This document shows, one piece after another, positions 1 to 64,000 of a stretch of 64,000 nucleotides of DNA. A program made the translations under genes and the position numbers. Every line of letters begins with the position of its first letter. The stretch's first letter is position 1. The stretch lies in NCBI GenBank assembly GCA_017506865.1, contig JAFCMP010000550.1, forward strand, positions 186,001 to 250,000, in the 5' to 3' direction. Source of the DNA: Tribonema minus. Its lineage: Eukaryota; Sar; Xanthophyceae; Tribonematales; Tribonemataceae. The notes beneath the pieces were generated by a model. It ran no database searches and was not told the origin of the DNA. It saw only the letters and a program-made list of their open reading frames with translations.

Positions 1-3000
1 GCAACGCCGGCGGCAATTCGACGCCGCTGAAGGCCTTCTGGCCAGGCGACGAGTACGTGGATGAGGTACGGCTCAGCGGAAAATTAAGGAAACTCACAGT
101 AAACTTACAGAAATTTCACAAGGGGTGCTCTATGCAGTCACGCGTTGCAGTGCAGTGCGTGCGCTCTTGTCGTTGTCGTGCTTGGAGCCTGTTTGTCCGG
201 CACAATGGGCAGCGTGGGCACCAATTCAATTTTGCGGCGTAGGTCGCCACTGAGGTCCGCAAGTACGGCGCACTGTGCCCTCCTCGCTTCTGCCACGTTT
301 CACCTGAACTGCCATTCTTTTCAGTATTTGCACAATGGTCATCCATCCATCAAGAGCCCCCTAGCAGAAGCCCACTGCGCGGGCGCCACGGCGTGCGTGT
401 GCACCTGACCTGAGCGCTGCTGCACCCACGTGGCTGAGCGTTGTGGCAGTTTACATGACTGAGCAATGTTGCATTTGTGCGATGCCACTGACTGGTGTGC
501 GTGGCACCATACAACAGGTGCCTGAGCGCTGGTGCACCCATGTGGCTGGACGTCGTGGCATCTACATATGAGAGGCTTCAAATCATGCACACAGATGCAA
601 CGCGAGTGCACGCAGCCACGCCTCGAATGCTAAACGCACACAGAAGTCTTTTGACTACTGTGGACATGATGGCACTGTTTGACTCGTGGCCAATGACTGC
701 AGCAGCGGCGACCACGGTCATTGGTGGAGGCACTTATGACTTATCACACCTTGTCACCTAGAGCTTTGCGGCCTTTTGATTCGATTCCATGACTGAGCAA
801 TGCTGTGCCTGCGCAGTGCCATGGACAGGTGTGCGTGGCAGCATACAACACGTGCCTGAGCGCTGCTGCTCCCATGTAGCTGAGCGTTGCGGCAGTTACC
901 ATGACCGAGCAATGCTGCATTTGTGTGGTGCAATCGACAGGTGTGCGTGGCAGCATACAACACGTGTGGAACGTCGTCCAACCCGCGCATGACTCTGTCC
1001 CTGACGGCCATCATGAACACGTGGTACAAGCAGGTGCGTGTCCGTTCTTTGAAGTTGCATGACTTTTTAATGCTTTGGGAATGTAACAGCACGTGTCGGC
1101 CCACTGATGCTTGTTGTATATTTTGGTGGTTGGAGGAACACAGGCGCATTGCTACTGACTGTGCACATGCACGGTACAATGTGTCACGAGTTTCCAGTGT
1201 CAGTGCAAGTTTGAGGTAAAGCAGCTGACACTCCATGCTCGGTAAGTATGTTGCTTCACGGAACCTCAAACACCGCAACCTTACATTGTTTGTTGGTCAA
1301 TCTATATGCACTAGCCTTTATCTACATTGCCAACACTATGAAGTATACTTGTTCATGAGCTCACTGGCGCAACATGGCTATAATCTGTGGCGAAATGGCA
1401 ATAACCCAAACTCAATCTGTGTGACAATTACTGTAGTGATCATGCAAATCAATCTGAACCCTGTAGGTGCTAGCGCCATCATTTTGGCTCAACGCCAATT
1501 GACATTGCTGACAGCTGAGTCTGCCGAACTTCCTAACCTGAGACTGTGAAGTACCTTTCGGACTCGATAACCCTAAGACTCGGAGTCATTTCGTGAGTCA
1601 TACAAGCCCGCCTATGCTAACCTACATACCCACTCCCTCTGCCACGTGCGTAGATCACCGCATTCACCACCAAGAAGATCTGCATCTCCGAGATCAGCAG
1701 CACCTCCCACTGCGGCGGCAAGGTGAGAGCAAAAGTCAACTGTGAAGTTGCTGCGGGCGCGCTGGAGATCAAGGAAGTCCCCATTGATTCGCTGGCCAAT
1801 GAAGTGAATGCATATGCAATGTGTGATATGGTGCGTGGCTGTCAAAGGTGTGTTGCTGTGATCGCGCTTCCACTTCAATTGCACATGTTGAAACCCACGT
1901 GAATAAAACTCTGGAAGCCCCACTGACTGGTTTTGGGCACGGCTGCACGCGAGACGGCCAGCTACATGGCTTGCGAGGGTGATGCGAGGCAGCTCAAATT
2001 GAGCGCCAGCGTGACCGCAAGCTGCATTTGCGCGCGCCAGCTTTGCGTTGCCGGTCGCACTCTTGGCGACGCAAACGCAACTACGTGCGGCATTTCGAAA
2101 TCATGCACACGCTGCGTAGCATGCTTGCGAAGGTTTGCTAGATCAGGCGGTTCAACCTGCCCGCTTGGCCATGCATTATGCAGGGTCAGGATTAGAGGGG
2201 TTAGGTTCAGGGGTAGGGTTAGGGTAGGGTAGGTAGGTAGGCTGGCACGCCTGCAATGGCTGAGCGCGCTTCACGCACTTTGTGTATGCTGTTTTGCAAG
2301 AGCGCCGCTCGCCAGCAGCATGCTTACATGTAATTCTCGCTTTTCTGCAGCCCGAATGGTTACTGGCCGCGTGGAAAGATCTGGCCAACAAGTACCCCCG
2401 TGTGGACTCCATCAACTGGTAAGTGGCGTTCATATGGGGCTCACATGTGTGGGGGGCGCACATGGGATGTTTGCTGACAATCAGAACTCGCGCTTCAGGC
2501 ATGAAGTCATGCAAACAATTGATTATGTATAATATGCCAGAGTGTGTTTGTCGCGTGGTCGCCACCATGTGTCAATTTTTTCTTAGATGTGCGAGCGAAG
2601 AGTAGTCTGTGTAGCGTTGTCACGGCGTGTAACTGGCATGAGACTCGTGAGGACATGCTTGTGTCTAGGCTCTCACTTTAGGGTCTGCCAGAATATCTCT
2701 GCAGGCCGCTCTGAGCTGTGCTTTGCTGCCATATTCGGGCTTAGTAAGCATTTGCATAATTGTGATGGACCCATCAAGCCCTTATGCAACCAATGGAGTC
2801 ACCAGGTGGTGTGCCAGTCTCATGTCAAGAAGGGTGCTTTGCGCACACATTGCTGCTGACTGCGACTGCAACTTCAAGGTCAACCTGGCTCACGCTGTGT
2901 GTCAAGTGTTGCGTTGCAGAGGTTAATTGAAGTTGACGCTCCTGACGCTGCCCGCGAGGGCAGCAGCGCTCGTGCGCGTACGCACCTGCCGAGTTGATGT

Positions 3001-4201
3001 CATGATAGCGGGCATCTGACAGAGGTGCGCGGCCTTTGCTGATGATGTGTGATGTGGCCTTGCAGGTTCTTCGAGGACAAGCTCAACGTCAAAAAAGACT
3101 GGGACCTGCACACAAGCGTGAGTGAAGTTGTGCTTTTCCTGCTGCTTTGCACATTGCACTCAGAGCTCTGGTTGGTATCAGAAGACGTGTGGGGTGGGGA
3201 AGATGCCTAATCTGGCACTGGTGAATGCGCAGTGATGGGTCGGCCATCAGGATGTTGTGCCTTTTGCAGAGCAGTGTAAAGATTAGCATATCCCATTGAA
3301 GGGGGGCGGAGTTGTCTTCCGTAATTGCCGAAAGGGTCGATGATACCGGCCAACCAATGCGCCACTCTTCTTGAGCGGGCATAAAACTACTTCATAGCGT
3401 TGTGCATTTTACAACAAGGTTATCTGGTGCTTGCACAGATGCTTGCAATCTCTGAAAGCCCTATTTTTTCACCAGTTGCGTTTGGCAGTCTGAGTTGACG
3501 AGTCCTTGTGGCACTGCGCGCAGCGGGCTAGAATTGTGGAGCATCTGTGTGCCTGCAGAAACATGCACAAGCTCTGCAGCAGATGAATGCGGGCGTTGTC
3601 GGCTCTGCCTGTTATTGCTGGCGGCATTCACGCTTGGGCCCGTGTTCTTGATGAGGGCCACGCCATTTATGCAGTTTGCGTGTCGTAAGGTCGGACATGT
3701 GGTATGAAGTACTTGCCTACCCCTTTGCACAACTTACTGGCGGACATCACGTGGACAGAGGGCCACAAACCCTGCAAGGCAGCGACCCAGAGGCTGTGTG
3801 GGGCGCCTGACGGCAACAGACGGGGGAGTATTATTGTATTTGAATCTAGGGATAGGGGTAGGGGTAGAGGCAGAGCATAGGTTAGGGTGGCGTGAGCCAA
3901 ACACCCTAGAATGCATCAAACAAACAGCACTGATCCTTGCGCTAGACTCACTGCTTCCCAACTGACATGTGGGTCACGGCACTCATTCACGCTCGTTCAT
4001 CTTGATCGCGGCAACCACTCGCAGGCGGAGAAGAGCGCCTGGATCAAGGGCTACAAGGCCTTTGAGGCGGCGACCACGGGGCGCAAGGTGCGCGCGCTCT
4101 CCGGCGAACGCGCAGATGAACATCGCGGCGATGATGTTGAAGTTGAAGATGAGGGCAATGGCAGCGCTCCGCCAGCGGCCCACCTCGCGTCCTATTTATA
4201 A
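1..4201 (+). CDS. 3' part of an unrecognised multi-exon gene (5' end outside window)
   Basis: I do not recognise the family. Five exons can be joined in phase: 1-65 (ends STPLKAFWPGDEYVDE), 1654-1722 (starts ITAFTTKKICISEIS), 2351-2418 (PEWLLAAWKDLANKYPRVD), 3066-3117 (FFEDKLNVKKDWDLHTS) and 4025-4201. Donors and acceptors are conventional (GAG|gtacgg, AAG|gtgaga, AACTG|gtaagt, AAGC|gtgagt; ttctgcag, ttgcag, tcgcag). The second exon stays open to about 1806 with protein-like sequence (ALEIKEVPIDSLANE), so a longer form is possible. The last exon either runs to the TAA at 4199-4201 or is spliced at 4087 (AAG|gtgcgc); the tail after 4087 looks less protein-like. The fragment is soluble and Trp/Lys-rich, with no membrane segment. 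Introns are 0.6-1.6 kb. Exons 3 and 4 are well supported; the 3' end is uncertain. Confidence 0.55.
395..975. repeat. Degenerate intronic tandem repeat (about 140 bases per unit)
   Basis: Within the first intron of the left-hand gene, a unit carrying TGAGCGCTGCTGC, a GTGGCTGAGCGTTG-like segment, CATGACTGAGCAATG and GTGCGTGGCAGCATACAACA recurs at about 411-543 and 854-975. Partial copies lie near 530-560 and 790-868. The copies differ by point changes, so the array is old rather than a recent expansion. No coding function is evident. Confidence 0.75.
2180..2240 (+). repeat. Degenerate interstitial telomere-like repeat
   Basis: Several variant GGGTTAGG, GGGTAGGG and GGTAGGTAGG units sit inside an intron. 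Their order and spacing are irregular. Confidence 0.7.
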
Positions 4202-6202
4202 GCGCTTTCGGGACGCCCCGCCAGCGCCGCCCCCCCCCCCCCCCCCCCCGCTCCCTGGGCCAGGCGGCGCCCCCGCTGCGCGCCGCAGTAAGTTCAACTT
4301 CAACAGCCAAGTTGAAGTTGTCATGCGCGGCACGCCTCCGCGAGGCGGCAGGCGGCGGCCCCGGAACCGGCCAGTCAGCGCGACGATTGGGGGGCGCGTG
4401 CCGCCGCTCGCCACAGACCGATTACTCTAGAGTGCGTGTCACCATGCACGACGTGTGGATTACCAACGATCGGTGGCTTGGTGGTGGTGGTAGGCTGCGC
4501 GCGTGCCGCCGCAGGCGCGGCGGAATCTTCATTCAGCTGTGCCACGCGCGGGGGCGCGCGCGCGCAGCGGCGTGCCACATGACAGCAGCGGTAACTGTAC
4601 GAAGACTCGCGCCGCGCGCGCGGGTTCTGTGTATCCGTCCCTTCCAATTGGACGCGTGCTGCGCACGCGGAACAAAGCGGCCGTAGACGATGGCCGCGGC
4701 CAATGTTCAATTTGAAGTACATGTGCAGCCAGGAGCACCCCTGAGCGGCGTTCTGAGGACCTCCCTGAAGATACCCTGAGTGTTCAAACTTGAAGTTCCC
4801 TTCTGATACTAGGGCGCGGGCAGAGGGGCCCGCTCTGCTCGCTCACCTCCCGTGCTCGTTGGCAGTCATGCAAGTACAACCTGGAGTTTCTCAAAGTGGC
4901 AGGTGTGATCGTTGTCGTTTTGTGAGACATGCGTCTGGGTCCCAGAGGCCCTCACTTGCACATGCCGCTGAAAACGTGTGCGGGCCTGCGGGCCAGGGGG
5001 GCTTTCGCCGCCTATGCGCACACCCCGCATGCAGCGGCGCATGCCTTGGGGGTAGAAGCTCTGCCCGCCGGGCACCCTGCACGAGGTCTCACACTGTGGT
5101 AGATGTGTTGCATGTCTCCTGGGCGTGTCTATGTGTGGTGATGTGTTGTTTTTAATGAAGAGTGGTTTGTGAGCAAAGTTGCTGCAGAGTACCCCCCACC
5201 CCTTCTCCGTTGTGCTGCCTGCTGCTGTGTTGCCTGCATATTATGGTGGCGGGGATGTGCTCATCTGCAATGTGAACTTGACGTGCTGTCAGTGCGCGAT
5301 TGGTGCAACTCGCGGTCTTGTGTTATTGCTATGTGAAGCGCCTTGCAACACCACCTGCTGTCCGTCGCTAGTCTGCACCAGTGCTCAACACTCACAGAAG
5401 ATCTGCGTTTCTGGGCAAATTTTTAGCAGTGGGGGTTTGAGGGGAAAAAGGAGGAAAAGAATCGGGCGGCTGCTGCTGGCACAAGCAGCGCGCTCATGAG
5501 CAGTAGGCGCCGTTGCGCTAGGGCCTACCTACTAGTAGGCTCTCTGTTCAAGTTGAAGTTGTGTATCGTGTTGGCGGAGGTTCCAAATTGCGTGCAGCGT
5601 GCGGCGCCGCCGTCGTCAACGCCGGGGATGAGCCCGATAGCCGACTTCTAAGAGCCAACACAGTGACTCTCCCTTGCCCGCTCCACTGCCCGCACCTAAT
5701 CTTGACAAAAACAAAGGCGTGGGTGGATGGGACTCTTGTTGTTTTCGATGAAAAACAAGTACAAAAAAACTCACGGCTGGGCAACCCTAAGTAGGGTTTG
5801 GTTGTGGGGTGTTGGTGGTAGTGTGAAGAGTGGGAAGCCTGTTTGCGTTTGAGTCTCTCTTCGGAGAAGGAATGTTGCATTGAGTGCACATCCTCAGAGA
5901 GGGCTTTCCGCGCCCCTTGCGAAGCGAAATTAATAAAAGTACAAAAAAACAAATTCAAAGGTTTGTTTTTTATTGTTTTCTACTAGACTACCTCCTGTAT
6001 GGCTGGCTTGCGGTGGCTTGCTTGCTGAGCAATAGTGGGAGCTGCCAGTCAGTGGCCCGCTCAAGATCACAGCATAATTGCAGCCTTGCGCGAGGCGGCA
6101 GCAGCACACGAGCGCCCGCACAGTGCCTTCCACGGCCCGTCGGGGCTCATCCGACCATAAATATATTGCAGCCGCGCCATATCCTGTGATTTGACCGAAC
6201 CC

Positions 6203-6256
6203 TCATGGAAACGAATTCAAGATTCGTAAAGCTCTACTTAGATGGACAAAGTGAGG
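6203..6256. repeat. Dispersed repeat, copy 1 (copy 2 at 9638-9688)
   Basis: The segment from CATGGAAACGAATTCAAG to GACAAAGTGAGGTT matches, with substitutions, the segment at 9638-9688 (CATGGAACGAATTCAAAA to GACAAAGCAAGGTT). Both copies lie in non-coding sequence about 3.4 kb apart in the same orientation. Two copies only are visible, so the element's true ends cannot be set. Confidence 0.6.
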
Positions 6257-6707
6257 TTGCATGTCATGCCTCCACAACTAACACAGGTCGCCGCTATTCG
6301 CTGACGGAGTCGGCCTGGGTCAAACAGTTGCCACCTTCTCATGCAGAAGTGACTGCATTGCAAGCTGTTGCGCGTTCAAGGCAAGGGGTGTACAGTATGG
6401 ACAGCTCTCACGTGCGCCGGGCGGGCCAACAACCAGTAGGCCAAAGCAGCAAGGGCCAGCAGCCAGCGTGAGCGCTCTTGAAAGCGCCTTATAATATTTA
6501 TGTGTAAGCGCTCTCAGCTACCGAAAACTGAATGCCCCTGTCCGTGAACTCCGATACATGCCGACTCTTGAAGGTGGTCCTAAATGATGTCAGTACCGAG
6601 GCAGTCACAACTGAGATTTGCATGCCTGTGCCAGAGTGACGTCCCGAAATTTCAAGCGCATCATCCTGTTGTTGATCCACAACACCCCAACATCGGGGGA
6701 TGAGAAA

Positions 6708-6746
6708 GGGTTAGGATTAGGGTTAGGGCTAACCCTAACCCTAACT
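6708..6746. repeat. Head-to-head telomere-like repeat
   Basis: GGGTTAGG/ATTAGGGTTAGGG units run directly into CCCTAACCCTAACT, so the two arms are inverted and can fold back. The block is flanked on both sides by related sequence (TCGGGGGATGAG on the left, TCGGGGGATTGG on the right). Confidence 0.8.
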
Positions 6747-7483
6747 CGGGGGATTGGAAGATGCACATCAGAACCGATCTTTTGAACGCAAGTATGTATC
6801 AGAAGAATTTGCATACATGATCACAAGAGTTCAAAAAGGCCGCCTTGCAGATCTAAGCACCTCAACGCCGCAATTCACTCTGCCTTGACAGCAGGAGCAG
6901 CAATTCAGCAGCAGCAAAAACAGCAACAGCGCGAGTCGCAAGCGCCGACAGCAGTGCATGCGCTGTTTGCAATTGCACTTGGTCAGGCCGAGGGGTTGTG
7001 GACCTAAACATGATAAAATACACGAGTAGCTGACACACACGACGCCAAACAATGAGAGACCGGTGAACAACAGTCACAGTGGAAATGTGCCTCGCCCTCA
7101 ATAAGAAGTGTCGACGGGACAAGTACTTTTTATTAATTCTCGCTCAGGGCGCGAAAAGTACTTCTACCTGAATAAGCATCAGCTGACATCGCCTCAGTCA
7201 GACATTTGCACGCGCTTGCTCGGACAACACCATGCCCGCACCCAAGGCAGACTGCGCCGGCAGCTGTCCTGTTGGTGACGCGCCCCGTGCACGCTGCATG
7301 CTCGTGTCCGTTAATACGCAACCACCAGCAGCAAATGCAACGACCAGCAGTGTGTGCGTATACATTGTGGGCCTCCATCTAGAGCGCGGCTTCAATGCAG
7401 GTGGTACTGCCATGACTGCACGCAATCGAGCTACGAGCGCAATTGAGTAGGGGGGGGGAGCTCGGTCAGACATGAACGCCCAG

Positions 7484-7846
7484 TCACCTGAGTGGCAACG
7501 CGCTGCCCTTGCAACTTGAAGTTGAACATGCGCCTGCCATCTCGTACCATTCCGGCGGGAACTCCTCCGGGTCGATGCGCTGCAGCAGGCGGATCATCAC
7601 AGACGCTGGAACAAACCTCATCCGGTGCTCCCGCCCAGGTGTACTGTGCGGGGCATTCATGGCGGAGTCTGAAAACGATGCCGGGCTGGGAGTAACAGCA
7701 TCCACGTCCTCGTCTGGCTCTTGTTCCGACTCCGACTCTGACCCGTGGTCTGCCATTCGCTCTGAGTCAGACTTCTCCGTAGCGTCGGACTGGTATGGCC
7801 AATGCCCATCGGCAGGCAAGTCAATGGTGAATGGCGGCGCCTGCGC
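7484..7846 (-). CDS. Isolated terminal exon of an unassigned gene (acidic, Ser-rich)
   Basis: The exon starts after a good acceptor (gtgcatgcag, exon at 7846) and runs open for 120 codons to a TGA. It encodes a Ser/Glu/Asp-rich stretch (HGSESESEQEPDEDVD) followed by a better structured segment (RFVPASVMIRLLQRIDPEEF, then PPEWYEMAG). I do not recognise a family. It lies about 2.1 kb downstream of the stop of the trypsin-like gene on the same strand. It is either an alternative last exon of that gene or the end of a separate gene whose upstream exons lie in 7850-9950. Some short open segments exist there (for example around 9010-9120), but none could be joined with confidence. Confidence 0.45.
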   Translation of the reverse strand, partial: AQAPPFTIDLPADGHWPYQSDATEKSDSERMADHGSESESEQEPDEDVDAVTPSPASFSDSAMNAPHSTPGREHRMRFVPASVMIRLLQRIDPEEFPPEWYEMAGACSTSSCKGSALPLR

Positions 7847-8690
7847 CTGCATGCACAGTTGCAGGATGAGCAAAATCATCCGTGTTAGCAGATGGATGAG
7901 TCATGCGTGATTGTGTGTACGTAACAGGTCGCTTGTGTTAAACACATTAATTGATTTCAACAGTGTTGACGACATATGCAACGGGTAGCAGCTTCAGACA
8001 GCTGTCGCGACAGTTTGCTGTTGAGTCCGGCAAGGCACAGTCTGGGAGTGCCTGCGATGACGCGAAATGTAGTGCATTTCAATGCACAATTGCACGGGTC
8101 CTATCTCGGCTCTTGCTGCTATTGCAGGATACAGTTGATCGCCGTGTGCAAGCCCGCGGCACCCAAGCACCTGCACTGTGGCATCAACATCAGCAGCAGC
8201 TGGCGTTAGGCGGCATCATCAACGCAATTGCTTCACATTTCAAGCAAGCGCGTATTGCTGACCAGCATAATCAGGTTAAAACTATTTCAAAAGCCAAAAG
8301 TAGATATAGAGCGTCGTCAAACATAAGGGCATGCCGTGCATATGGCCGCTGCATATGCTGCTGTTGCAGGATCACGGGTATGAAGCTGTGACTGCCAATG
8401 CTGCTGAACGTGGCAGATAAAGGTTGTCCAACAATCAGTCCAGCTACAGGTAATGTCATTGCACAGCTGACTCGCCATCCCTGATGTACAATGCCCATGA
8501 AAGAGAAAATGGCGCTAAAGTCCCTTGGACCACGTGACAGCGCCAAGTGTGAACATCATGTCTGCCGTATGTGCCATAGCGGGGGCAGTGTTGGTTCATT
8601 GCAAAAGAGCTCTGAGCGATGGCGCATGCTCAAACCTCACAAACAACAGATCCAAATTACAAGTTTGCGAAGATTACAGTTCATTTTGTT

Positions 8691-8722
<32 letters not shown>

Positions 8723-9954
8723 TGACGTTGGCGTGCATGCCCGGCGCAGCAGTAGGCAGAAGCATGGGCAAGTTATAAATCCGTCAGAGACGCAGATTCT
8801 ACACCCGTCAGAAGTGCAGGACAAGAAGGAGGGTACAAAGAGGAAAGTATGGCTTCGGACCAGCACATGAACAAGGGATGCCTGTGCCCCAGTGGCCGTT
8901 TAGGCACACTTGCTTTCGCAGAGCCTGATGTAACAGATGGATATGGTGGAAACAGAAGCAGATGGGTGTGGCTCACACTCTGTGGGGATGCTTTCTGCTC
9001 GGCTGCGTTCATCTGTTCCTTGTGCAGGGGCTCAATACGCAAGGGTCAAAGACATGTCCAACAAACACAGATTGATGCCGCACTGTCATGTACCTACGCT
9101 GGAAGGCATCCAGTGGTGCGTGCAGATGATGTAGCAGCATTGCTGCGTGCCAGCTGTAGTATGCTGCACCGCAAGCCGAGATGTACAGCATCCTCATTCA
9201 GGTTGCGACAAATCATTATTACATACTTCAAGTATCACATCGCCATGCTTGTACGCGGCCCGTGCCCTCAGTGCCCACTGATGGGTAATGGGGTCAGTAC
9301 ATCAGGTGAATGCCAAGAGGCCGGTGATCATAGATATGCACGTTTCTCGTGCATAGGTGTCTGCAATGATGTAAAGCACTATTATTCTTGCTCCGAGTCG
9401 TGCGCATGCTTCGGTTAGCATGCTTGCACTCAAGTACTTGTGGGGTACCCGTGTTTGTACACAAACACTCGCACAGTACTTGCACCCATGCAAACAGCAT
9501 GCATGCACTCGTACTGTACATGTACTTGTTTAGGGTTAGGGTTAGGGTTAGGGTTAGGGTTAGGATGCCGGCCTGAGCTCGTACACTGTACACTACTTGA
9601 ACTCGTACACAAAATCAGACCATCACTTGCACAGTCTCATGGAACGAATTCAAAACTCGTTATGCTCCAAGCAGACAAAGCAAGGTTAGTATAGCTCATG
9701 CTTGTGCACTTGTCTTGGTCTGACTATGGCACCAAACATGTGCGCTGTCTCTAAAAAACAACACATATTTGACCTACTATTGCGTACCCAATACGTGCGC
9801 TCAACTGCGGCATCATGACTGCAGCACCCACAATAGAAACCTTGATCATCAAACACTACAGCCTTCTTCGGGCAGGACATACTACACGTGCGCCTAGTCA
9901 AGAACAGCAGTACTTACCTCTACTTCATCATCCTCAGCTGGCATGCGTTGAAGA
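7847..9954. other. Region without a supportable gene model
   Basis: This stretch contains a CAG run at 8693-8720, a telomere-like array at 9530-9564 and the second copy of the dispersed repeat at 9638-9688. Minus-strand open segments near 8050-8170 and 9010-9150 could be exons upstream of the 7484-7846 exon, but splice phases could not be made consistent. Confidence 0.4.
9530..9564 (+). repeat. Interstitial telomere-like repeat (TTAGGG)n
   Basis: Five perfect tandem TTAGGG units preceded by TGTTTAGGG. This is one of the cleanest of the many scattered blocks in this window. It is surrounded by ordinary sequence, so it is internal rather than a chromosome end. Confidence 0.9.
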
Positions 9955-12900
9955 TCATCCTGGCAGAGGGTGCCGGTCGATGCCAGCGAAGCGGAACTGC
10001 TCGTCCAGCACTACCCCGCCTGATAAAGTGGGCGTAGCTGCACACAAGAGATGGCATCGAGACCAACATGATGACATTGAATGTGCAGCCTGAAAGTGGC
10101 AAGACATGATACAATTGGCAATGATGACAGGCGTTGCTCGGTGTTATGACACATTCAAGCAGATTAGCAGCAGCAGGACGGTCTGTTGTTGAGACCAGTT
10201 GAGCGAGCGACTGGTGCCGCTGCTGCTGCTGCTGCAGGTCTGCGTGCACCTGACACGCTGGGCAGCAATCCAGGTACATGCTGAGTGGCACATCAGCTGG
10301 CAGGAGCAAAGTGGCTGTGGCACGCAAACACGCCATTGGCAAGTACATTGTGAAAAGCCCGCACACAGTGCCAGAGACCAACCACCAGCAAGCAAGCAAT
10401 AGTGCTATGCCACGCACTCTGCATTGCTTGGAAGCTGGAGCTGCGCATTTTGCATCATCAACGTAACGCACACAAAACAAGGAAACCTATGGAGCTGGAC
10501 ACAAGAAAGCGCAATAGGAGGTACCTACATGATTGTCTTCTGATGCAACAGTGACGCTACCGCCATCATGCACCGGATGTGCTGATGGCACAAGCTGAGC
10601 TGCGCAGTGCGTGCTGAATCCCTTCATAGCCAATGCTACCTGACCTGCAGCTACTACACAACTGGCTGCCTCTAGTAGGATGACAGCTCTCTGACCTGCA
10701 TGGTAAACGCCGAGTGCCACTCGGCGGCTGGGGGTGATGGCTGACACAAACCCATCAACCATGACGGGTTTGCGGTCCCCATGTGAAACCAGGGGGAATG
10801 CGACAGCCTTGAGCCTCATCGTGGGCAGCAGGTGGCAGGTTGATGTCAGGTCAACTGCGGTCCCTTTCTTTCCTGCGCGTTAAAGCAGCATGCAGAGTTT
10901 GAGCTCACATCACAATCATTGTGGACCAAAAGTGAGGTAGTATGATGAATGGATCGCCTGGTCGACACAAACACTTATCTTTGGAGCTAACGCACCAGCC
11001 TTGACATTCATGACCAGCCTACATGCGGGCATACTGATCAGGCAGAATGCAACTGAAATCACTAGAAGCACATTGTAAATAAATTCAGGCGCGACCCTGA
11101 TGCTCATGTAGCAGAACAGCACGCGCCCCGGCTTAAGACATATGGAGAGGGGCTGCCATCCTTCCCTTCCCTTCCCAGCATCATGCTGATACTTCGCCCA
11201 TCACCAACAGCAGAGGTAGCTGCAGATTACAGTTGTGCTTGGACTACAAAGCACATGTTGGGGGGGCAAATGATGTGTGTGTGGGAGGGAGAGGGGGGCG
11301 AGAAAGGAGGTGACCGTGAAAGTATGCAATGCCATCTCTGACACAAAACGTGTTGGGCGCCTCCCGCTAGCCTGCTCATCGAATGGTTGCACAATTGCAC
11401 AAGTCTGGCCGGAGCACAGAGCATGAGCGACTGGGGCATTCTAAAACAAGCAGATCGTCTAGCTTGTACGTTGCCCACACTCGTGCGACGCAAGCTTCTT
11501 TGCTGCTGCCTCCGGGTCACTGTACACCCCATCACCACGAAAGACACTGGAATGTGATGCACGTGCCGTGGCGTCTTAGCGAAGCGTGACCCTCTGGCAG
11601 TCTGCGGTCATGAGCAGTTGCTTCCAGTATCTTCTGCTTGCACGCGCGACGTTTGCCTCCATAGCATACCAAGACACTTCAAGTGGCCTTAAGTGCGGCT
11701 GACGTCTACCGCCAGAATCCTTCGAATGCTCAAGCACTGCTGCGCTGCTGCTGCCGCCTGCCAGCACGCACTGAACGACAAAATGTACGTGTCTTGGTCC
11801 TCAAATGTGGGTGTGCTGCAGAGTTTGTTGGTGACTGCGCTGAGATCATGACTGATGGCAGGCAGGCGCTTCACTCTGAAGCCATGCACAACACAATCAC
11901 ACCGACCAAAACATGCATGCTCATCGCGTTGACATTGCTGCTGACATGTCATCAACAGTACACGTGCATTGCGTAAATGGTGTTATTAAAAACACTATGC
12001 ATGCAGAAAGCATGGCTACTGAGCGCAGCAGCACCTGACCAAATGATAGGTATGACCAGATTTCACCGCTACTCACCCTGAAGGAAGATGATGTCTTCGC
12101 CGGGGCAGCTTGCCACAAGCTTCAGCGGCTGACCCCAGGCCTTCATCTTCAGGAACTTTTCTTCCTCCAGGAACACATGGGCAGCGCTGACGCAAAGGCC
12201 ATCTTCAGTGAGCCGGACTACGGTGCCTGCGTGCGCTGCATGATGCGTGACGAGGCCAACGCAACCCACAGCATCCCTCATGCGCTCATGGGCTGCCTCT
12301 GACAGCAGAAGGGGAGGAGAGAGCATGCGGGGGTATGAGAAGCAAGTAGTAGCGAGGTGGCGATTAGCACTTTCATCAGAGTGCTTGCGACCAGCATGTA
12401 TGCCAGCAACCTCTGGACTGCCGGCCATTGAGCCACTCGGGCGTATGATCATCACAACCTACGTGTTCCCACGCGCAGATGCTTGACCGTTGACTATGGA
12501 AACCAACCGACCGACACCTTCAACATGACGATCCCGATCAACATGCTCCTCTTTCGACGGTGCACTTCACAGCTGTTCAAGCGCATCAGCCGCTCAGATG
12601 CCGCAGCACCATACCAGACAACCGGCATGCCTTGTTCAGGCTTGAGCATAGAGAGAGTCAACCTCTGAGTCTGAGTCAGTGAGTCACCTGACTGGACGTC
12701 TCCAGCTCGCTCCACACAACCGCCACCGGCAGCAGCAGCTCTGCCTTGAAGGCCTGCAATGACACAGGCGCATGCCAACGCAAGGGGCTGTCAGCAACAT
12801 TACACTGGAGCTTGCAGTCAATGGGAGGCATAAGAAGTGTGGAGTCACGGGCAACAAAGTGCGGCAAAGGCGCATTGCAAGAGGCATCCTGTGGACTTGA

Positions 12901-13034
12901 TCAGACGCCAGTGCCAGCACAGGCCAGGCTACCTCCAAGCTCATTGCATGACAACAAATATCGTATAACGGCACAAGCAAGCACGACGCAAGTACCGTGA
13001 TTGTGCGGATATAGGCAGCATAACAACGCTGCAG

Positions 13035-13069
<35 letters not shown>

Positions 13070-14095
13070 GAATGCTTAGATGCCTCATTCTCCACCTGTA
13101 TACCAATACTTAAACGGAATTCATGTATTGTGTGTGTGGTGCGCTACACACATGAGACTGCGCTTTGAATACGATATACAATGAAGCAACTCAGCGGCAC
13201 CAGACGGTGCGCAGGTGAGATGAGCGAAAGCGAATGGGACAAATCCAGTGCACCAATCATTCGGTGGGTGGAAGCCTACAGGCAGCTAGTGCGCGGTGTC
13301 GTGAGCGCTTGTCATAGCGTGGACGGAACGCGCAGAGCACTCATCCTCCGCTGCGCTGTTGTGACAGGAGCGGCAGACACAGCGTTGTGCAGGCTGTTCA
13401 GAGTTGCTCATACTCATCGCTGTTGATGCAGCGGACTACCAAAGCCTGGAAGCACCGAATGCAAGACTACGAGTACCAGGACCAGCAGGGGCCTCAGCGC
13501 TGTGTGGGACCGCATCCCATGTGCAACACAGAACTTCTGGGCAGCAGCAGCAGAAACTTCAAATTTGCCTTGAAGTAGGGGTAAGACCCTTGACGGGCCC
13601 ACTTCAACATGAAGTTGAAGTTGTGAAGATGTCATCAGTAGCAGCAGCAGCCCCAACGTGTACGCCACGATACCAGCCTGACCTGCACGAGCTGAGGAGC
13701 TAGCTGCTCATGACCGACGTGCGAGATACCTAGCATAGGCGCTCAGTTGCAGTGTTCAGTGGCATGGCCGTTCATCAACAAAGCCTTCAAGTCAACAAGG
13801 CCTCAAAATTATGTGTTCTTCAAGTCATAAACTCTGCGCACCCACCTGCGTGACTCTGCTGCTGCTGCTCCAAAACGTGGACACGCCTTGCGTACGTGGC
13901 CACCAGCTTTCGCAATGTGGGGAGCCTTGCCTGCAGGCGCTCGAGCCTCTCCTGCACGGCCTGCTGGGAGCTGAGTTGATCGGTCAGTGGCGCAAAAGGG
14001 CTCGCATCAAGAGCGCGCTTGAGGTCAGCTATTTCGCTCCGAACGCGCGTCAGCTCCTCCTCTTCCTGTGTCAAGCGCGCCCACACCTCTGACAT
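9955..14095 (-). CDS. Coiled-coil plus trypsin-like serine protease fold protein, 7 exons, 412 aa
   Basis: Exons (minus order): 14095-13846, 12753-12508, 12298-12077, 11834-11789, 10814-10529, 10249-10196, 10089-9955; all phases agree and the sum is 413 codons with stop. The start ATG has context GTCACCATG. Residues 1-80 form a charged coiled coil (QEEEELTRVRSEIADLKRAL) and residues 85-165 a linker. A chymotrypsin-like domain follows. His206 lies in CVSAAHVF (the usual TAAH site), Asp234 in EDIIFLQ (the usual DIALL) and Ser391 in TPTLSGGVVLD (the usual GNSGGP). A Gln run at 372-ish comes from a CAG tract. By family knowledge these residues form a serine protease charge relay; the substrate is unknown. 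The usual Pro after SGG is Val, and the domain ends soon after the serine, so activity is uncertain. The donor at 12508 (G|gttggt) and the 10249-10196 mini-exon are the weakest joints. There is no signal peptide, so a soluble protein is likely. Confidence 0.65.
13034..13067. repeat. Long poly-G tract
   Basis: An uninterrupted run of about 30 G follows GCAGCC, inside the first intron of the trypsin-like gene. Seen from the coding strand it is poly-C. Similar G:C runs occur at 4231-4250, 16957-16972, 22446-22460, 25132-25147, 31208-31226 and 49378-49422, mostly inside introns and often just before an acceptor. Confidence 0.9.
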
Positions 14096-15499
14096 GGTGA
14101 CAGAGCGTCAGTAGCAAAAGACCTGAGGGCAGGCGACAAGTAAGCAATGGCTGGTCGGCAAAAGTCTCACTCCGGCCTCTAGCCTTGAGCACATGATAGG
14201 CAAAACGAGCCGAGCCCTTCCGCGTTGCAAGCCTGCTGCAAAGTGTGAGGCATGGAAGCCGAACTGTCAAAGCTTTTTATCATGCAACTGCCCACCTCTG
14301 TCTCCCTGACTGCTTCTTCTGTCTTTTTGCTCAGTTTGAAGTAAATGCGCCGCCGCGCCTGAGCGAGAATAAACCAGTTGAAGCATTAAAGTTGAAGCCA
14401 TCAGCACTTTGAGTGCAACACGCGCGGGAGCTCGACGCAGGCACAAAATGGTATTGAAAGGCGCGCTCGGTAGAGCCGTGCACAGCGCAGGTCACGGCCC
14501 GGCACGACAACGTGTGTTTCTGGTTCAACCAATCACAGAGGAAGCAGGTCGGAAACACCATGAAAGCTCGTCTAGAATGCAAGGACCCTGTCCTGCACCC
14601 CCTGCCCGCTGACTGCGCGACAACGACAAGGGGAAACTGGAGAGACTATGGGGAGGGGCCGTCGAAGGGCATGACGGGAACAGAGCGCTTGAGGGGCACT
14701 TGGCATTTGCACAGCTGTCTGTCTGTCACTGTGCTCAATGGCGCAGCTGCTGCTGCGGCTGCTGCTGCTGGCGCCGCTGCTGCTGCTGCTGCCGCCGGTG
14801 CACCCCTGCAGCTCCCCCACGCAACGTCGCACCGGCGCCATGTGTGGGGCACGGGCAGCGCGGTGGAGCACTGAGACGAGGCAGCGCAGCGCGCTTCTCC
14901 GCCGCGCCTACAAGGCCTGAAGCAACATTAAAGAGCACTTTGGTCCCGTGAGGGAGAATTGATCACCGCCGACGGCAAGCGGCGCTGGCGCACAGCGACG
15001 ATCGCAAGTGGCAATGCCGACGCGCGCATCGTGCCGCCGCCGTGGCGCGTGCAACATGCGCGCCGCAGCGCGCCCGTGGCGTACAGCAGCGCTCAGATCT
15101 GCAGCACGCGAGCGATGCCTATTGAGAGCAGCACTGCTAGGCACTGCGAGGCCAATGGCGGCGCGTGGCACAGCCTCGTGAGCGGCAGCTGGCTACTGCA
15201 CGACAGCATCGGAATCTCCCTGCCGCAGCAGCCGCCGCTGCCGCCGCAGCTGTTGCAGCGGCTGGTGGTGACAATGGCATGAATCTGTGAAGCTGCAGCT
15301 GCAGCCCCCCTGACCTCAAGTCACTGCAGGCGTCCCCTCTTTCCTCCCCATTGGCAGAGACAAGGGGGGGGCGCGGTTCGCAGCATGGCGCGAGCGCGCA
15401 TGCGCAGCACATGGCGATCGCCGCGCGTGCGGCGGCGGTGGCAGCGCGCCGGTGCTTTGTGCCCCACTCGCGCAAAGCGCTTCGCACCGGCGGCTACCG
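14096..15499. other. Intergenic region between two minus-strand genes
   Basis: This 1.4 kb separates the stop of the EF-hand gene from the start of the trypsin-like gene and should hold the latter's promoter. It contains imperfect GCT/GCC trinucleotide repeats (14743-14800 and 15225-15265) that create Leu-, Ala- or Ser-rich open frames on both strands. None has codon use or composition that supports a gene. No RNA gene was seen. Confidence 0.5.
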
Positions 15500-18400
15500 C
15501 TAGTGCACGCACACAAAGCGCTCGAAGAGGGCGGCGGGCAGGGTCCCCCCTGGCGGAACCCGCGCTTCGCGGAACAGCTGCTGCGCCGTTGCTTCCGCCA
15601 GTTTTGCTGGCAGCACGCGGTCGCGCTCGCGTTCGCTGCTGCTGCGGTGCGGCGGCGCCACGACCGCCGTTAGCACCGCGAAAACGCTGGTCATGTACTG
15701 CACGACAGGGGCGCGCAGGCGAGAAAGAGCTCTGTCGGTTGTGTGAACATTTACTAGAGAGGAAGCGGTACACACAATGGCCGATTCAGTGGCAACATGG
15801 CAGAGGGGCCAAGCGCATGCAGCGTCAATGCGTAGAGCATGCCTCACCCTCATTGCAGATCGCCAGGTCATGTACTGCACGACAGGGGCACCCAGGCGAG
15901 AGCTCGGTCGGTTGCGTGACGCTCAGTTGACAAGAGGCGATGCGCACAATGACTCAGTGAGAGGCATGGTGAAGAGGGGTCAGGCGCATGCAACACCAAC
16001 GCGCAGTGCAAGCCGCACTCTCGTTGCGCATTGCCAGCACAAGCATGCGGTCACCACATTTTAATATGTGTCGGCGTGCTACGAGCCATGGTAGTGACAC
16101 AACGGCAGTTTCAACACGTGCCCGCGTGCTATGAGCAATGGTACATAGTGACACAACGGCAGCACTGGTCCTCCTCGTCGAGTCCTCGTTGCGACCACAA
16201 CGAGGCGCACGCAGTCAACACCCCCAGTGTTTTTCGCCTTCACTCAACACGCAACCAGCGCCGCGCCATCACTCCCCACTCATCTCTATGTAGGGCCCAC
16301 GTGCGGTCCATGCCATGCCGCCCCTTTCGTCCAAAAATGCCAGAGGAAGTAAGTACTTCAAGTGCAGCTTCAAGTGTGCAGCAGCTGCCAGCACACGTTG
16401 GCTTGCTGCGACTGCTGTATCACTGACGACAGAACAGGCACAACTATTGGTTGTCGAGTCCTCGTTGCGGGCGCGCAGAAGCTCAGAGGAATTCGAAACA
16501 CGTGAGCGTGTTCGCCTTGACTCGACGTAGAACACCACCGCGCCAATCACGCCCCATAACACCCTCCTCCGGGGGCACGTATGCCTCACCTGTAAGGGGG
16601 CATGCTTTTCTCTCTCAAGAAAAGATACATCATGTCAACAAGAAGTCCGAAGACAAAGAATTGCTCAACGACAGAAAAATGTATGAACAGATCAGACTTA
16701 TGTTCTTGCAACACGAACATACCTGGATGGCGCCGGCCAGCGGCATCCCGGGTGCGGCGGGCCCCGCGTGCAGCGCAAACGCGTAGCGCAGCCGCTCCTC
16801 CATGGGCGCCGGCCTGAGCACTGTCATGGCGGTGCCCACCATGGCGTGCGGCACAGCGCCCACCGCAGCGGCGTCGAGCGTGTCGAAGCAGCGCTCGGCT
16901 AGCGCGAGGGCTGCGGCGGCGGTGCGGTTGCGGCGCGCGCAGCGGTGGGTCAGGAAGGGGGGGGGGGGGGGGGACACTGCCTCAAAGGATAATGTTGACA
17001 ACCTGATGGCGGCACTGCTAGCCGAGGGAACACCCCCAGAACAAGGTCTCTCCAAGGGATGAGTGCAAGCGGCTGATTGCCGCCGGGGCGTCGAGCGCGT
17101 GGAAGCAGCGCTCAGAAAGTGCAAGGGCTGCGGCGGAGGCGCGGTTGCGGCGCGCACGCAAGCGTCAGTCAGAGGCAGCGGCGGTGGACGGCCCTCAATC
17201 GGACCTACGGCAGCGTGGCTGTAGCGTCAGCGCAAATCTGCTTGGCTGAGGCGCATGGGGGACGTGAGGTTGTCATGTGTGTTAGGGTTAGGGTTTAGGG
17301 TTAGGGTTTTAGGGTTAGGGTTAGGGTTTGGGTTAGGTGTGTGATGGCGGCTCCTGGCCCTAGTCTAGCCCTTTTAGCCAAACCTTTATCCTTCCCCTAA
17401 CTCTGTTTTTGGCGCATCTCCGCTCAACAGTCACCTTCAACTTCAGCTGCCACTAAGCTAAGCGCATCACAGGCTGTAATCTGAAGCAGTAAGCAGGCGA
17501 GGCGCAACGGAGCCAGCACTCAACGCCTGACGTATGACGTATGATGAGTGGCTTGTCTGAGGGTCGTCCAAAGAGCGAGCAGGCAATCTGATTGTAAACA
17601 GCTACTGAGCGGCAGCAAGTGCGTCAAAATCAGGCCTGACCTTCAAGGCGCACGTCAACATCGGTCGGCTCACCTTGCTGGCAATCTGCATGTAATCCTA
17701 CTAAGCGTACATGTTTAGGTCTCGCTGTGCATGCACAATTGTTGTTGCGGAAACGATTGCTCCTGCACGCCATCTGGTGGCGAGCGCGCCGTTGGTGGCC
17801 AGTGGGCCGCCTGGGGACTCAAGCTCAAACTTCAACTTCAGCTTCTAATGTGCTTCAACACCGGTTCACCTTGCTGGCGATTGGATGAGAGTTGCCGACG
17901 CCGGCGAGCTCCAGCTCAAACTTCAATTTCAAAATGTACTTCAGCATCAGCTCACCTTGCTGGCAATCTGCATGAGGGTCGCCGTCGCCTGCGAGTTCAA
18001 CCTCAAATTTCAACTTCAACAAAACATACTTCAACAACATCGGCTCACCTTGCTGGCGATCTGGATGAGAGTCGCCCACGCCTGCGAGCTGCAGCAGGTG
18101 CGCCATCGCGCGCTGGTTGGCGGCGCGCTGCAGCAGCCCCGTGCTAACGTCGCGCACCTCCGCAAACGTCGCCACTGCGGCAGCGAAAACGGCATGGGTG
18201 GAGTTGAGCGATACACTAATATATGTATAATATGTTTATCTGAATCATACTTGTACTAGAGCATCGCCTGCAGCAGGACAGGGCGAAGTGCTTGACAGTG
18301 CGCGTGAAAGCGTGAGTCGTTGTGAGGGCACCTGCGAATGAGGTCACGTGACCACGGCGCGAGCCTCCATGAGAGAGGCAGCAACGCGCTCCATGCTCGC

Positions 18401-21400
18401 AAGTCAAGCGCGCAAGCACGCCTGCCCGCAGGCCGTCCATCCACATGTCACCACACTTCGGCCCCTTGACCCTCGGGTTTATGGTTCGAACTAGGGTTAC
18501 GGTGACGCTGCCCCCCATTCTAACGCTCGCGACCCGTTGCTGGTGCACGCACTGCGCTTGCCACTCACGGATGTCGCTCGTCGTGTGCAGGTGCAGCCGC
18601 AGCAGCGCTCGCGCCCTCTCCAGCGCCTCCACGCGGTGCGGCTCCACAACCCCTTCTTCCATCGCGCCGCCCATGGCGGCGTACCCTAATGGCGCGTTTG
18701 CGTCCGCAGCAGCAGCAGCGGCACTGCGAGCTGCGGCGGCGGCAGCCGCAGCAGCGCTCTTCGCCCCCGGCGCACGGTCCTCGGGATGGGGGGCTTGGAG
18801 TCCGTTTCTTACCGGTGGTAACCCGCTGGTCAAGCAGCATGGAACATGGGGCAGTGATCAGTTTCCGCCGCCTGTTGACAGCGCTGGGCGGTGAATAAGT
18901 TGGGAATGAGCACGCTCTGCCGCCATAGCAGCAGTACACTGCGGAGGAGGAGGAGGAGGAGCAGCAGCAGCACTGAACTTATCATCCATACTTGCGTAGC
19001 ATATGTGGTGCCTGCCAATCGGCGCAGATTGTACTACGTCGAGCTAAGTATCATGCAGAACAGCACGAACAAAGCGGAGCTGATCTAGGTTTGATAGGCA
19101 TGTCAGTCCGCAGCATTGGACACTGGCTTGGAGCTGTACTCATGCAAAGTTGAAGTGCAGAGCCATCGACTACACGTGTTTTCAATGTCTGCTGCTGAAG
19201 CTCCCTGAGTGTGGGTTGCGTGCGAGTTTGCTAAAGCCCAATGAGAAAGACGCTTTCGACGAGCCTTTGCCGGCTTGCAAAAACTCCCTGTAGCAGCGTG
19301 AGATTGAAGTTGAAGTTGAAGTTACATCCGCGCTTGGGGATCATAAAACCGGCAAGAGGCATGCGAGACTCAGCACCCACACGCCCACCAGACGCGCCGC
19401 CGCCGCCTTTGAATGCCTTGTCCACTCAACACATTCTGGGGGGGCTAACGCTAACCCTAACCCTGACCCTAACTCCAGATTCTCATCCCCTCCACGCTGC
19501 CTCTGCTTTAGCGCCCACTGTACCACCGCGCACCTGCCGGTAGCGGCACTGCCGGATTGTGAGCGCTTCGCCGCAGCGGCCAAATGCGTTGGAAGACACC
19601 AACTGTCAGTTGCTGCAGTCACCTGCTCCTCATATGTTCCAAGTTCCCTACTGAGAGCGCCTCATGCATCACCGAGCGGGCGGGGCACGCGACAACTTAC
19701 CACCCCGCTCCACTGCACCCTCACGCACCTGCCGGATGCGCCACTAATGGGCTCAAACGCCTTGTCCGCCGCCGCCGCCGCCAGTGCCTCCGGCGCCAGT
19801 CCCACCTGCCCCCGCAGCGCCGGCTGGCCCGCGTACAGCAGCCTAAAGACGCCTGTGAGGTACGCGCACGCCTCAGCGCGGGTGACGGTGGCGCCTGCCG
19901 CGTCTAGCGGCGAGAACGAGCTTGTTTGCAGCTGCGCGGTAGGAGAGAAGAGCGAGTACAAGGCGCAACTTGAGTGGAAAGGAGGTCGCAGAGCCCGTGG
20001 GGAATGGGGCGATGGCAACAGCAGCGAGCAGCGCGGGTGACTGCTGCGCCGGCCGTGTCGAGCAACTGCAATGAGCTGCTATGTGGCTGCGCAATAGGAC
20101 CAAGTGTAAGCACAAAGCAAAATGTGGCACGTCGTATAGTGCATCTTGAAGTATAACATCAAGATCAGAAGCTCACGACGTCAGTGCCACAGTGCAGAGG
20201 GAACTCAAAGTACTTGAGCGGCGATCCAGGAGGCATGTATGTATGCACTGTATGCAGCAGAGGCTATGTGCTCATCAACAGCTGCTCATTAGCAGGGAAG
20301 GGCAGAGGTGCACACAAAACGCAAAAGACGCAGACATGATTCAGCTAGACACTGCAGAGGCAGATCCATTCACATGCAATGAGCAGATCAGGGTGCCCTC
20401 TGACACGTGTGCCCGTCTTTGAGTCGACAATGATAAGCGAAACGATGAGCCACAACTGTATAGAGCTCGACTTAACAGAAGCGCATTGCGGTGAGGGTGA
20501 ATCCGCCCACCACCACGCGCTGCTGCATAAAGGAACAAAATCATTCACCACTCCGCTGAACAATTCATTTGCCACAGCCACAACCTCAACTTAAGGTCAG
20601 CATACCCCCAACCGTGACCCTAACCCTAACCCTAGGGTCCCTGCCATCAGTAGACACAAACACTGCGCATTATCCTAAGCTCACAAGCCTCATGACAAGA
20701 ACTCACCGAGTCAGTCGCAGCGCCGCCCCCCGGCACCGCACCAAACCCGTCAGCGAACTCGCGTGCGGACGCTCCACCCGATTGCGCCGCTGCCGCTGCC
20801 GCTGCCGCCGCCGCCGCTGCGGCTGCCTCCGACCCCAAGCCCCCGCTCCGCCGCCCCTCCCCAGCTCCCTCACTCTCCTCAAAGTCTTCATCGCTCTCAT
20901 CACCACCGTCATCGTCCCCTTCCTCGTCGGAGCCGTGCTGCAGCCCCGCGGCGCCGTCCATGCGCGCGCGCCACGCGGCAAACTCCTCCAGCGTCACGGC
21001 GCCGCCGCCGCCGCTGTCGCCGACGCCGCTGCCGCCGCGGGCCGCTGCCGCCGCCGCCGCCGCCGGCACCACGTCGCCGCCGCCGAGGACGCGGTGCGCG
21101 CTCGCGAGCGCGAGCGCGAGCTCGCCGCGTGTGATGACGCCGCTGCCGTCGATATCGTACAGGCGGAACGCCGCGCGCGCGCGCGCTGCCGCGCCGCCGC
21201 CGCACAGCGCGCTCACCCCGCCCGCCAGCTCTGCGAAGTCGGCGACGTCCTCGCCGCCGCTGCCGCTGCCGCCGCCGCCGGCCATGGCAAAGAGGTCAAA
21301 GAGGCGCGCAGCGGCGCGGCGCGCGGCGCGGCGGCGCCCAGGCGGCATGAAGCGCGCGCCGCTGACGTCCAGCAGCGCGGCGGCGGCGCCGCTGCGCGGG

Positions 21401-24400
21401 ACGAGGCCGCGCGCGTCCGCCGCCAGCGCGAGGCGCGTGAGCACGGCGTGCACGTCGCACTCGCCGAGGCGCAGCGCGGACTGGAGCTCCGCGGGCTGGC
21501 GCGAGGGGGGGGCTGCAGGGAACGGAGGGGGGGGGGGGCGGGGGGGGGGGGGGTTGATGCGCTGGGGGGCTTTGATGGCTGTGGGCTCAGAGGGTGGTGT
21601 GGTGCCGGGGAGCATCGTGTGAAGTAGTAGGTGCCATATGATTCGGCTGGGGTCTTGACATTTGCCGCGCGCCAGTGGATGGCGAATACGCATACATTGC
21701 ATTACAAGGGGCTACAACTGTGTGCCGTGTACAGCACGGCTACACCTATACTGTTTCGTGGAAGCCCGGGGACGTTTCGTTGCGCTGCCGCAATCCTCTC
21801 CTGCAGTTACCAGTAGGATATCAGCCCTTCACAGAGCACAACCTCATCACACCAGCAGCCCGCGGCGGTTCACTCACTCCCGCGTCCCGCCAAGGGGCGC
21901 CCCCTGCCCCCGCTGTTGAGCGCTGCTGCTTTCATCACATGCACACCCTCACTCGCGCACTCCCAGCAGCGCAACAAAGCAAACTTCTCTTGACAAAAAG
22001 CATGATCAAAACTGCCGCTGAGCACTGCACTGCATGATGGTGTACTTCAAGTCTGTCGCACCTGGCCCCTGGGACGCCTCGCTGAGAAACGACGTCTCGT
22101 TCTGGCCGTGCTCTCTGAGGAACGTCACACTCCTTGCTGTCCCCCCTCCTCGCCCACCACCACCGCCGCCGCCTCCGCTGCCGCCACCGCCACCGCCGCC
22201 GCCGCCGCTGCCGCCGCTGCCGCCTTCATCATCGTCGGTGTCACCTCCGCCGCCCAGTCCGCTCTCAGCGTGCCACGTTCTCCACTGGTCGAACGTCATC
22301 ACGCCTGTCGATCGCAGACCGGCGTCTTTGAACGCCTGACGGTAAGGTTAGAGGCGGCAGCAGGGGGGGCGGGGGGGGGTGAGGTCAGCCACTTAGAGCG
22401 ATGGGTGCAGAGTATTGGCGTGGCGAGGCACAACGGCTCTTTGAAAGGGGGGGGGGGGGGGCGTGGGGGGGGGGCAGCAACACGATAGCTGCCGGGATGC
22501 CAGCAGAACATATCAAAACTTGAAGTGAGTGTTTGTCAAACTTAAATACCACAGTCAATCAGCACACAATGCACCTGCTCTAAGGCGCTGACTTGACTGT
22601 CTCGCTGGTCCTTCTCTGAAAAGCGGACGAGGTTGCTTAGAGCAGTGCACGCGTGTGAAGTACGAGAGCACAGAGCAGGTGTGCCGATCAATGCCATCCT
22701 CCAATACGTGTAATCACTTCACTCTGTGTGCTGTCATTGCTGACATGAACAATGTGAAGTCTCGCTCTCACCTCCTCTGCAGTGATGGCGGCAACCTCAG
22801 TAGCAGACAGCCCCCCCAACTGGCCTTGCAAGCCGGGTGACACCTCAAAGAGCACCTGCATGCCAATGTGAGCAATGAGCAGCAAGGGCCGCAACACATT
22901 AGCACACAGCATTAGAAGGTGCTGCTGCCCGGAAGTCATGCGGCAGTTGGTGGTGGATTGAACTTCAAGTTCCTGTAAAACACCACAAAACTTCAACAAC
23001 AGGACTTCCTGAGCGAAAGCTCGCCACATTACCCTGCGAGTCAAGCCACCTCAACTGAGAAGCTGCAGCATGTCATGAAGACTAGGCTGTTGGTCGTTGG
23101 CTGATGAATGACTGCATTGACCCAGAACACTTGTGAAGTGCTGTCTTCTTCCAAGTTTGGCTGATGCTCATGCCGTTTGATCAATCACGTCAACATTTGC
23201 GCTGTGGTGTGGACATGTAGTACTATTGTGTGAGGCGGCGAATAAGTCACCTATAGTGTGAATGCTCGCTCTACAATACTTCATAAAACAGATGATGGAA
23301 CTAAAAGGCAACGCTGCCATGCAGATGATGATTATCAAACAACCGACAATCTTCATCATCAACAAAGAAATGCCAGCAAGAATAAAGTAACGCGGCGGTG
23401 TTTGCAGTGAAGGCTGCATCTGCTGTCAAGCTCTGATTGCCGAACAGGAAAAACGCCCAGTGCGATTGCGAACGGCCACCCCGCAAATCAACTCAAAATT
23501 TTTCAACGCACTGTGACTAACACTTCAAGTACGACTGCTGTCAAAGAACACAGGCCTCTCATGGCGCACCGAGAAAATGCTCTCCAGCAGCGCTTCCAGC
23601 TCCTCGAACGTGACCGCCCCCTTCCCGTCCGCGTCGACCACGTTGAACGCCGCATGCAGCTTCTCCTCGCGCGTCCCGGCGCACAGTATGCTCAGCCCCC
23701 CCGCCAGCGCGCCGAAGCTGACGGCGTCACCGCCGCCGCTGAGCGCTGCGAACAGGCGCCGCAGCAGCGCACGCGCCGCGTCCTGCTCCGCCTCCGTCGC
23801 CGTTGCTAGCCGCCCAGGCTTCACCTGCGGACGACGGATGTGTCGTTGGCGGGGGGGGGGAGGGGGGTGGTGCGGTGAGCGTGCTGCGGCGGTGGCTGGA
23901 TGTTTGGGCGTTGCCTGTGAGCATTTTCAGTGGATGAAGTGCAAAGACGTCGCGTTGAGCACGTGCATATATAGGGCTTGAGAGAGTATCTCTGAGTATG
24001 CACACATGCACACATCACACACCTGCATCAGGGCCCGGAAGCAGCCAGTGAAGGCCGGCTGCGACAGCATCCCGTCGGCGTCCGTACATGAGGCGAAGAG
24101 ATCGAAGATCTTGTCCACGTTGTGCAGCCCCAGGCTCGTCACGCGTCTGAAGCTCTCCAGAGTCCAGGAGCTCTCCTCGATCTCTGCCGCCTCTTGCTCC
24201 TCTTCCTCGTCCTGCTGGGAGCCCGCGAGCACCAACCTGTACGGAGGCCTGGCGCTGAAGTACTGCGGCGCCTTGCACAGCAGAGACAGGGGAAAGTATA
24301 TATTTTTTGCGGGGTCTCGCAGGCCGACGATGTCATCTGTGCCCTGAAGGCCGAACCCAGCGTGCAGAGTTTCTGCGAGATCCTGGACGGCTATGCCCGG

Positions 24401-24487
24401 GTGCAGCAGCACCTCCTTGGTGACGCGACCCTCGGGGTCTTGAACCTTGCAGGGGAAGCATTCCATACTCCCGCCTTGCTCCGTCAT
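15500..24487 (-). CDS. Multi-module EF-hand protein, 10 exons, 917 aa
   Basis: Exons: 24487-24023, 23824-23570, 22855-22772, 22335-22062, 21512-20707, 19931-19729, 18723-18569, 18174-18049, 16910-16723, 15697-15500. All phases agree and the sum is 918 codons with stop. Residues 1-100 form a small N-terminal domain (ECFPCKVQDPEGRVTKEVL). Degenerate repeats then resemble the four-EF-hand layout of neuronal calcium sensors: LFD, a loop, GGLSILCAG, EEKLHAAF, a loop, a helix, then a short QVLFEV-type segment. Two loops are canonical, DADGKGAVTFEE (219-230) and DIDGSGVITRGE (479-490). Others, such as LDAAAVGAVP in the last module, have lost ligands. At least three modules are visible (exons 1-4, 5-6, 7-10). 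Low-complexity Gly/Ala/Asp stretches separate them. The likely role is Ca2+-dependent binding; the partner is unknown. No membrane segment or signal peptide is seen. The introns carry repeated exon edges (listed separately). Confidence 0.75.
15855..15900 (-). repeat. Duplicated acceptor region of EF-hand exon 10
   Basis: On the minus strand the segment around CCCCTGTCGTGCAGTACATG, which immediately precedes and begins exon 10 (15697), recurs here with its flanking GAGCTCTCGCCTGGGTG. The copy keeps the AG acceptor and the first bases of the exon, then diverges. It lies about 190 bases upstream of the true acceptor. Confidence 0.8.
16077..16163. repeat. Short tandem repeat in an EF-hand intron
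   Basis: The segment GTGCTACGAGCCATGGTAGT...GACACAACGGCAG (16077-16109) recurs at 16127-16163 with a short insertion. Both copies end in GTGACACAACGGCAG. Confidence 0.7.
17077..17157 (-). repeat. Duplicated 5' part of EF-hand exon 9 in the preceding intron
   Basis: On the minus strand, sequence encoding ALALSERCFHALDAPAA behind a CGCCGCAG acceptor is a diverged copy of the start of exon 9 (ALALAERCFDTLDAAA at 16910 downward). The copy keeps the acceptor and about 60 bases of exon. It lies about 245 bases upstream of the true acceptor. Confidence 0.8.
17280..17337 (+). repeat. Interstitial telomere-like array with mixed unit length
   Basis: TTAGGG, TTTAGGG and TTTTAGGG units are mixed in about nine repeats, inside intron 8 of the EF-hand gene. 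Confidence 0.85.
17640..18060 (-). repeat. Tandem copies of the EF-hand exon 8 donor region
   Basis: The last about 40 bases of exon 8 plus its donor (CATCCAGATCGCCAGCAAG|gtgagc) recur downstream in the intron. Copies are near 17950-18000 and 17863-17905, and a shorter one is near 17660-17695. The period is about 90 bases and the copies are separated by TTGAAGTTGAAATTTGAG-like spacer. Two copies keep CAAG|gtga. The minus-strand frame stays open across most of the array, so read-through would add about 60 residues. Confidence 0.85.
19231..19560 (-). repeat. Diverged copies of the EF-hand exon 6 end
   Basis: Two segments on the minus strand copy the 3' end of exon 6 or its donor. At about 19522-19545, CCGGCAG|gtgcg is followed by GGTACAGTGGGCGC (compare CCGGCAG|gtgcg and GGTGCAGTGGAGCG after the true exon). 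At about 19385-19430, GTGGACAAGGCATTCAAAGG matches the exon 6 GCGGACAAGGCGTTTGAG. Both lie downstream of the true donor at 19729. Confidence 0.65.
19447..19474 (-). repeat. Interstitial telomere-like repeat
   Basis: CTAACGCTAACCCTAACCCTGACCCTAAC: four to five units, partly variant, in an EF-hand intron. Confidence 0.75.
20615..20637 (-). repeat. Short interstitial telomere-like repeat
   Basis: CGTGACCCTAACCCTAACCC: about three units, in the intron just downstream of EF-hand exon 5. Confidence 0.7.
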
Positions 24488-25165
24488 GGCGGGCCGCAGG
24501 CGCAGGGGCCTCTTGTTCTGAAGTCTGGTCACTTGAACATCATGCAAATGCTGGACGGCCAGCGGAGGCACACGCCGGCTCGCTGATCCAGGTCTCGGTA
24601 ATTGCGGCCTGCGCTTGTGCGGATGTGAAGACCAGACGCTGAGCAAGTACCGCAGTGGCTGAGCTGAGAGCGTTTTTTCCCAGCTTCTTCGTTGAAGTTG
24701 AATGCACTTGAAGTTTTGGGATAAGAAAAAAAAAGGTTGGTTGGCAGTTGCAATTTGTTGGGCTCATACGGACGCAGCAAACAGCATGGATCATTGACTC
24801 GATGATGCATCGATGTGACCCAGCTTGGAAATCCGAGAGCTAATGCACAAAGTGACGTCCTTTGTATGGCAAGTCACAGGGATCATCACAGTGTGTGCTT
24901 GAGGATACAAAAATGACTTTTACACCCGAGGTACAATCTGCATGCAGGTAGGTGCGCTTGCAGGCTCATCAAAAGCCGATGCTACTGAAAGGCATCACCA
25001 TTCAGCACATTGACAGGCAGCTGCCCAAAACATCACAAAAAAAATAGGAAGCGCTCACAAACACCTCAACACCAGTGCTCATTCCTCCCAGACCCTCAGG
25101 CTCGCCCCCCTCCGCTGTGGCACCGCAAGCCCCCCCCCCCCCCCCCTTCCTCCTTCCTGCCCCCT
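24488..25165. promoter_or_regulatory. Spacer upstream of the EF-hand gene, downstream of Cpn20
   Basis: This 678-base spacer lies between two minus-strand genes, so it must hold the 3' end of the Cpn20 transcript and the promoter of the EF-hand gene. A clustered TTGAAGTTGAATGC/ACTTGAAGTTTTGG motif pair sits at about 24692-24717 and a long A run at 24726-24734. No TATA box can be assigned with confidence. Confidence 0.35.
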
Positions 25166-26870
25166 CTACGCAGACCACTTGCTGAGGCAGTCCACCATGC
25201 GCACGACCGCGTAGCTCTCGCTCTCCAGCGTGATCTCAATCCCAGCGTACTCCCGGAACTTGACAAACTCCCCCGGCTGTACGTAGCACGGCGTCAGCTG
25301 CCCGTTGCTGGCGGTGCGCCCCGGGCCCACCGCGACCACCTGCCCCTCGCTCTTGAGCTCCTTCCCCGCCGTCTGAGCGCTGATGACGATGCCCGTGTCC
25401 GTGCGCCCCTCGCTGCGCGTGATCTTGACCAGCACCTGCAGTCACGGCATGAAGTGCATCATTTGCGTGGCGGCAGCGCCCGGTGAAGTATTGCACGGTA
25501 CGAGCAGCGCGACCGAACAGGCCTCCTTGGATATCTGCCTTAAATGTGCCGCTGAACGCTAAAAATAGCGCCTCGGTAGTTGACTTGGTTCAAATCAGCA
25601 TGATGTCTGACCACCCAGAAAGCCAGAGTGGGCAAAGCCTGGCGGAAGATGCCACCACTGAATTCGTTGGTGCACATGGATTCGTTCATGCAAATACAGG
25701 TTCTCTTGACTGGATGCAAGAAGTGATTTTAAGGTATATGAAATGCGCACTGCGCAGGTCATTATCTGCTCGGGCGTGGAACACTTTTTGTCCATTCGAC
25801 TGCTGTGCAGTGCAATGGAGCCTGGCTCCTCCTGGGTGTTCATATAGACTGATGCACCATGACATTATTCCACGTGAAACATGACTTTGTGGGGCTGTTG
25901 TGCAGATCAAACGCGTACGCATACAGCACGCCAATGTGCAACGAGCGCCATGTGCGAAACGTGCACTTCATACTTGAAGTAGACAGAAACGTTCTAGACC
26001 AGAATCACCAGCAGCAGCTGCGCCAGCGCACGCACCTGGTCGCGGATCATCTTGAGGTTCGCCGCCGTGGGCTTCTCCCCCTCGTACACCAGCAGCAGGT
26101 CGTCATCGGTGATCAGCGTGTGGTCCAGCCCATCGTACTTCACCTTCTTCCCGCTGTACTTCGAGTACATGACCCGCTGCCCCGGGGCCACGCACATGGG
26201 TATCAGCTCAGCGGTGTGGGGGTGAGATCGGCCCGGCCCCGTTGCCACCACCTCCCCCTCAGACGGCTTATCGATGCTCTGGTCGGGCAGAACGATGCCA
26301 CCCGTTGTGAGCGACGCCGAGTCCCGGATTTTTACGAGGATGAAGTTGGAGACGGGCTGCAGGGGTCCGCGAATGACCTTGTCATCTAGTGTGTGGACTA
26401 GTTCCGCCATGGTCAGACATGTGGGCCTGCGTGACGAGGGTGATTGGGCGTTGACAGCTAGCTGAGTGAGCGAAGCTCTGCATGTCGTCCAGCAAGGTGT
26501 CGGGCCTTGCTGTAGTGAGCATCACGCTTGGCCACACCAAGCTAGGCAAGATGGGCGACGTAGTTCACTGCAGATACACATGAGCACCACGGCTACGGCT
26601 CTTGCCCATGCGCACACTGCCAGCACACACGCGCAGCACAGTGCGTGCGTGGCCGTCGTCGCGGCTGCTCAGTTTCAGCATCAGCATCAGCACGCGCAAA
26701 GCAGGAGTACGTGCTCCCACAGCACCAGAACAGGTTTCTCACCTGCTGCTCCGTGATGCAGCTGCTGATGATGAGCGCGGTGCAAGTGCCGCCAACGAAG
26801 GCTTGGCCACAAAACATGCACACAGAGGAACCACCGCCGCTGCACACACCACGCCAAAGCCCGCCCTCAT
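25166..26870 (-). CDS. CPN20: Plastid 20-kDa-type co-chaperonin (tandem Cpn10 domains), 262 aa
   Basis: Exons: 26870-26743, 26426-26036, 25435-25166; phases agree (263 codons with stop). Two GroES/Cpn10 domains are fused head to tail: domain 1 at about residues 64-165 (SNFILVKIRDSASLTTGGIV, then PSEGEVVATGPGR) and domain 2 at about 168-262 (DQVLVKITRSEGRTDTGIVI, then SEGQVVAVGPGR). This double arrangement is known for chloroplast co-chaperonins, which cap the Cpn60 ring during folding of stromal proteins. The first exon encodes a hydrophobic N-terminus (residues 1-19) ending PLCAC, followed by FVAKPSLAALAPRSSS. This reads as a signal peptide plus a transit peptide beginning with Phe, the import signature of complex plastids. 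The start is the first ATG of that exon. It is divergent from the gene at 27018. Function is certain by family; targeting is inferred. Confidence 0.92.
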
Positions 26871-27017
26871 CGTGCTCCTTGTGCCCACGCTAGTTATACG
26901 CCTGTTGCGCCCGGCTCTGTACAGTTAGCTTCGTCGGTGCACCGTGTCCTCCAGACTTCACGAACACTGGCAGTTGAAGTTGCAGTCGACACCTGAGGTG
27001 TGGGCAACTAAGACAGG
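26871..27017. promoter_or_regulatory. Bidirectional promoter region, Cpn20 / CRM-like gene
   Basis: Only 147 bases separate the two divergent start codons, so both promoters and both 5' leaders must share or overlap this stretch. It contains a GCAGTTGAAGTTGCAG-type motif at about 26961-26977. Both flanking products have plastid-type presequences, which would fit co-regulation. Confidence 0.5.
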
Positions 27018-27497
27018 ATGAGGGCAGTTAGGTGTGCAGGTGCGGCGCTTGCCTTGGCGTGCTACAGCGAATCCGTCTGCAACGCCTTCTTGCAGCAACC
27101 CGTCCAATGGCATCGTCAACATCAGCTCGCCACCACCTTACATTGCGCACAACCTGGCGAGCGACAAGCGCCCGCTGTGGATCTCAGCCATGGACTGTCC
27201 GAAGCCACCATTGAGGAGCTGTGGAGAAAGCCTAAGAAGGAGCTGCTGAAGATAGGGCAGGGAGGCGTCACCGCTAGCCACGTGCGCTCCCTGACGGACC
27301 TGGTGCAACATCACACGATCGTCAGGGTGAAAGTCAACACCAAGGGGGCTTCCTACGAGGACTGCCTTGCGTTGGGGCAGGCGCTTGTGAGCGGAGAAGG
27401 CGAGGAGAGGGGGCTGAGGTTAGTAGGGGTCCGGCCCAGCACAAGACTGCTGCTCGTGGGAGAGGCTGCGTTTATAGACCGCTTGCCCAAGGAATAG
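27018..27497 (+). CDS. Plastid-targeted CRM/YhbY-like RNA-binding protein, 159 aa, single exon
   Basis: The C-terminal half (LWRKPKKELLKIGQGGVTAS, then HTIVRVKVNTKG) follows the YhbY/CRM fold: a loop with the G-x-x-G-V/L-T pattern, a helix, then the I-V-R-V-K-V strand. Proteins of this family bind pre-rRNA or group II introns in bacteria and plastids. The N-terminus has a hydrophobic segment (GAALALACY) ending VCNA, then FLQQPVQWHRQ, which fits a bipartite plastid signal with Phe24 at the transit start. The family match is from motif reading only; other short RNA-binding folds are possible. It is divergent from Cpn20 at 147 bases. It is one of the few intronless genes here. Confidence 0.65.
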   Translation: MRAVRCAGAALALACYSESVCNAFLQQPVQWHRQHQLATTLHCAQPGERQAPAVDLSHGLSEATIEELWRKPKKELLKIGQGGVTASHVRSLTDLVQHHTIVRVKVNTKGASYEDCLALGQALVSGEGEERGLRLVGVRPSTRLLLVGEAAFIDRLPKE

Positions 27498-28994
27498 CGT
27501 ATGAATTCACAAGTCTTTTCTATGTGTGTGCGGCAGTGAATATGATGTTAGTTTTCCTGAGTTCCCAGTCCATCAAGTTCAGCCAATGTTATCTCTTCGG
27601 TTCTCACTATCCATGCATCTGCACGTCGTGATCAGATTGGCTGTGCACTAGGTGCTGAAGCACCCATGTCACAGAGTTTTCTATCTCTGCTGCTCTCTGT
27701 TTTGTGCACCAATGGCATCACAGCAAAGTATCTCGTGGCTTCTGCTCAAAACCTTTCTTGGTGAGAATTTGGCTACGTGACTGCAACCAGGAGAATTTCA
27801 ACAGTTTTGTGTACTTTCCTCATGAGTTGCGGCAATGACAGCCAGTGAGGTCTAAGCTTCATGGCGCAGGCTGAAGCTCTGTTTGCACGTGCCTCCTTAT
27901 TGTTCGCGTTTTTTCAGTGAGTGATGTGTTTTCCGGGTTTGCTGTACACGAGTTGGCTAGTGTGAATCGTTGAGACCATGATTTGCAGCAGGAGCAAGTC
28001 ATGCCACTACAAGCAGCAGTGCATCATCGACGCACTTTCACCATCGGTTCTGGCTCGCAGCGCGCAAGGCGTGGTGTCAAGTGCAGATGTTCAGCATGGA
28101 AACATCACCTTCATCAATTTTTCACATGCTGGACCCTCAAATCTGCTCCACCCCCATGGGCAGCTTCTGCTTGAATGCAGCGATGCAGCAGTTTTTGCAA
28201 CGAATCATGGCATGCACTCGTAAATTTCCCTTGAGCCGCAAGCTTGCATATGAAGCACCCCAGCACCACCCTCACACCACTTGGCACACATTGCTACCAT
28301 GTATGACATGGTCATTCTGAGCTCCACGCAGCCATTTGCCGCACACAGGGATTTGGGCCACAGAGTGCAGAATGCACACGACAAAACCACATGGTGGCAA
28401 CGGGCTAATGCTCAAGGTATCATCTGCGCTGCTTGCTGCCAGGCTGCTTTGTGGTGCTAGTCAACAGCCTGCTGGTGGTGAACGAATTTGCGGGCCCCCA
28501 GTTGCCTATGGAGGCCGGCAGTTTTGCTGTGACAGTGGTGGGTCAAACATGTCGGAACCCATTTTTGAAATGCGCCAAACTGACGCCATCACAGTAATAC
28601 AAGCAGGCACGTATCACTCTCACTGCAGCCCTGCCCTGTCCAGAGTGCAGGAGCAAGCACTGGTAGAGAGCTGCGGCTGTTGTTCATGAGCCACATGAGT
28701 GCTTCACTATCAGCTTGTGATGACGCACAAGCAGAGTCAAATGATAGGCACATCGCCGCCGACTGATAGAGCTGCTGCACGTACGCTACTTTGAGGTATG
28801 CACGATGCCGCCAAAGCAGTAGGCATACAGGGGCAGTTGCACAGGCAAGGGGAGACAGAGAGACCAGCAGGGAAAACAGCTAATGTGTGTTGTGATTTGG
28901 GACATTGCCCACCGTGGGATGAGCAGCTGCAGTGCTGCTGACATCCATGACCCCACGCTACGCGCATTACGCCGCGCGCGTTGCGCTGCGCGCG
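27498..28994. other. Convergent intergenic region, no gene seen
   Basis: This 1.5 kb lies between the stop of the CRM-like gene (+) and the stop of TyrRS (-) and should hold both 3' UTRs and polyadenylation sites. Its GC content is visibly lower than that of the exons. Open frames (for example 28336-28689 +) are short and look random. No repeats or RNA genes were recognised. Confidence 0.5.
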
Positions 28995-31900
28995 CTACTT
29001 GGTGATCTTGTACTTCTTCACCAGCGCCAGCAGCTTGGCTGGCTCCCCAGAGCTGAAGTGGTCGCGCACTGGCTGGAGAATCTGTCGCAGAAGCACATGC
29101 GTGCGTACGCAGCGAGGTCAGACATCAACAACAGACCATGCTCGCAGACAGCATCCCAGAGGCCAGCGGCAGTGATGTAATTGCATATGGGAGAAACTGG
29201 CAGAGCCCAGGCATGTCACGAAAACAAAGCTGCTTAACTGCAACATTGAAGTACGTGGATGTGATGAAGGTGGTGGCCAGCGTTCAAGCGATGTGCTGGC
29301 GTGCACCCCTTTGACCTCAGAGCTTAGGGGCAGGGTGCATTGCAGCGTTGCAGAGTCAACAACGGCGCGCAATAGCACCAATGTTCTAAAAAACGTGATG
29401 ATCCGTTTTCATGTCATAGTCGCAGTAGACAGGGTACTCACGATACTTGAGGCGTGTGCTCGCAAGGGCACGTGAATGCCCATGAAAGCTTATTGGCGGC
29501 TGCGCTTATTACTTGTGTGGGGATCATCAGGGACACTGCATACTTTGAAGTATCGTCATTGCGCACGTGACCTGAACGTTCTAGACAGCAACTGCCATCC
29601 GGCTTGCTCGCGCCAATGAGGGGCGGGCATACTTGAAACATAGCCTCACCTTGTTGAGACTGGCCGTCGCTGCCGGTTTGAGATCGCTGGGGTGCAGCTT
29701 GCCGCTGACGTAGTCAGCCTCCAGCGCCTCGTAAGTGGTGTACACCTGGTCCCCGTCCTTGTAGGCGATGGTTATCTGCGGCGGCCAGGCACGCAAAGCC
29801 CACAATTGGTACACGCGGTCGCTGTGCGCATGATGCATGCGCTGATTTTACACGGGGTTGTCGCGTCCTTGCGACGCTGCACGTGGAAGCAACATGTAAA
29901 TGGGGGCGTAGATGCGCCCTCCGTGTGTTTCGTGTGTAGCGATTTTTCAGCGTTTACCAGCATCCGTCAGCGGTGTCATGGCGCGCATGCCCAGAGGCTG
30001 ACCGCAAACAACGCAGCCTTCTGCTACACAGTGTGCAGGAGCAGGCTGCACATTGTGTGCCGCGCATGGGCGGAATTGATGCGCACTGCTGTGGAGGCAT
30101 CCACCGCGTGCAGCGCGTTTCGAAGCACCCATGCTCGACTACCAGCCTCACCCAGCGTTGTAACAATGCTATCACAATAACATACTTCACGTCTAGACTT
30201 CAAGTCGCTCAGTCGCTGCATCGTTGCCTCAGAAGTCAGCGAGCGGCTGACTGAATCAGCAGCCTATCCCAGTCACAATTGGCAGCAGGGTGGCTGACAA
30301 AACCTGGTCCTCGCTTGCATGGCTTGTGAGTCTCTTGACGCAACCAGATGCTGCACGAGTGATTGCACAATGCTGAGCACTTGAAGTACGCGCAGTCACC
30401 TGTCCGAAGTATCCAGAGAGTATGTTCTTGCAGTAGCACGATGATTTGCACTTGAAGTATGCGCAGTCACCTGCCCAAAGTAGCCAAAGAGTATGTTCTT
30501 GCAGTAGTCCAGAACGGGGTTGGCGTCGACGATGCCTGGGGGGCAGTAGGCCTTCTTCACCTTGCGCGCCAGGTCCTCGGGCCTGCGGGCCCCCCGAGAT
30601 GATGCAATGGATGCGCGATGTCAGTGATCCAGGGGGGGCGGGGTGTTTCGTTGGCTATGTGACACGACTGACACGCAACGCCAGTGATCGTGGTGAAAGT
30701 GTTATCGGCATGTGTCATGTGCACATCGGCGCCGTCAGTGCACGCTCTTGCTCCCGGTGAGACGCGTGGCCATGCGACAAGTCAGCAGCGACCAGTTTGG
30801 CACCAGTGCTCAGCAGACAGACAGGCTCGGGCTCGGCATTGGGGCCCGCGCCGGGCCGCAGCGCCTGGTGATGCAGCAGCGCTCGACTAACAGCAGCTGC
30901 TGGAAGAGTTGTTGTGATATGCTGCAGAGCGGTAACTGTGGCAGGACACGCAGGCTGCGGTGGGACAGCATCGCTCGCCGCTGAATCGACCGTGACAAGC
31001 CTAGTGTTGGGGCGCGCGCCACGCCACTTGCACACATGCATGGTCGCATACAACATGTATGCTCATGCACCAGCGCTCGGCGATCGGTTGGCGACATGAT
31101 ACGGTCACTTCACAGCGGCACGTACGACAACACGCAGGCTGCTGAATCTGCATCGTTCAACGCACGTCGTGTTTCCCATGAAAATGACACCATTTCGTTC
31201 AGCAAGATCCCCCCCCCCCCCCCCCCTGTTGCGCTGACAACCCTCTGACCTGGCAGCTACGTGTAGCAGAACATGAGGACAATAAGTCTGTTTTTGTGAG
31301 CGCAAGGAGCACACGCGCCCACTCACATGTCTTCCATGAAGGTGGCGCTGGCCGGCTCGAACACTGCTCATCTTGATGTGCCCCCCCATGCTGCCCTTCA
31401 TACCAACAACAAAACGACTAGATCTTGATGTGCCCGCCCATGCTGCCCCCTCCATACACCTGCTTCCGAGTACTATTCAACAACAACAAAAAACCACTAC
31501 ACAAGTTCTGACAGCGCGCGCACGCACGCGCACCCACTCACGTGTCCTCCATGAATATGGCGCTGTCGGGGGCGCTCTTGCTCATCTTGACCACCCCCCC
31601 CATGCTGCCCCTCATACACCTGCTTCGAAACAACAAGAACGACTACACAAACACGACACGCGTGCGCACCCACTCACGTGTCCTCCATGAATATGGCGCT
31701 GTCAGGGTCGCTCTTGCTCATCTTGATCTGCCCCTCCTTGAGCCCCGCGAGCATGTGGTGGCTCAGTATGACGGGCTTGTGCTTGATCTTGGGGCGCGTC
31801 TGGTCGCAGTACTCACGCGCGAGCATGTTGACCTTGCGCTGGTCCAGCCCCAGCTGGCAGATGTCGGCCTTGAGGTAGAAGACGTCCGCGCACTGCATGC

Positions 31901-34900
31901 ACGGGTAGAACACCTGCAACCAGAGAGGAAGAAAGAGAGAGGGAGTACAAGCGTGTCATGAGCATCGGGAGGAGAGCGTAAGAGCGTTTCATGAGCTGGC
32001 AGATGTCGGCCTTGAGGTAGAAGACGTCCGCGCACTGCATGCACGGGTAGAACGCCTGCGACACACACGAAGAGAGAGAGAGCGTATGAGCGTGTTGTGA
32101 GTGTTTGGAAGCAGATGGGGGCTCATCAGAGAGAGAATGTGGAAAAGAGCGCAAGAGTGTGTCGTAAGGGTCGGGGAAGCGAATGGGGTGAGATGACAGA
32201 GAGAAAGAAAGGGAGCGTAAGAACATGTCGTGAGCGTCGGGGAGCGGCTGCGAGAGATCAGAGTTGACGAGAAGAGAGCACAAAAGCGTGTTGTGAGTGT
32301 CGGGGACACAAATGGGGGTTGATCGCGATCCTGGACTGCATGCAGCGGTAAAACCCCTGCAGCAGTGGCGACACGAAGAGGAGGCGCATCGTGAGTTACA
32401 GCAGCATTAGCAAACACAAGTTGAGGTGAAGATGTCCGCGCAGGTGAGACAGCTTCGGTGACAACTTAGGGTTAGGGTTAGGGTTAGCAAAGACAGGGCG
32501 CGTGTCGTGAGATAATGCCGGTGCCAAGCCCTGCCGTTATGAGGTGTGGTCAAAAGCGTCCGCGCACTGCCTGCACGGGTGAGAGGCCTGCAACGGCAAT
32601 GACGTGAGAACGACGGTGTCATGAAACACGGCAATGAATATCACACGGTCAGCTCAGGCGTTGGCGCAGTGTTCCGAAGCGTGACACGCCAGCTCAAGCA
32701 CACACTCTGTGTTAAAGTGCGCAGGATGGCAACCCTGAGCGCTGCTGCATTGCTGGGCGAGTCATCAAAGGGCGACCCTGAGCGCTGCTGCATTGCTGGG
32801 CGAGTCATCAAAGTTGATGTTGAAAACTACCCCCACACCACTGTGACACTTCAGCACCAGACGTGCCAGCTTGGGCGCTCAGACACTCTGTGTATGTTTT
32901 CGTGAAGATATCTAGGAATGGCCTGCAATTGACTTCCAGCCTACCTGAGATGTAGTGACCCTGTGTTCTGAGATTGGCGCTCAGCCAACCTGTGCATGGT
33001 GTCCTAGAGTTGAAGCAAACCTATGGCTAGGGTTGACATCCTGTGGAGGTTCGCCTACGTACATAGAGCTGAAACAACGCTGTGGTTAAGGGTGGCGTCG
33101 ACCGCCTGCGCCAGTTGTAGAAACCCTACTGTTACAGGTGGCCTTCAGCCCACCTGCGCACATTTCCCTAGACAAAGTCTGGACAAAGACTAGTGCTACC
33201 ACATGTCTAGTGGACATGTTCTAACCCTAAGGCTAGGGTTTACCTGAGCGCTGCTCATCTCCTCCGTCTCCGACCTCCCCATGATGGTGCAGCAGCGCTG
33301 TATGCGCGCCACCGTGGACAGCCGCGCAATCTCCATCACCCTGCCCCAGTACTCCGCCGGCGAGCGGTTGATCTCCTCGCTGCATGTCGGAGGCAGGCGC
33401 GTTGTGGGCAGGCGAAGCAAATGCTTACTTCAACTTCAAGCGAATGGTACCTCAAGTGAATGATGGTGCAGGAAATGAGTGGGCGTCGGCGCAAATGAGT
33501 GGGCGTCGGCGCAGGCGCGTTGGGGCATGCGAATGCTTGCAGGGAGACCTGAACCGTGTACTTCAACTTCAAGTGAACAGTACTTCAAAAGTGAATGATG
33601 GCATCACCCTCCCCCAGTACTCCGCCGGCGAGCGGTTGATCTCCTCGCTGCACGGGCGGAGCGCATCGGCGCAGGCGCGTTGTGGGCACACGCGTGCAGA
33701 TTGTACAGTGTACTTCAACTTCAAGTTAATGGTACTTTAAAGTGAATGGTGGCATCACCCTGCCCCAGTACGCCGCCAGCGAGCGGCTGATCTCCTTGCT
33801 GCACAGGAGCAGCGCGTCGGCGCAGGCGCGGGGTGGGCATACGAATGCTTGCAGGGAGACCTCAATAGTGTGCTTCAACTTCAAGTGAATGGTACTTCAA
33901 AGTGAATGAATGCTGCAGCATATGAGTGATAAGTGGACAGTGTACTTCATTTTCAAATCAATGGTACCTTCAAAGTGATGGCATCAGTGCAAGCCCTACA
34001 ACATGGCCGTGTGCTTCAACTTCATGTGATGGGTCCTTCAAAGCGACTAAGAGTATTAGTGCAGGCGCATTGTGAGCATGCGAATGCTTGCAAGGAGACC
34101 TGAACGGTGTACTTCAACTTCAATTGAATGATAATTCAAAGCGGATGATGGTGCACGACGTGGGTGACAGTGACACGGCGCCCGGGCCCAGTACCCTGTC
34201 AGTGCGCAGTTGATCTCGTCACTGCGCACGTAGCACATGCGCGCACGGTGTGGTACTGCTGCAGTGTGCACTAGTGTGCAAACGTTGGCTGCCCATCTCC
34301 TTCTTAAAGTTATACACTCGTAATATACTCTTAGTACTCCGCAGGTGTCCAAGCAGGCCTCAGCCTTTCAAAACACAGCCGCTACATGTCGGCATCAGCA
34401 TCACGACGCAGGCAGGCTGACAACACGCTAGGGTTTTAAGGAGAAAGCGGATGAGTGCTGTAACATGCCACCCTGCACAGGCCTCAAGCCCACTCCAAGA
34501 GAAAATTGCCAAGGCTGGCGTGACTGCCAAGGGAGACCTTGCTGTGGTGAAAAGGTTCTCAGCAGGCTGTGCCAGCAGCACTTGAAGTTTGCGAGGAGCC
34601 AAGAGCCTAACTACAGCAGAGGGCGATGATGATCAGTGATGGTGCACCGCTGATCACTGCCGCCGCTGCGTGTGTCGCATTCAGCGATGATGCACCAAAA
34701 AGCGGGCGCCAGCGAACTTTCTGCAGCACGCCTGTTTGCCTGCCCTTGCCGCGCTGTGGACATGTGCTTTGCGTGCATGCTCCGCCAATGTACACTTTCA
34801 ATTTGAGTGCTGTTTCAAGAGCCATAGCTCTGTCATGTATTCATCAACATCATTGTGTCAAACAGCACGGTGGCCATCTGTATTGCCTCAGTCTGATCTG

Positions 34901-36217
34901 CAACTGGGGGCTGCGTTCATGCTGCACTCATGTTGCACTCAATGTTGCACTCATGCTGCACTCAGGTTGCACTCATGCTGCACTCAGGTCGCACTCATGC
35001 GGCACTGATGTTGCACTCGTGCTGCACTCATGTTGCACTCATGCTGCACTCATGCTGCACTCGTGTTGCACTCATATTGTACTCATGTTGCTCACCTGGC
35101 CCACAGGAACTGCACATTCCGCATGTCCATCCCCACCGCCTTCCAGATCTCAATCATGTACTTGCCAACAACCTGGATCTTGGCCAGATCCCCCCCCATC
35201 TTGTTGTTGAGCTGCGCAAACCAGTCTGCAACCCAGAACTTGAAGTGGCACCCTGCCTGCGTCAAAAATCACAAGGACGCGGGCAAGCGCTGACGTTAGA
35301 CATGCGTGCAACACTTGACACCACTAGCAAAGGATCGCGGACAATCAGAGACAGCCAATGCACTTGGTGGATGATGAGACGTTTGACACTGTGTGAAATG
35401 CTGTGTCAGCGCGCTACAGGGGCACAGAGCATGCGCATTGCCACTACCTGCCAAAACCTTGTGTGTGCGTGGCACTCGCCTGGGAGGAGCGAGCAAAAAA
35501 CTTGTGGCGCTAGAGCACAATCCATGGAATGAGGCATGGTTCTCACCTTGGTGAGCTTGTTGACATTGAGCGCGCGCATGACACCCTGTGCGATGTGCAT
35601 GCGGCCCGAGGGCTCGAACCCATCGTACACGATGGGGTGGTCCTTGAACTCCAGCAACCGCATCAGCTCATCTTCCTGCATCGCAACAGTAGGTGAATGG
35701 CGATGTCAGACAGATCCGGAGAGGCAGGACAGCCCTGACATAAAAAATATTGTCAGTGCCTAGTATCGAGTACCCATACAAATCCGGACTTGAAAACTCC
35801 GGACATCCAAACTCTCTTTCACCTGTATGCACTCTTCTGCAACGCTGCGGCACAAGTCGAATCGTTCTTGTAGGGATAGCTCTGACTTGACGAGGTTGCT
35901 GGGGTCGAACGGCGGGGCCTGCAGCAATGAGGGGAGAAGTTGAAGTATGGGTTGGTGTGATGATCTCATGCGACCCACGTGATCAGACGGCATAGCAGCG
36001 CACGCAGCTGGCGCGCAAATGACCTCACTCCTATGGTGGAATCAGCAGCCGGCGCTGGCCCCTTCGCCGAGGCAGCGCTCGCCGAGGACTTGGCTCCAGC
36101 CACCGCTGGCTGTGAGGTGCCTGCTATGTCGAGCACCGAAAACTTGCTGGTGGGATTCACGACGAAGCGAGACTTTGCACTGTCGCTGCCGCCATCTCCT
36201 TTTGCTTTCTTAGCCAT
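28995..36217 (-). CDS. TyrRS: Tyrosyl-tRNA synthetase, eukaryotic/archaeal type, 9 exons, 423 aa
   Basis: Exons: 36217-36029, 35918-35823, 35675-35547, 35256-35096, 33379-33244, 31913-31678, 30582-30471, 29775-29650, 29081-28995; phases agree (424 codons with stop). It charges tRNA-Tyr with tyrosine using ATP. The class I signatures are present: a HIGH-type motif in EPSGRMHIAQG (116-126) and KMSKS at 301-305 followed by DPDSAIFMED. The family-typical YPCMQCADVFYLKADICQLG lies at about 240-259, and ILSHHMLAGLKEGQ precedes KMSKS. The first about 60 residues are an Ala/Ser/Lys-rich extension without a clear presequence, so a cytosolic enzyme is likely. The C-terminal tyrosyl-specific tail ends KKYKITK. 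There is no EMAPII-like domain. Introns 4-7 contain several duplicated exon edges. The start ATG is 114 bases from the start of the divergent lipoyl-like gene. Confidence 0.95.
30395..30445 (-). repeat. Duplicated end of TyrRS exon 7 with donor
   Basis: On the minus strand, CTACTGCAAGAACATACTCT, then CTGGATACTTCGGACAG|gtgactgcgc, is a near copy of the last about 45 bases of exon 7 and its donor (30471). It lies about 70 bases downstream of the true donor. Both copies are followed by TACTTCAAGTGC. The donor is intact, so a second 5' splice site is available. Confidence 0.88.
31325..31680 (-). repeat. Two extra copies of the TyrRS exon 6 end (KMSKS region)
   Basis: The end of exon 6, with ATCAAGATGAGCAAGAG and ATATTCATGGAGGACAC|gtgagtggg, recurs at about 31541-31600 and, more diverged, at about 31328-31395. 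Both extra copies keep a gtgagt donor, and the following GCGCGTGCGTG-like spacer is also repeated. The period is about 140-210 bases. The 31541 copy still reads MSKSAPDSAIFMED in frame. Confidence 0.88.
31985..32600 (-). repeat. Upstream copies of the TyrRS exon 6 start
   Basis: A nearly perfect copy of the first about 65 bases of exon 6 lies at about 31995-32058, behind its own tcgcag acceptor, encoding AFYPCMQCADVFYLKADICQ. Shorter, decayed copies lie near 32333-32358, 32428-32440 and 32548-32590 (each with GCATGCAGT or TGCGCGGAC remnants). Spacers are pyrimidine-rich and share GTGTTGTGAGTGTCGG-like words. Confidence 0.88.
32466..32488 (+). repeat. Short interstitial telomere-like repeat
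   Basis: Three to four TTAGGG units in TyrRS intron 5. Confidence 0.8.
32733..32812 (+). repeat. 43-base perfect tandem duplication
   Basis: The block beginning CCCTGAGCGCTGCTGC and ending GGGCGAGTCATCAAAG occurs twice, separated by GGCGA. The copies are identical over about 38 bases, which indicates recent origin. It contains the TGAGCGCTGCTGC word that recurs elsewhere in the window. Confidence 0.9.
33590..34235 (-). repeat. Three upstream copies of the TyrRS exon 5 acceptor and start
   Basis: On the minus strand, the exon 5 start (gcag|CGAGGAGATCAACCGCTCGC, then GGCGGAGTACTGGGGCAGGG) recurs near 33613-33652, 33755-33800 and, most diverged, 34175-34225. Each is preceded by an AG. The spacer units, with GAATGCTTGCAGGGAGACCT and TACTTCAACTTCAAGT, are repeated too, so the whole unit of about 160-240 bases was copied. 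Confidence 0.88.
34916..35095 (+). repeat. 12-base minisatellite next to the TyrRS exon 4 donor
   Basis: About fourteen units of TGCACTCATGCT with variants (TGTTGCACTCA, CAGGTCGCACTC) run directly into the donor of exon 4. The array forms an open frame on the + strand (repeated MLHSCCTHAA) that is an artefact of the repeat. Confidence 0.9.
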
Positions 36218-36331
36218 GGCGGAAGTTTGTCTGGAGAAAAGCTTACACGATTAAAAAAAGATCTAAGATCGTTCCCTGATAATTGGGGGGTCGACATTCT
36301 AGTTCGGCGAGGGTCGAGGACGAGGGAGAGC
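36218..36331. promoter_or_regulatory. Bidirectional promoter region, TyrRS / lipoyl-like gene
   Basis: Only 114 bases separate the divergent ATG codons at 36217 (-) and 36332 (+). It holds an AT-richer core (GATTAAAAAAAGATC near 36249) and GTTCGGCGAGGGTCGAGG next to the + start. Both 5' leaders must be very short. Confidence 0.5.
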
Positions 36332-38355
36332 ATGGCGGCCAGCAGCAGCTTTCTCAGGTTGGCTCAATGCCGGCAGTTTGCAGCAATCGCTCACAGCACT
36401 AGCGGCGGCAGGAGAAGCGTGCACCTCTGCCGCACGCTGCTGTCGAGCGCCAGTGACAGCAAGCCAGACGGGAGCGATTCACAAGCCAGCACCAAAAGCC
36501 ACTGGTATATTAAAATGCCAAGCATATCAGAGGTAAGCATCGCATGCGTCCGTCAGGCCATCAGTTTGTGTGGACTACTTCCGACAACCTCGAACTGCAA
36601 CTGCAATCCTTGAAGTGCATGATGTTGAGAGACGCGACCAAACATGTGCCATCATTGACCATGACTCTGACAGCAAGATTTGTGATGCTGCCCTCCTCTT
36701 GCAGCAAGAAAAGTTTGGCAAGGTGGCGAAATGGAAAAAGCAGGAGGGGGACAAGGTCAAAACAGGCGACCAGCTGTGCGAGATAGAGTTCACAAACTTC
36801 AGCATCAATTTGAACATGGAGGAGGACTCGTATGTGGCACAGATCATGGTTCCGGCTGGCGATGGGGAGGTGCCTGTGGGGTCGCCGCTCTGCGCGCTGG
36901 TGGAGAAACAGGTGCGACTGGTGGAGCTGTGTCATGGCGCATGCTTGATGGATCTCAGAAGTCGGCATGTGTTTTGACATTTGCTCAGTGGTCAACCGCC
37001 ATCTAATGGCCAGAGCGCTGCATATCTACATGCCACATCTCCCGACGGCTGTATGGCTGCCTGAGTCACCAGCATGCAACACTCACCCAAAGATCAATTG
37101 ACTTCCAGTGATCTGGTGTCCGCACTTCAGTTGCGCTGTACATGAGTCTTTGAGCCACAGTATGCAGCGATCACATTTGCGGCTACAAGACACCTTGTGA
37201 ACTTCCGCTGGGCCGCTGCTGTCTTCTCATCATTGGATAGTTGTGCTGCCTCTCTGTCCTACTGGTGTTCAAATCAACGCCGCTGCTACGCTAACGCCGC
37301 TCCGGCACTGACACTGCAGGAGGACATAGGGCCGTTCAGAGCGGCACACGCGCCGCAAGCTAACAAAAAGGACTTTGGGTTCACCCAGAAGGATATCATG
37401 ACCACGATCAACCACATGCTGAAGGCAGCGCAAATAGACGAAGGTGCGAACACGGCTGCTGCAACCGCCTCACGGCCATCATTGAGTGTCCGCTGTGAGC
37501 GAGCTCGGCGCACGCAATCCGCTTGCCATCGTGCATACAGGGTGTGCACACAAAGGGCGGCCATTGATGCATGCATGGGTGCCTTGCGTGTGCATCTCTC
37601 TGAACTGTCTGGAGACAATGCTCCCTGCTGCTGGGGGCTTCTACCTTGTTGTACTGGTGCCATGCGTACACCGGTCACAGCCTGACGTGAACGGTTGAAT
37701 CTGCTGAGCAGTGAATCACGCATTTAACCTCTGTATGCACCTATACTGCCGGTTCGTCACACCTGTCAACAGCCCTCGGTGGCGATGATGCAGCACCGGT
37801 CCTGAGCTCCTGCGTCTGGTACTGTGACGTGTCTTGGTGCTGAGCACGACTGAGGCTTCGCCTTGCGCTTTTAGACACACCTTCATCACGCGAAGTTGAA
37901 GACCTGTCGAGCAGCCTCGGCGCGCTCGGTGCAACACAAAGATCTGGAAACCCCTCATGGTGACTGTGAGGGCAAAGCACTGACTTTGAAGGGCCCCCAC
38001 CGGGCTGAACGCATCCCTTCGGTGACATACATACATAGCTTGTGCTGCTGAGCACTGATTGTCATCCGTCTTGTTATTTACGCCCTTGTTGCTGCCATGA
38101 TCATCAGAGCTCGCGGGCCAGCTCCTGTCGCTGGCGCGGCACGAAAATCTGGAGCTGTACGAGGCCTTCAACGGCTCCTTCGAGGGGAAGGAGTTCAGCG
38201 AGCAGGGCCTGGAGGGATTGGACACGTCGTTCTTCCTGCTGCAGGCAAAGGACATTGTGAAGACAACGCTCGCGCCCGCTCAACAAGAGAGCAAGCCCGC
38301 AGCGGAACAAAACAAGCCCGCACCGGAACAAAGCAAGCCCGCAGCGGAGCCATGA
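36332..38355 (+). CDS. Mitochondrial lipoyl-domain-like protein lacking the lipoyl lysine, 259 aa
   Basis: Exons: 36332-36532, 36705-36911, 37320-37443, 38108-38355; phases agree (260 codons with stop). The N-terminus (MAASSSFLRLAQCRQFAAIA, Arg/Ser-rich, no acidic residues) looks like a mitochondrial presequence. Residues 58-136 match the lipoyl domain of 2-oxoacid dehydrogenase E2 proteins: YIKMPSISE, then KVAKWKKQEGDKVKTGDQLC, EIE, and EDSYVAQIMVPAGDGEVPVG. The canonical ETDKA turn is replaced by EFTNF, so Asn98 stands where the lipoylated Lys should be. No subunit-binding domain and no catalytic HxxxDG domain follow. Instead there is a helical region (about 137-235) and a tail of repeated EQ(N/S)KPA units. 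It could be a structural E2/E3BP relative or an unrelated user of the fold. The function is not known. Confidence 0.8.
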
Positions 38356-39324
38356 TGCGGCAGCGACGGCGGCATGCACGGCGGCCGTGTATGTGTATAC
38401 AGGTTCAGTGGCACGCGTGTCTGTAAATGGAGTCCGCGCATTTGCTAGTCGCGTGTCTCTCCTCAGTGCTGCTGCTGACATTGTGTGCAGTTCTCTAAAC
38501 GAACGACTCAGACTGCCTGGCATTGCAGGCCATGAGACGCATCTGACAGCTCATCAGATGTATTTACACCAAAGCAAGTTTCTTTTTTGTCTTGCCCGAT
38601 CCATCGCACCTGCATCCCGGACTTCCAAATAGAAGTATTCACGTTGATGGTCAGCAGTGGAGCGATCTGGAAGTTCAAGGAATGGCAATGACAGCTTTCT
38701 CACGTGTTGCCATTGGGGATGGAGCAGATTGTCACCCCCGATGTCGAGTGCACCTGTCATCTGGCATGATTTTGCAGTATGCAGGGTCATGCATCGCCTA
38801 CAATGCAATGGTTTTCATGCTGCGTCGGTGCACGACAACTCTTGTCTGTGAAAGAAACATCTGTGAGGGGAGTAGATGAATTGATAACACGAGTTCGGAC
38901 GGTTAGAGGCTTGCTTGTGCAGCAACCTCCACCTTGACGGCCAAGTCACCGCAACCTGAATTACCTTCATGTCAAAATTCCGATGCCTGCTTCAGGAGCA
39001 TTACTTGCGGGTCACGCGCATGGCAAGTTGCTGGGGTTGTGTAGTCATATGCTCTGGCCATGTGCAGCACATGATGCATAACGCAGAACATCTCTATACT
39101 GCGTGGACACAAGCTCTGGCCATCTGCAGCACATGATACATAACGCACAACACCTCTGTACATAAACCAGGAGTACATCACCAAGGTTCACAATAGGATG
39201 CGGAGTCGATTCATCACAAGGAAGTGCCGTATGCGCACAGTGCTCACACCAGATGCACCAGCAATGAAGCAGTAGCGCAAAGCGAGACATGTTGGTCCTC
39301 GTGAAAGAGTGACTATGATTGAAA
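38356..39324. other. Convergent intergenic region, no gene seen
   Basis: It lies between two convergent stop codons. Short open frames are present but none is protein-like. A duplicated segment (GCTCTGGCCATGTGCAGCAC at 39050 and GCTCTGGCCATCTGCAGCAC at 39112, each followed by ATGAT(G/A)CATAACGCA) forms a 60-base tandem pair. Confidence 0.5.
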
Positions 39325-39981
39325 CTAGTGTCTGTCAAAGCGTCGGTCTCTCGGTGCTGAAGCAGGCTCACCACTTGACCTGTGCTTGTACGTGGTGTCA
39401 GCTGTGTCATCGCCAATGCCATAGCCCGTGAAAGTGCTGATCACCGGGCGCAGCAGCCACGGCGGCATGAAGCTGGACGGACTTCTGTCTCGCGTTACTG
39501 TTCCCCGAAACATGCGAGGCTGGGTGCCGAAAATGTTCCAGTGCAGCTCCGCCCTATAATGCGTAGCCGTGGCACTGGGCTCCTTGAGCTCCCAATGCAG
39601 ACCGCCGACATCGAACCACCACCTGCCGTCTGCCTTCCCGGGGCTCTCTACTGTGCCGTCTTTGTGAAATGTGAAGTACTCGTCCTCCCTCTTGAACCCC
39701 AGCAGCTTGCGAGTTGACATGCGCCACTCTGCGGTTCGAAGCGGGTGAGGTGCGTCCTCATCCTCCTCCATCACTTCGGCTTCGTCATCCAGCAGGTCGA
39801 CATGGAACAGTACATCGCCATCGTTGTGCTCCTGTGCGGCTGCATGGCGATAGGCCAGCTGCCGCGGTCGCGTGATCGCACGCAGCCCTCGCCGAGCTGT
39901 CCTGGCTGCTGCTGATGTGCGCGCTCCTAGCAACGCTGCGAACCAATACAGAGCTGCCAGCCATGCAGCAGCTTTGACCAT
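39325..39981 (-). CDS. Conserved-looking protein with signal-type N-terminus, 218 aa, single exon
   Basis: I do not recognise a named family. The ATG at 39981 is followed by a hydrophobic segment (AAAWLAALYWFAALLGARTS) and then a basic stretch (AARTARRGLRAITRPRQ) free of acidic residues. This suggests a signal peptide plus a possible plastid transit region, though without Phe at the junction. The mature part has an acidic patch (DDEAEVMEEDEDA) and a compact, Trp/Phe/Gly-rich domain with beta-strand character (EDEYFTFHKDGTV, GRWWFDVGGLHWELKE, RMFRGTVTRDR). An upstream TTG could extend the frame to 40017, but the ATG start places the hydrophobic segment correctly. The gene is intronless and divergent from the giant gene. 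Confidence 0.75.
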   Translation of the reverse strand: MVKAAAWLAALYWFAALLGARTSAAARTARRGLRAITRPRQLAYRHAAAQEHNDGDVLFHVDLLDDEAEVMEEDEDAPHPLRTAEWRMSTRKLLGFKREDEYFTFHKDGTVESPGKADGRWWFDVGGLHWELKEPSATATHYRAELHWNIFGTQPRMFRGTVTRDRSPSSFMPPWLLRPVISTFTGYGIGDDTADTTYKHRSSGEPASAPRDRRFDRH

Positions 39982-40275
39982 GTGAACCTTGATGGAGAAG
40001 AACTCTGAGAACTTCAACAGTTTAATTCAGCAACTTCAACTGTTGAAGTTAAAGGCGTAACTGTCAAATGTTGGATCATGTTCTTGTTAACATGTTGTTG
40101 GTGGTGATGCCTGCGCGCTGTCGCCGAGCAGTCAGACGCCGTAGGATTTCCGATTGCGACCTAGACGCTCCTCGTGGGCAAGCTTCAGCAAGCACATGTG
40201 CGCCCTGCAACTGAGTTCCTGAGGTGCTCTCCGTTGTGCACCTATCAGCAAATTCAACTGGAGCTCAAACACAGT
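39982..40275. promoter_or_regulatory. Divergent promoter region with a TTGAAGTT inverted repeat
   Basis: These 294 bases separate start codons at 39981 (-) and 40276 (+). Near 40028-40052 the words AACTTCAAC and GTTGAAGTT face each other with almost no spacer, forming a hairpin or a two-fold symmetric binding site. No TATA box is assignable. Confidence 0.4.
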
Positions 40276-43200
40276 ATGACGGCACCCATGGATCACTACG
40301 GCGCTGCACCTTCCAGCTCTTCGGCGCTGATGATCCTAGGTGAGCACCGATGACACATGCTGCGAACCAGCTCGGCACTCGCAGTACTGGTCGAGCACCA
40401 TCGAGAACCCCATCGCCATGCTGTTGCACTGTCTGTACTTCAGATGTGGAGGAGAGCTTCCATTCCAAGTGCTATGAGCTCACTGACAGGAGCTTCATGA
40501 GGGACTTCAGGCATGCGAGCCGTGTGATGCGCTGTGCCTCGCAAATCGGCAAGGTGAGGCAGCCGGCAACCTCAACTTCGGGCATGGCAACTGCTGCAGT
40601 TTTACGGCGCAGCGAGAGGCCTTTGAGCATCAGTAGGGCTAATGAATAGATGTGCGCATCTGTGCGCGTGCCAGCTATGTATGACCTCGGTCTGTGCATC
40701 ATGAATAATGCTGAACGTGCGCGACAAGACGGCGGCACAACAGCAACTGGATCTCGACCACAGTGCTAGGCACACACAACAGCACACGGCCGACGACCAC
40801 GCTGGTCCTGTACTGCCTGAGACATTGAGTATTGTGCCAGCGATGGCTCTCCGACTCCATAGAGAGAGCAAGGCAGCGGTTTCCCGTCCGTTGCCCGGAT
40901 GCAGCGAGGCGGCCTCGCTTGACACGCGCGGCGACGGCGCCGTCACGCGCGGCGACGGCGCCGTTATGCGCTCACCCTGTGGTCAATGTCCATCGGCAGA
41001 TGCTATAATTGTAATTTTAGAATATGTGCTGAATGAGCGTTGGCGCTCATGTAATCTGAGAATGCGATGCGGCTTTATTCGCTGTACACGCAGGCAGCAC
41101 CTCTCGAGTGGTGCACGTAATGGCGGTGCCGCAGCATTCCCCAGCTCGGCGCGCCCGTCGCTGCGCCGCGGTCCTGCACGCTGAGCGCTGCTGCATGCAC
41201 GTCATTGCGCCACACCGACTTCATTTACGCAAGCGCGCGCCGCCGCGACTGATCTTCCTTTACTCAACACTCTTTAGCTTTTCAGTTGTACGCCTGTTGA
41301 GGTTGTACACCTGTTGAGGTGTTGCAAAATCATGATATGTTCCACTTCGAGGTCCATGGAACGCATGCACATGTCATTCGCTGCTTCTGCGGCGGCAGAT
41401 GTGGCGCGGCTACGTCCACAGGCAGCGCTTCCTGACGTGGCGCGCGCGGCGGCGCCAGCGCAGGGCGCTCTTCTTCCGCGCGTGGCGCGCCGCCGTCCTC
41501 GCGGACCGCCTGCACGCGCGCTTCATACTGCGCAAGTACTGGAGCCTGCTCAAGGAGGCCCTCGAGGACAGGCAGCGCATGGAGAAGGTGCTGCGCGCTG
41601 CGGTGGAGGCGACGGCGGGGCGTCACAAGTTGACGTTCGCCGCGGTGAACCTGTTCTTCCGCGAGCTGGAGCGGACCGAGGCGCACGGCGCGCGGAAGGA
41701 GCAGGTGAGCTCGTGTTGAACTTCAACTTAAGTGTAGTTGAAGCGAAGCATATCAGCCAGGGTGCGCATGCGGGGTGCATCCGAAATCGGTGTCTACCAC
41801 AGCAGGCCATGTGCTGTGCGGCAGCGGGGACGGGACCGAGGCAAATGATGCCAATGTGCTAAATCAAGTGTCTCAAATCATACTGCAGCACCGTGGTTGA
41901 ATGCATTGACTTGTCGTACAAAAGGACATGCCGCGCCATCAATTCATTTGGCAGCCTGTCATTTGGCGGCGAGCTCTAATACAGTCATGGCGCGTCAGAA
42001 CGCAGCAGCAGCGCTCCACTGCAGCAACGCTCGCCAGAAAGCTCCGCCAGGTCCGCTGCCTAACCGCGATGTGTTGAACCCACACTACTTGAAGTATATG
42101 TGCTGGTGACGCACCTGGGCGGCCGCCTGCGTCTCCCCCCACCCCCCATGCAGCCAGATCCCTACATCCAATGCGTTGATTGCCGCATACGACAGTCACT
42201 GCTGACTCTGACTGGCCAGCCGATCAACCACTCCCAACTGCACCAGTCAGTGCCCTGAACGCAGCGCGCCCGCCGCCTGCATTCCCCTCACCCCCCATGT
42301 ACTTGGTCAGAGCCCCGAATGCAGTGCGCCGAGTGCCAGATGTCGCACGCACTACTGATGCCAACTGGCCAGCCAATAAACCACTCTCAAGTCATGAGAT
42401 TGGAGTAAAATCCGGTCATGACCAAATACGGCGGGTGCAAAAGAGCAGCACCGACAAAAACCTTTCCTTTTGTCGCAGCAGTCAGCGCCCTGAACACATC
42501 GCGCCCGCCGCCTCACCACCCTTGCAGCCAGACCCCTGAATGCAGTGCGTTGAGTGCTACATGCGATAGGCGCTGCTGACGCTGACTGGCGAGCTGATTG
42601 AGCTCTGTCAGGCTCGTCCCGTTGCAGTCGGTGCCCTGAACGCAGCGCGCCCGCCGCCGCCCCCCCCCCCGCCCGCGCCGCCGCCGCAGGTGCTGCTGAC
42701 GCACGTCGGCACGGGCAGGCGCATCCTGCGGGTGCTCGTAGACGGCTGGAAGGCGCGCGTGCACGCCGCTGTTGTGAATTTGGAGTCAATTCTGGTCGTT
42801 ACCAAATACGGCGGGTGCAAAAACAGCATCGGGCACTGAACGCAGCGCGCCTGCCACGTGTCCGCCCCCCCCGCCCGCGCCGCCGCCGCAGGTGCTGCTG
42901 ACGCACGTCGGCACGCGCAGGCGCATCCTGCGCGTGCTCGTGGACGGCTGGAAGGCGTGCGTGCACGCCGCGCGGCAGCGGCGCTCAACAGCGGCAGCGC
43001 TCGTCCTGCGCGTCACGCGCGAACTTCAACACGCCTCGCGCATGGTCGCGTGGTCCCTCGAGCTGCTGCTCGTGGGGTTCCACATGTGGCGGCGCATGGC
43101 GGCGTTCACGGCGGCGCTGCGGCTGGGGCGTGAGTTGCCCAACTTTGGCAAAACGGTAGGTATTGGAAACCTGTGTCCCAGGGGAGAGGAGGGGTAATGC

Positions 43201-46200
43201 CTGGTGTGGAGCAGTTTCTGAACACTTTGGTCGTATGTGGCAGTACTTCAAGTGTTGAGTAGTGCGGGACCGGAGTTCGCGCTCAGTTTACTTGAGCATT
43301 GCAGGATGTTGCAGTACTTCAAGTGTTGAGAGTGCAGGACCGAACTGGTCCTTGTCTCAACTTGAAACCTGTCGATTTATAGATGTGCATGGGGGTGTCG
43401 GTGTCAGCGGCACCTCAAACAAAAGCACGCGCTGACACAAGCATGTTGAAGTCTTCAGTTTCGAACATCAAACTTGAAGTGCATGCGGGCACGCTGCCTA
43501 CCTCACGCTGAACACAGCGCGTGTTCAAGTGGAAGACCTCAATAACATAAGAGTTGAAGCGCACGTGAGCGCGCTCACGCAGAGAAAACTGCCACTAATG
43601 CGCGTTGCGCTGCGCTGCGCCTCGCGCGCCCCCCAGCCACCCTGCGCCAAGAAGCGGGACAAGTGGGCCGCGACGACGGTTGAAGCGCACGTAAGCACGC
43701 TCGCACTGAGAAAATCGCAACTGGCGTATGCCGCCATGCGCTGCGCTCGTGCTGAAAACAATGCAACTTACGCGTGTTGTGATCTGCTGCCCTCGTACGC
43801 CCCCAGCCGCCCTGCGCCAAGAAGTGGGACAAGTGGGCCGCGACGACGGGGCGGCGCCTGCAGCGCAAGCACGCCATCAACGTCAAGGGCGGCCAGATCT
43901 TCCTGCGCAACAAGTTCCGGCGCTGGGCGGTGTACGTGCGCTGGTGCCGCGCGCGCGGGCAGCGCATGAGCGCCGCCTACGAGTACAGCCGCGCGCGCGT
44001 CAAGGTGCGTGCGAGCCATGGGGTAGGGAGGTATTAAGGTGCGTAGCGATGGGGGTAGGCAGGTATTAAGGTGCGTAGCGCGCGCGGGCAGCGCATGAGC
44101 GCTGCCTACGAGTACAGCCGCGCGCGCGTCAAGGTGCGTAACTGTGGGGGTAGCAGGTATTGAAGCGCATGAGCGCTGCCTACGACTACAGCCGCGCGCG
44201 CGTCAAGGTGCGTGCGTAGCCATGGGGGTAGGTAGGTATTAAGGTGCGTAGCGCGCGCGGGCAGCGCATGAGCGCCGCCTACGAGTACAGCCGCACGCGC
44301 GTCAAGGTGCGTAGTCATGGGGATACGCAGGTATCGAGGTGCGTAGCAAAAGGGGTAGGCAGTTTGGCTAGGGTTTGGCTGGTAGTTCAGCTAAAGTTTG
44401 GCTGGACCTCGGCGCTATGTGACTGCGGGCGTGCGCACATTGCGAGGCCAGAAGGGGCAAGTAGGCAGTTTTTGGGGGGTCGATGCTACTGTACTTAGGG
44501 TTAGGGTTAGGCTGGTGCGCTGCAGCCCCTTGAATGACCATGCGTTTCGGGCATGGGCACCTGTTACAATGGCGGCAGGGTTGGCACAAGGGCGGGGAGT
44601 AAGGCGTGCGATGCGGCCGCGCGTACATCTGTGTGCGTGGCGAGGGGTTCAGGAGGCGTACAGGCAATATTGACCATGCGCTAGCAAGGAGACTGCAGCA
44701 TGTCAAACACGCCAGGTGCTCAGAGCATCTGTACATGGTGCAGAGCGTTGTCTCAACTTGTCCGCAGTGCGCTGGTCCATTGGCGTGCGAGCGGTGCAGC
44801 AGTGCTTCGTCGCCAATCATGACAAGCACGCGTGCATCGAGGCGGGGCTTGCGGTTATGTTAAGAGGTTTGACCATGGCACGCTTTGCAAAGTGCTATCT
44901 GGCAGTCGACTGTAATGTGGCAGTGCTCCACCTTCTGGGTAGTTTTAGGGTTAGGGCTACGTCGCTTGCCGGGCAGGTCCAGAGTGCCACCTCGTGAACT
45001 GGTGGGGAGCATTTACATGCGCGGGTGTTCGCATCACCGTCAATGCGCACGTAACCTCTCACCGGTGGCCCTAACGCTAGCCCGAGCCGTAGCTCCAATC
45101 CCAGCCTGAACCCTAGCACCACTCCTGGCCCTAATTTTGATACGATCCCTAACCCTACCCCCACCCTAGCTCTAAACCTGGCCCCAAGCCTAGCCTACTC
45201 CTAGCCCTGGTCCTGATGTTTTGCGTGCGCGCCCCGTGCCACTACCGCAGCGCGTCCTGAAAGGCTGGCACTGGACTGCTGTAAAGCATGCTCATGCGCA
45301 AATATTCGTGTCGAAAGTGATGCGCACGTGACGCCCAACCCGTAGCCTCGTCCCTAGCCTAGTTCTGACCCTGTCCCTGACCCTAGCCTGAGCCTGAGCG
45401 CCGCTCCTACGTAGCCCCAACCCTAGCCCCAACCCCCCTACATCACCCCCCCCTGGATGTAACCTGACCCCACGGAACGGGTGGTCGCACCTCCGCAGCG
45501 GCGCGTGTTTGAAGGCTGGCACAAGGCCTGCCGCACCAAGCCCTAACCCTAATCCTAGCCGTATCCTAATCCTAGCCCTATCCTAATCCTAGCCCTAATC
45601 GTAACCCTTACCCTAGCTCTCACCCTAGACCTAACCAAGGCTCTGGCCCTAACCCTAATCTTGACGCCCCGCGCGCGCGCGCGCGCGCCTCGCACCACGC
45701 CGCAGCGGCGCGTTCTCAAAGGCTGGCACAACACCTGCCGCACCAAGGGGCAGATGCAGCGCGTGGTGCAGCGCTGCTTCGCCGCGTGGCGCCGCTGGGC
45801 GCCGCTGCATCAGCGCTCAGCCGCCGCCAAGGCAGCGGTGCTCGACCACGTGCGCGCCCTGCGCTCCGAGCGCGCGCTGCTGGCGATGCACCGGCTCGCG
45901 AGCGACGCGCACGCGCGGGACCAGGCGGCGGCGGCGCGCATTCTCGATGCCCCCATCTTCCACGTCGTTGCCCAGGTATGTAGGTACTGTGATGTGATGT
46001 GATGTCATGTGATATACTTGTAGGTGGCGGCGGCGCGCACCCTTGATGCTCCCATTGTCCACGTGGTGGCCCAAGTTGTGTAAATAGCATAGGGGGTATA
46101 GTTGTGATGTACTTGTAGGCGGCGGCGGCGGCGCGCATCCTCGACGCCCCCATCTTCCACGTGGTTGCGCAGGTATGTAAGTAGTATCATGTCTTGTCTT

Positions 46201-49200
46201 TTACTTGTAAGTGGCGGCGGGCGCAAATTCTCGGCGCCAGGTGTATGAGTAGCTTAGGTGGTATAGTGTGATATACTTATTGGTGGCGGCGGCGCGCATC
46301 ATCGGACACCCCCATCGCCCACGTGGTTGCCCAGGTATGTAGGTACTGTAATGTGATGGAAGTATACTTGTAGGTGGCGGTGGTGCGAATTCTCAATGTC
46401 CCCATCGTCCATGTGGCTGCCCAGATATGCAAGTAACATGGTGCGCTTTACTTCCAGATGGAAGTGTGATTTACTGGCAGGTGGCGGCGGCGCGCATTTT
46501 TTGACGCCCCCCATCTTCCACGTGGTGGCCCATGTGCGTGGTAGGTAGTAGAGCGTGATATTATCGTAGGTGGTGGCGAGAAGCATTCTAGATGCCCTCA
46601 TCGTCCATGCGGAGGCCCAGGTGTACAAGTAGCACAGGTGGTATAGTGTGATATACTTGTAGGCGGCATTGACGTCTCAATCTTCGACGTGGTGGCCCGG
46701 GAATGTAACTAGTATAGGATTGATATGCTACTTGTTGGCGGCGGGCGCATTCTTACATCATGCGCATCATTTTTGTGTTCCCCCAGGTATGCGGATAGCA
46801 TGGTGTTGTGTAACTTCAGAGTACTTCACAGTCTGCAATGCTGTACAGCAAAAGCCAAGCCGCACCGCGCGCACTGCCACGCTCAGGCTGCGCTGGTGGT
46901 CCATGTACCTGCGCTCGAATGTCAACAGCGTGTACACAGCACCGTAACCCTAACCCTAACCCTAACCCTAAGCGCAGCCTGTACACAGCGCCGTAAACCT
47001 AACCCTAACCCTAACCCTAACCCTAAGCGCATGTTGAAAACCCGTTGTTCAACAATGGACAGGCCCTGCCTGATTACATGCGTGCTGCGGAGCACTTTGT
47101 TGTGTGACTCTCTTTCAACAGGCGTGCTTCGCCATGTACAGCGACATGGACAGGCTCTGCTTGATCACATGCTGACTGCTGAGCACTGATGTTGCGGTGG
47201 TGACTCTCCTGTTCCTCAGGCGTGCTTCGCCATGTACAGCGATACGGACAGGCTGTGCGCGTTCACGTGCTGGCAGGCGTGGCGGCGCACTGCGGTGCAG
47301 CGGCGCCGCTGGAAGTGGCTGCAGTACGAGCAGCGTCGCGTGGCGGGCATGCACCTCTGCCGCACCGTCTTGAGGGCATGGTACGTGCTGCGTGCGCACA
47401 TGTCTTACTGTCTTGAAAGCCTGGGCTTTGTGGGACATGGGCATGTTCTGCGTGCCGCACCGTCTTAGAGCATGGTGTACTCATTAAGGTCGTGATTATA
47501 TGCACCAATGCCGCACCGTCCTGAGGTCCATACTGGTATGTTCTGTAAGGATACATACTTTTTGAAGTGTATTATAGTCACTTTGGGCTGAGTTTAGAAC
47601 AAGGGTTACGGTTATAATGAGGTTAGGGTTAGGGTTGGCGTAAGCCTGCCGTGTTTGGCATGCATTATCGCGTCTGCCACACCGCATCAGAGCACGGTAT
47701 ATCCTTCATACACAACTACATTCGTACTTCTTGTTAATTCTCGCTGAGGGCGCGACAGAAGCCCAGATGAATGGCATCCAACTTGTACACCTCTGTCACA
47801 CAGCCGCAAGAGCATGGCATGCTCTGTGAGTGTACATGCACGAATGTCTGCCGCGCGTCGTCAACAGTGCTACGCCCTGTGCCTCACCAGTTGCCATGGT
47901 ACAAGGACCCCAGACAGACAGGCCATGCAAACCACTCGCCCACAACAACCATCCGTGCGCACATACATACCCATACTTGCGCTGCTGATCACTCGCCGCT
48001 CCCGCCATGTTCACTTGCAAATACATACAGGTACTTTGCCACCGGCCAACGCCCATTTCAAGTCGTCAATGGCACGCTCACCGCGAGCGCAGGGACCCCG
48101 GCCCTACTGGCTGCCATCCCCTTCGGGACCCTGGACAAGCTGTGCACAGTGCTCGGCCACGGCGTTCTCCCGACCAAGCAGCTGAAACGTGACATGTCTT
48201 CTGGCGGTGTCATGGCTCAGGAGACGTCCAAGTGGCTGCTGGGGCAGCCCATCTGGGACGCAGACGGAGAGTGAGTAAAAACGAGTTATAGTGAGCAAAA
48301 ACGAGTAATCGTGCGGTATCGACTCATGCGTTGCGCGCTGCTCATATGACTATTGAGCGCTGCTGTACATGCACAGCTGAGCGCGCTGATGCCTGATGCC
48401 TGTGCTCCACCGCTGGCGCAGGTTCATGACCCCCGCCGCCACCAGCAGCAGTGCTCCACAGGACAAGGCCGGCAAGGTGCAGCAGCCGCTAGCCGGCAAG
48501 CGCGCCTCACCAGCAGCGCTCGCCCACGGCACCACTGCTCCGCGACCGCCGCTGGCGACGCTCTGCAGCAGCAGCAGCAGCAGCGCAGGCAGGGGCGCCG
48601 CTCCGCAATCAGCGGCAAAGCCCGCCAGCAGCGGCGGCAGCAGCGGCAGCAGCAGCAGCGCTCAGCACGAGCTGCTGCTCGCCGCGGAGCTGTTTGCGGC
48701 GGCGGACGCGTGCGACACGGCGCGCGTGCGCGAGCTGCTGTGCGCGGGCGCCGAGGTCAACGCCGTCTGGCTGCCGAGCATGGCTGCGGCGGCGGCGGCG
48801 GGCGCCGATGAAACTTCAACTTCAACAGGCGGCAACGCCGAGTTGACTGAGGCTGGCAGCGGAGGCGACGGCGCACGCGGCTGGGCGGCCGAAGCGCAGC
48901 ACCAGCCGCTGCGCGTTACGCATGCGGATGGCGTGCAGGTGAGGGTTCGTGGCGGCGATGCTCAGCAGCATAGTTGAAGTGTATCTGTATATTTGAAGTA
49001 TTGCGCTCGCCGACATGTTTGATCAGGACCGCCCATGGCATCACTTGGTCGTAACATGAACTGTGCTGACTCAGTGCAGCAGAGGCCACAAACATTCAAC
49101 GCACAAGTGCCGATGTCAACGGCTAGACAGGCTGCCCAATCGGCAGCAAAGCACCACGGATTTGAGGATTCCTGGGTGGGTGGGATTGCAGCATGAGCAT

Positions 49201-52200
49201 GCTTGGAGTGCCGCTGCGTGTGTGCACGACTCAGTGCATTATCAGGCGACTCGCCCCAAAGACTTGGCCTCGTTGTGCATCAGCAGCGAGTTCCTCCGGG
49301 GGCATATGTGGGACCCTCACCAATCACTATGTATGTAGGCATGACCCCCAACCCCCCCCGCCCCTCACCCATCTCCTCCCCCCCCCCCCCCCCCCCTCAC
49401 ACCATTTTCTCCCCCCCCCCCGCCACAGGCAGTGCGCGGCACCACCCCCCTGCACCTGGCCGCCTCCCACTTCAGCCCCGCGTACGCGGGCGTGGTGGTG
49501 CTGCTGCTGCACTGCGGCGCCAGCGCGGCAGCGCTTGACAGGCGCGGGCGGACCCCCCTGGACGTCGCCACGAACCCCGTTACGGTGGCGCTGCTCAGCG
49601 CGCACGAGTCGCGACTCGCGGCAGCGCGCTACACGCGGCGCGAGCTCGCGTGGGGGCTGGCGGCGGTTACTGAGCACTGGGGAGGGTGCGGCGGGCGCGG
49701 CATGTGGCGCTACGTCGTGTACAGGTGGGGCCATTATGGTGTTGCGTGTTTAAGTAGCATGCAGCTTCGGGACGTGACTGACCATTGTGTGGTGCGTTAT
49801 CAGCAAGCTTCAGAATGTTGGTGACATAAGAAGCCGTCGCCGAGCACTGGTGTGGCTGCGGCATGTGGCGCTACGTCGTGTACCGGCGGGGCCCTGGTGT
49901 TAACAGCGTGGTTCAGGAAGCTTTTTGACTCTGGGTGGCGTCACTGGGGTGGCGTCACTGAGCACTGGGGCGGCTGTGGCGGGCGCTGGCTGTGGTGCTA
50001 CGTCGTGTACACGAAGGCGATGAGGGTTCGTTAACAGCATGTTTCAGAAATTGGCTAGTCTGAGCGGCAGGCACGCAAAACTTGGGCAGCAGTGGCGGCC
50101 TCAGCATGTGCCGCTACATAATGTACAGTTAGGTGTTGACAGTATGCTTCAGGAAGGTGATGACTGCAGGCGGTGTCGACTGAGCACTGGGGCGACTGCG
50201 CCGAACGCTGCGCTTAACGTACAAGTAGAGCTGAAACGGCACGCCTTCAAGTCTCTGTGCAGCAGCGCCGTTCAGCTGCTGCTGCCACTGCGTCAGCAGG
50301 CCATCGCGCCACACCGCCACACAGGGCTCACATGGGCTGCCGAGTGAGGCCTTGTGTCCAGAGCGTTCAAACAATACATCGACCTCAAATCCTTGATTAA
50401 TTTGCCACCACAACACACCACGCAGGGCGGTGGGCCAAAAGCTGGCGGGCGTCGCGGCGCAGCTGGCGCCGGCGGCGCGCCCCGCGCAGCAGCAGCAGCA
50501 GCAGCAGCAGCAGCGGCAGCAGCAGTGCACATCGAGCAGGCAGGCGGAGGCAGCGAGCCGCATGCGGCTGGTGCTGCAGCTAGAAAGGCTCAGTGCCGCA
50601 CAGGCGCGCCTGGAGGGGGTGGAGGAGGGGGCTGGCGACGGTCACGCGGGGGACCTGCACAGGTGAGCCCCTAACCCTAGCTGGATCCCAGAGCCCCAAG
50701 CCTAGGGTTTGGGACTCATGAATGTGGAGCTTGAGCTCCTGAGCGCTGCTGCAGAGGCGGATCAGACTGCGGTACACACAATCTACTCACATTGTGGAAG
50801 GATGTTGGCGGTGATGTATGCAGTGGCAGTCGCAGCAGCTGCACGCACCAGCCGCTGGCACGTGCTTGCAGAGGTTGATGTAACACATTTTAATTTCAAT
50901 GGCGTTTCTGTGAAGCTGCAGCGTCCCATGCTTGCACACATGTTCTGTCGCAGCGGCAGCAGCGGATGGGGGGCAGCCTGTAGGTGTGTGCGCATGGGGC
51001 AATCAGAAGTCCAACTCTAAGTCTGAGTCTCACTCAAATTTCAAGGTGTACTGATTGCCCTTGCTCTAAGCCCCGCACACCCAAACTATGCATTGACAAC
51101 CTCCGAGGTCTGCAAACACTGCAATGCTTGCGGCACAAGCTTTCCGCACCACTCCCTTCCGCCCTGCGACTGAAGCCCTAACCCTAATATTGGTGTCCGC
51201 GGTAGTGACCAAGTACATTCAGCAAGGCCGTGTAGTGCGTCTCCGCTTAGGGTTAGGGTTAGGGTATGTATGCCCCCCACTCCGCGTGTACTCTACATCA
51301 TTGGTTACATCGTCAAACTCAACTCACTTGTTAATAGTTAAAGTACTTCTATTGAACTTGACAGTGCTGAACGCCGTCCATTCGTACCAACCCCGGCCGC
51401 CCCCGTTCTCAGGCTCGCAGGCCAGCTGCAGCGCTACGGGCGCGCGCAGATGTACCGCCGCGGCGGCGGCGGGCGCGCGGAGGGCGCGGAGAACCACGCC
51501 GCAACGCGGCGGCAGCGCGCGCGCGCCGGCAGCTGGTGGCAGCGCTCCACCTGCAGCAGCAGCAGCGGCAGCAGCAGCGGCGCTCCGCAGCAGCACACAC
51601 AGATCAGCGGCATCACCGTGCGCGCGTCCGCGGCAGCGGCGGAGCCATGCGCCGACGGCGGCAGCGGCGGCGGCGGTGGCGGCGGCGGCGGCGGCGGCGA
51701 TGGCGGCACGCGGGACGCGGTCGTGGAGGTGCTGCCGCAGCTGCCGAGCCGGCGGCGGCGCGGCGTGGCGGCGGCGCTGCGCGGGCGCTACGACCTGGTG
51801 GTCCTGGACGCGGCGCGGCTGGCGCTGGCGACGTGGACGCGCGGCGCCGCCGTGCAGGAGATGGCGGCGCTGCGGCGCGTGCCGCGCGCGTGGTGCGCGA
51901 CGGACGCCGGCGGCGGCGTCGGCGCGCGCCTGCGCGACGAGCTGCGGCGCGCGGGTGCGCGGCGCACCGCGCTGCTGCTCGCGGCGTCCGACCTCGCGGC
52001 GCGCTACGCGGCGGTGGCGGCGCGCCTCGACGGCGTGCAGCGCGCGGAGCGTGACGCCGCGCTCGGCGCGCGCGCGCTCGCCGCCGCGTCGCGCCGCGAG
52101 GAGGCGCTCCTCGGCGACGCCGTCGCGGCGCTGGAGCGCGATGCGCGCGGCGCGGAGGCCGCGGCGGCGGCGCTCGACGCCAAGCGCGCGCGCCTCGCGC

Positions 52201-55200
52201 AGGACGCCGAGTTCCTGCAGCGCGTGCTGCGCGCGCCGGGGGGGCGCGCGCTGCGGAGCAACGCCGCGGCGGCGGCGGCGGCGGCGGATGCGCGCAGCGG
52301 AGGCATTGAGGCTGAGCTCTCGGCGGCAGTAGAGGGGGCGGGTGGGGGGGGTTCTAGCCCTACGAACGCCAGGCAGGCGGCGGCGGCACTGCTGGAGGCG
52401 AAGGGCGTGGCGGCGGCGGCGCTGGAGGAGCGGCGGCGCGCGGCGCTGGCGAGCATCGCTGCAAAGGTAGCATGTGCCATTCGGACGCGATAGTGCTTCA
52501 GAGTTTGCACTCATTATATTCTCGGGCAGGAGAGGTCATCACGCACTCTGCCTGCTGTGACGTGCGCTGCAGAAAGGGGGGGGGGGGAGGGGGTGACACG
52601 TTCAAAAGGCCGACATCCATGCACACGTGTGTTTGCGTCTTGTTCAGTGGTCATGGTTTTGTGTGCTGAATGCTCACTGCGGAGTGCCAAACTCTCACAC
52701 CATAACGCAGCAAAGAGGGCCAACAGTCACTTTGCGTCCTGGTAGGCTTCGCCACGACCTGACCGGTCACATACCGCCGCTGCCAATCACCTGACAACTA
52801 GGCGCAGCTCGCTCTACAGCCCGGCGCGCTGAAGCGCGCATCGAACGCGTGCGTGCACTGCGGCGGCACCTCTCTCCCGCACTCTCTGCTACGCACGGTA
52901 GTACCACGCTCGCATACAACGACCAAAACGCGCATTTACCGCGCTGCCGATGAACACACACGGCCCTGCTGACGACCCAAAACGCCTCCGCTACTATCCC
53001 CTACATTTCCCCACGCGACAGACGCACAGCATCGCGCAGATGCGCGGCATGCTGGAGCGCGTGTCGGACGCGCTCGTGCACTACGGCGGCAGCGCGCTCT
53101 CGCGCCTGCAGCGCCTGGAGCTGCGCCGCCGCGACGCCGTGACGGAGGGGCAGGCGGCGCGCGGCGCGCAGGGCGCGCTCGTCGCGCGGCTGGCAGCGCT
53201 CAGCAGGCAGATCGCGCAGCTCGAGCTCGCGCTGCAGGCGGTGCTGCTGCTGCGCAAGGGCGCCGCCGACGCCGCCGCCGCTGCTGCCGCGGAGGCGGCG
53301 GCAGCAGCAGCGGGTGGCGGCGCAGCAGGCGGCGGCAGCGGTCCGCCTCCGTTCAATGTGCGCGCTCTGGTCATCTGCCTGCTCGCTGCCGCCCTGAGCG
53401 ACGGCGGCAGCGGCGGCGGCGGCGGTGGCGCGGAGGCGCAGGCGGAGAAGGAGCTCGCTGCTGCTGCAGCAGGGCAGCTGGCGGAGGTAACAGCGCAGCC
53501 GTTGCTGCAGAGCGGCATGGAGGACCTGCAGCAGCTGCTGCCTGCAGAGGCGGGAGAAGTGCGTGGCACCAACACTGCAGCCACCGCCGCTGCTGCTTCT
53601 GCTGCTGCTGCTGCTGCTGTGGCCTTGATTGAGCGCTGTAGCAATGGCGGCTCAGCAGATTATGCCTCTGTGGTCACCGCCACCACGCCAGCATGCACAT
53701 CCAGCCTCAGCAACGGCAGCATGCCTGGCGTCCGTCCTCACACCACTGGCGCAGCTGCTGCGCTGTTGCATGATGCACAGCCGGGGATGGCAGCGGCGGC
53801 GGCGGCGGCGGTGGCGGCGGCGGAGGCGCAGTGCGACGAGCGGCAGGCCCTCGGCGAGACCATTGCAATGTTCGATGACCTCATTGCGCCAGACGAGGTG
53901 CCGCAGGCGTACCAGTACGACTTCTCGCGCCTGCACCATGAGATGGCAGCGCTCCACGGCACCGCACCCGCCGGTGGCACTGCAGCGGCAGCGCCCCCTG
54001 CGTCGCTGCTGGCAGCGGCGGCGGCAGCAGCGGGCGGCGGTGCCGCGGGCGCCGCTACAACGGCGTCGCGTGGCGTTCAGTTTGCGAGCTCCGGGCACTT
54101 GCGAGGCACAGTCGGCGACCGCCTCAGTGCGACGCTGCCGCGGAGCGGCGCCGCAGCGGCAGCGGCAGCAGTGGCGACGGCGCCAGACGCGGCGCCTGCG
54201 CGCTTCCTGGTCTCCGACATGGAGCCCTGGGAGGCGGCGGCGGCGCGGGAGGCGGACGCGTACTTCGCCTCCGTCGACACTGAGATTGCCGCGCACATGT
54301 CGGCGCTGCCCAAGGGCTGCCTGCCTCCGGCAGCAGCGGCAGCGGCGCTGCAGCAGCAGCCGCGTGGCAGCCAATGTGAACACGCGGGCGGCGGCGGCGA
54401 AGTTCAAGCGCTCGCGGAGACGTACGAGGAGGCGCTGGAGCGCGTCTTCAGCGAGGAGAGGGCGCAGGCGTGGGAGCGCGCAGAGCGGGAGGCGGCGGCG
54501 GCCGGGAAGAAGAGCGCTGCTGCCGCTGCCGCCGCCGCTGCCGCGGAGCGCCGTGGGCAGCGCGCACACGCGCAAGCGCCTGTTGCTGCTGCTGCTGCTG
54601 TTGCCGCTGGAGTCAGCCAGCGAGGTGTGGACAAGGCTGCAGCGGGCGAGAGCGCCGCTGCGAGAGCGGCTGCGGACGGCAGGCCGGTCAGTCCTAGAGC
54701 CAGAGCTAGCAGGCGGTGTTTCAAACACGCACGCAGGGCCGCTACGCGTAGCACTGACAGCGCCTCAAGCGACTCAGATGCCAGCTCGGTGGACAGCAAA
54801 CGTGATGCTGGCGGGAAATGCCCTGCTGCTGCACAAGCACCGCAAAAGGCGCGCTTTGAGGACTACGTGGCATTCAACGTCACCATCAGCGCCGGGGATG
54901 CTGCTGCTGGCAGCGGCGGCAGCAGCGGCGGTGGCAGCGGCGCCAACGAGGGCGAGGACGACGGCGAGTCGCTATGGCGTGCAGCGAAGACGCTTGGCAA
55001 TTTGAGCAGCAGCGTGAGCTTTCTGAGCAGGGGCAATTCGCTGAGCACGTGGGGCGGCGACAGCGTGGCCAGCGACCCCGAGGCACCACTGTTGCTGTCG
55101 AGCGCTGCTGCTGGCCAGGCGAGCGCTGTTGCAGGTCAAGCACCAGCGCTCAGTGCCTCGGCACAATTGTCTGACCAGCGTGCATCAGAGAGTCTGCCCC

Positions 55201-55740
55201 CCCTCGTTGTCGCGCCTACGCACTTCTCAGTTGACCTCTTGAGAGCGGTGCCAGGCGAAAAGGCGATGCGTGATGCTTTGACTGTAGCGCTGGCACCTGA
55301 ACTCGGTGACCATTTGAACGCCAGCAATAAGCCTGACGCTTCTCCGCCTCTGGCTGAGCATGTGACGCATGTAAATTGCGATGCGCCGCCTTTAAGCGCC
55401 GCTGCTGGGAGCGCTCAGCAAATGCAGCAGCAGCAGCAGCAGCGGGTGCAGTCAGCGATGCTCGCAGCGGGGGGTGAGGCTGCAGACGCCGCCGCCACGC
55501 CTGTTGAGCCTCTGCTTCTGCCCGCTGCAGAGCATCCGCTGTCATCGGAGGCCGCACCCGGCGCGTCTGCTGCTACGGAAGTGCCACACCACCACAACAC
55601 CGACTCCGAAGCTCCACGCGCGGACCGCTCTCCCTCAGCACAGCACACGCACCACCACCACCAGCAGCAGCATCAGCACGGGCAGCAGCAGCAGCAGCAG
55701 CGCCGCCGCCGCCGCTCCCCGGACAGGTCACGCGGCCACA

Positions 55741-55771
<31 letters not shown>

Positions 55772-58647
55772 GAAGGGCATCGGCGACCTCATCGCCGATC
55801 TGCCGCCGCAGCTGCGCGGCTCGTACACGGGTGACGCGTTGGCGCAGGTGACGCTCCTCGCGCGCGCTGTCGCCGACGCCGCCGTCGCATCCGCCGTCGC
55901 CGCCCTCGACGCCATCGCGGCGGGGCAGCCGGCGGCGGCGGCGGCGGCGGCCGCGGCGGCGGCCGGCGCGCAGCAGCAGTGGCGCGTCAGCACAGGCGGG
56001 GATGCACTCATGCTGAGCAGCCCTGCTGCTCCCGTAAAGCCTTCGTTGCGGAGCAGCGCCGGCGCTGTCACTGCAAACGGTGGTATGTCGCCTTCCGCGC
56101 GTGGCAGTACTACCAGCGCCGCTGCTGCTGCCACCGCTGCTGCGGGTGCCGCGAGGTCTTTGACGCCGAGGCCGAGCACTGCTGCGCGTCCAGGCACCCT
56201 GCGCGCTGCTGCCGCTGATGATGCAGCAGAAAATGCCCCTGCAGCCCATGTGACAATGGTGGCGACGGAGTATGCCGATGAAGCAGTGCAACATGCGCCG
56301 GCTGCCCTGGCACCATCCTTGATTGCTGCTAGCGGCGGACAGTCAGATGTGCAGAGTCAAGTTGAAGTTGAAGTTCTCAACTCCACTGTTGGCGCCGAAA
56401 CCTCCAGGGGCCAGCAAGGCGGTGTCATGAACGCGCACTCCACAAAACCCTCCACTGCAGCAGAGCAGGAGCTTCAACACGAACACCAGCAGCATGTTCT
56501 CCGACAGCCCGGTCTGCAGCACGACGATGCTGGCAGCAGCGGCATGTCTGATGCACACCCAGGGAGGGCGGGACGGCACGCAGCTGCAGCTGCTGCAGGC
56601 AGCTCTCATCCACATGCAGGCGGCTTGGGATCCCGGCTGCATGGACATGAGCAAGGTCAGCTATTGTGTGTGTCATGTACTGAGCAGCTCGACTTTGAGC
56701 CGTGCATGCATTGCGGTGCGTGAGCATTGAGAGGTGCATGCACGTTAATCTGGCACAACCTGCGCGCTGGAGATTGTGGTTGCAGCAGGCAGTAGGACGC
56801 CGTCTGCGCTCTCTTAGGATCAGGGTTAGGCATGCACACCGCATCATGCTGCAGATTGTTCAGGGGCAAAATGGTACCTAGTACATCAAAGTGCTCGAGC
56901 GACAACACTTCACACTACGCCTGCTAGCATGATCACGACAATGCAGCAATGACGCTTTGCACGTTGTCTGCTGCAGTCACACCGTTGGGGCAAAGCGACG
57001 CTGTTCCGCACTATAATTGTGCACTGGTCGCTGTATAACGCGAGCATGTTGCAGCATTTCACAGAAACAGCCCAGTCACTGTAGTCAGCTGTTGACATGT
57101 ACTGTATCTTTGCATTCCAATCGCAGGCCCACAAGTCTCGGAGCACCAGGTGGCAGCCACTTCAAAGAGTGGCATGCCTGCATCCGCAGCTTCAACAATG
57201 GCACCACACTCTGGCCACAGCCCCCCGCACAGTAGGGAACAACTCCATAACAAAGACTTCACTGAAACTGCCCCTTCAGTGCACCAGTTTCAACCACCCA
57301 AACAAGCTGCTGATGCTGTAGCTGATGGCAGCCCCACTGAAGCAATTGCCGGTGAGGTTTCAGCATTGGCTCCAGCGCACAGCAGCAGCAGCAGTGCACC
57401 AGCATCGTCGCAAGCAGAACCCGAGGCGCAGCCTCCACCTGTGGGCGAAGGCAGGCGCTTCGAGGCGAGCTTCCTGGCGCTTGAGTCAGTGGAGAGTCAC
57501 CTCACCGCTCAGCAGCTGCAGATCACAGGGCAGCAGCGCGCCGCAACGGCGCCCGCGCCGCGCCCCGCAGCAACACTCGGGCTGACGGCGCAGCAGCGGC
57601 GGCGAGTTGTCAGGCAGGGCGTGCGCTCGGCTGCGGCGGCGGCGGCGCGGCAGCCGCTGCGGCAGCACGCTCGTGTGCGCGCCGATCACGTTCTGCACAG
57701 CGCCAGAGCTGTGAGCCCGCTCGTACGTCTCGACACTTCGAGTTTTGCGGAGGGGTGGGGCGACGGCAGCACTGCGCTGCCGTCTGTGCGCGGCGGCAGC
57801 GGCAAGACCAGGCCCCGCGGCATCGAGGTGCTCGGCACGGCGACCGGCGCTGCCGCCCCTGCAGTTACGGTTTCTGAAACAGCTGCAGGCACGGCGGGCG
57901 GTGAGACTGCGGGCAGTGGAACAGAGGCAGAAACACTGCTGCCAGGCGGAGCGCCCACCGCCGCCACTGCTGCAGCTGCCGCCGTCGCAAACAGTCCTCC
58001 GCGGTGGCGTGCCAGCGAACACCACCTGCAAATCTCCAGCGCCGCCACCGCCGCCGACGCTGCGCACGGCGGCAGCGGCGGCGCCAGCCCCGGCGGCGGC
58101 GGGCACGGGCGGTCGCCTACGGGAATGCACGCGACGACAGGCTCTGTGGACAGTGCGCTCATCGACAGGCTGTTTGAGAGGGTCACCGCTGCCGGCAGCG
58201 GCGGCGGCAGCGGCGGCGGCGGCGCAGCGGAGGGTCAGCACGCGCCGCGCACCTCCGCCGACTCCGACGCCACGCCGCTGCTGCCGCTCATCGGGCACCA
58301 GGCATCGCTGGACGACTTCGACGATGCCGTGCCGCTGGAGGCATCGCTCACCGTGCGTCACTACGAGCGCCGCGTGAGGCGCAGCCGCGGCGGCGGCGGC
58401 GGCGACGCTGCTGCGCGCACGGACTCGTGGCAGCTGCCGGCGTGCTCCCAAAGCCACTCCTCCGGAAAGCGCGGCAGCAGCTCAGAGGCGCTGCCCGCTG
58501 GCGCGCGCGAGGACGCGAGGCGGCGCATCAAAGGCGCGGCAGCAGCAGCGGCGGTGCACAGGAAGTCCGGCGGCCAGCTGCAGCGCTCCCCCGGTGCACA
58601 GGCGGCGCTGGCGCGGACTGCACCAGCTGCAGGCATGCGGTTGCACA

Positions 58648-58682
<35 letters not shown>

Positions 58683-59213
58683 AGAAGGAGCGTGCTGCCG
58701 AGGACTGCGCCGCCGCTCATGCGAAGCGCTGCTCTGCTGCTGCGCACGGGCGGCTACGGCGGCGGCGAGGACGGGCAGCCGCTGCAGGCGCGGCGCAGTA
58801 GCACTGCTGGTTCGCTACACCATGCGCACGGCGCGTCATCAGCGGTAATGCTGAGCGATGTGCCAAGAGGTGTGTCGGGCGGAGGCAGAGAGCTGCAGCA
58901 GCGGCGGGGGTCACGCGGTGACGGTGTTTCCACGGGCAGAACGGGGCGCTTGTCTGGCACGGCGACGGCGGCGGTGGCAGCAGCAGCAGCAGCGCACCGG
59001 CAGCAGCGGTGGATCTCGGAGGAGGACGAGAGGGCGGCGGCTGAGATACTGCTATTTGACAGGCAGCATGGGGGGATGCGTCGGCTGGATCATTATCTGT
59101 ATGATGCACATGCAGCAATGGGTTTGCCGACACAGGGGGTCGCGATGCTGCCAGCGCTGTCGCTGCTGTCGCTGGCAGGCGAGGATTTGGCGGTCGCGAA
59201 AGAAGTCTGCTAA
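40276..59213 (+). CDS. Giant Trp-rich / ankyrin / coiled-coil / low-complexity protein, 14 exons, 3145 aa
   Basis: Exons: 40276-40339, 40444-40553, 41399-41704, 42892-43155, 43807-44004, 45706-45975, 47220-47380, 48031-48270, 48422-48938, 49429-49724, 50426-50662, 51413-52466, 53022-56655, 57127-59213. All phases agree and the total is 3146 codons with stop. Residues about 60-460 are basic helices with regularly spaced Trp (FLTWRARRRQRRALFFRAWR, GWHNTCRTK, CFAAWRRW, CWQAWRRT), like the centrin-binding repeats of Sfi1-type centrosome/basal-body proteins. Residues about 610-790 hold ankyrin repeats (GTTPLHLAA, GRTPLDVA) split by a low-complexity insert. About 1100-1330 is Ala/Arg/Glu-rich coiled coil. 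The rest is Ala/Gly/Gln/Ser low complexity from CAG and GCN tracts, with a more ordered C-terminus (WISEEDERAAAEILLFDRQ). The 3.6-kb and 2.1-kb last exons make up most of the protein. A cytoskeletal scaffold is inferred only from the repeat type. Confidence 0.75.
42165..42860 (+). repeat. Duplicated exon 4 start and spacer units in intron 3 of the giant gene
   Basis: At 42690-42765 a near-perfect copy of the first about 75 bases of exon 4 follows its own CGCCGCCGCAG acceptor and encodes VLLTHVGTGRRILRVLVDGW; it then diverges. The spacer words TGGTC(A/G)TGACCAAATACGG and CGGCGGGTGCAAAA occur at about 42413-42445 and 42794-42823. A CGCTGCTGACGCTGACTGGC-type word recurs at 42198, 42350 and 42570. 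The whole region is a decayed tandem array. Confidence 0.85.
43600..43700 (+). repeat. Upstream copy of giant-gene exon 5 acceptor and start
   Basis: CCCCCAG followed by CCACCCTGCGCCAAGAAG and GACAAGTGGGCCGCGACGAC copies the start of exon 5 (43807), with Trp changed to Arg by one base. It then runs into TTGAAGCGCACG spacer. A second spacer copy lies at 43680-43735. Confidence 0.85.
44040..44345 (+). repeat. Three tandem copies of the giant-gene exon 5 end
   Basis: The exon end encoding QRMSAAYEYSRARVK followed by gtgcgt recurs at 44079-44133, about 44165-44206 and about 44248-44302. The period is about 85 bases. All three keep the donor, and the spacers (GGGGGTAGGCAGGTATT) are copied too. 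The middle copy is preceded by ATTGAAG and is open in phase 0; the others would shift the frame if their CGTAG acceptors were used. Confidence 0.9.
44495..44515 (+). repeat. Short interstitial telomere-like repeat
   Basis: TTAGGGTTAGGGTTAGG in intron 5 of the giant gene. A further TTTTAGGGTTAGGG lies at 44943-44957. Confidence 0.75.
45060..45665 (-). repeat. Long degenerate CCCTAA-derived tract with embedded exon-start copies
   Basis: From 45060 to 45220, 45340 to 45440 and 45541 to 45662 the sequence is a mosaic of CCCTAACC, CCCTAGCC and CCTGACCC words, clearly decayed from a telomere-like array. Between the tracts lie two copies of the start of exon 6 (CGCAGCGCGTCCTGAAAGGC at about 45248-45268, and CGCAGCGGCGCGTGTTTGAA at about 45495-45514). 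The true exon follows at 45706. Confidence 0.85.
45924..46786 (+). repeat. Tandem cassette-exon-like array derived from the end of giant-gene exon 6
   Basis: About ten copies of the exon 6 tail (true copy ends 45975; reads AARILDAPIFHVVAQ|gtatgt) follow each other at roughly 90-base spacing. Copies lie at 46024-46074, 46119-46172, 46211-46240, 46283-46334, 46374-46424, 46481-46530, 46570-46620, 46663-46699 and about 46735-46786. Most are preceded by TACTTGTAG, a plausible acceptor, and several are followed by gtatgt or gtgtac. Copies 2, 3, 6 and 8 are 51 or 54 bases long and fully open in phase 0, matching the phase-0 junction of exons 6 and 7. Others carry frameshifts or lost splice bases. 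Confidence 0.92.
46942..47025 (-). repeat. Two interstitial CCCTAA blocks within a short tandem duplication
   Basis: CAGCGTGTACACAGCACCGT plus four CCCTAA units, then CAGCCTGTACACAGCGCCGT plus five CCCTAA units. Host sequence and telomere-like repeat were duplicated together. Confidence 0.9.
47045..47165 (+). repeat. Upstream copies of giant-gene exon 7 start
   Basis: At 47122-47160, behind TTCAACAG, GCGTGCTTCGCCATGTACAG and CGACATGGACAGGCTCTGC copy the exon 7 start (47220). A more decayed copy (ACAATGGACAGGCCCTGCC) lies at 47052-47072. Spacers share TTGATCACATGC and GCTGAGCAC. Confidence 0.88.
47440..47825 (+). repeat. Downstream copies of the giant-gene exon 7 end
   Basis: The exon end CTCTGCCGCACCGTCTTGAG followed by GGCATG|gtacgtgct recurs, decaying, near 47452-47475, 47507-47540, 47678-47702 and 47788-47822. 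Most copies end in (A/G)GAGCATGG, GAGCACGG or a similar word with a gt or gc after it. A telomere-like block (47604-47637) and a dispersed repeat (47728-47768) lie within the array. Confidence 0.8.
47728..47768 (+). repeat. Dispersed repeat shared with 7124-7165
   Basis: TACTTCTTGTTAATTCTCGC, then TGAGGGCGCGACAGAAG, resembles TACTTTTTATTAATTCTCGC, then TCAGGGCGCGAAAAGTAC at 7124-7165. Both are non-coding and 40 kb apart, so this is probably part of an interspersed family. Confidence 0.6.
49840..50225 (+). repeat. Downstream copies of the giant-gene exon 10 end
   Basis: The exon end, encoding TEHWGGCGGRGMWRYVVYR before gtgggg, recurs near 49838-49893, 49948-50012, 50085-50130 and 50170-50222. 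GAGCACTGGGG(C/A)GG and TACGTCGTGTAC are recognisable in the first two, and later copies decay. The duplicated unit is 60-110 bases. Confidence 0.85.
51245..51268 (+). repeat. Short interstitial telomere-like repeat
   Basis: CTTAGGGTTAGGGTTAGGGT in intron 11 of the giant gene. A CCCTAACCCTAAT block lies at 51176-51188 in the opposite orientation. Confidence 0.75.
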
Positions 59214-59331
59214 TGTCGAGGGACAGGCGGCGCGCTTGGTTGAATATAGCATCAGTTCAGTGCAGGCTGTCAGGCTGTGTGTTTTACGGTGTCGATTCAG
59301 TGCGCAGTGACACTGTTCACACCAGTTTGTA
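59214..59331. other. 3' flank of the giant gene
   Basis: This short stretch between the stop codon and the inverted-repeat element has no recognisable polyadenylation signal, so the transcript may end inside the element. Confidence 0.3.
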
Positions 59332-60658
59332 CTTCCTCTGTTTCATTTTATTAGGCTGTTCACTTTGAAACGGTGTTTTGAGGGTAAAGATGGCACTGCA
59401 GCAGCAAAGTTCAATAAGCAAAAGTGATCAGCACCCTTGAAATAGGGTAACAAACATGCCACTTCATTGCTTCCACGCTTTTGTGCGCAACCTACACGCG
59501 GACGCGATCGGAACTCGAAACCGCACCGTCCGCGTGCACATGTGCGCTTCAACAGCTACGTTCCATGGCAGTATGCCCGCTCATTGCTGGTTGTGCACCC
59601 CATGGCGGTGCACTTTGTGTTCGTTGTCCCACTGACGCTCCAGGATGAGGTCGTAGACACCAAACACAGCATATAGGGCTCATTTTATGGGCTGCCAGTT
59701 GCAGTCAATTTCGACACCCTGTGTGCGTCTGAAGCCTGAGCATGCAGCGCACACGCAAGCACACAAATGTTGTGTGTATTTGTGTCACCTTTGATGCTGG
59801 GGCACTAATTGCCACCCATGACAGCTTGACAACAAAAAGCATTTAGCCATCCTGGCCGTTTTATCAACAAAAACGTCACTTCATGTTCAAGTTCACGCTG
59901 CTGTACCGTCGTTGTAGCTACAGATGTCTGCCTTTTGGGGGTGAACACAGCACCCCATGGAGCATAGTGCTAGTAAGGAAACCTTGCCTACATGTGTCTG
60001 ACTGAAAGGCTTGCATAAATGGCCTTGATTCAGTGTTACGAGGCGCTGCAGCTGAGGCAGACCGCATGAGCCCAAACACAGCAGATTTAGCACTGTGCAC
60101 AGACACAATCGACACTGCCTCCAGCATTGCGCCAGCGATGGTTGGAGGCTTGTCAGCCTTGCTGCTACATATGAACGTGCGACACAGCTCACCAGCACCG
60201 CCAGCTAGGCAGGCAGCACGCGCATCCTCTGTATTCTGGCACAGATCCTGGGAAACACATCGTGCTCCTTTGCCACCGCTGATCACGCACCACGAGGCAG
60301 CCTGTCGCCAGTGCGCTTCACAACTGCTAGCTGCACTGCTTTACCACATTCCTCCTTAAGACTGCCATCGCTTCAATGGCCCATAGCGCGTGTGGTGCTA
60401 CATGTTTTCGATGTTCAAAATCGCGCAAGTTCAAACTTGCAGTTTTGCCGTTTTTTTTCAGTCGCCCAAACCCTAACCCTCGTGTTTGCAGATTGATAAC
60501 TTCCTGTTATGTGAATTGATTTCGAAACTGATGGGTGCATGTGAAAGCCCTTGAAATTGTCTGTTGCTGACATAAGGGATGTGTGCGCCACTGGAGCTGT
60601 TTTGCTCGTCAAATATTCTGTGCAATGTGAACAGCCTAATAAAGCGAAACGGAGGAAG
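59332..60658. mobile_element. 1.33-kb inverted-repeat element with TA target site (Tc1/mariner-type, non-autonomous)
   Basis: The left end (59332-59363) starts CTTCCTCTGTTTCATTTTAT and the right end (60627-60658) is its inverted complement with about three mismatches over 32 bases. TA dinucleotides flank both sides (59330-59331 and 60659-60660), the target duplication of Tc1/mariner elements. The CTTCCTCCGTTTC terminus resembles the CTCCCTCCGT ends of Stowaway-type MITEs described in plants, but this is a motif resemblance only. The interior has no transposase-sized open frame, so the copy is probably non-autonomous or decayed. Confidence 0.8.
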
Positions 60659-61381
60659 TACCTCGTTTGACGATGCGGCATACACACATGAATTGTATAA
60701 CAAGCTGCCAATAGCAGGGGAAGATCATGGAACACACAGGGCGTGGTGTTCAGGCAGGCACTCATGATGTACCCATGAGTCCATGGCATGCAGACTTCAA
60801 CAACATGGCCTCTGAGCACAGATGCAAATACGCGTTCTTCCAGGCTGGGGGTCTAGAAAAGCGTCGTGGTGTCTCAAGGCCTCCTGTGCTTGGGGATACA
60901 ATCTGATTATCCTATCCCCAAGTCCTGTGGCCAGAAAGGCAGGCTGAGACCCAATCCAGTTGCAGCTGCAGCTGTGGCAGTTGTGGCATAGGTTTCTGGT
61001 GCCTGTGTGTGCGCTCGTGTCTGCCGAGGGACCCCCCGCCCCCGCCTTGCCCTGGTACACGGTGTTACAGCTGTGCACCCAGGTGTTGTCAATGCAGCGC
61101 ATCTTGGTACGTTCATAACAAATATCGATCAACGTACGAACGCAGATAACATTCATGTTTGTTACTGCTGTCAATGTGCATGTCGTACAGGCACCAAGAT
61201 GCATTGCATTGACAACACCTGGGCGCACACAGCTCTGGTGCGATGCCAGTGACGCGTTGTGTCTAGAGAGCTGTGCAGCGTTGTCAAGCATCAATAAATT
61301 TGAAAGTATGGCGCATCACCGTCCAGAGAGCCCTGAGCAGTGGAACAGTGTGGAGCTGCACTGATCCTGAAGGAGCACCTA

Positions 61382-61877
61382 CCGTATTAGCTATAATATG
61401 GCCCATGGGGCGAGATTTTTATGAGTTTCCAAGCCCTCCTACAATGATGCCCCACCCTTTTTTTTCGCTCATATAAATGTGCCCCCCCCCCCCCTTATTC
61501 TCACATGCATACGCAGCAAGTACCCGCTGCGTACGTGTACTTTGCACACTCAGCGACTCATGCTACATCACCACATCATGTGTGCGCCTCTATGCGCTGT
61601 CAGCAACGTGAAGAGCAGACAGAAAGGCGGCCAGCAATGTAGCCAAACCCACAGAAAGGCTCCGAGTGGCAGCAGCTGGCGTTCTGAAAGTTAACATGGT
61701 TTCAGGAGCAGCGTAGAAGCATGCTGGCACCTCATGATGGTGTTTGATGAGCTAAAACGGCTCAAACATTAATGCACCCCACCCACCCTTTTTTCTCCAA
61801 ATATTAATGGCGCCCCACCCCCCTTTTTTCTTTTTCATAATAAACTCGCCCCATGGGCTTAATTATAGATAATACGG
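61382..61877. mobile_element. 496-bp MITE with 33-base inverted ends and TA target site
   Basis: The left end at 61382-61414 (CCGTATTAGCTATAAT, ending GGCCCATGGGGCGAG) is inverted at 61845-61877 with about four mismatches. TA flanks both ends (61380-61381 and 61878-61879). Similarity continues inward: both subterminal regions carry a C-rich CCCCACCC(T)n stretch and ATTAATG or ATAAATG words in inverted order. The interior is non-coding. The ends differ from those of the 59332-60658 element, so this is a separate family. Confidence 0.85.
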
Positions 61878-61954
61878 TAGATAATACGTACCTGTCGGTT
61901 GCGCAACGGCATAATGAGGAGGGCCCACCGAAACTGTTCGACCGGGCTCTTTGG

Positions 61955-62155
61955 CTCGTGGCCACGGTCTCCTCTTTCACTCTGTGAAACGGGAGGCCAC
62001 TGGTTCGAATCCCGGTGGCGAGGACCGGCTTTGCAGGGGAGGGAGCCCCTCTGGAGTTTGAGGAGCAGCGGCAGGCAGGCGAGAGGGCGAAGCGCAGCAG
62101 CTGGGAAGGGGGGGGCAGCTTAAGACACACACACAATAATAAAAAATCTTATTTG
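61955..62155 (+). repeat. Candidate tRNA-derived SINE (or tRNA pseudogene)
   Basis: GGTTCGAATCC at 62002-62012 is an exact RNA polymerase III B-box consensus. It sits in a T-arm-like hairpin (one mismatched pair), and CTCGTGG (61955) can pair imperfectly with TGGCGAG (62016-62022) as an acceptor stem. TTTC/GAAA at 61976-61990 forms an anticodon-like stem. A normal D arm is missing, so this is not a functional tRNA. It is followed by about 100 bases of G-rich unrelated sequence and a simple tail (ACACACACA, AATAATAAAAAA) near 62127-62149, the layout of a SINE. It lies 78 bases right of the MITE. Confidence 0.55.
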
Positions 62156-62930
62156 ACTGCCGCTGCACGTGCTTTATGAGCCGTTGGCGCTGTCATGCTA
62201 CTCATCCTACTCCGCCACGTGCGGTGCGAATGCGAAGCGCGACCATTCCCAGCCTTCTGCAAAACATGCATCATATGATAGCAGAGTCGTCAACGAAAGG
62301 CATTTGCACACGTGCATGCAACTGGTGTCACACAATAAGAGCCTACAGATGAGTGTTTGAGGACAATGCACGTCTCCGCAAAGTGAGGCTGCTAGTTTAT
62401 CCACATGCTTGTGGAATGAGACTCAGGTGAGATGATCCAATGGTACGTAAGCTCTGACCAAATTCGCTTTCTCAAGAAAAACTTGTATTTGCCCTAAGGC
62501 CCCTCCAGCTCTGCTACTTCAAACTGTATTGCTTAGAGTCTTGTGGCCGCCCAGCCCAAAACAGACACCTGTCACTGATGGTAGGATATTGGAATGAGCT
62601 GCATATGCGTGTGTGCAAAACTGCTTGAAGGTTTGGCTTCAAGTCGTATTTACTTCCGAAGTATTTATTTATAAATCAAAGGTGAAAACTGGCCGAGACT
62701 GCTCTAAAGAAGATGTGCACTCACAGCGACATAAACACAAAAAAAATAGTGCGCAGAGTTCAGCAAGAGACGCAGGAAATGAAGCAGCAAGGGACGCACG
62801 AAGCGCGTTGAGCACAACATTGTGAACGGGATGTGATGTTCTTTATGTGTGCTCGCCACAGCGGCGCCGCGAGTCTAATGTATGCACGCAAGCCACTGCT
62901 GACGGCCTGAGCCGCTGCAGCACGGCGACT
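62156..62930. other. Intergenic region, no gene seen
   Basis: Relatively AT-rich sequence with only short open frames. It lies downstream of the acidic minus-strand gene and should hold its 3' UTR. Confidence 0.45.
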
Positions 62931-64000
62931 TTACTCGTCCTCATACGAGTCATACTCCGAGTCGTACTCATCCTCATCTTCTTCATCCTCCTCCTCATCG
63001 TACTCGCTCTCTGCCTCCTCGTCAGCTTCTTCGTCTTCCTCTTCCTCCTGCGGCAGGTTCCGCAAGCACCGATGTCAGCACAGCACAACATGGCTAAGAG
63101 TAGATGCAGCGGCGGTACGCTGTTCAGGCAACCAAGTGCGTCCCGCTTCAACACAACCAATGACGCAGTCGACTGAACTCCGTTGTTGGGTTTCCTGCTC
63201 TACTGGTTGACGGAGATTGGATCAACCTCCCCACTGCGCTTCATGTACGCTGCCCTACCCGCCTTGCGTACAGCTTAGAACTCGTTCAACCTTTTTGCGG
63301 TCGTGCTGCACAACACATGAAGTACGCCTTGAAATACATACATTCATCACAACTTGACACCAAAACACTCCAAATGCGCACTGATGGCTACTTGGCGCGC
63401 TCTTTTTGAAAACAATGATCACGATCCATAACATAAACCTTCTGTATGCGCATCGTTCTCGTTGTGGCCCTCATCCCTGACCACCTGTAAGTGCACTGGC
63501 TGCACGTCTGTTCGCTCCAGCTTGACAACAGTCACATGCCGCAACTTCGAAACACCTCGGCTCCTTCCATACCTGCAACCTGCACATCCAGTCCCAATAC
63601 ATCAAGTACGTGGGCATCTCCGAGGGCTTCAAACACGCAAATTCAAGTTGAAGTATACCTCACTCCCCTCCTTGTCCTTCTCTTCAACACACAACATACG
63701 CGAGCATCTCCTGGGGCTCCACGAACATGCAGGTCTTCAGGAACATGCAAGTTCAAGTTGAAGTATACCTCGCTCTCCCCCTCCTGTTCCTCCTCGTCCC
63801 CCTCTTCGCTCTCCTCGGTCTCCTCGCTGCTTTCGTCCACGACCACCGGCGCGGGCGCGGGCTTGGGCGTTCGCGCTGCCGCCTTGGCAGGCGCCTTTGC
63901 CGCCGCAGCTGGCGCCGCTGCTGCTGCTGCTGCTGCCTTGCTCCCCTTGGACGCCTTGGACGCCGGCCGTTCAGGCTCCGCCGGAGCCAGGCACTGCTCC
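62931..64000 (-). CDS. 3' end of an acidic, Ala/Lys/Pro-rich protein gene (5' end outside window)
   Basis: Two exons are visible: 64000-63769 (continuing beyond the window) and the terminal 63047-62931, joined in phase 0. The first encodes a basic linker of histone-H1-like composition (KASKGSKAAAAAAAAPAAAA, then AKAPAKAAARTPKPAPAP) followed by an acidic Ser/Glu stretch (DESSEETEESEEGDEEEQEG). The last is 38 residues, almost all Glu, Asp and Tyr (EEEEDEEADEEAESEYDEEE, ending DSYEDE). Alternating basic and acidic tails are typical of nuclear chromatin or nucleolar proteins and histone chaperones, but no folded domain is in view, so the family is not named. The donor region of the first exon is duplicated (see 63640-63770). 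Confidence 0.7.
63640..63770 (-). repeat. Duplicated donor region of the acidic gene
   Basis: On the minus strand, AGGAGGGGGAGAGCGAG|gtatac and its following TTCAACTTGAACTTGC recur about 93 bases downstream as AGGAGGGGAGTGAG|gtatac and TTCAACTTGAATTTGC (donor at about 63675). Both donors are intact. Confidence 0.85.

Follow-up and report, generated by a model that had tools for sequence, protein, structure and literature searches.

Why should the introns of a gene contain degenerate copies of the ends of its own exons? The question is raised by a 64,000-nucleotide stretch (the window) of the 158 Mb genome of the yellow-green alga Tribonema minus. A preliminary description had reported that exons 5, 6 and 7 of its TyrRS gene and exons 4, 5, 6, 7 and 10 of a giant gene are flanked by such copies. 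The TyrRS gene (28998..36217, minus strand) was modeled by spliced alignment to the NCBI Tribonema minus protein P0001, which gave 423 identical residues out of 423 and nine exons, with exons 1-5 at 36217-36029, 35918-35823, 35675-35547, 35256-35096 and 33379-33244, and exons 6-9 at 31913-31678, 30582-30471, 29775-29650 and 29081-28998. All three of the exons named are indeed flanked, by copies on the same strand. The start of exon 5 has two (33602-33647 at 98% and 33753-33796 at 93%; span 33602..33796), parts of both of which our gene finder took for extra exons. The start of exon 6 has a copy at 31994..32053, where 60 of 60 aligned exon bases are identical, and a second, weak one at 32545..32584 (85%, score 24.5); a genome search with a 111-base probe of this exon start matched only itself and the 31994..32053 copy. 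Two copies of the end of exon 6 (31542-31611 at 88%, 31328-31396 at 81%; span 31328..31611) and one of the end of exon 7 complete the set. The last, 37 nt long at 30400..30436 in the next intron, belongs to a pure tandem with a period of 71 bp, and self-alignment of the window pairs 30365-30436 with 30436-30507 at 87.5%. Exons 1-4, 8 and 9 gave no edge copies in the edge test described below.

The giant gene (36816..59044, plus strand) is an ab initio model only, with 24 exons after decoy removal. Its first 1478 residues, used as query with residues 1-760 scored, found no protein at E<=1e-20, and a Pfam search of both strands of 36001-45000 returned only Biotin_lipoyl, near the start of the gene. 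We took its exons 4, 5, 6, 7 and 10 to be 42892-43155, 43807-44004, 45706-45975, 47220-47391 and 49429-49724; with exons matched in this way through the ab initio model, all five have copies of their own edges, again on the coding strand. Exon starts are copied at 42690..42769 (from 42892; 80 nt, 95%), 43637..43700 (from 43807; 68 nt, 89%), 45499..45540 (from 45706; 42 nt, 86%) and 47122..47207 (from 47220; 91 nt, 80%). The exon ends at 44004 and 49724 have three copies each, at 44036..44306 (85-94%) and 49833..50128 (71-88%). The end at 45975 has six (46022..46620), each with 52-54 nt of exon at 74-92% and set at steps of 87-162 bp; a 69-base probe of this end matched itself and three of the six copies in a genome search, and nothing elsewhere. 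Up to ten copies per edge had been claimed; the most that we detected was six in the window and seven elsewhere. The extension of the pattern to an EF-hand and an acidic gene was borne out weakly, by matches at 76-81%: in the EF-hand gene a single 76% match at 20029-20077, an exon (16723-16910) with one 81% match of 48 nt and, in its region, the pair 17808-17915/17986-18095 at 78%, and in the acidic gene the pair 63623-63685/63731-63798 at 80%. Rfam and ARAGORN gave no matches in the window, and phage records no near match for 8 kb of it.

The effect beyond the window was assessed in an edge test on 162 introns, with 324 exon edges, from 22 sequences; introns shorter than 100 bp or beside exons shorter than 45 nt were excluded, and the gene analyses omitted L017 (15% GC), L018 and L019 (402 bases). 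Fixed-position loci were bases 20001-30000 of approximately every 30th contig, a choice that is not truly random, and 13 of 16 were used. CCT loci were picked from a profile table, L024-L027 partly since partial copies were already visible there, so that rates at the CCT loci tend to be too high. Because TyrRS and CCT matches served as seeds for the gene finder, and its retraining drew on the sequences under study, the fact that it recovered TyrRS is no independent evidence. Among its 317 predicted exons, 43 were partial copies of a neighboring exon and were removed as decoys, and NCBI-based models took the place of the TyrRS and CCT-theta predictions in the edge test. At a score of 26, a direct copy was present in the own adjacent intron for 53 of the 324 edges, compared with 0 of 6480 when edges were paired with introns from other genes and 1 of 324 in reverse complement; at the looser score of 22 the corresponding counts were 66/324, 14/6480 and 8/324. 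Thus the claim survived comparison with shuffled exon-intron pairs when this was run on the sample. The fixed-position loci alone had copies at 16 of 142 edges, in 12 of 71 introns, and the same pattern was seen in a small additional replicate from this genome, so that it recurs across the genome. Protein-level HMM tables also show partial exon copies (some for PF00118, two pairs for PF00225, none noticed for PF00063), although such tables are too insensitive for copy counts.

The copies have a strict orientation. Exon starts matched their upstream introns in 22 of 98 cases and exon ends their downstream introns in 22 of 98, as the preliminary description had it, whereas the reversed pairings gave 0/98 and 0/98; for exon middles the counts were 1/57 and 1/57. 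This polarity needs no splicing-linked mechanism: whenever a tandem duplication spans an edge, the complete exon ends up beside the first or last copy. Residue-level alignments revealed contiguous tandem units across the splice site, the copied exon edge running into the next intron unit (14 pairs, several clear, with register lost by the aligner in 3 or 4). The splice site had been said always to be included; 103 of 116 copies reach to within 4 nt of it, and the remaining copies do not. Among 78 exon sides whose direct best match scored >=28, 14 were whole-exon copies and 54 single-edge copies with the expected polarity. Self-alignment of the window yielded 45 non-self pairs at E<=1e-6, 42 of them direct with gaps <500 bp and 3 inverted. 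Introns with copies are longer (median 845 bp vs 487 bp), in keeping with the lengthening proposed, although longer introns also offer more room for a match. They are slightly denser in the AACTTCAA motif (1.67 vs 1.36 per kb) and in TTAGGG hexamers (1.16 vs 0.90 per kb). A comparison for microhomology at 15 junctions, of which some are contaminated by additional copies, gave a mean of 1.27 matching bases vs 0.31 in the control.

We consider it likely that these copies reflect frequent short-range tandem duplication within introns, of which the exon edges are the recognizable part. The observations behind this reading are the tandem units, their polarity and locality, copies without coding constraint and no detectable preference for edges in non-coding sequence. 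Tandem duplication, with periods mostly of ~70-260 bp, would lengthen introns; where the duplicated stretch spanned a splice junction, the order would become exon, junction, intron piece, second exon edge, junction, intron piece, and the inner copy would be reduced to a mere part of a longer intron. The gene would still work, as the complete exon keeps its link to the outermost genuine donor and acceptor. Duplications within coding sequence would seldom be retained, presumably through selection, which may explain the few exon-internal copies. Each copy would then drift, and repeated rounds would build arrays. Since selection preserves the original half, exon-edge pairs should remain identifiable for longer than wholly intronic ones. 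The process is probably still running today.

An assembly artefact or dispersed intronic elements, such as introners or transposons, could also be the source of the copies. We found no evidence in support of either, and both are extremely improbable: at a median identity of 88% the copies are diverged, at least ten contigs carry them, the two edge probes matched only their own locus, and none of the 6480 comparisons with introns from other genes gave a match at score 26. Another reading makes exon-intron boundaries the target of duplication: nucleosome phasing, transcription-linked nicking or the junction sequence, for instance, could direct it to a preferred unit of ~50-60 nt of exon and 80-100 nt of intron. 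Consistent with this, exon overhangs cluster at 46-70 nt (interquartile range) at donor and acceptor edges alike, narrower than uniform (KS p=4e-4), though the distribution is narrowed partly because short overhangs escape detection. With exons unmasked, moreover, 32 edge events compare with 19.1 +- 3.7 simulated and a maximum of 29 in 500 runs; a further 11 pairs, in which one copy lay entirely within an exon, are not part of the 32. We attribute this excess to pairs that include exon sequence decaying more slowly. When exons were masked (word size 9, uniform placement, 1000 runs), 16 of 56 intronic duplications abutted exons, a fraction of 0.29 against 0.25 +- 0.07 expected, which 299 of the 1000 simulations reached. 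The masked abutting count itself was raised (16 vs 10.7 +- 3.0), but so was that of intron-internal duplications (40 vs 32.1 +- 4.0), the latter because intergenic ones were fewer (8 vs 19.1 +- 3.6); the process therefore acts unevenly on non-coding DNA. Special boundary targeting, and with it the earlier view that boundaries are preferentially duplicated, is thus not supported and appears unlikely, although 56 pairs leave room for a mild preference.

The decay of the copies bears on two further readings. Only genes whose frame was unambiguous entered the frame-based counts, which left 97 of 103 copies in 24 of 42 genes. At codon positions 1, 2 and 3 these copies differ from the exon by 11.4, 9.9 and 19.2%, respectively. 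Of 95 indels, 92 are frameshifts, although part of the indel count may stem from forcing equal-length segments. Coding constraint on the copies was rejected on these figures, which are what one would predict if the copy is free of constraint and the exon itself changes at silent sites. That the copies are kept for use as alternative donors, acceptors or cassette exons is very improbable. Splice dinucleotides are mostly intact in copies aligned to within 1 nt of the junction, but in raw counts donor GT (42/49) equals the control dinucleotide (43/49), acceptor AG (38/42) being above its control (31/42). The gene finder did call its 43 decoys as exons; the frameshifts argue against use, as do the NCBI proteins of TyrRS and CCT-theta, the two checked, which include none of the copies. 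Between copies, exon-derived parts differ by 16.3% and intron-derived parts by 22.3%, with ~3 times more gaps. This would favor use and is unexpected under neutrality, but ascertainment on exon similarity may be its cause. Alternatively, the arrays could be old, with gene conversion from the real exon keeping the exon-like parts similar. In favor of this, and against the preferred reading, the 15 copies closest to the exon (mean difference 2.4%) adjoin intron parts that are 20% diverged, like those of other copies, and exon-part and intron-part divergence are uncorrelated (rho 0.13, p 0.21). However, copies differ more from each other (16.3%) than from the exon (11.7%), which fits independent drift, and we regard conversion as improbable. 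Exon-copy divergence is overdispersed (chi2/df 2.4), and therefore copy ages differ. The intron-derived part of the copies shows 21.6% substitutions, about twice the value at codon positions 1-2, although unrelated intron pieces align at 30.9%, which means that the figure is compressed and that chance may account for part of the twofold ratio. The preliminary observation is confirmed as real, and its interpretation is partly supported.

With short-range tandem duplication as the preferred reading, repair of staggered breaks may be the cause, rather than replication slippage or unequal exchange. Interstitial TTAGGG runs are present in the same introns. More tentatively, and with less than even probability, the repair of breaks in transcribed non-coding DNA could, in this lineage, be a constant source of 60-250 bp tandem duplications, and perhaps also of the TTAGGG runs; this mutational regime would be the main engine of intron lengthening, and introns would largely be layered remains of their own exon edges. 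In that case the spliceosome must routinely choose the outermost of many near-perfect splice sites, implying exon definition in a stramenopile. Transposon-free intron growth is difficult to follow, as sequence inserted into introns decays until it can no longer be recognized. In this alga coding selection preserves one member of each pair, and many insertions can therefore be dated; a single species thus allows measurement of how fast introns lengthen, what becomes of duplicated splice sites and how the spliceosome chooses among nearby copies. Edge duplication leaves many false splice sites in the longer introns of this alga, a practical hazard for annotation, given that a simple gene finder takes copies for exons (43 of 317).

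How does this compare with known systems? In tandem exon duplication with mutually exclusive splicing, exon sequence and splice sites are repeated in tandem. Here most copies are decaying, frame-shifted partial edges that carry a single splice site; a whole exon with both splice sites may be repeated in a minority (the 14 of 78), and the reading frame is not retained. Introners would place similar sequences among unrelated introns, where we found 0/6480, both probes being local only. Human introns are reportedly connected with tandem arrays, going by the title of Zhuo et al. 2007; that title concerns intron origin, whereas here existing introns swell. Among the matches listed, titles and abstract openings do not describe the pattern for Tribonema or another alga, which is no proof of absence. 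Small tandem duplications arise from staggered double-strand break repair involving CST-Pol alpha-primase, according to PMC8355091. These too are short direct duplications of adjacent DNA scattered genome-wide, and the direct, adjacent, short duplications expected of end-joining repair are what 42 of the 45 window pairs are; the Tribonema duplications differ in their periods, mostly ~100-200 bp, and in the number of copies at one edge, up to 7. Similar in form is intron gain by tandem duplication, with ATP2A1 (Hellsten 2011) and potato RdRp (PMC4974935) as examples: a segment with splice signals is duplicated within a gene, and the original model leaves the protein unchanged, as the two checked proteins here lack copies. 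A new intron gained by the AGGT route, which the preliminary description mentioned as a proposed one, is not seen here: the duplicated units hold already existing junctions. In contrast to such single cases, many introns are affected in Tribonema minus, where junctions already in place are copied and the introns that hold them lengthen.

Tribonema minus is a yellow-green alga belonging to the stramenopiles, and the genome around the window (contig C547, bases 186001-250000) comprises 158.18 Mb in 554 contigs. The TyrRS read from the window was 99% identical to the T. minus tyrosine--tRNA ligase (NCBI protein P0001), and when P0001 was aligned to the window with splicing, 423 of 423 residues were identical over nine exons. 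The host is therefore T. minus or an alga that this gene does not distinguish from it. To relate repeats to exons, the latter were predicted by a small gene HMM that reads both strands and was seeded with the TyrRS and CCT matches. This model recovered the nine TyrRS exons (a stop codon being added to the last) together with several copies as extra exons; in the stretches carrying CCT genes it covered most Pfam-supported exons and missed two in one stretch (L029). Decoys, 43 of the 317 predicted exons, were taken out, and NCBI-based models were used in place of the predictions for TyrRS and CCT-theta. The CCT-theta protein (P0121) was placed on eight exons of stretch L026, and the 542 residues read there agree with the printed sequence; the 14 residues at the start of the protein are uncovered. 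The giant gene is a predicted model at window positions 36816-59044 on the plus strand. Its protein, of which the first 1478 residues were given and residues 1-760 scored, had no match at E<=1e-20; a Biotin_lipoyl match lies close to the gene start, at about 36.7-36.9 kb.

Self-alignment of the window at E<=1e-6 gave 45 non-self pairs, 42 of them direct with gaps below 500 bp and three inverted. Direct repeats at offsets of at most 600 bp occurred in 14 of 17 sequences (the window and 16 fetched stretches) and in none of their Markov-shuffled controls, one per sequence. The main sample of 162 introns provided 324 exon edges; at most 150 nt of each edge was compared with as much as 1000 bp of its own intron, using as controls 20 introns of other genes per edge and the own intron's reverse complement. 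At a score of at least 26, matches were found in the own intron for 53/324 edges, compared with 0/6480 for other genes' introns and 1/324 for the reverse complement; at a looser score of 22 the figures were 66/324, 14/6480 and 8/324. In this sample, exon-edge matches are thus commoner in own introns than in mismatched exon-intron pairs, as the preliminary description had proposed. The stricter matches came from the window (14/84 edges), from loci at a fixed position (bases 20001-30000 of about every 30th contig; 16/142) and from the CCT loci (23/98), four of which (L024-L027) were picked partly for visible partial copies, so that their rates are biased upward. At least one edge copy was present in 12/42 window introns, in 12/71 fixed-position introns from 6 of 13 loci (five of the 12 in L015 alone) and in 18/49 CCT introns from 5 of 8 loci. 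A small replicate on two later stretches with identical settings gave 1/14 edges and 1/7 introns, with 0/280 for other genes and 0/14 for the reverse complement.

The copies have a polarity. With 60-nt probes, 22/98 exon starts had a match in the upstream intron and 0/98 in the downstream one; for exon ends the counts were 22/98 downstream and 0/98 upstream, and for exon middles 1/57 on either side. The best matches of an earlier, looser test (453 exon sides, score 28) comprised 54 edges of the right polarity, three of the wrong one, 14 whole exons and seven inner segments, the reverse strand yielding 10. These results bear out the claim that exon-end copies lie downstream of donors and exon-start copies upstream of acceptors. 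When a tandem duplication spans an exon edge, the complete exon always stays joined to the first copy on the donor side or to the last on the acceptor side, and the truncated copy ends up on the intron side; the polarity rule thus follows from geometry. In all, 116 copies were detected at 57 edges, and 103 of them, at 50 edges, reached the junction within 4 nt (up to seven per edge, median identity 88%). Per edge, the median exon overhang was 56.5 nt and the median smallest step 141 bp. Residue-level alignments showed the duplicated units to be contiguous: in CCT-theta, 47 identical exon bases are followed directly by the start of the next intron unit, with a period of 140 bp. The copies are local. 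In genome searches that skipped very common words, a probe from a TyrRS edge matched itself and one copy, and one from a giant-gene edge matched itself and three copies; every match lay at the locus concerned.

Is the exon-intron boundary itself preferred? With exons masked, so that detection relied on non-coding sequence only, 64 independent pairs comprised 40 intron-internal, 16 abutting an exon and 8 intergenic, where uniform placement expects 32.1, 10.7 and 19.1; these classes are impure, since some internal pairs sit within edge-copy arrays. The abutting fraction of intronic pairs was 0.29 against an expected 0.25 +- 0.07, and 299 of 1000 simulations were as high. Unmasked, 85 independent pairs comprised 32 at edges, 34 intron-only, 6 intergenic, 11 with one copy wholly exonic and two with both exonic; a simulation restricted to the first three classes gave 19.1, 43.6 and 22.3. 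We read this edge excess as slower decay of pairs with a constrained exon half. The overhang distribution is narrow (KS p=4e-4), in part through a detection effect, but it still allows for duplication targeted to boundaries.

The copies themselves are without coding constraint: among 97 copies, mismatches to the exon were 11.4% at first, 9.9% at second and 19.2% at third codon positions, and 92/95 indels were frame-shifting, although forced equal-length segments can add indels. The intron-derived part showed 21.6% substitutions, roughly twice the level at codon positions 1-2, which fits drift of both halves there; this figure is compressed because unrelated intron pieces align at 30.9%. There was no sign of systematic disarming of copied splice sites. 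Donor copies kept their GT in 42/49 cases, as against 43/49 for a control dinucleotide; acceptor copies kept their AG in 38/42, as against 31/42 for the control, and AG may be mildly retained. Between copies, exon-derived parts diverged by 16.3% vs 22.3% for intron-derived parts and had fewer gaps, and copies closest to the exon lacked correspondingly young intron parts. Both observations count against a simple drift reading; they could result from ascertainment on exon similarity together with alignment of poorly homologous intron sequence, or alternatively from gene conversion.

With exons masked, local direct duplications across all loci numbered 0.43 per kb in introns vs 0.13 in intergenic DNA, a class that depends on the gene finder. 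This roughly threefold difference could point to transcription-linked duplication. Microhomology at 15 junctions, some of them contaminated by further copies, averaged 1.27 matching bases against 0.31 in the control and gave no clear signal either way. In humans and plants, short tandem duplications have been proposed to arise from the repair of double-strand breaks formed by nearby nicks, with a role reported for CST-Pol alpha-primase fill-in (PMC8355091), and interstitial TTAGGG runs in primates and rodents are ascribed to break repair (PMC2246262, PMC7215372). TTAGGG-type hexamers occurred at 0.96 per kb in introns, 0.53 in intergenic DNA and 0.05 in exons; their frequency in the introns studied is no more than a hint of break repair. 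Within arrays, slippage or unequal exchange is another candidate source and probably contributes to array growth.

Other repeats were seen in the same sequences. Interstitial telomere-type runs (at least two TTAGGG/CCCTAA units) numbered 32 in 25 sequences, 17 in the window (including 9530-9564, 17281-17337, 32466-32483, 45541-45658 and 46948-47026) and 15 over eight other stretches. An ACTTCAA/TTGAAGT motif (hexamer-like AACTTC/GAAGTT), counted on both strands, was seen in introns throughout, e.g. at window 33420-34150 (1.49 per kb in introns, 0.58 in intergenic DNA, 0.25 in exons), and AACTTCAA occurred in introns about 50x above base composition. Two stretches carry direct and inverted repeats: L017 (C270:20001-27015), with 14.7% GC and possibly organellar, and L018 (C300:20001-23065), a small contig stretch consisting mostly of such repeats, 78% of it covered by local direct ones.

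In this genome it is existing introns that are enlarged. The potato RdRp paper (PMC4974935) also mentions a tandem duplication of 83 bp within an intron, which left gene structure unchanged; this is the same kind of event, but a single case. What is new to us is the extent: of the introns sampled at fixed positions, roughly one in six is affected.
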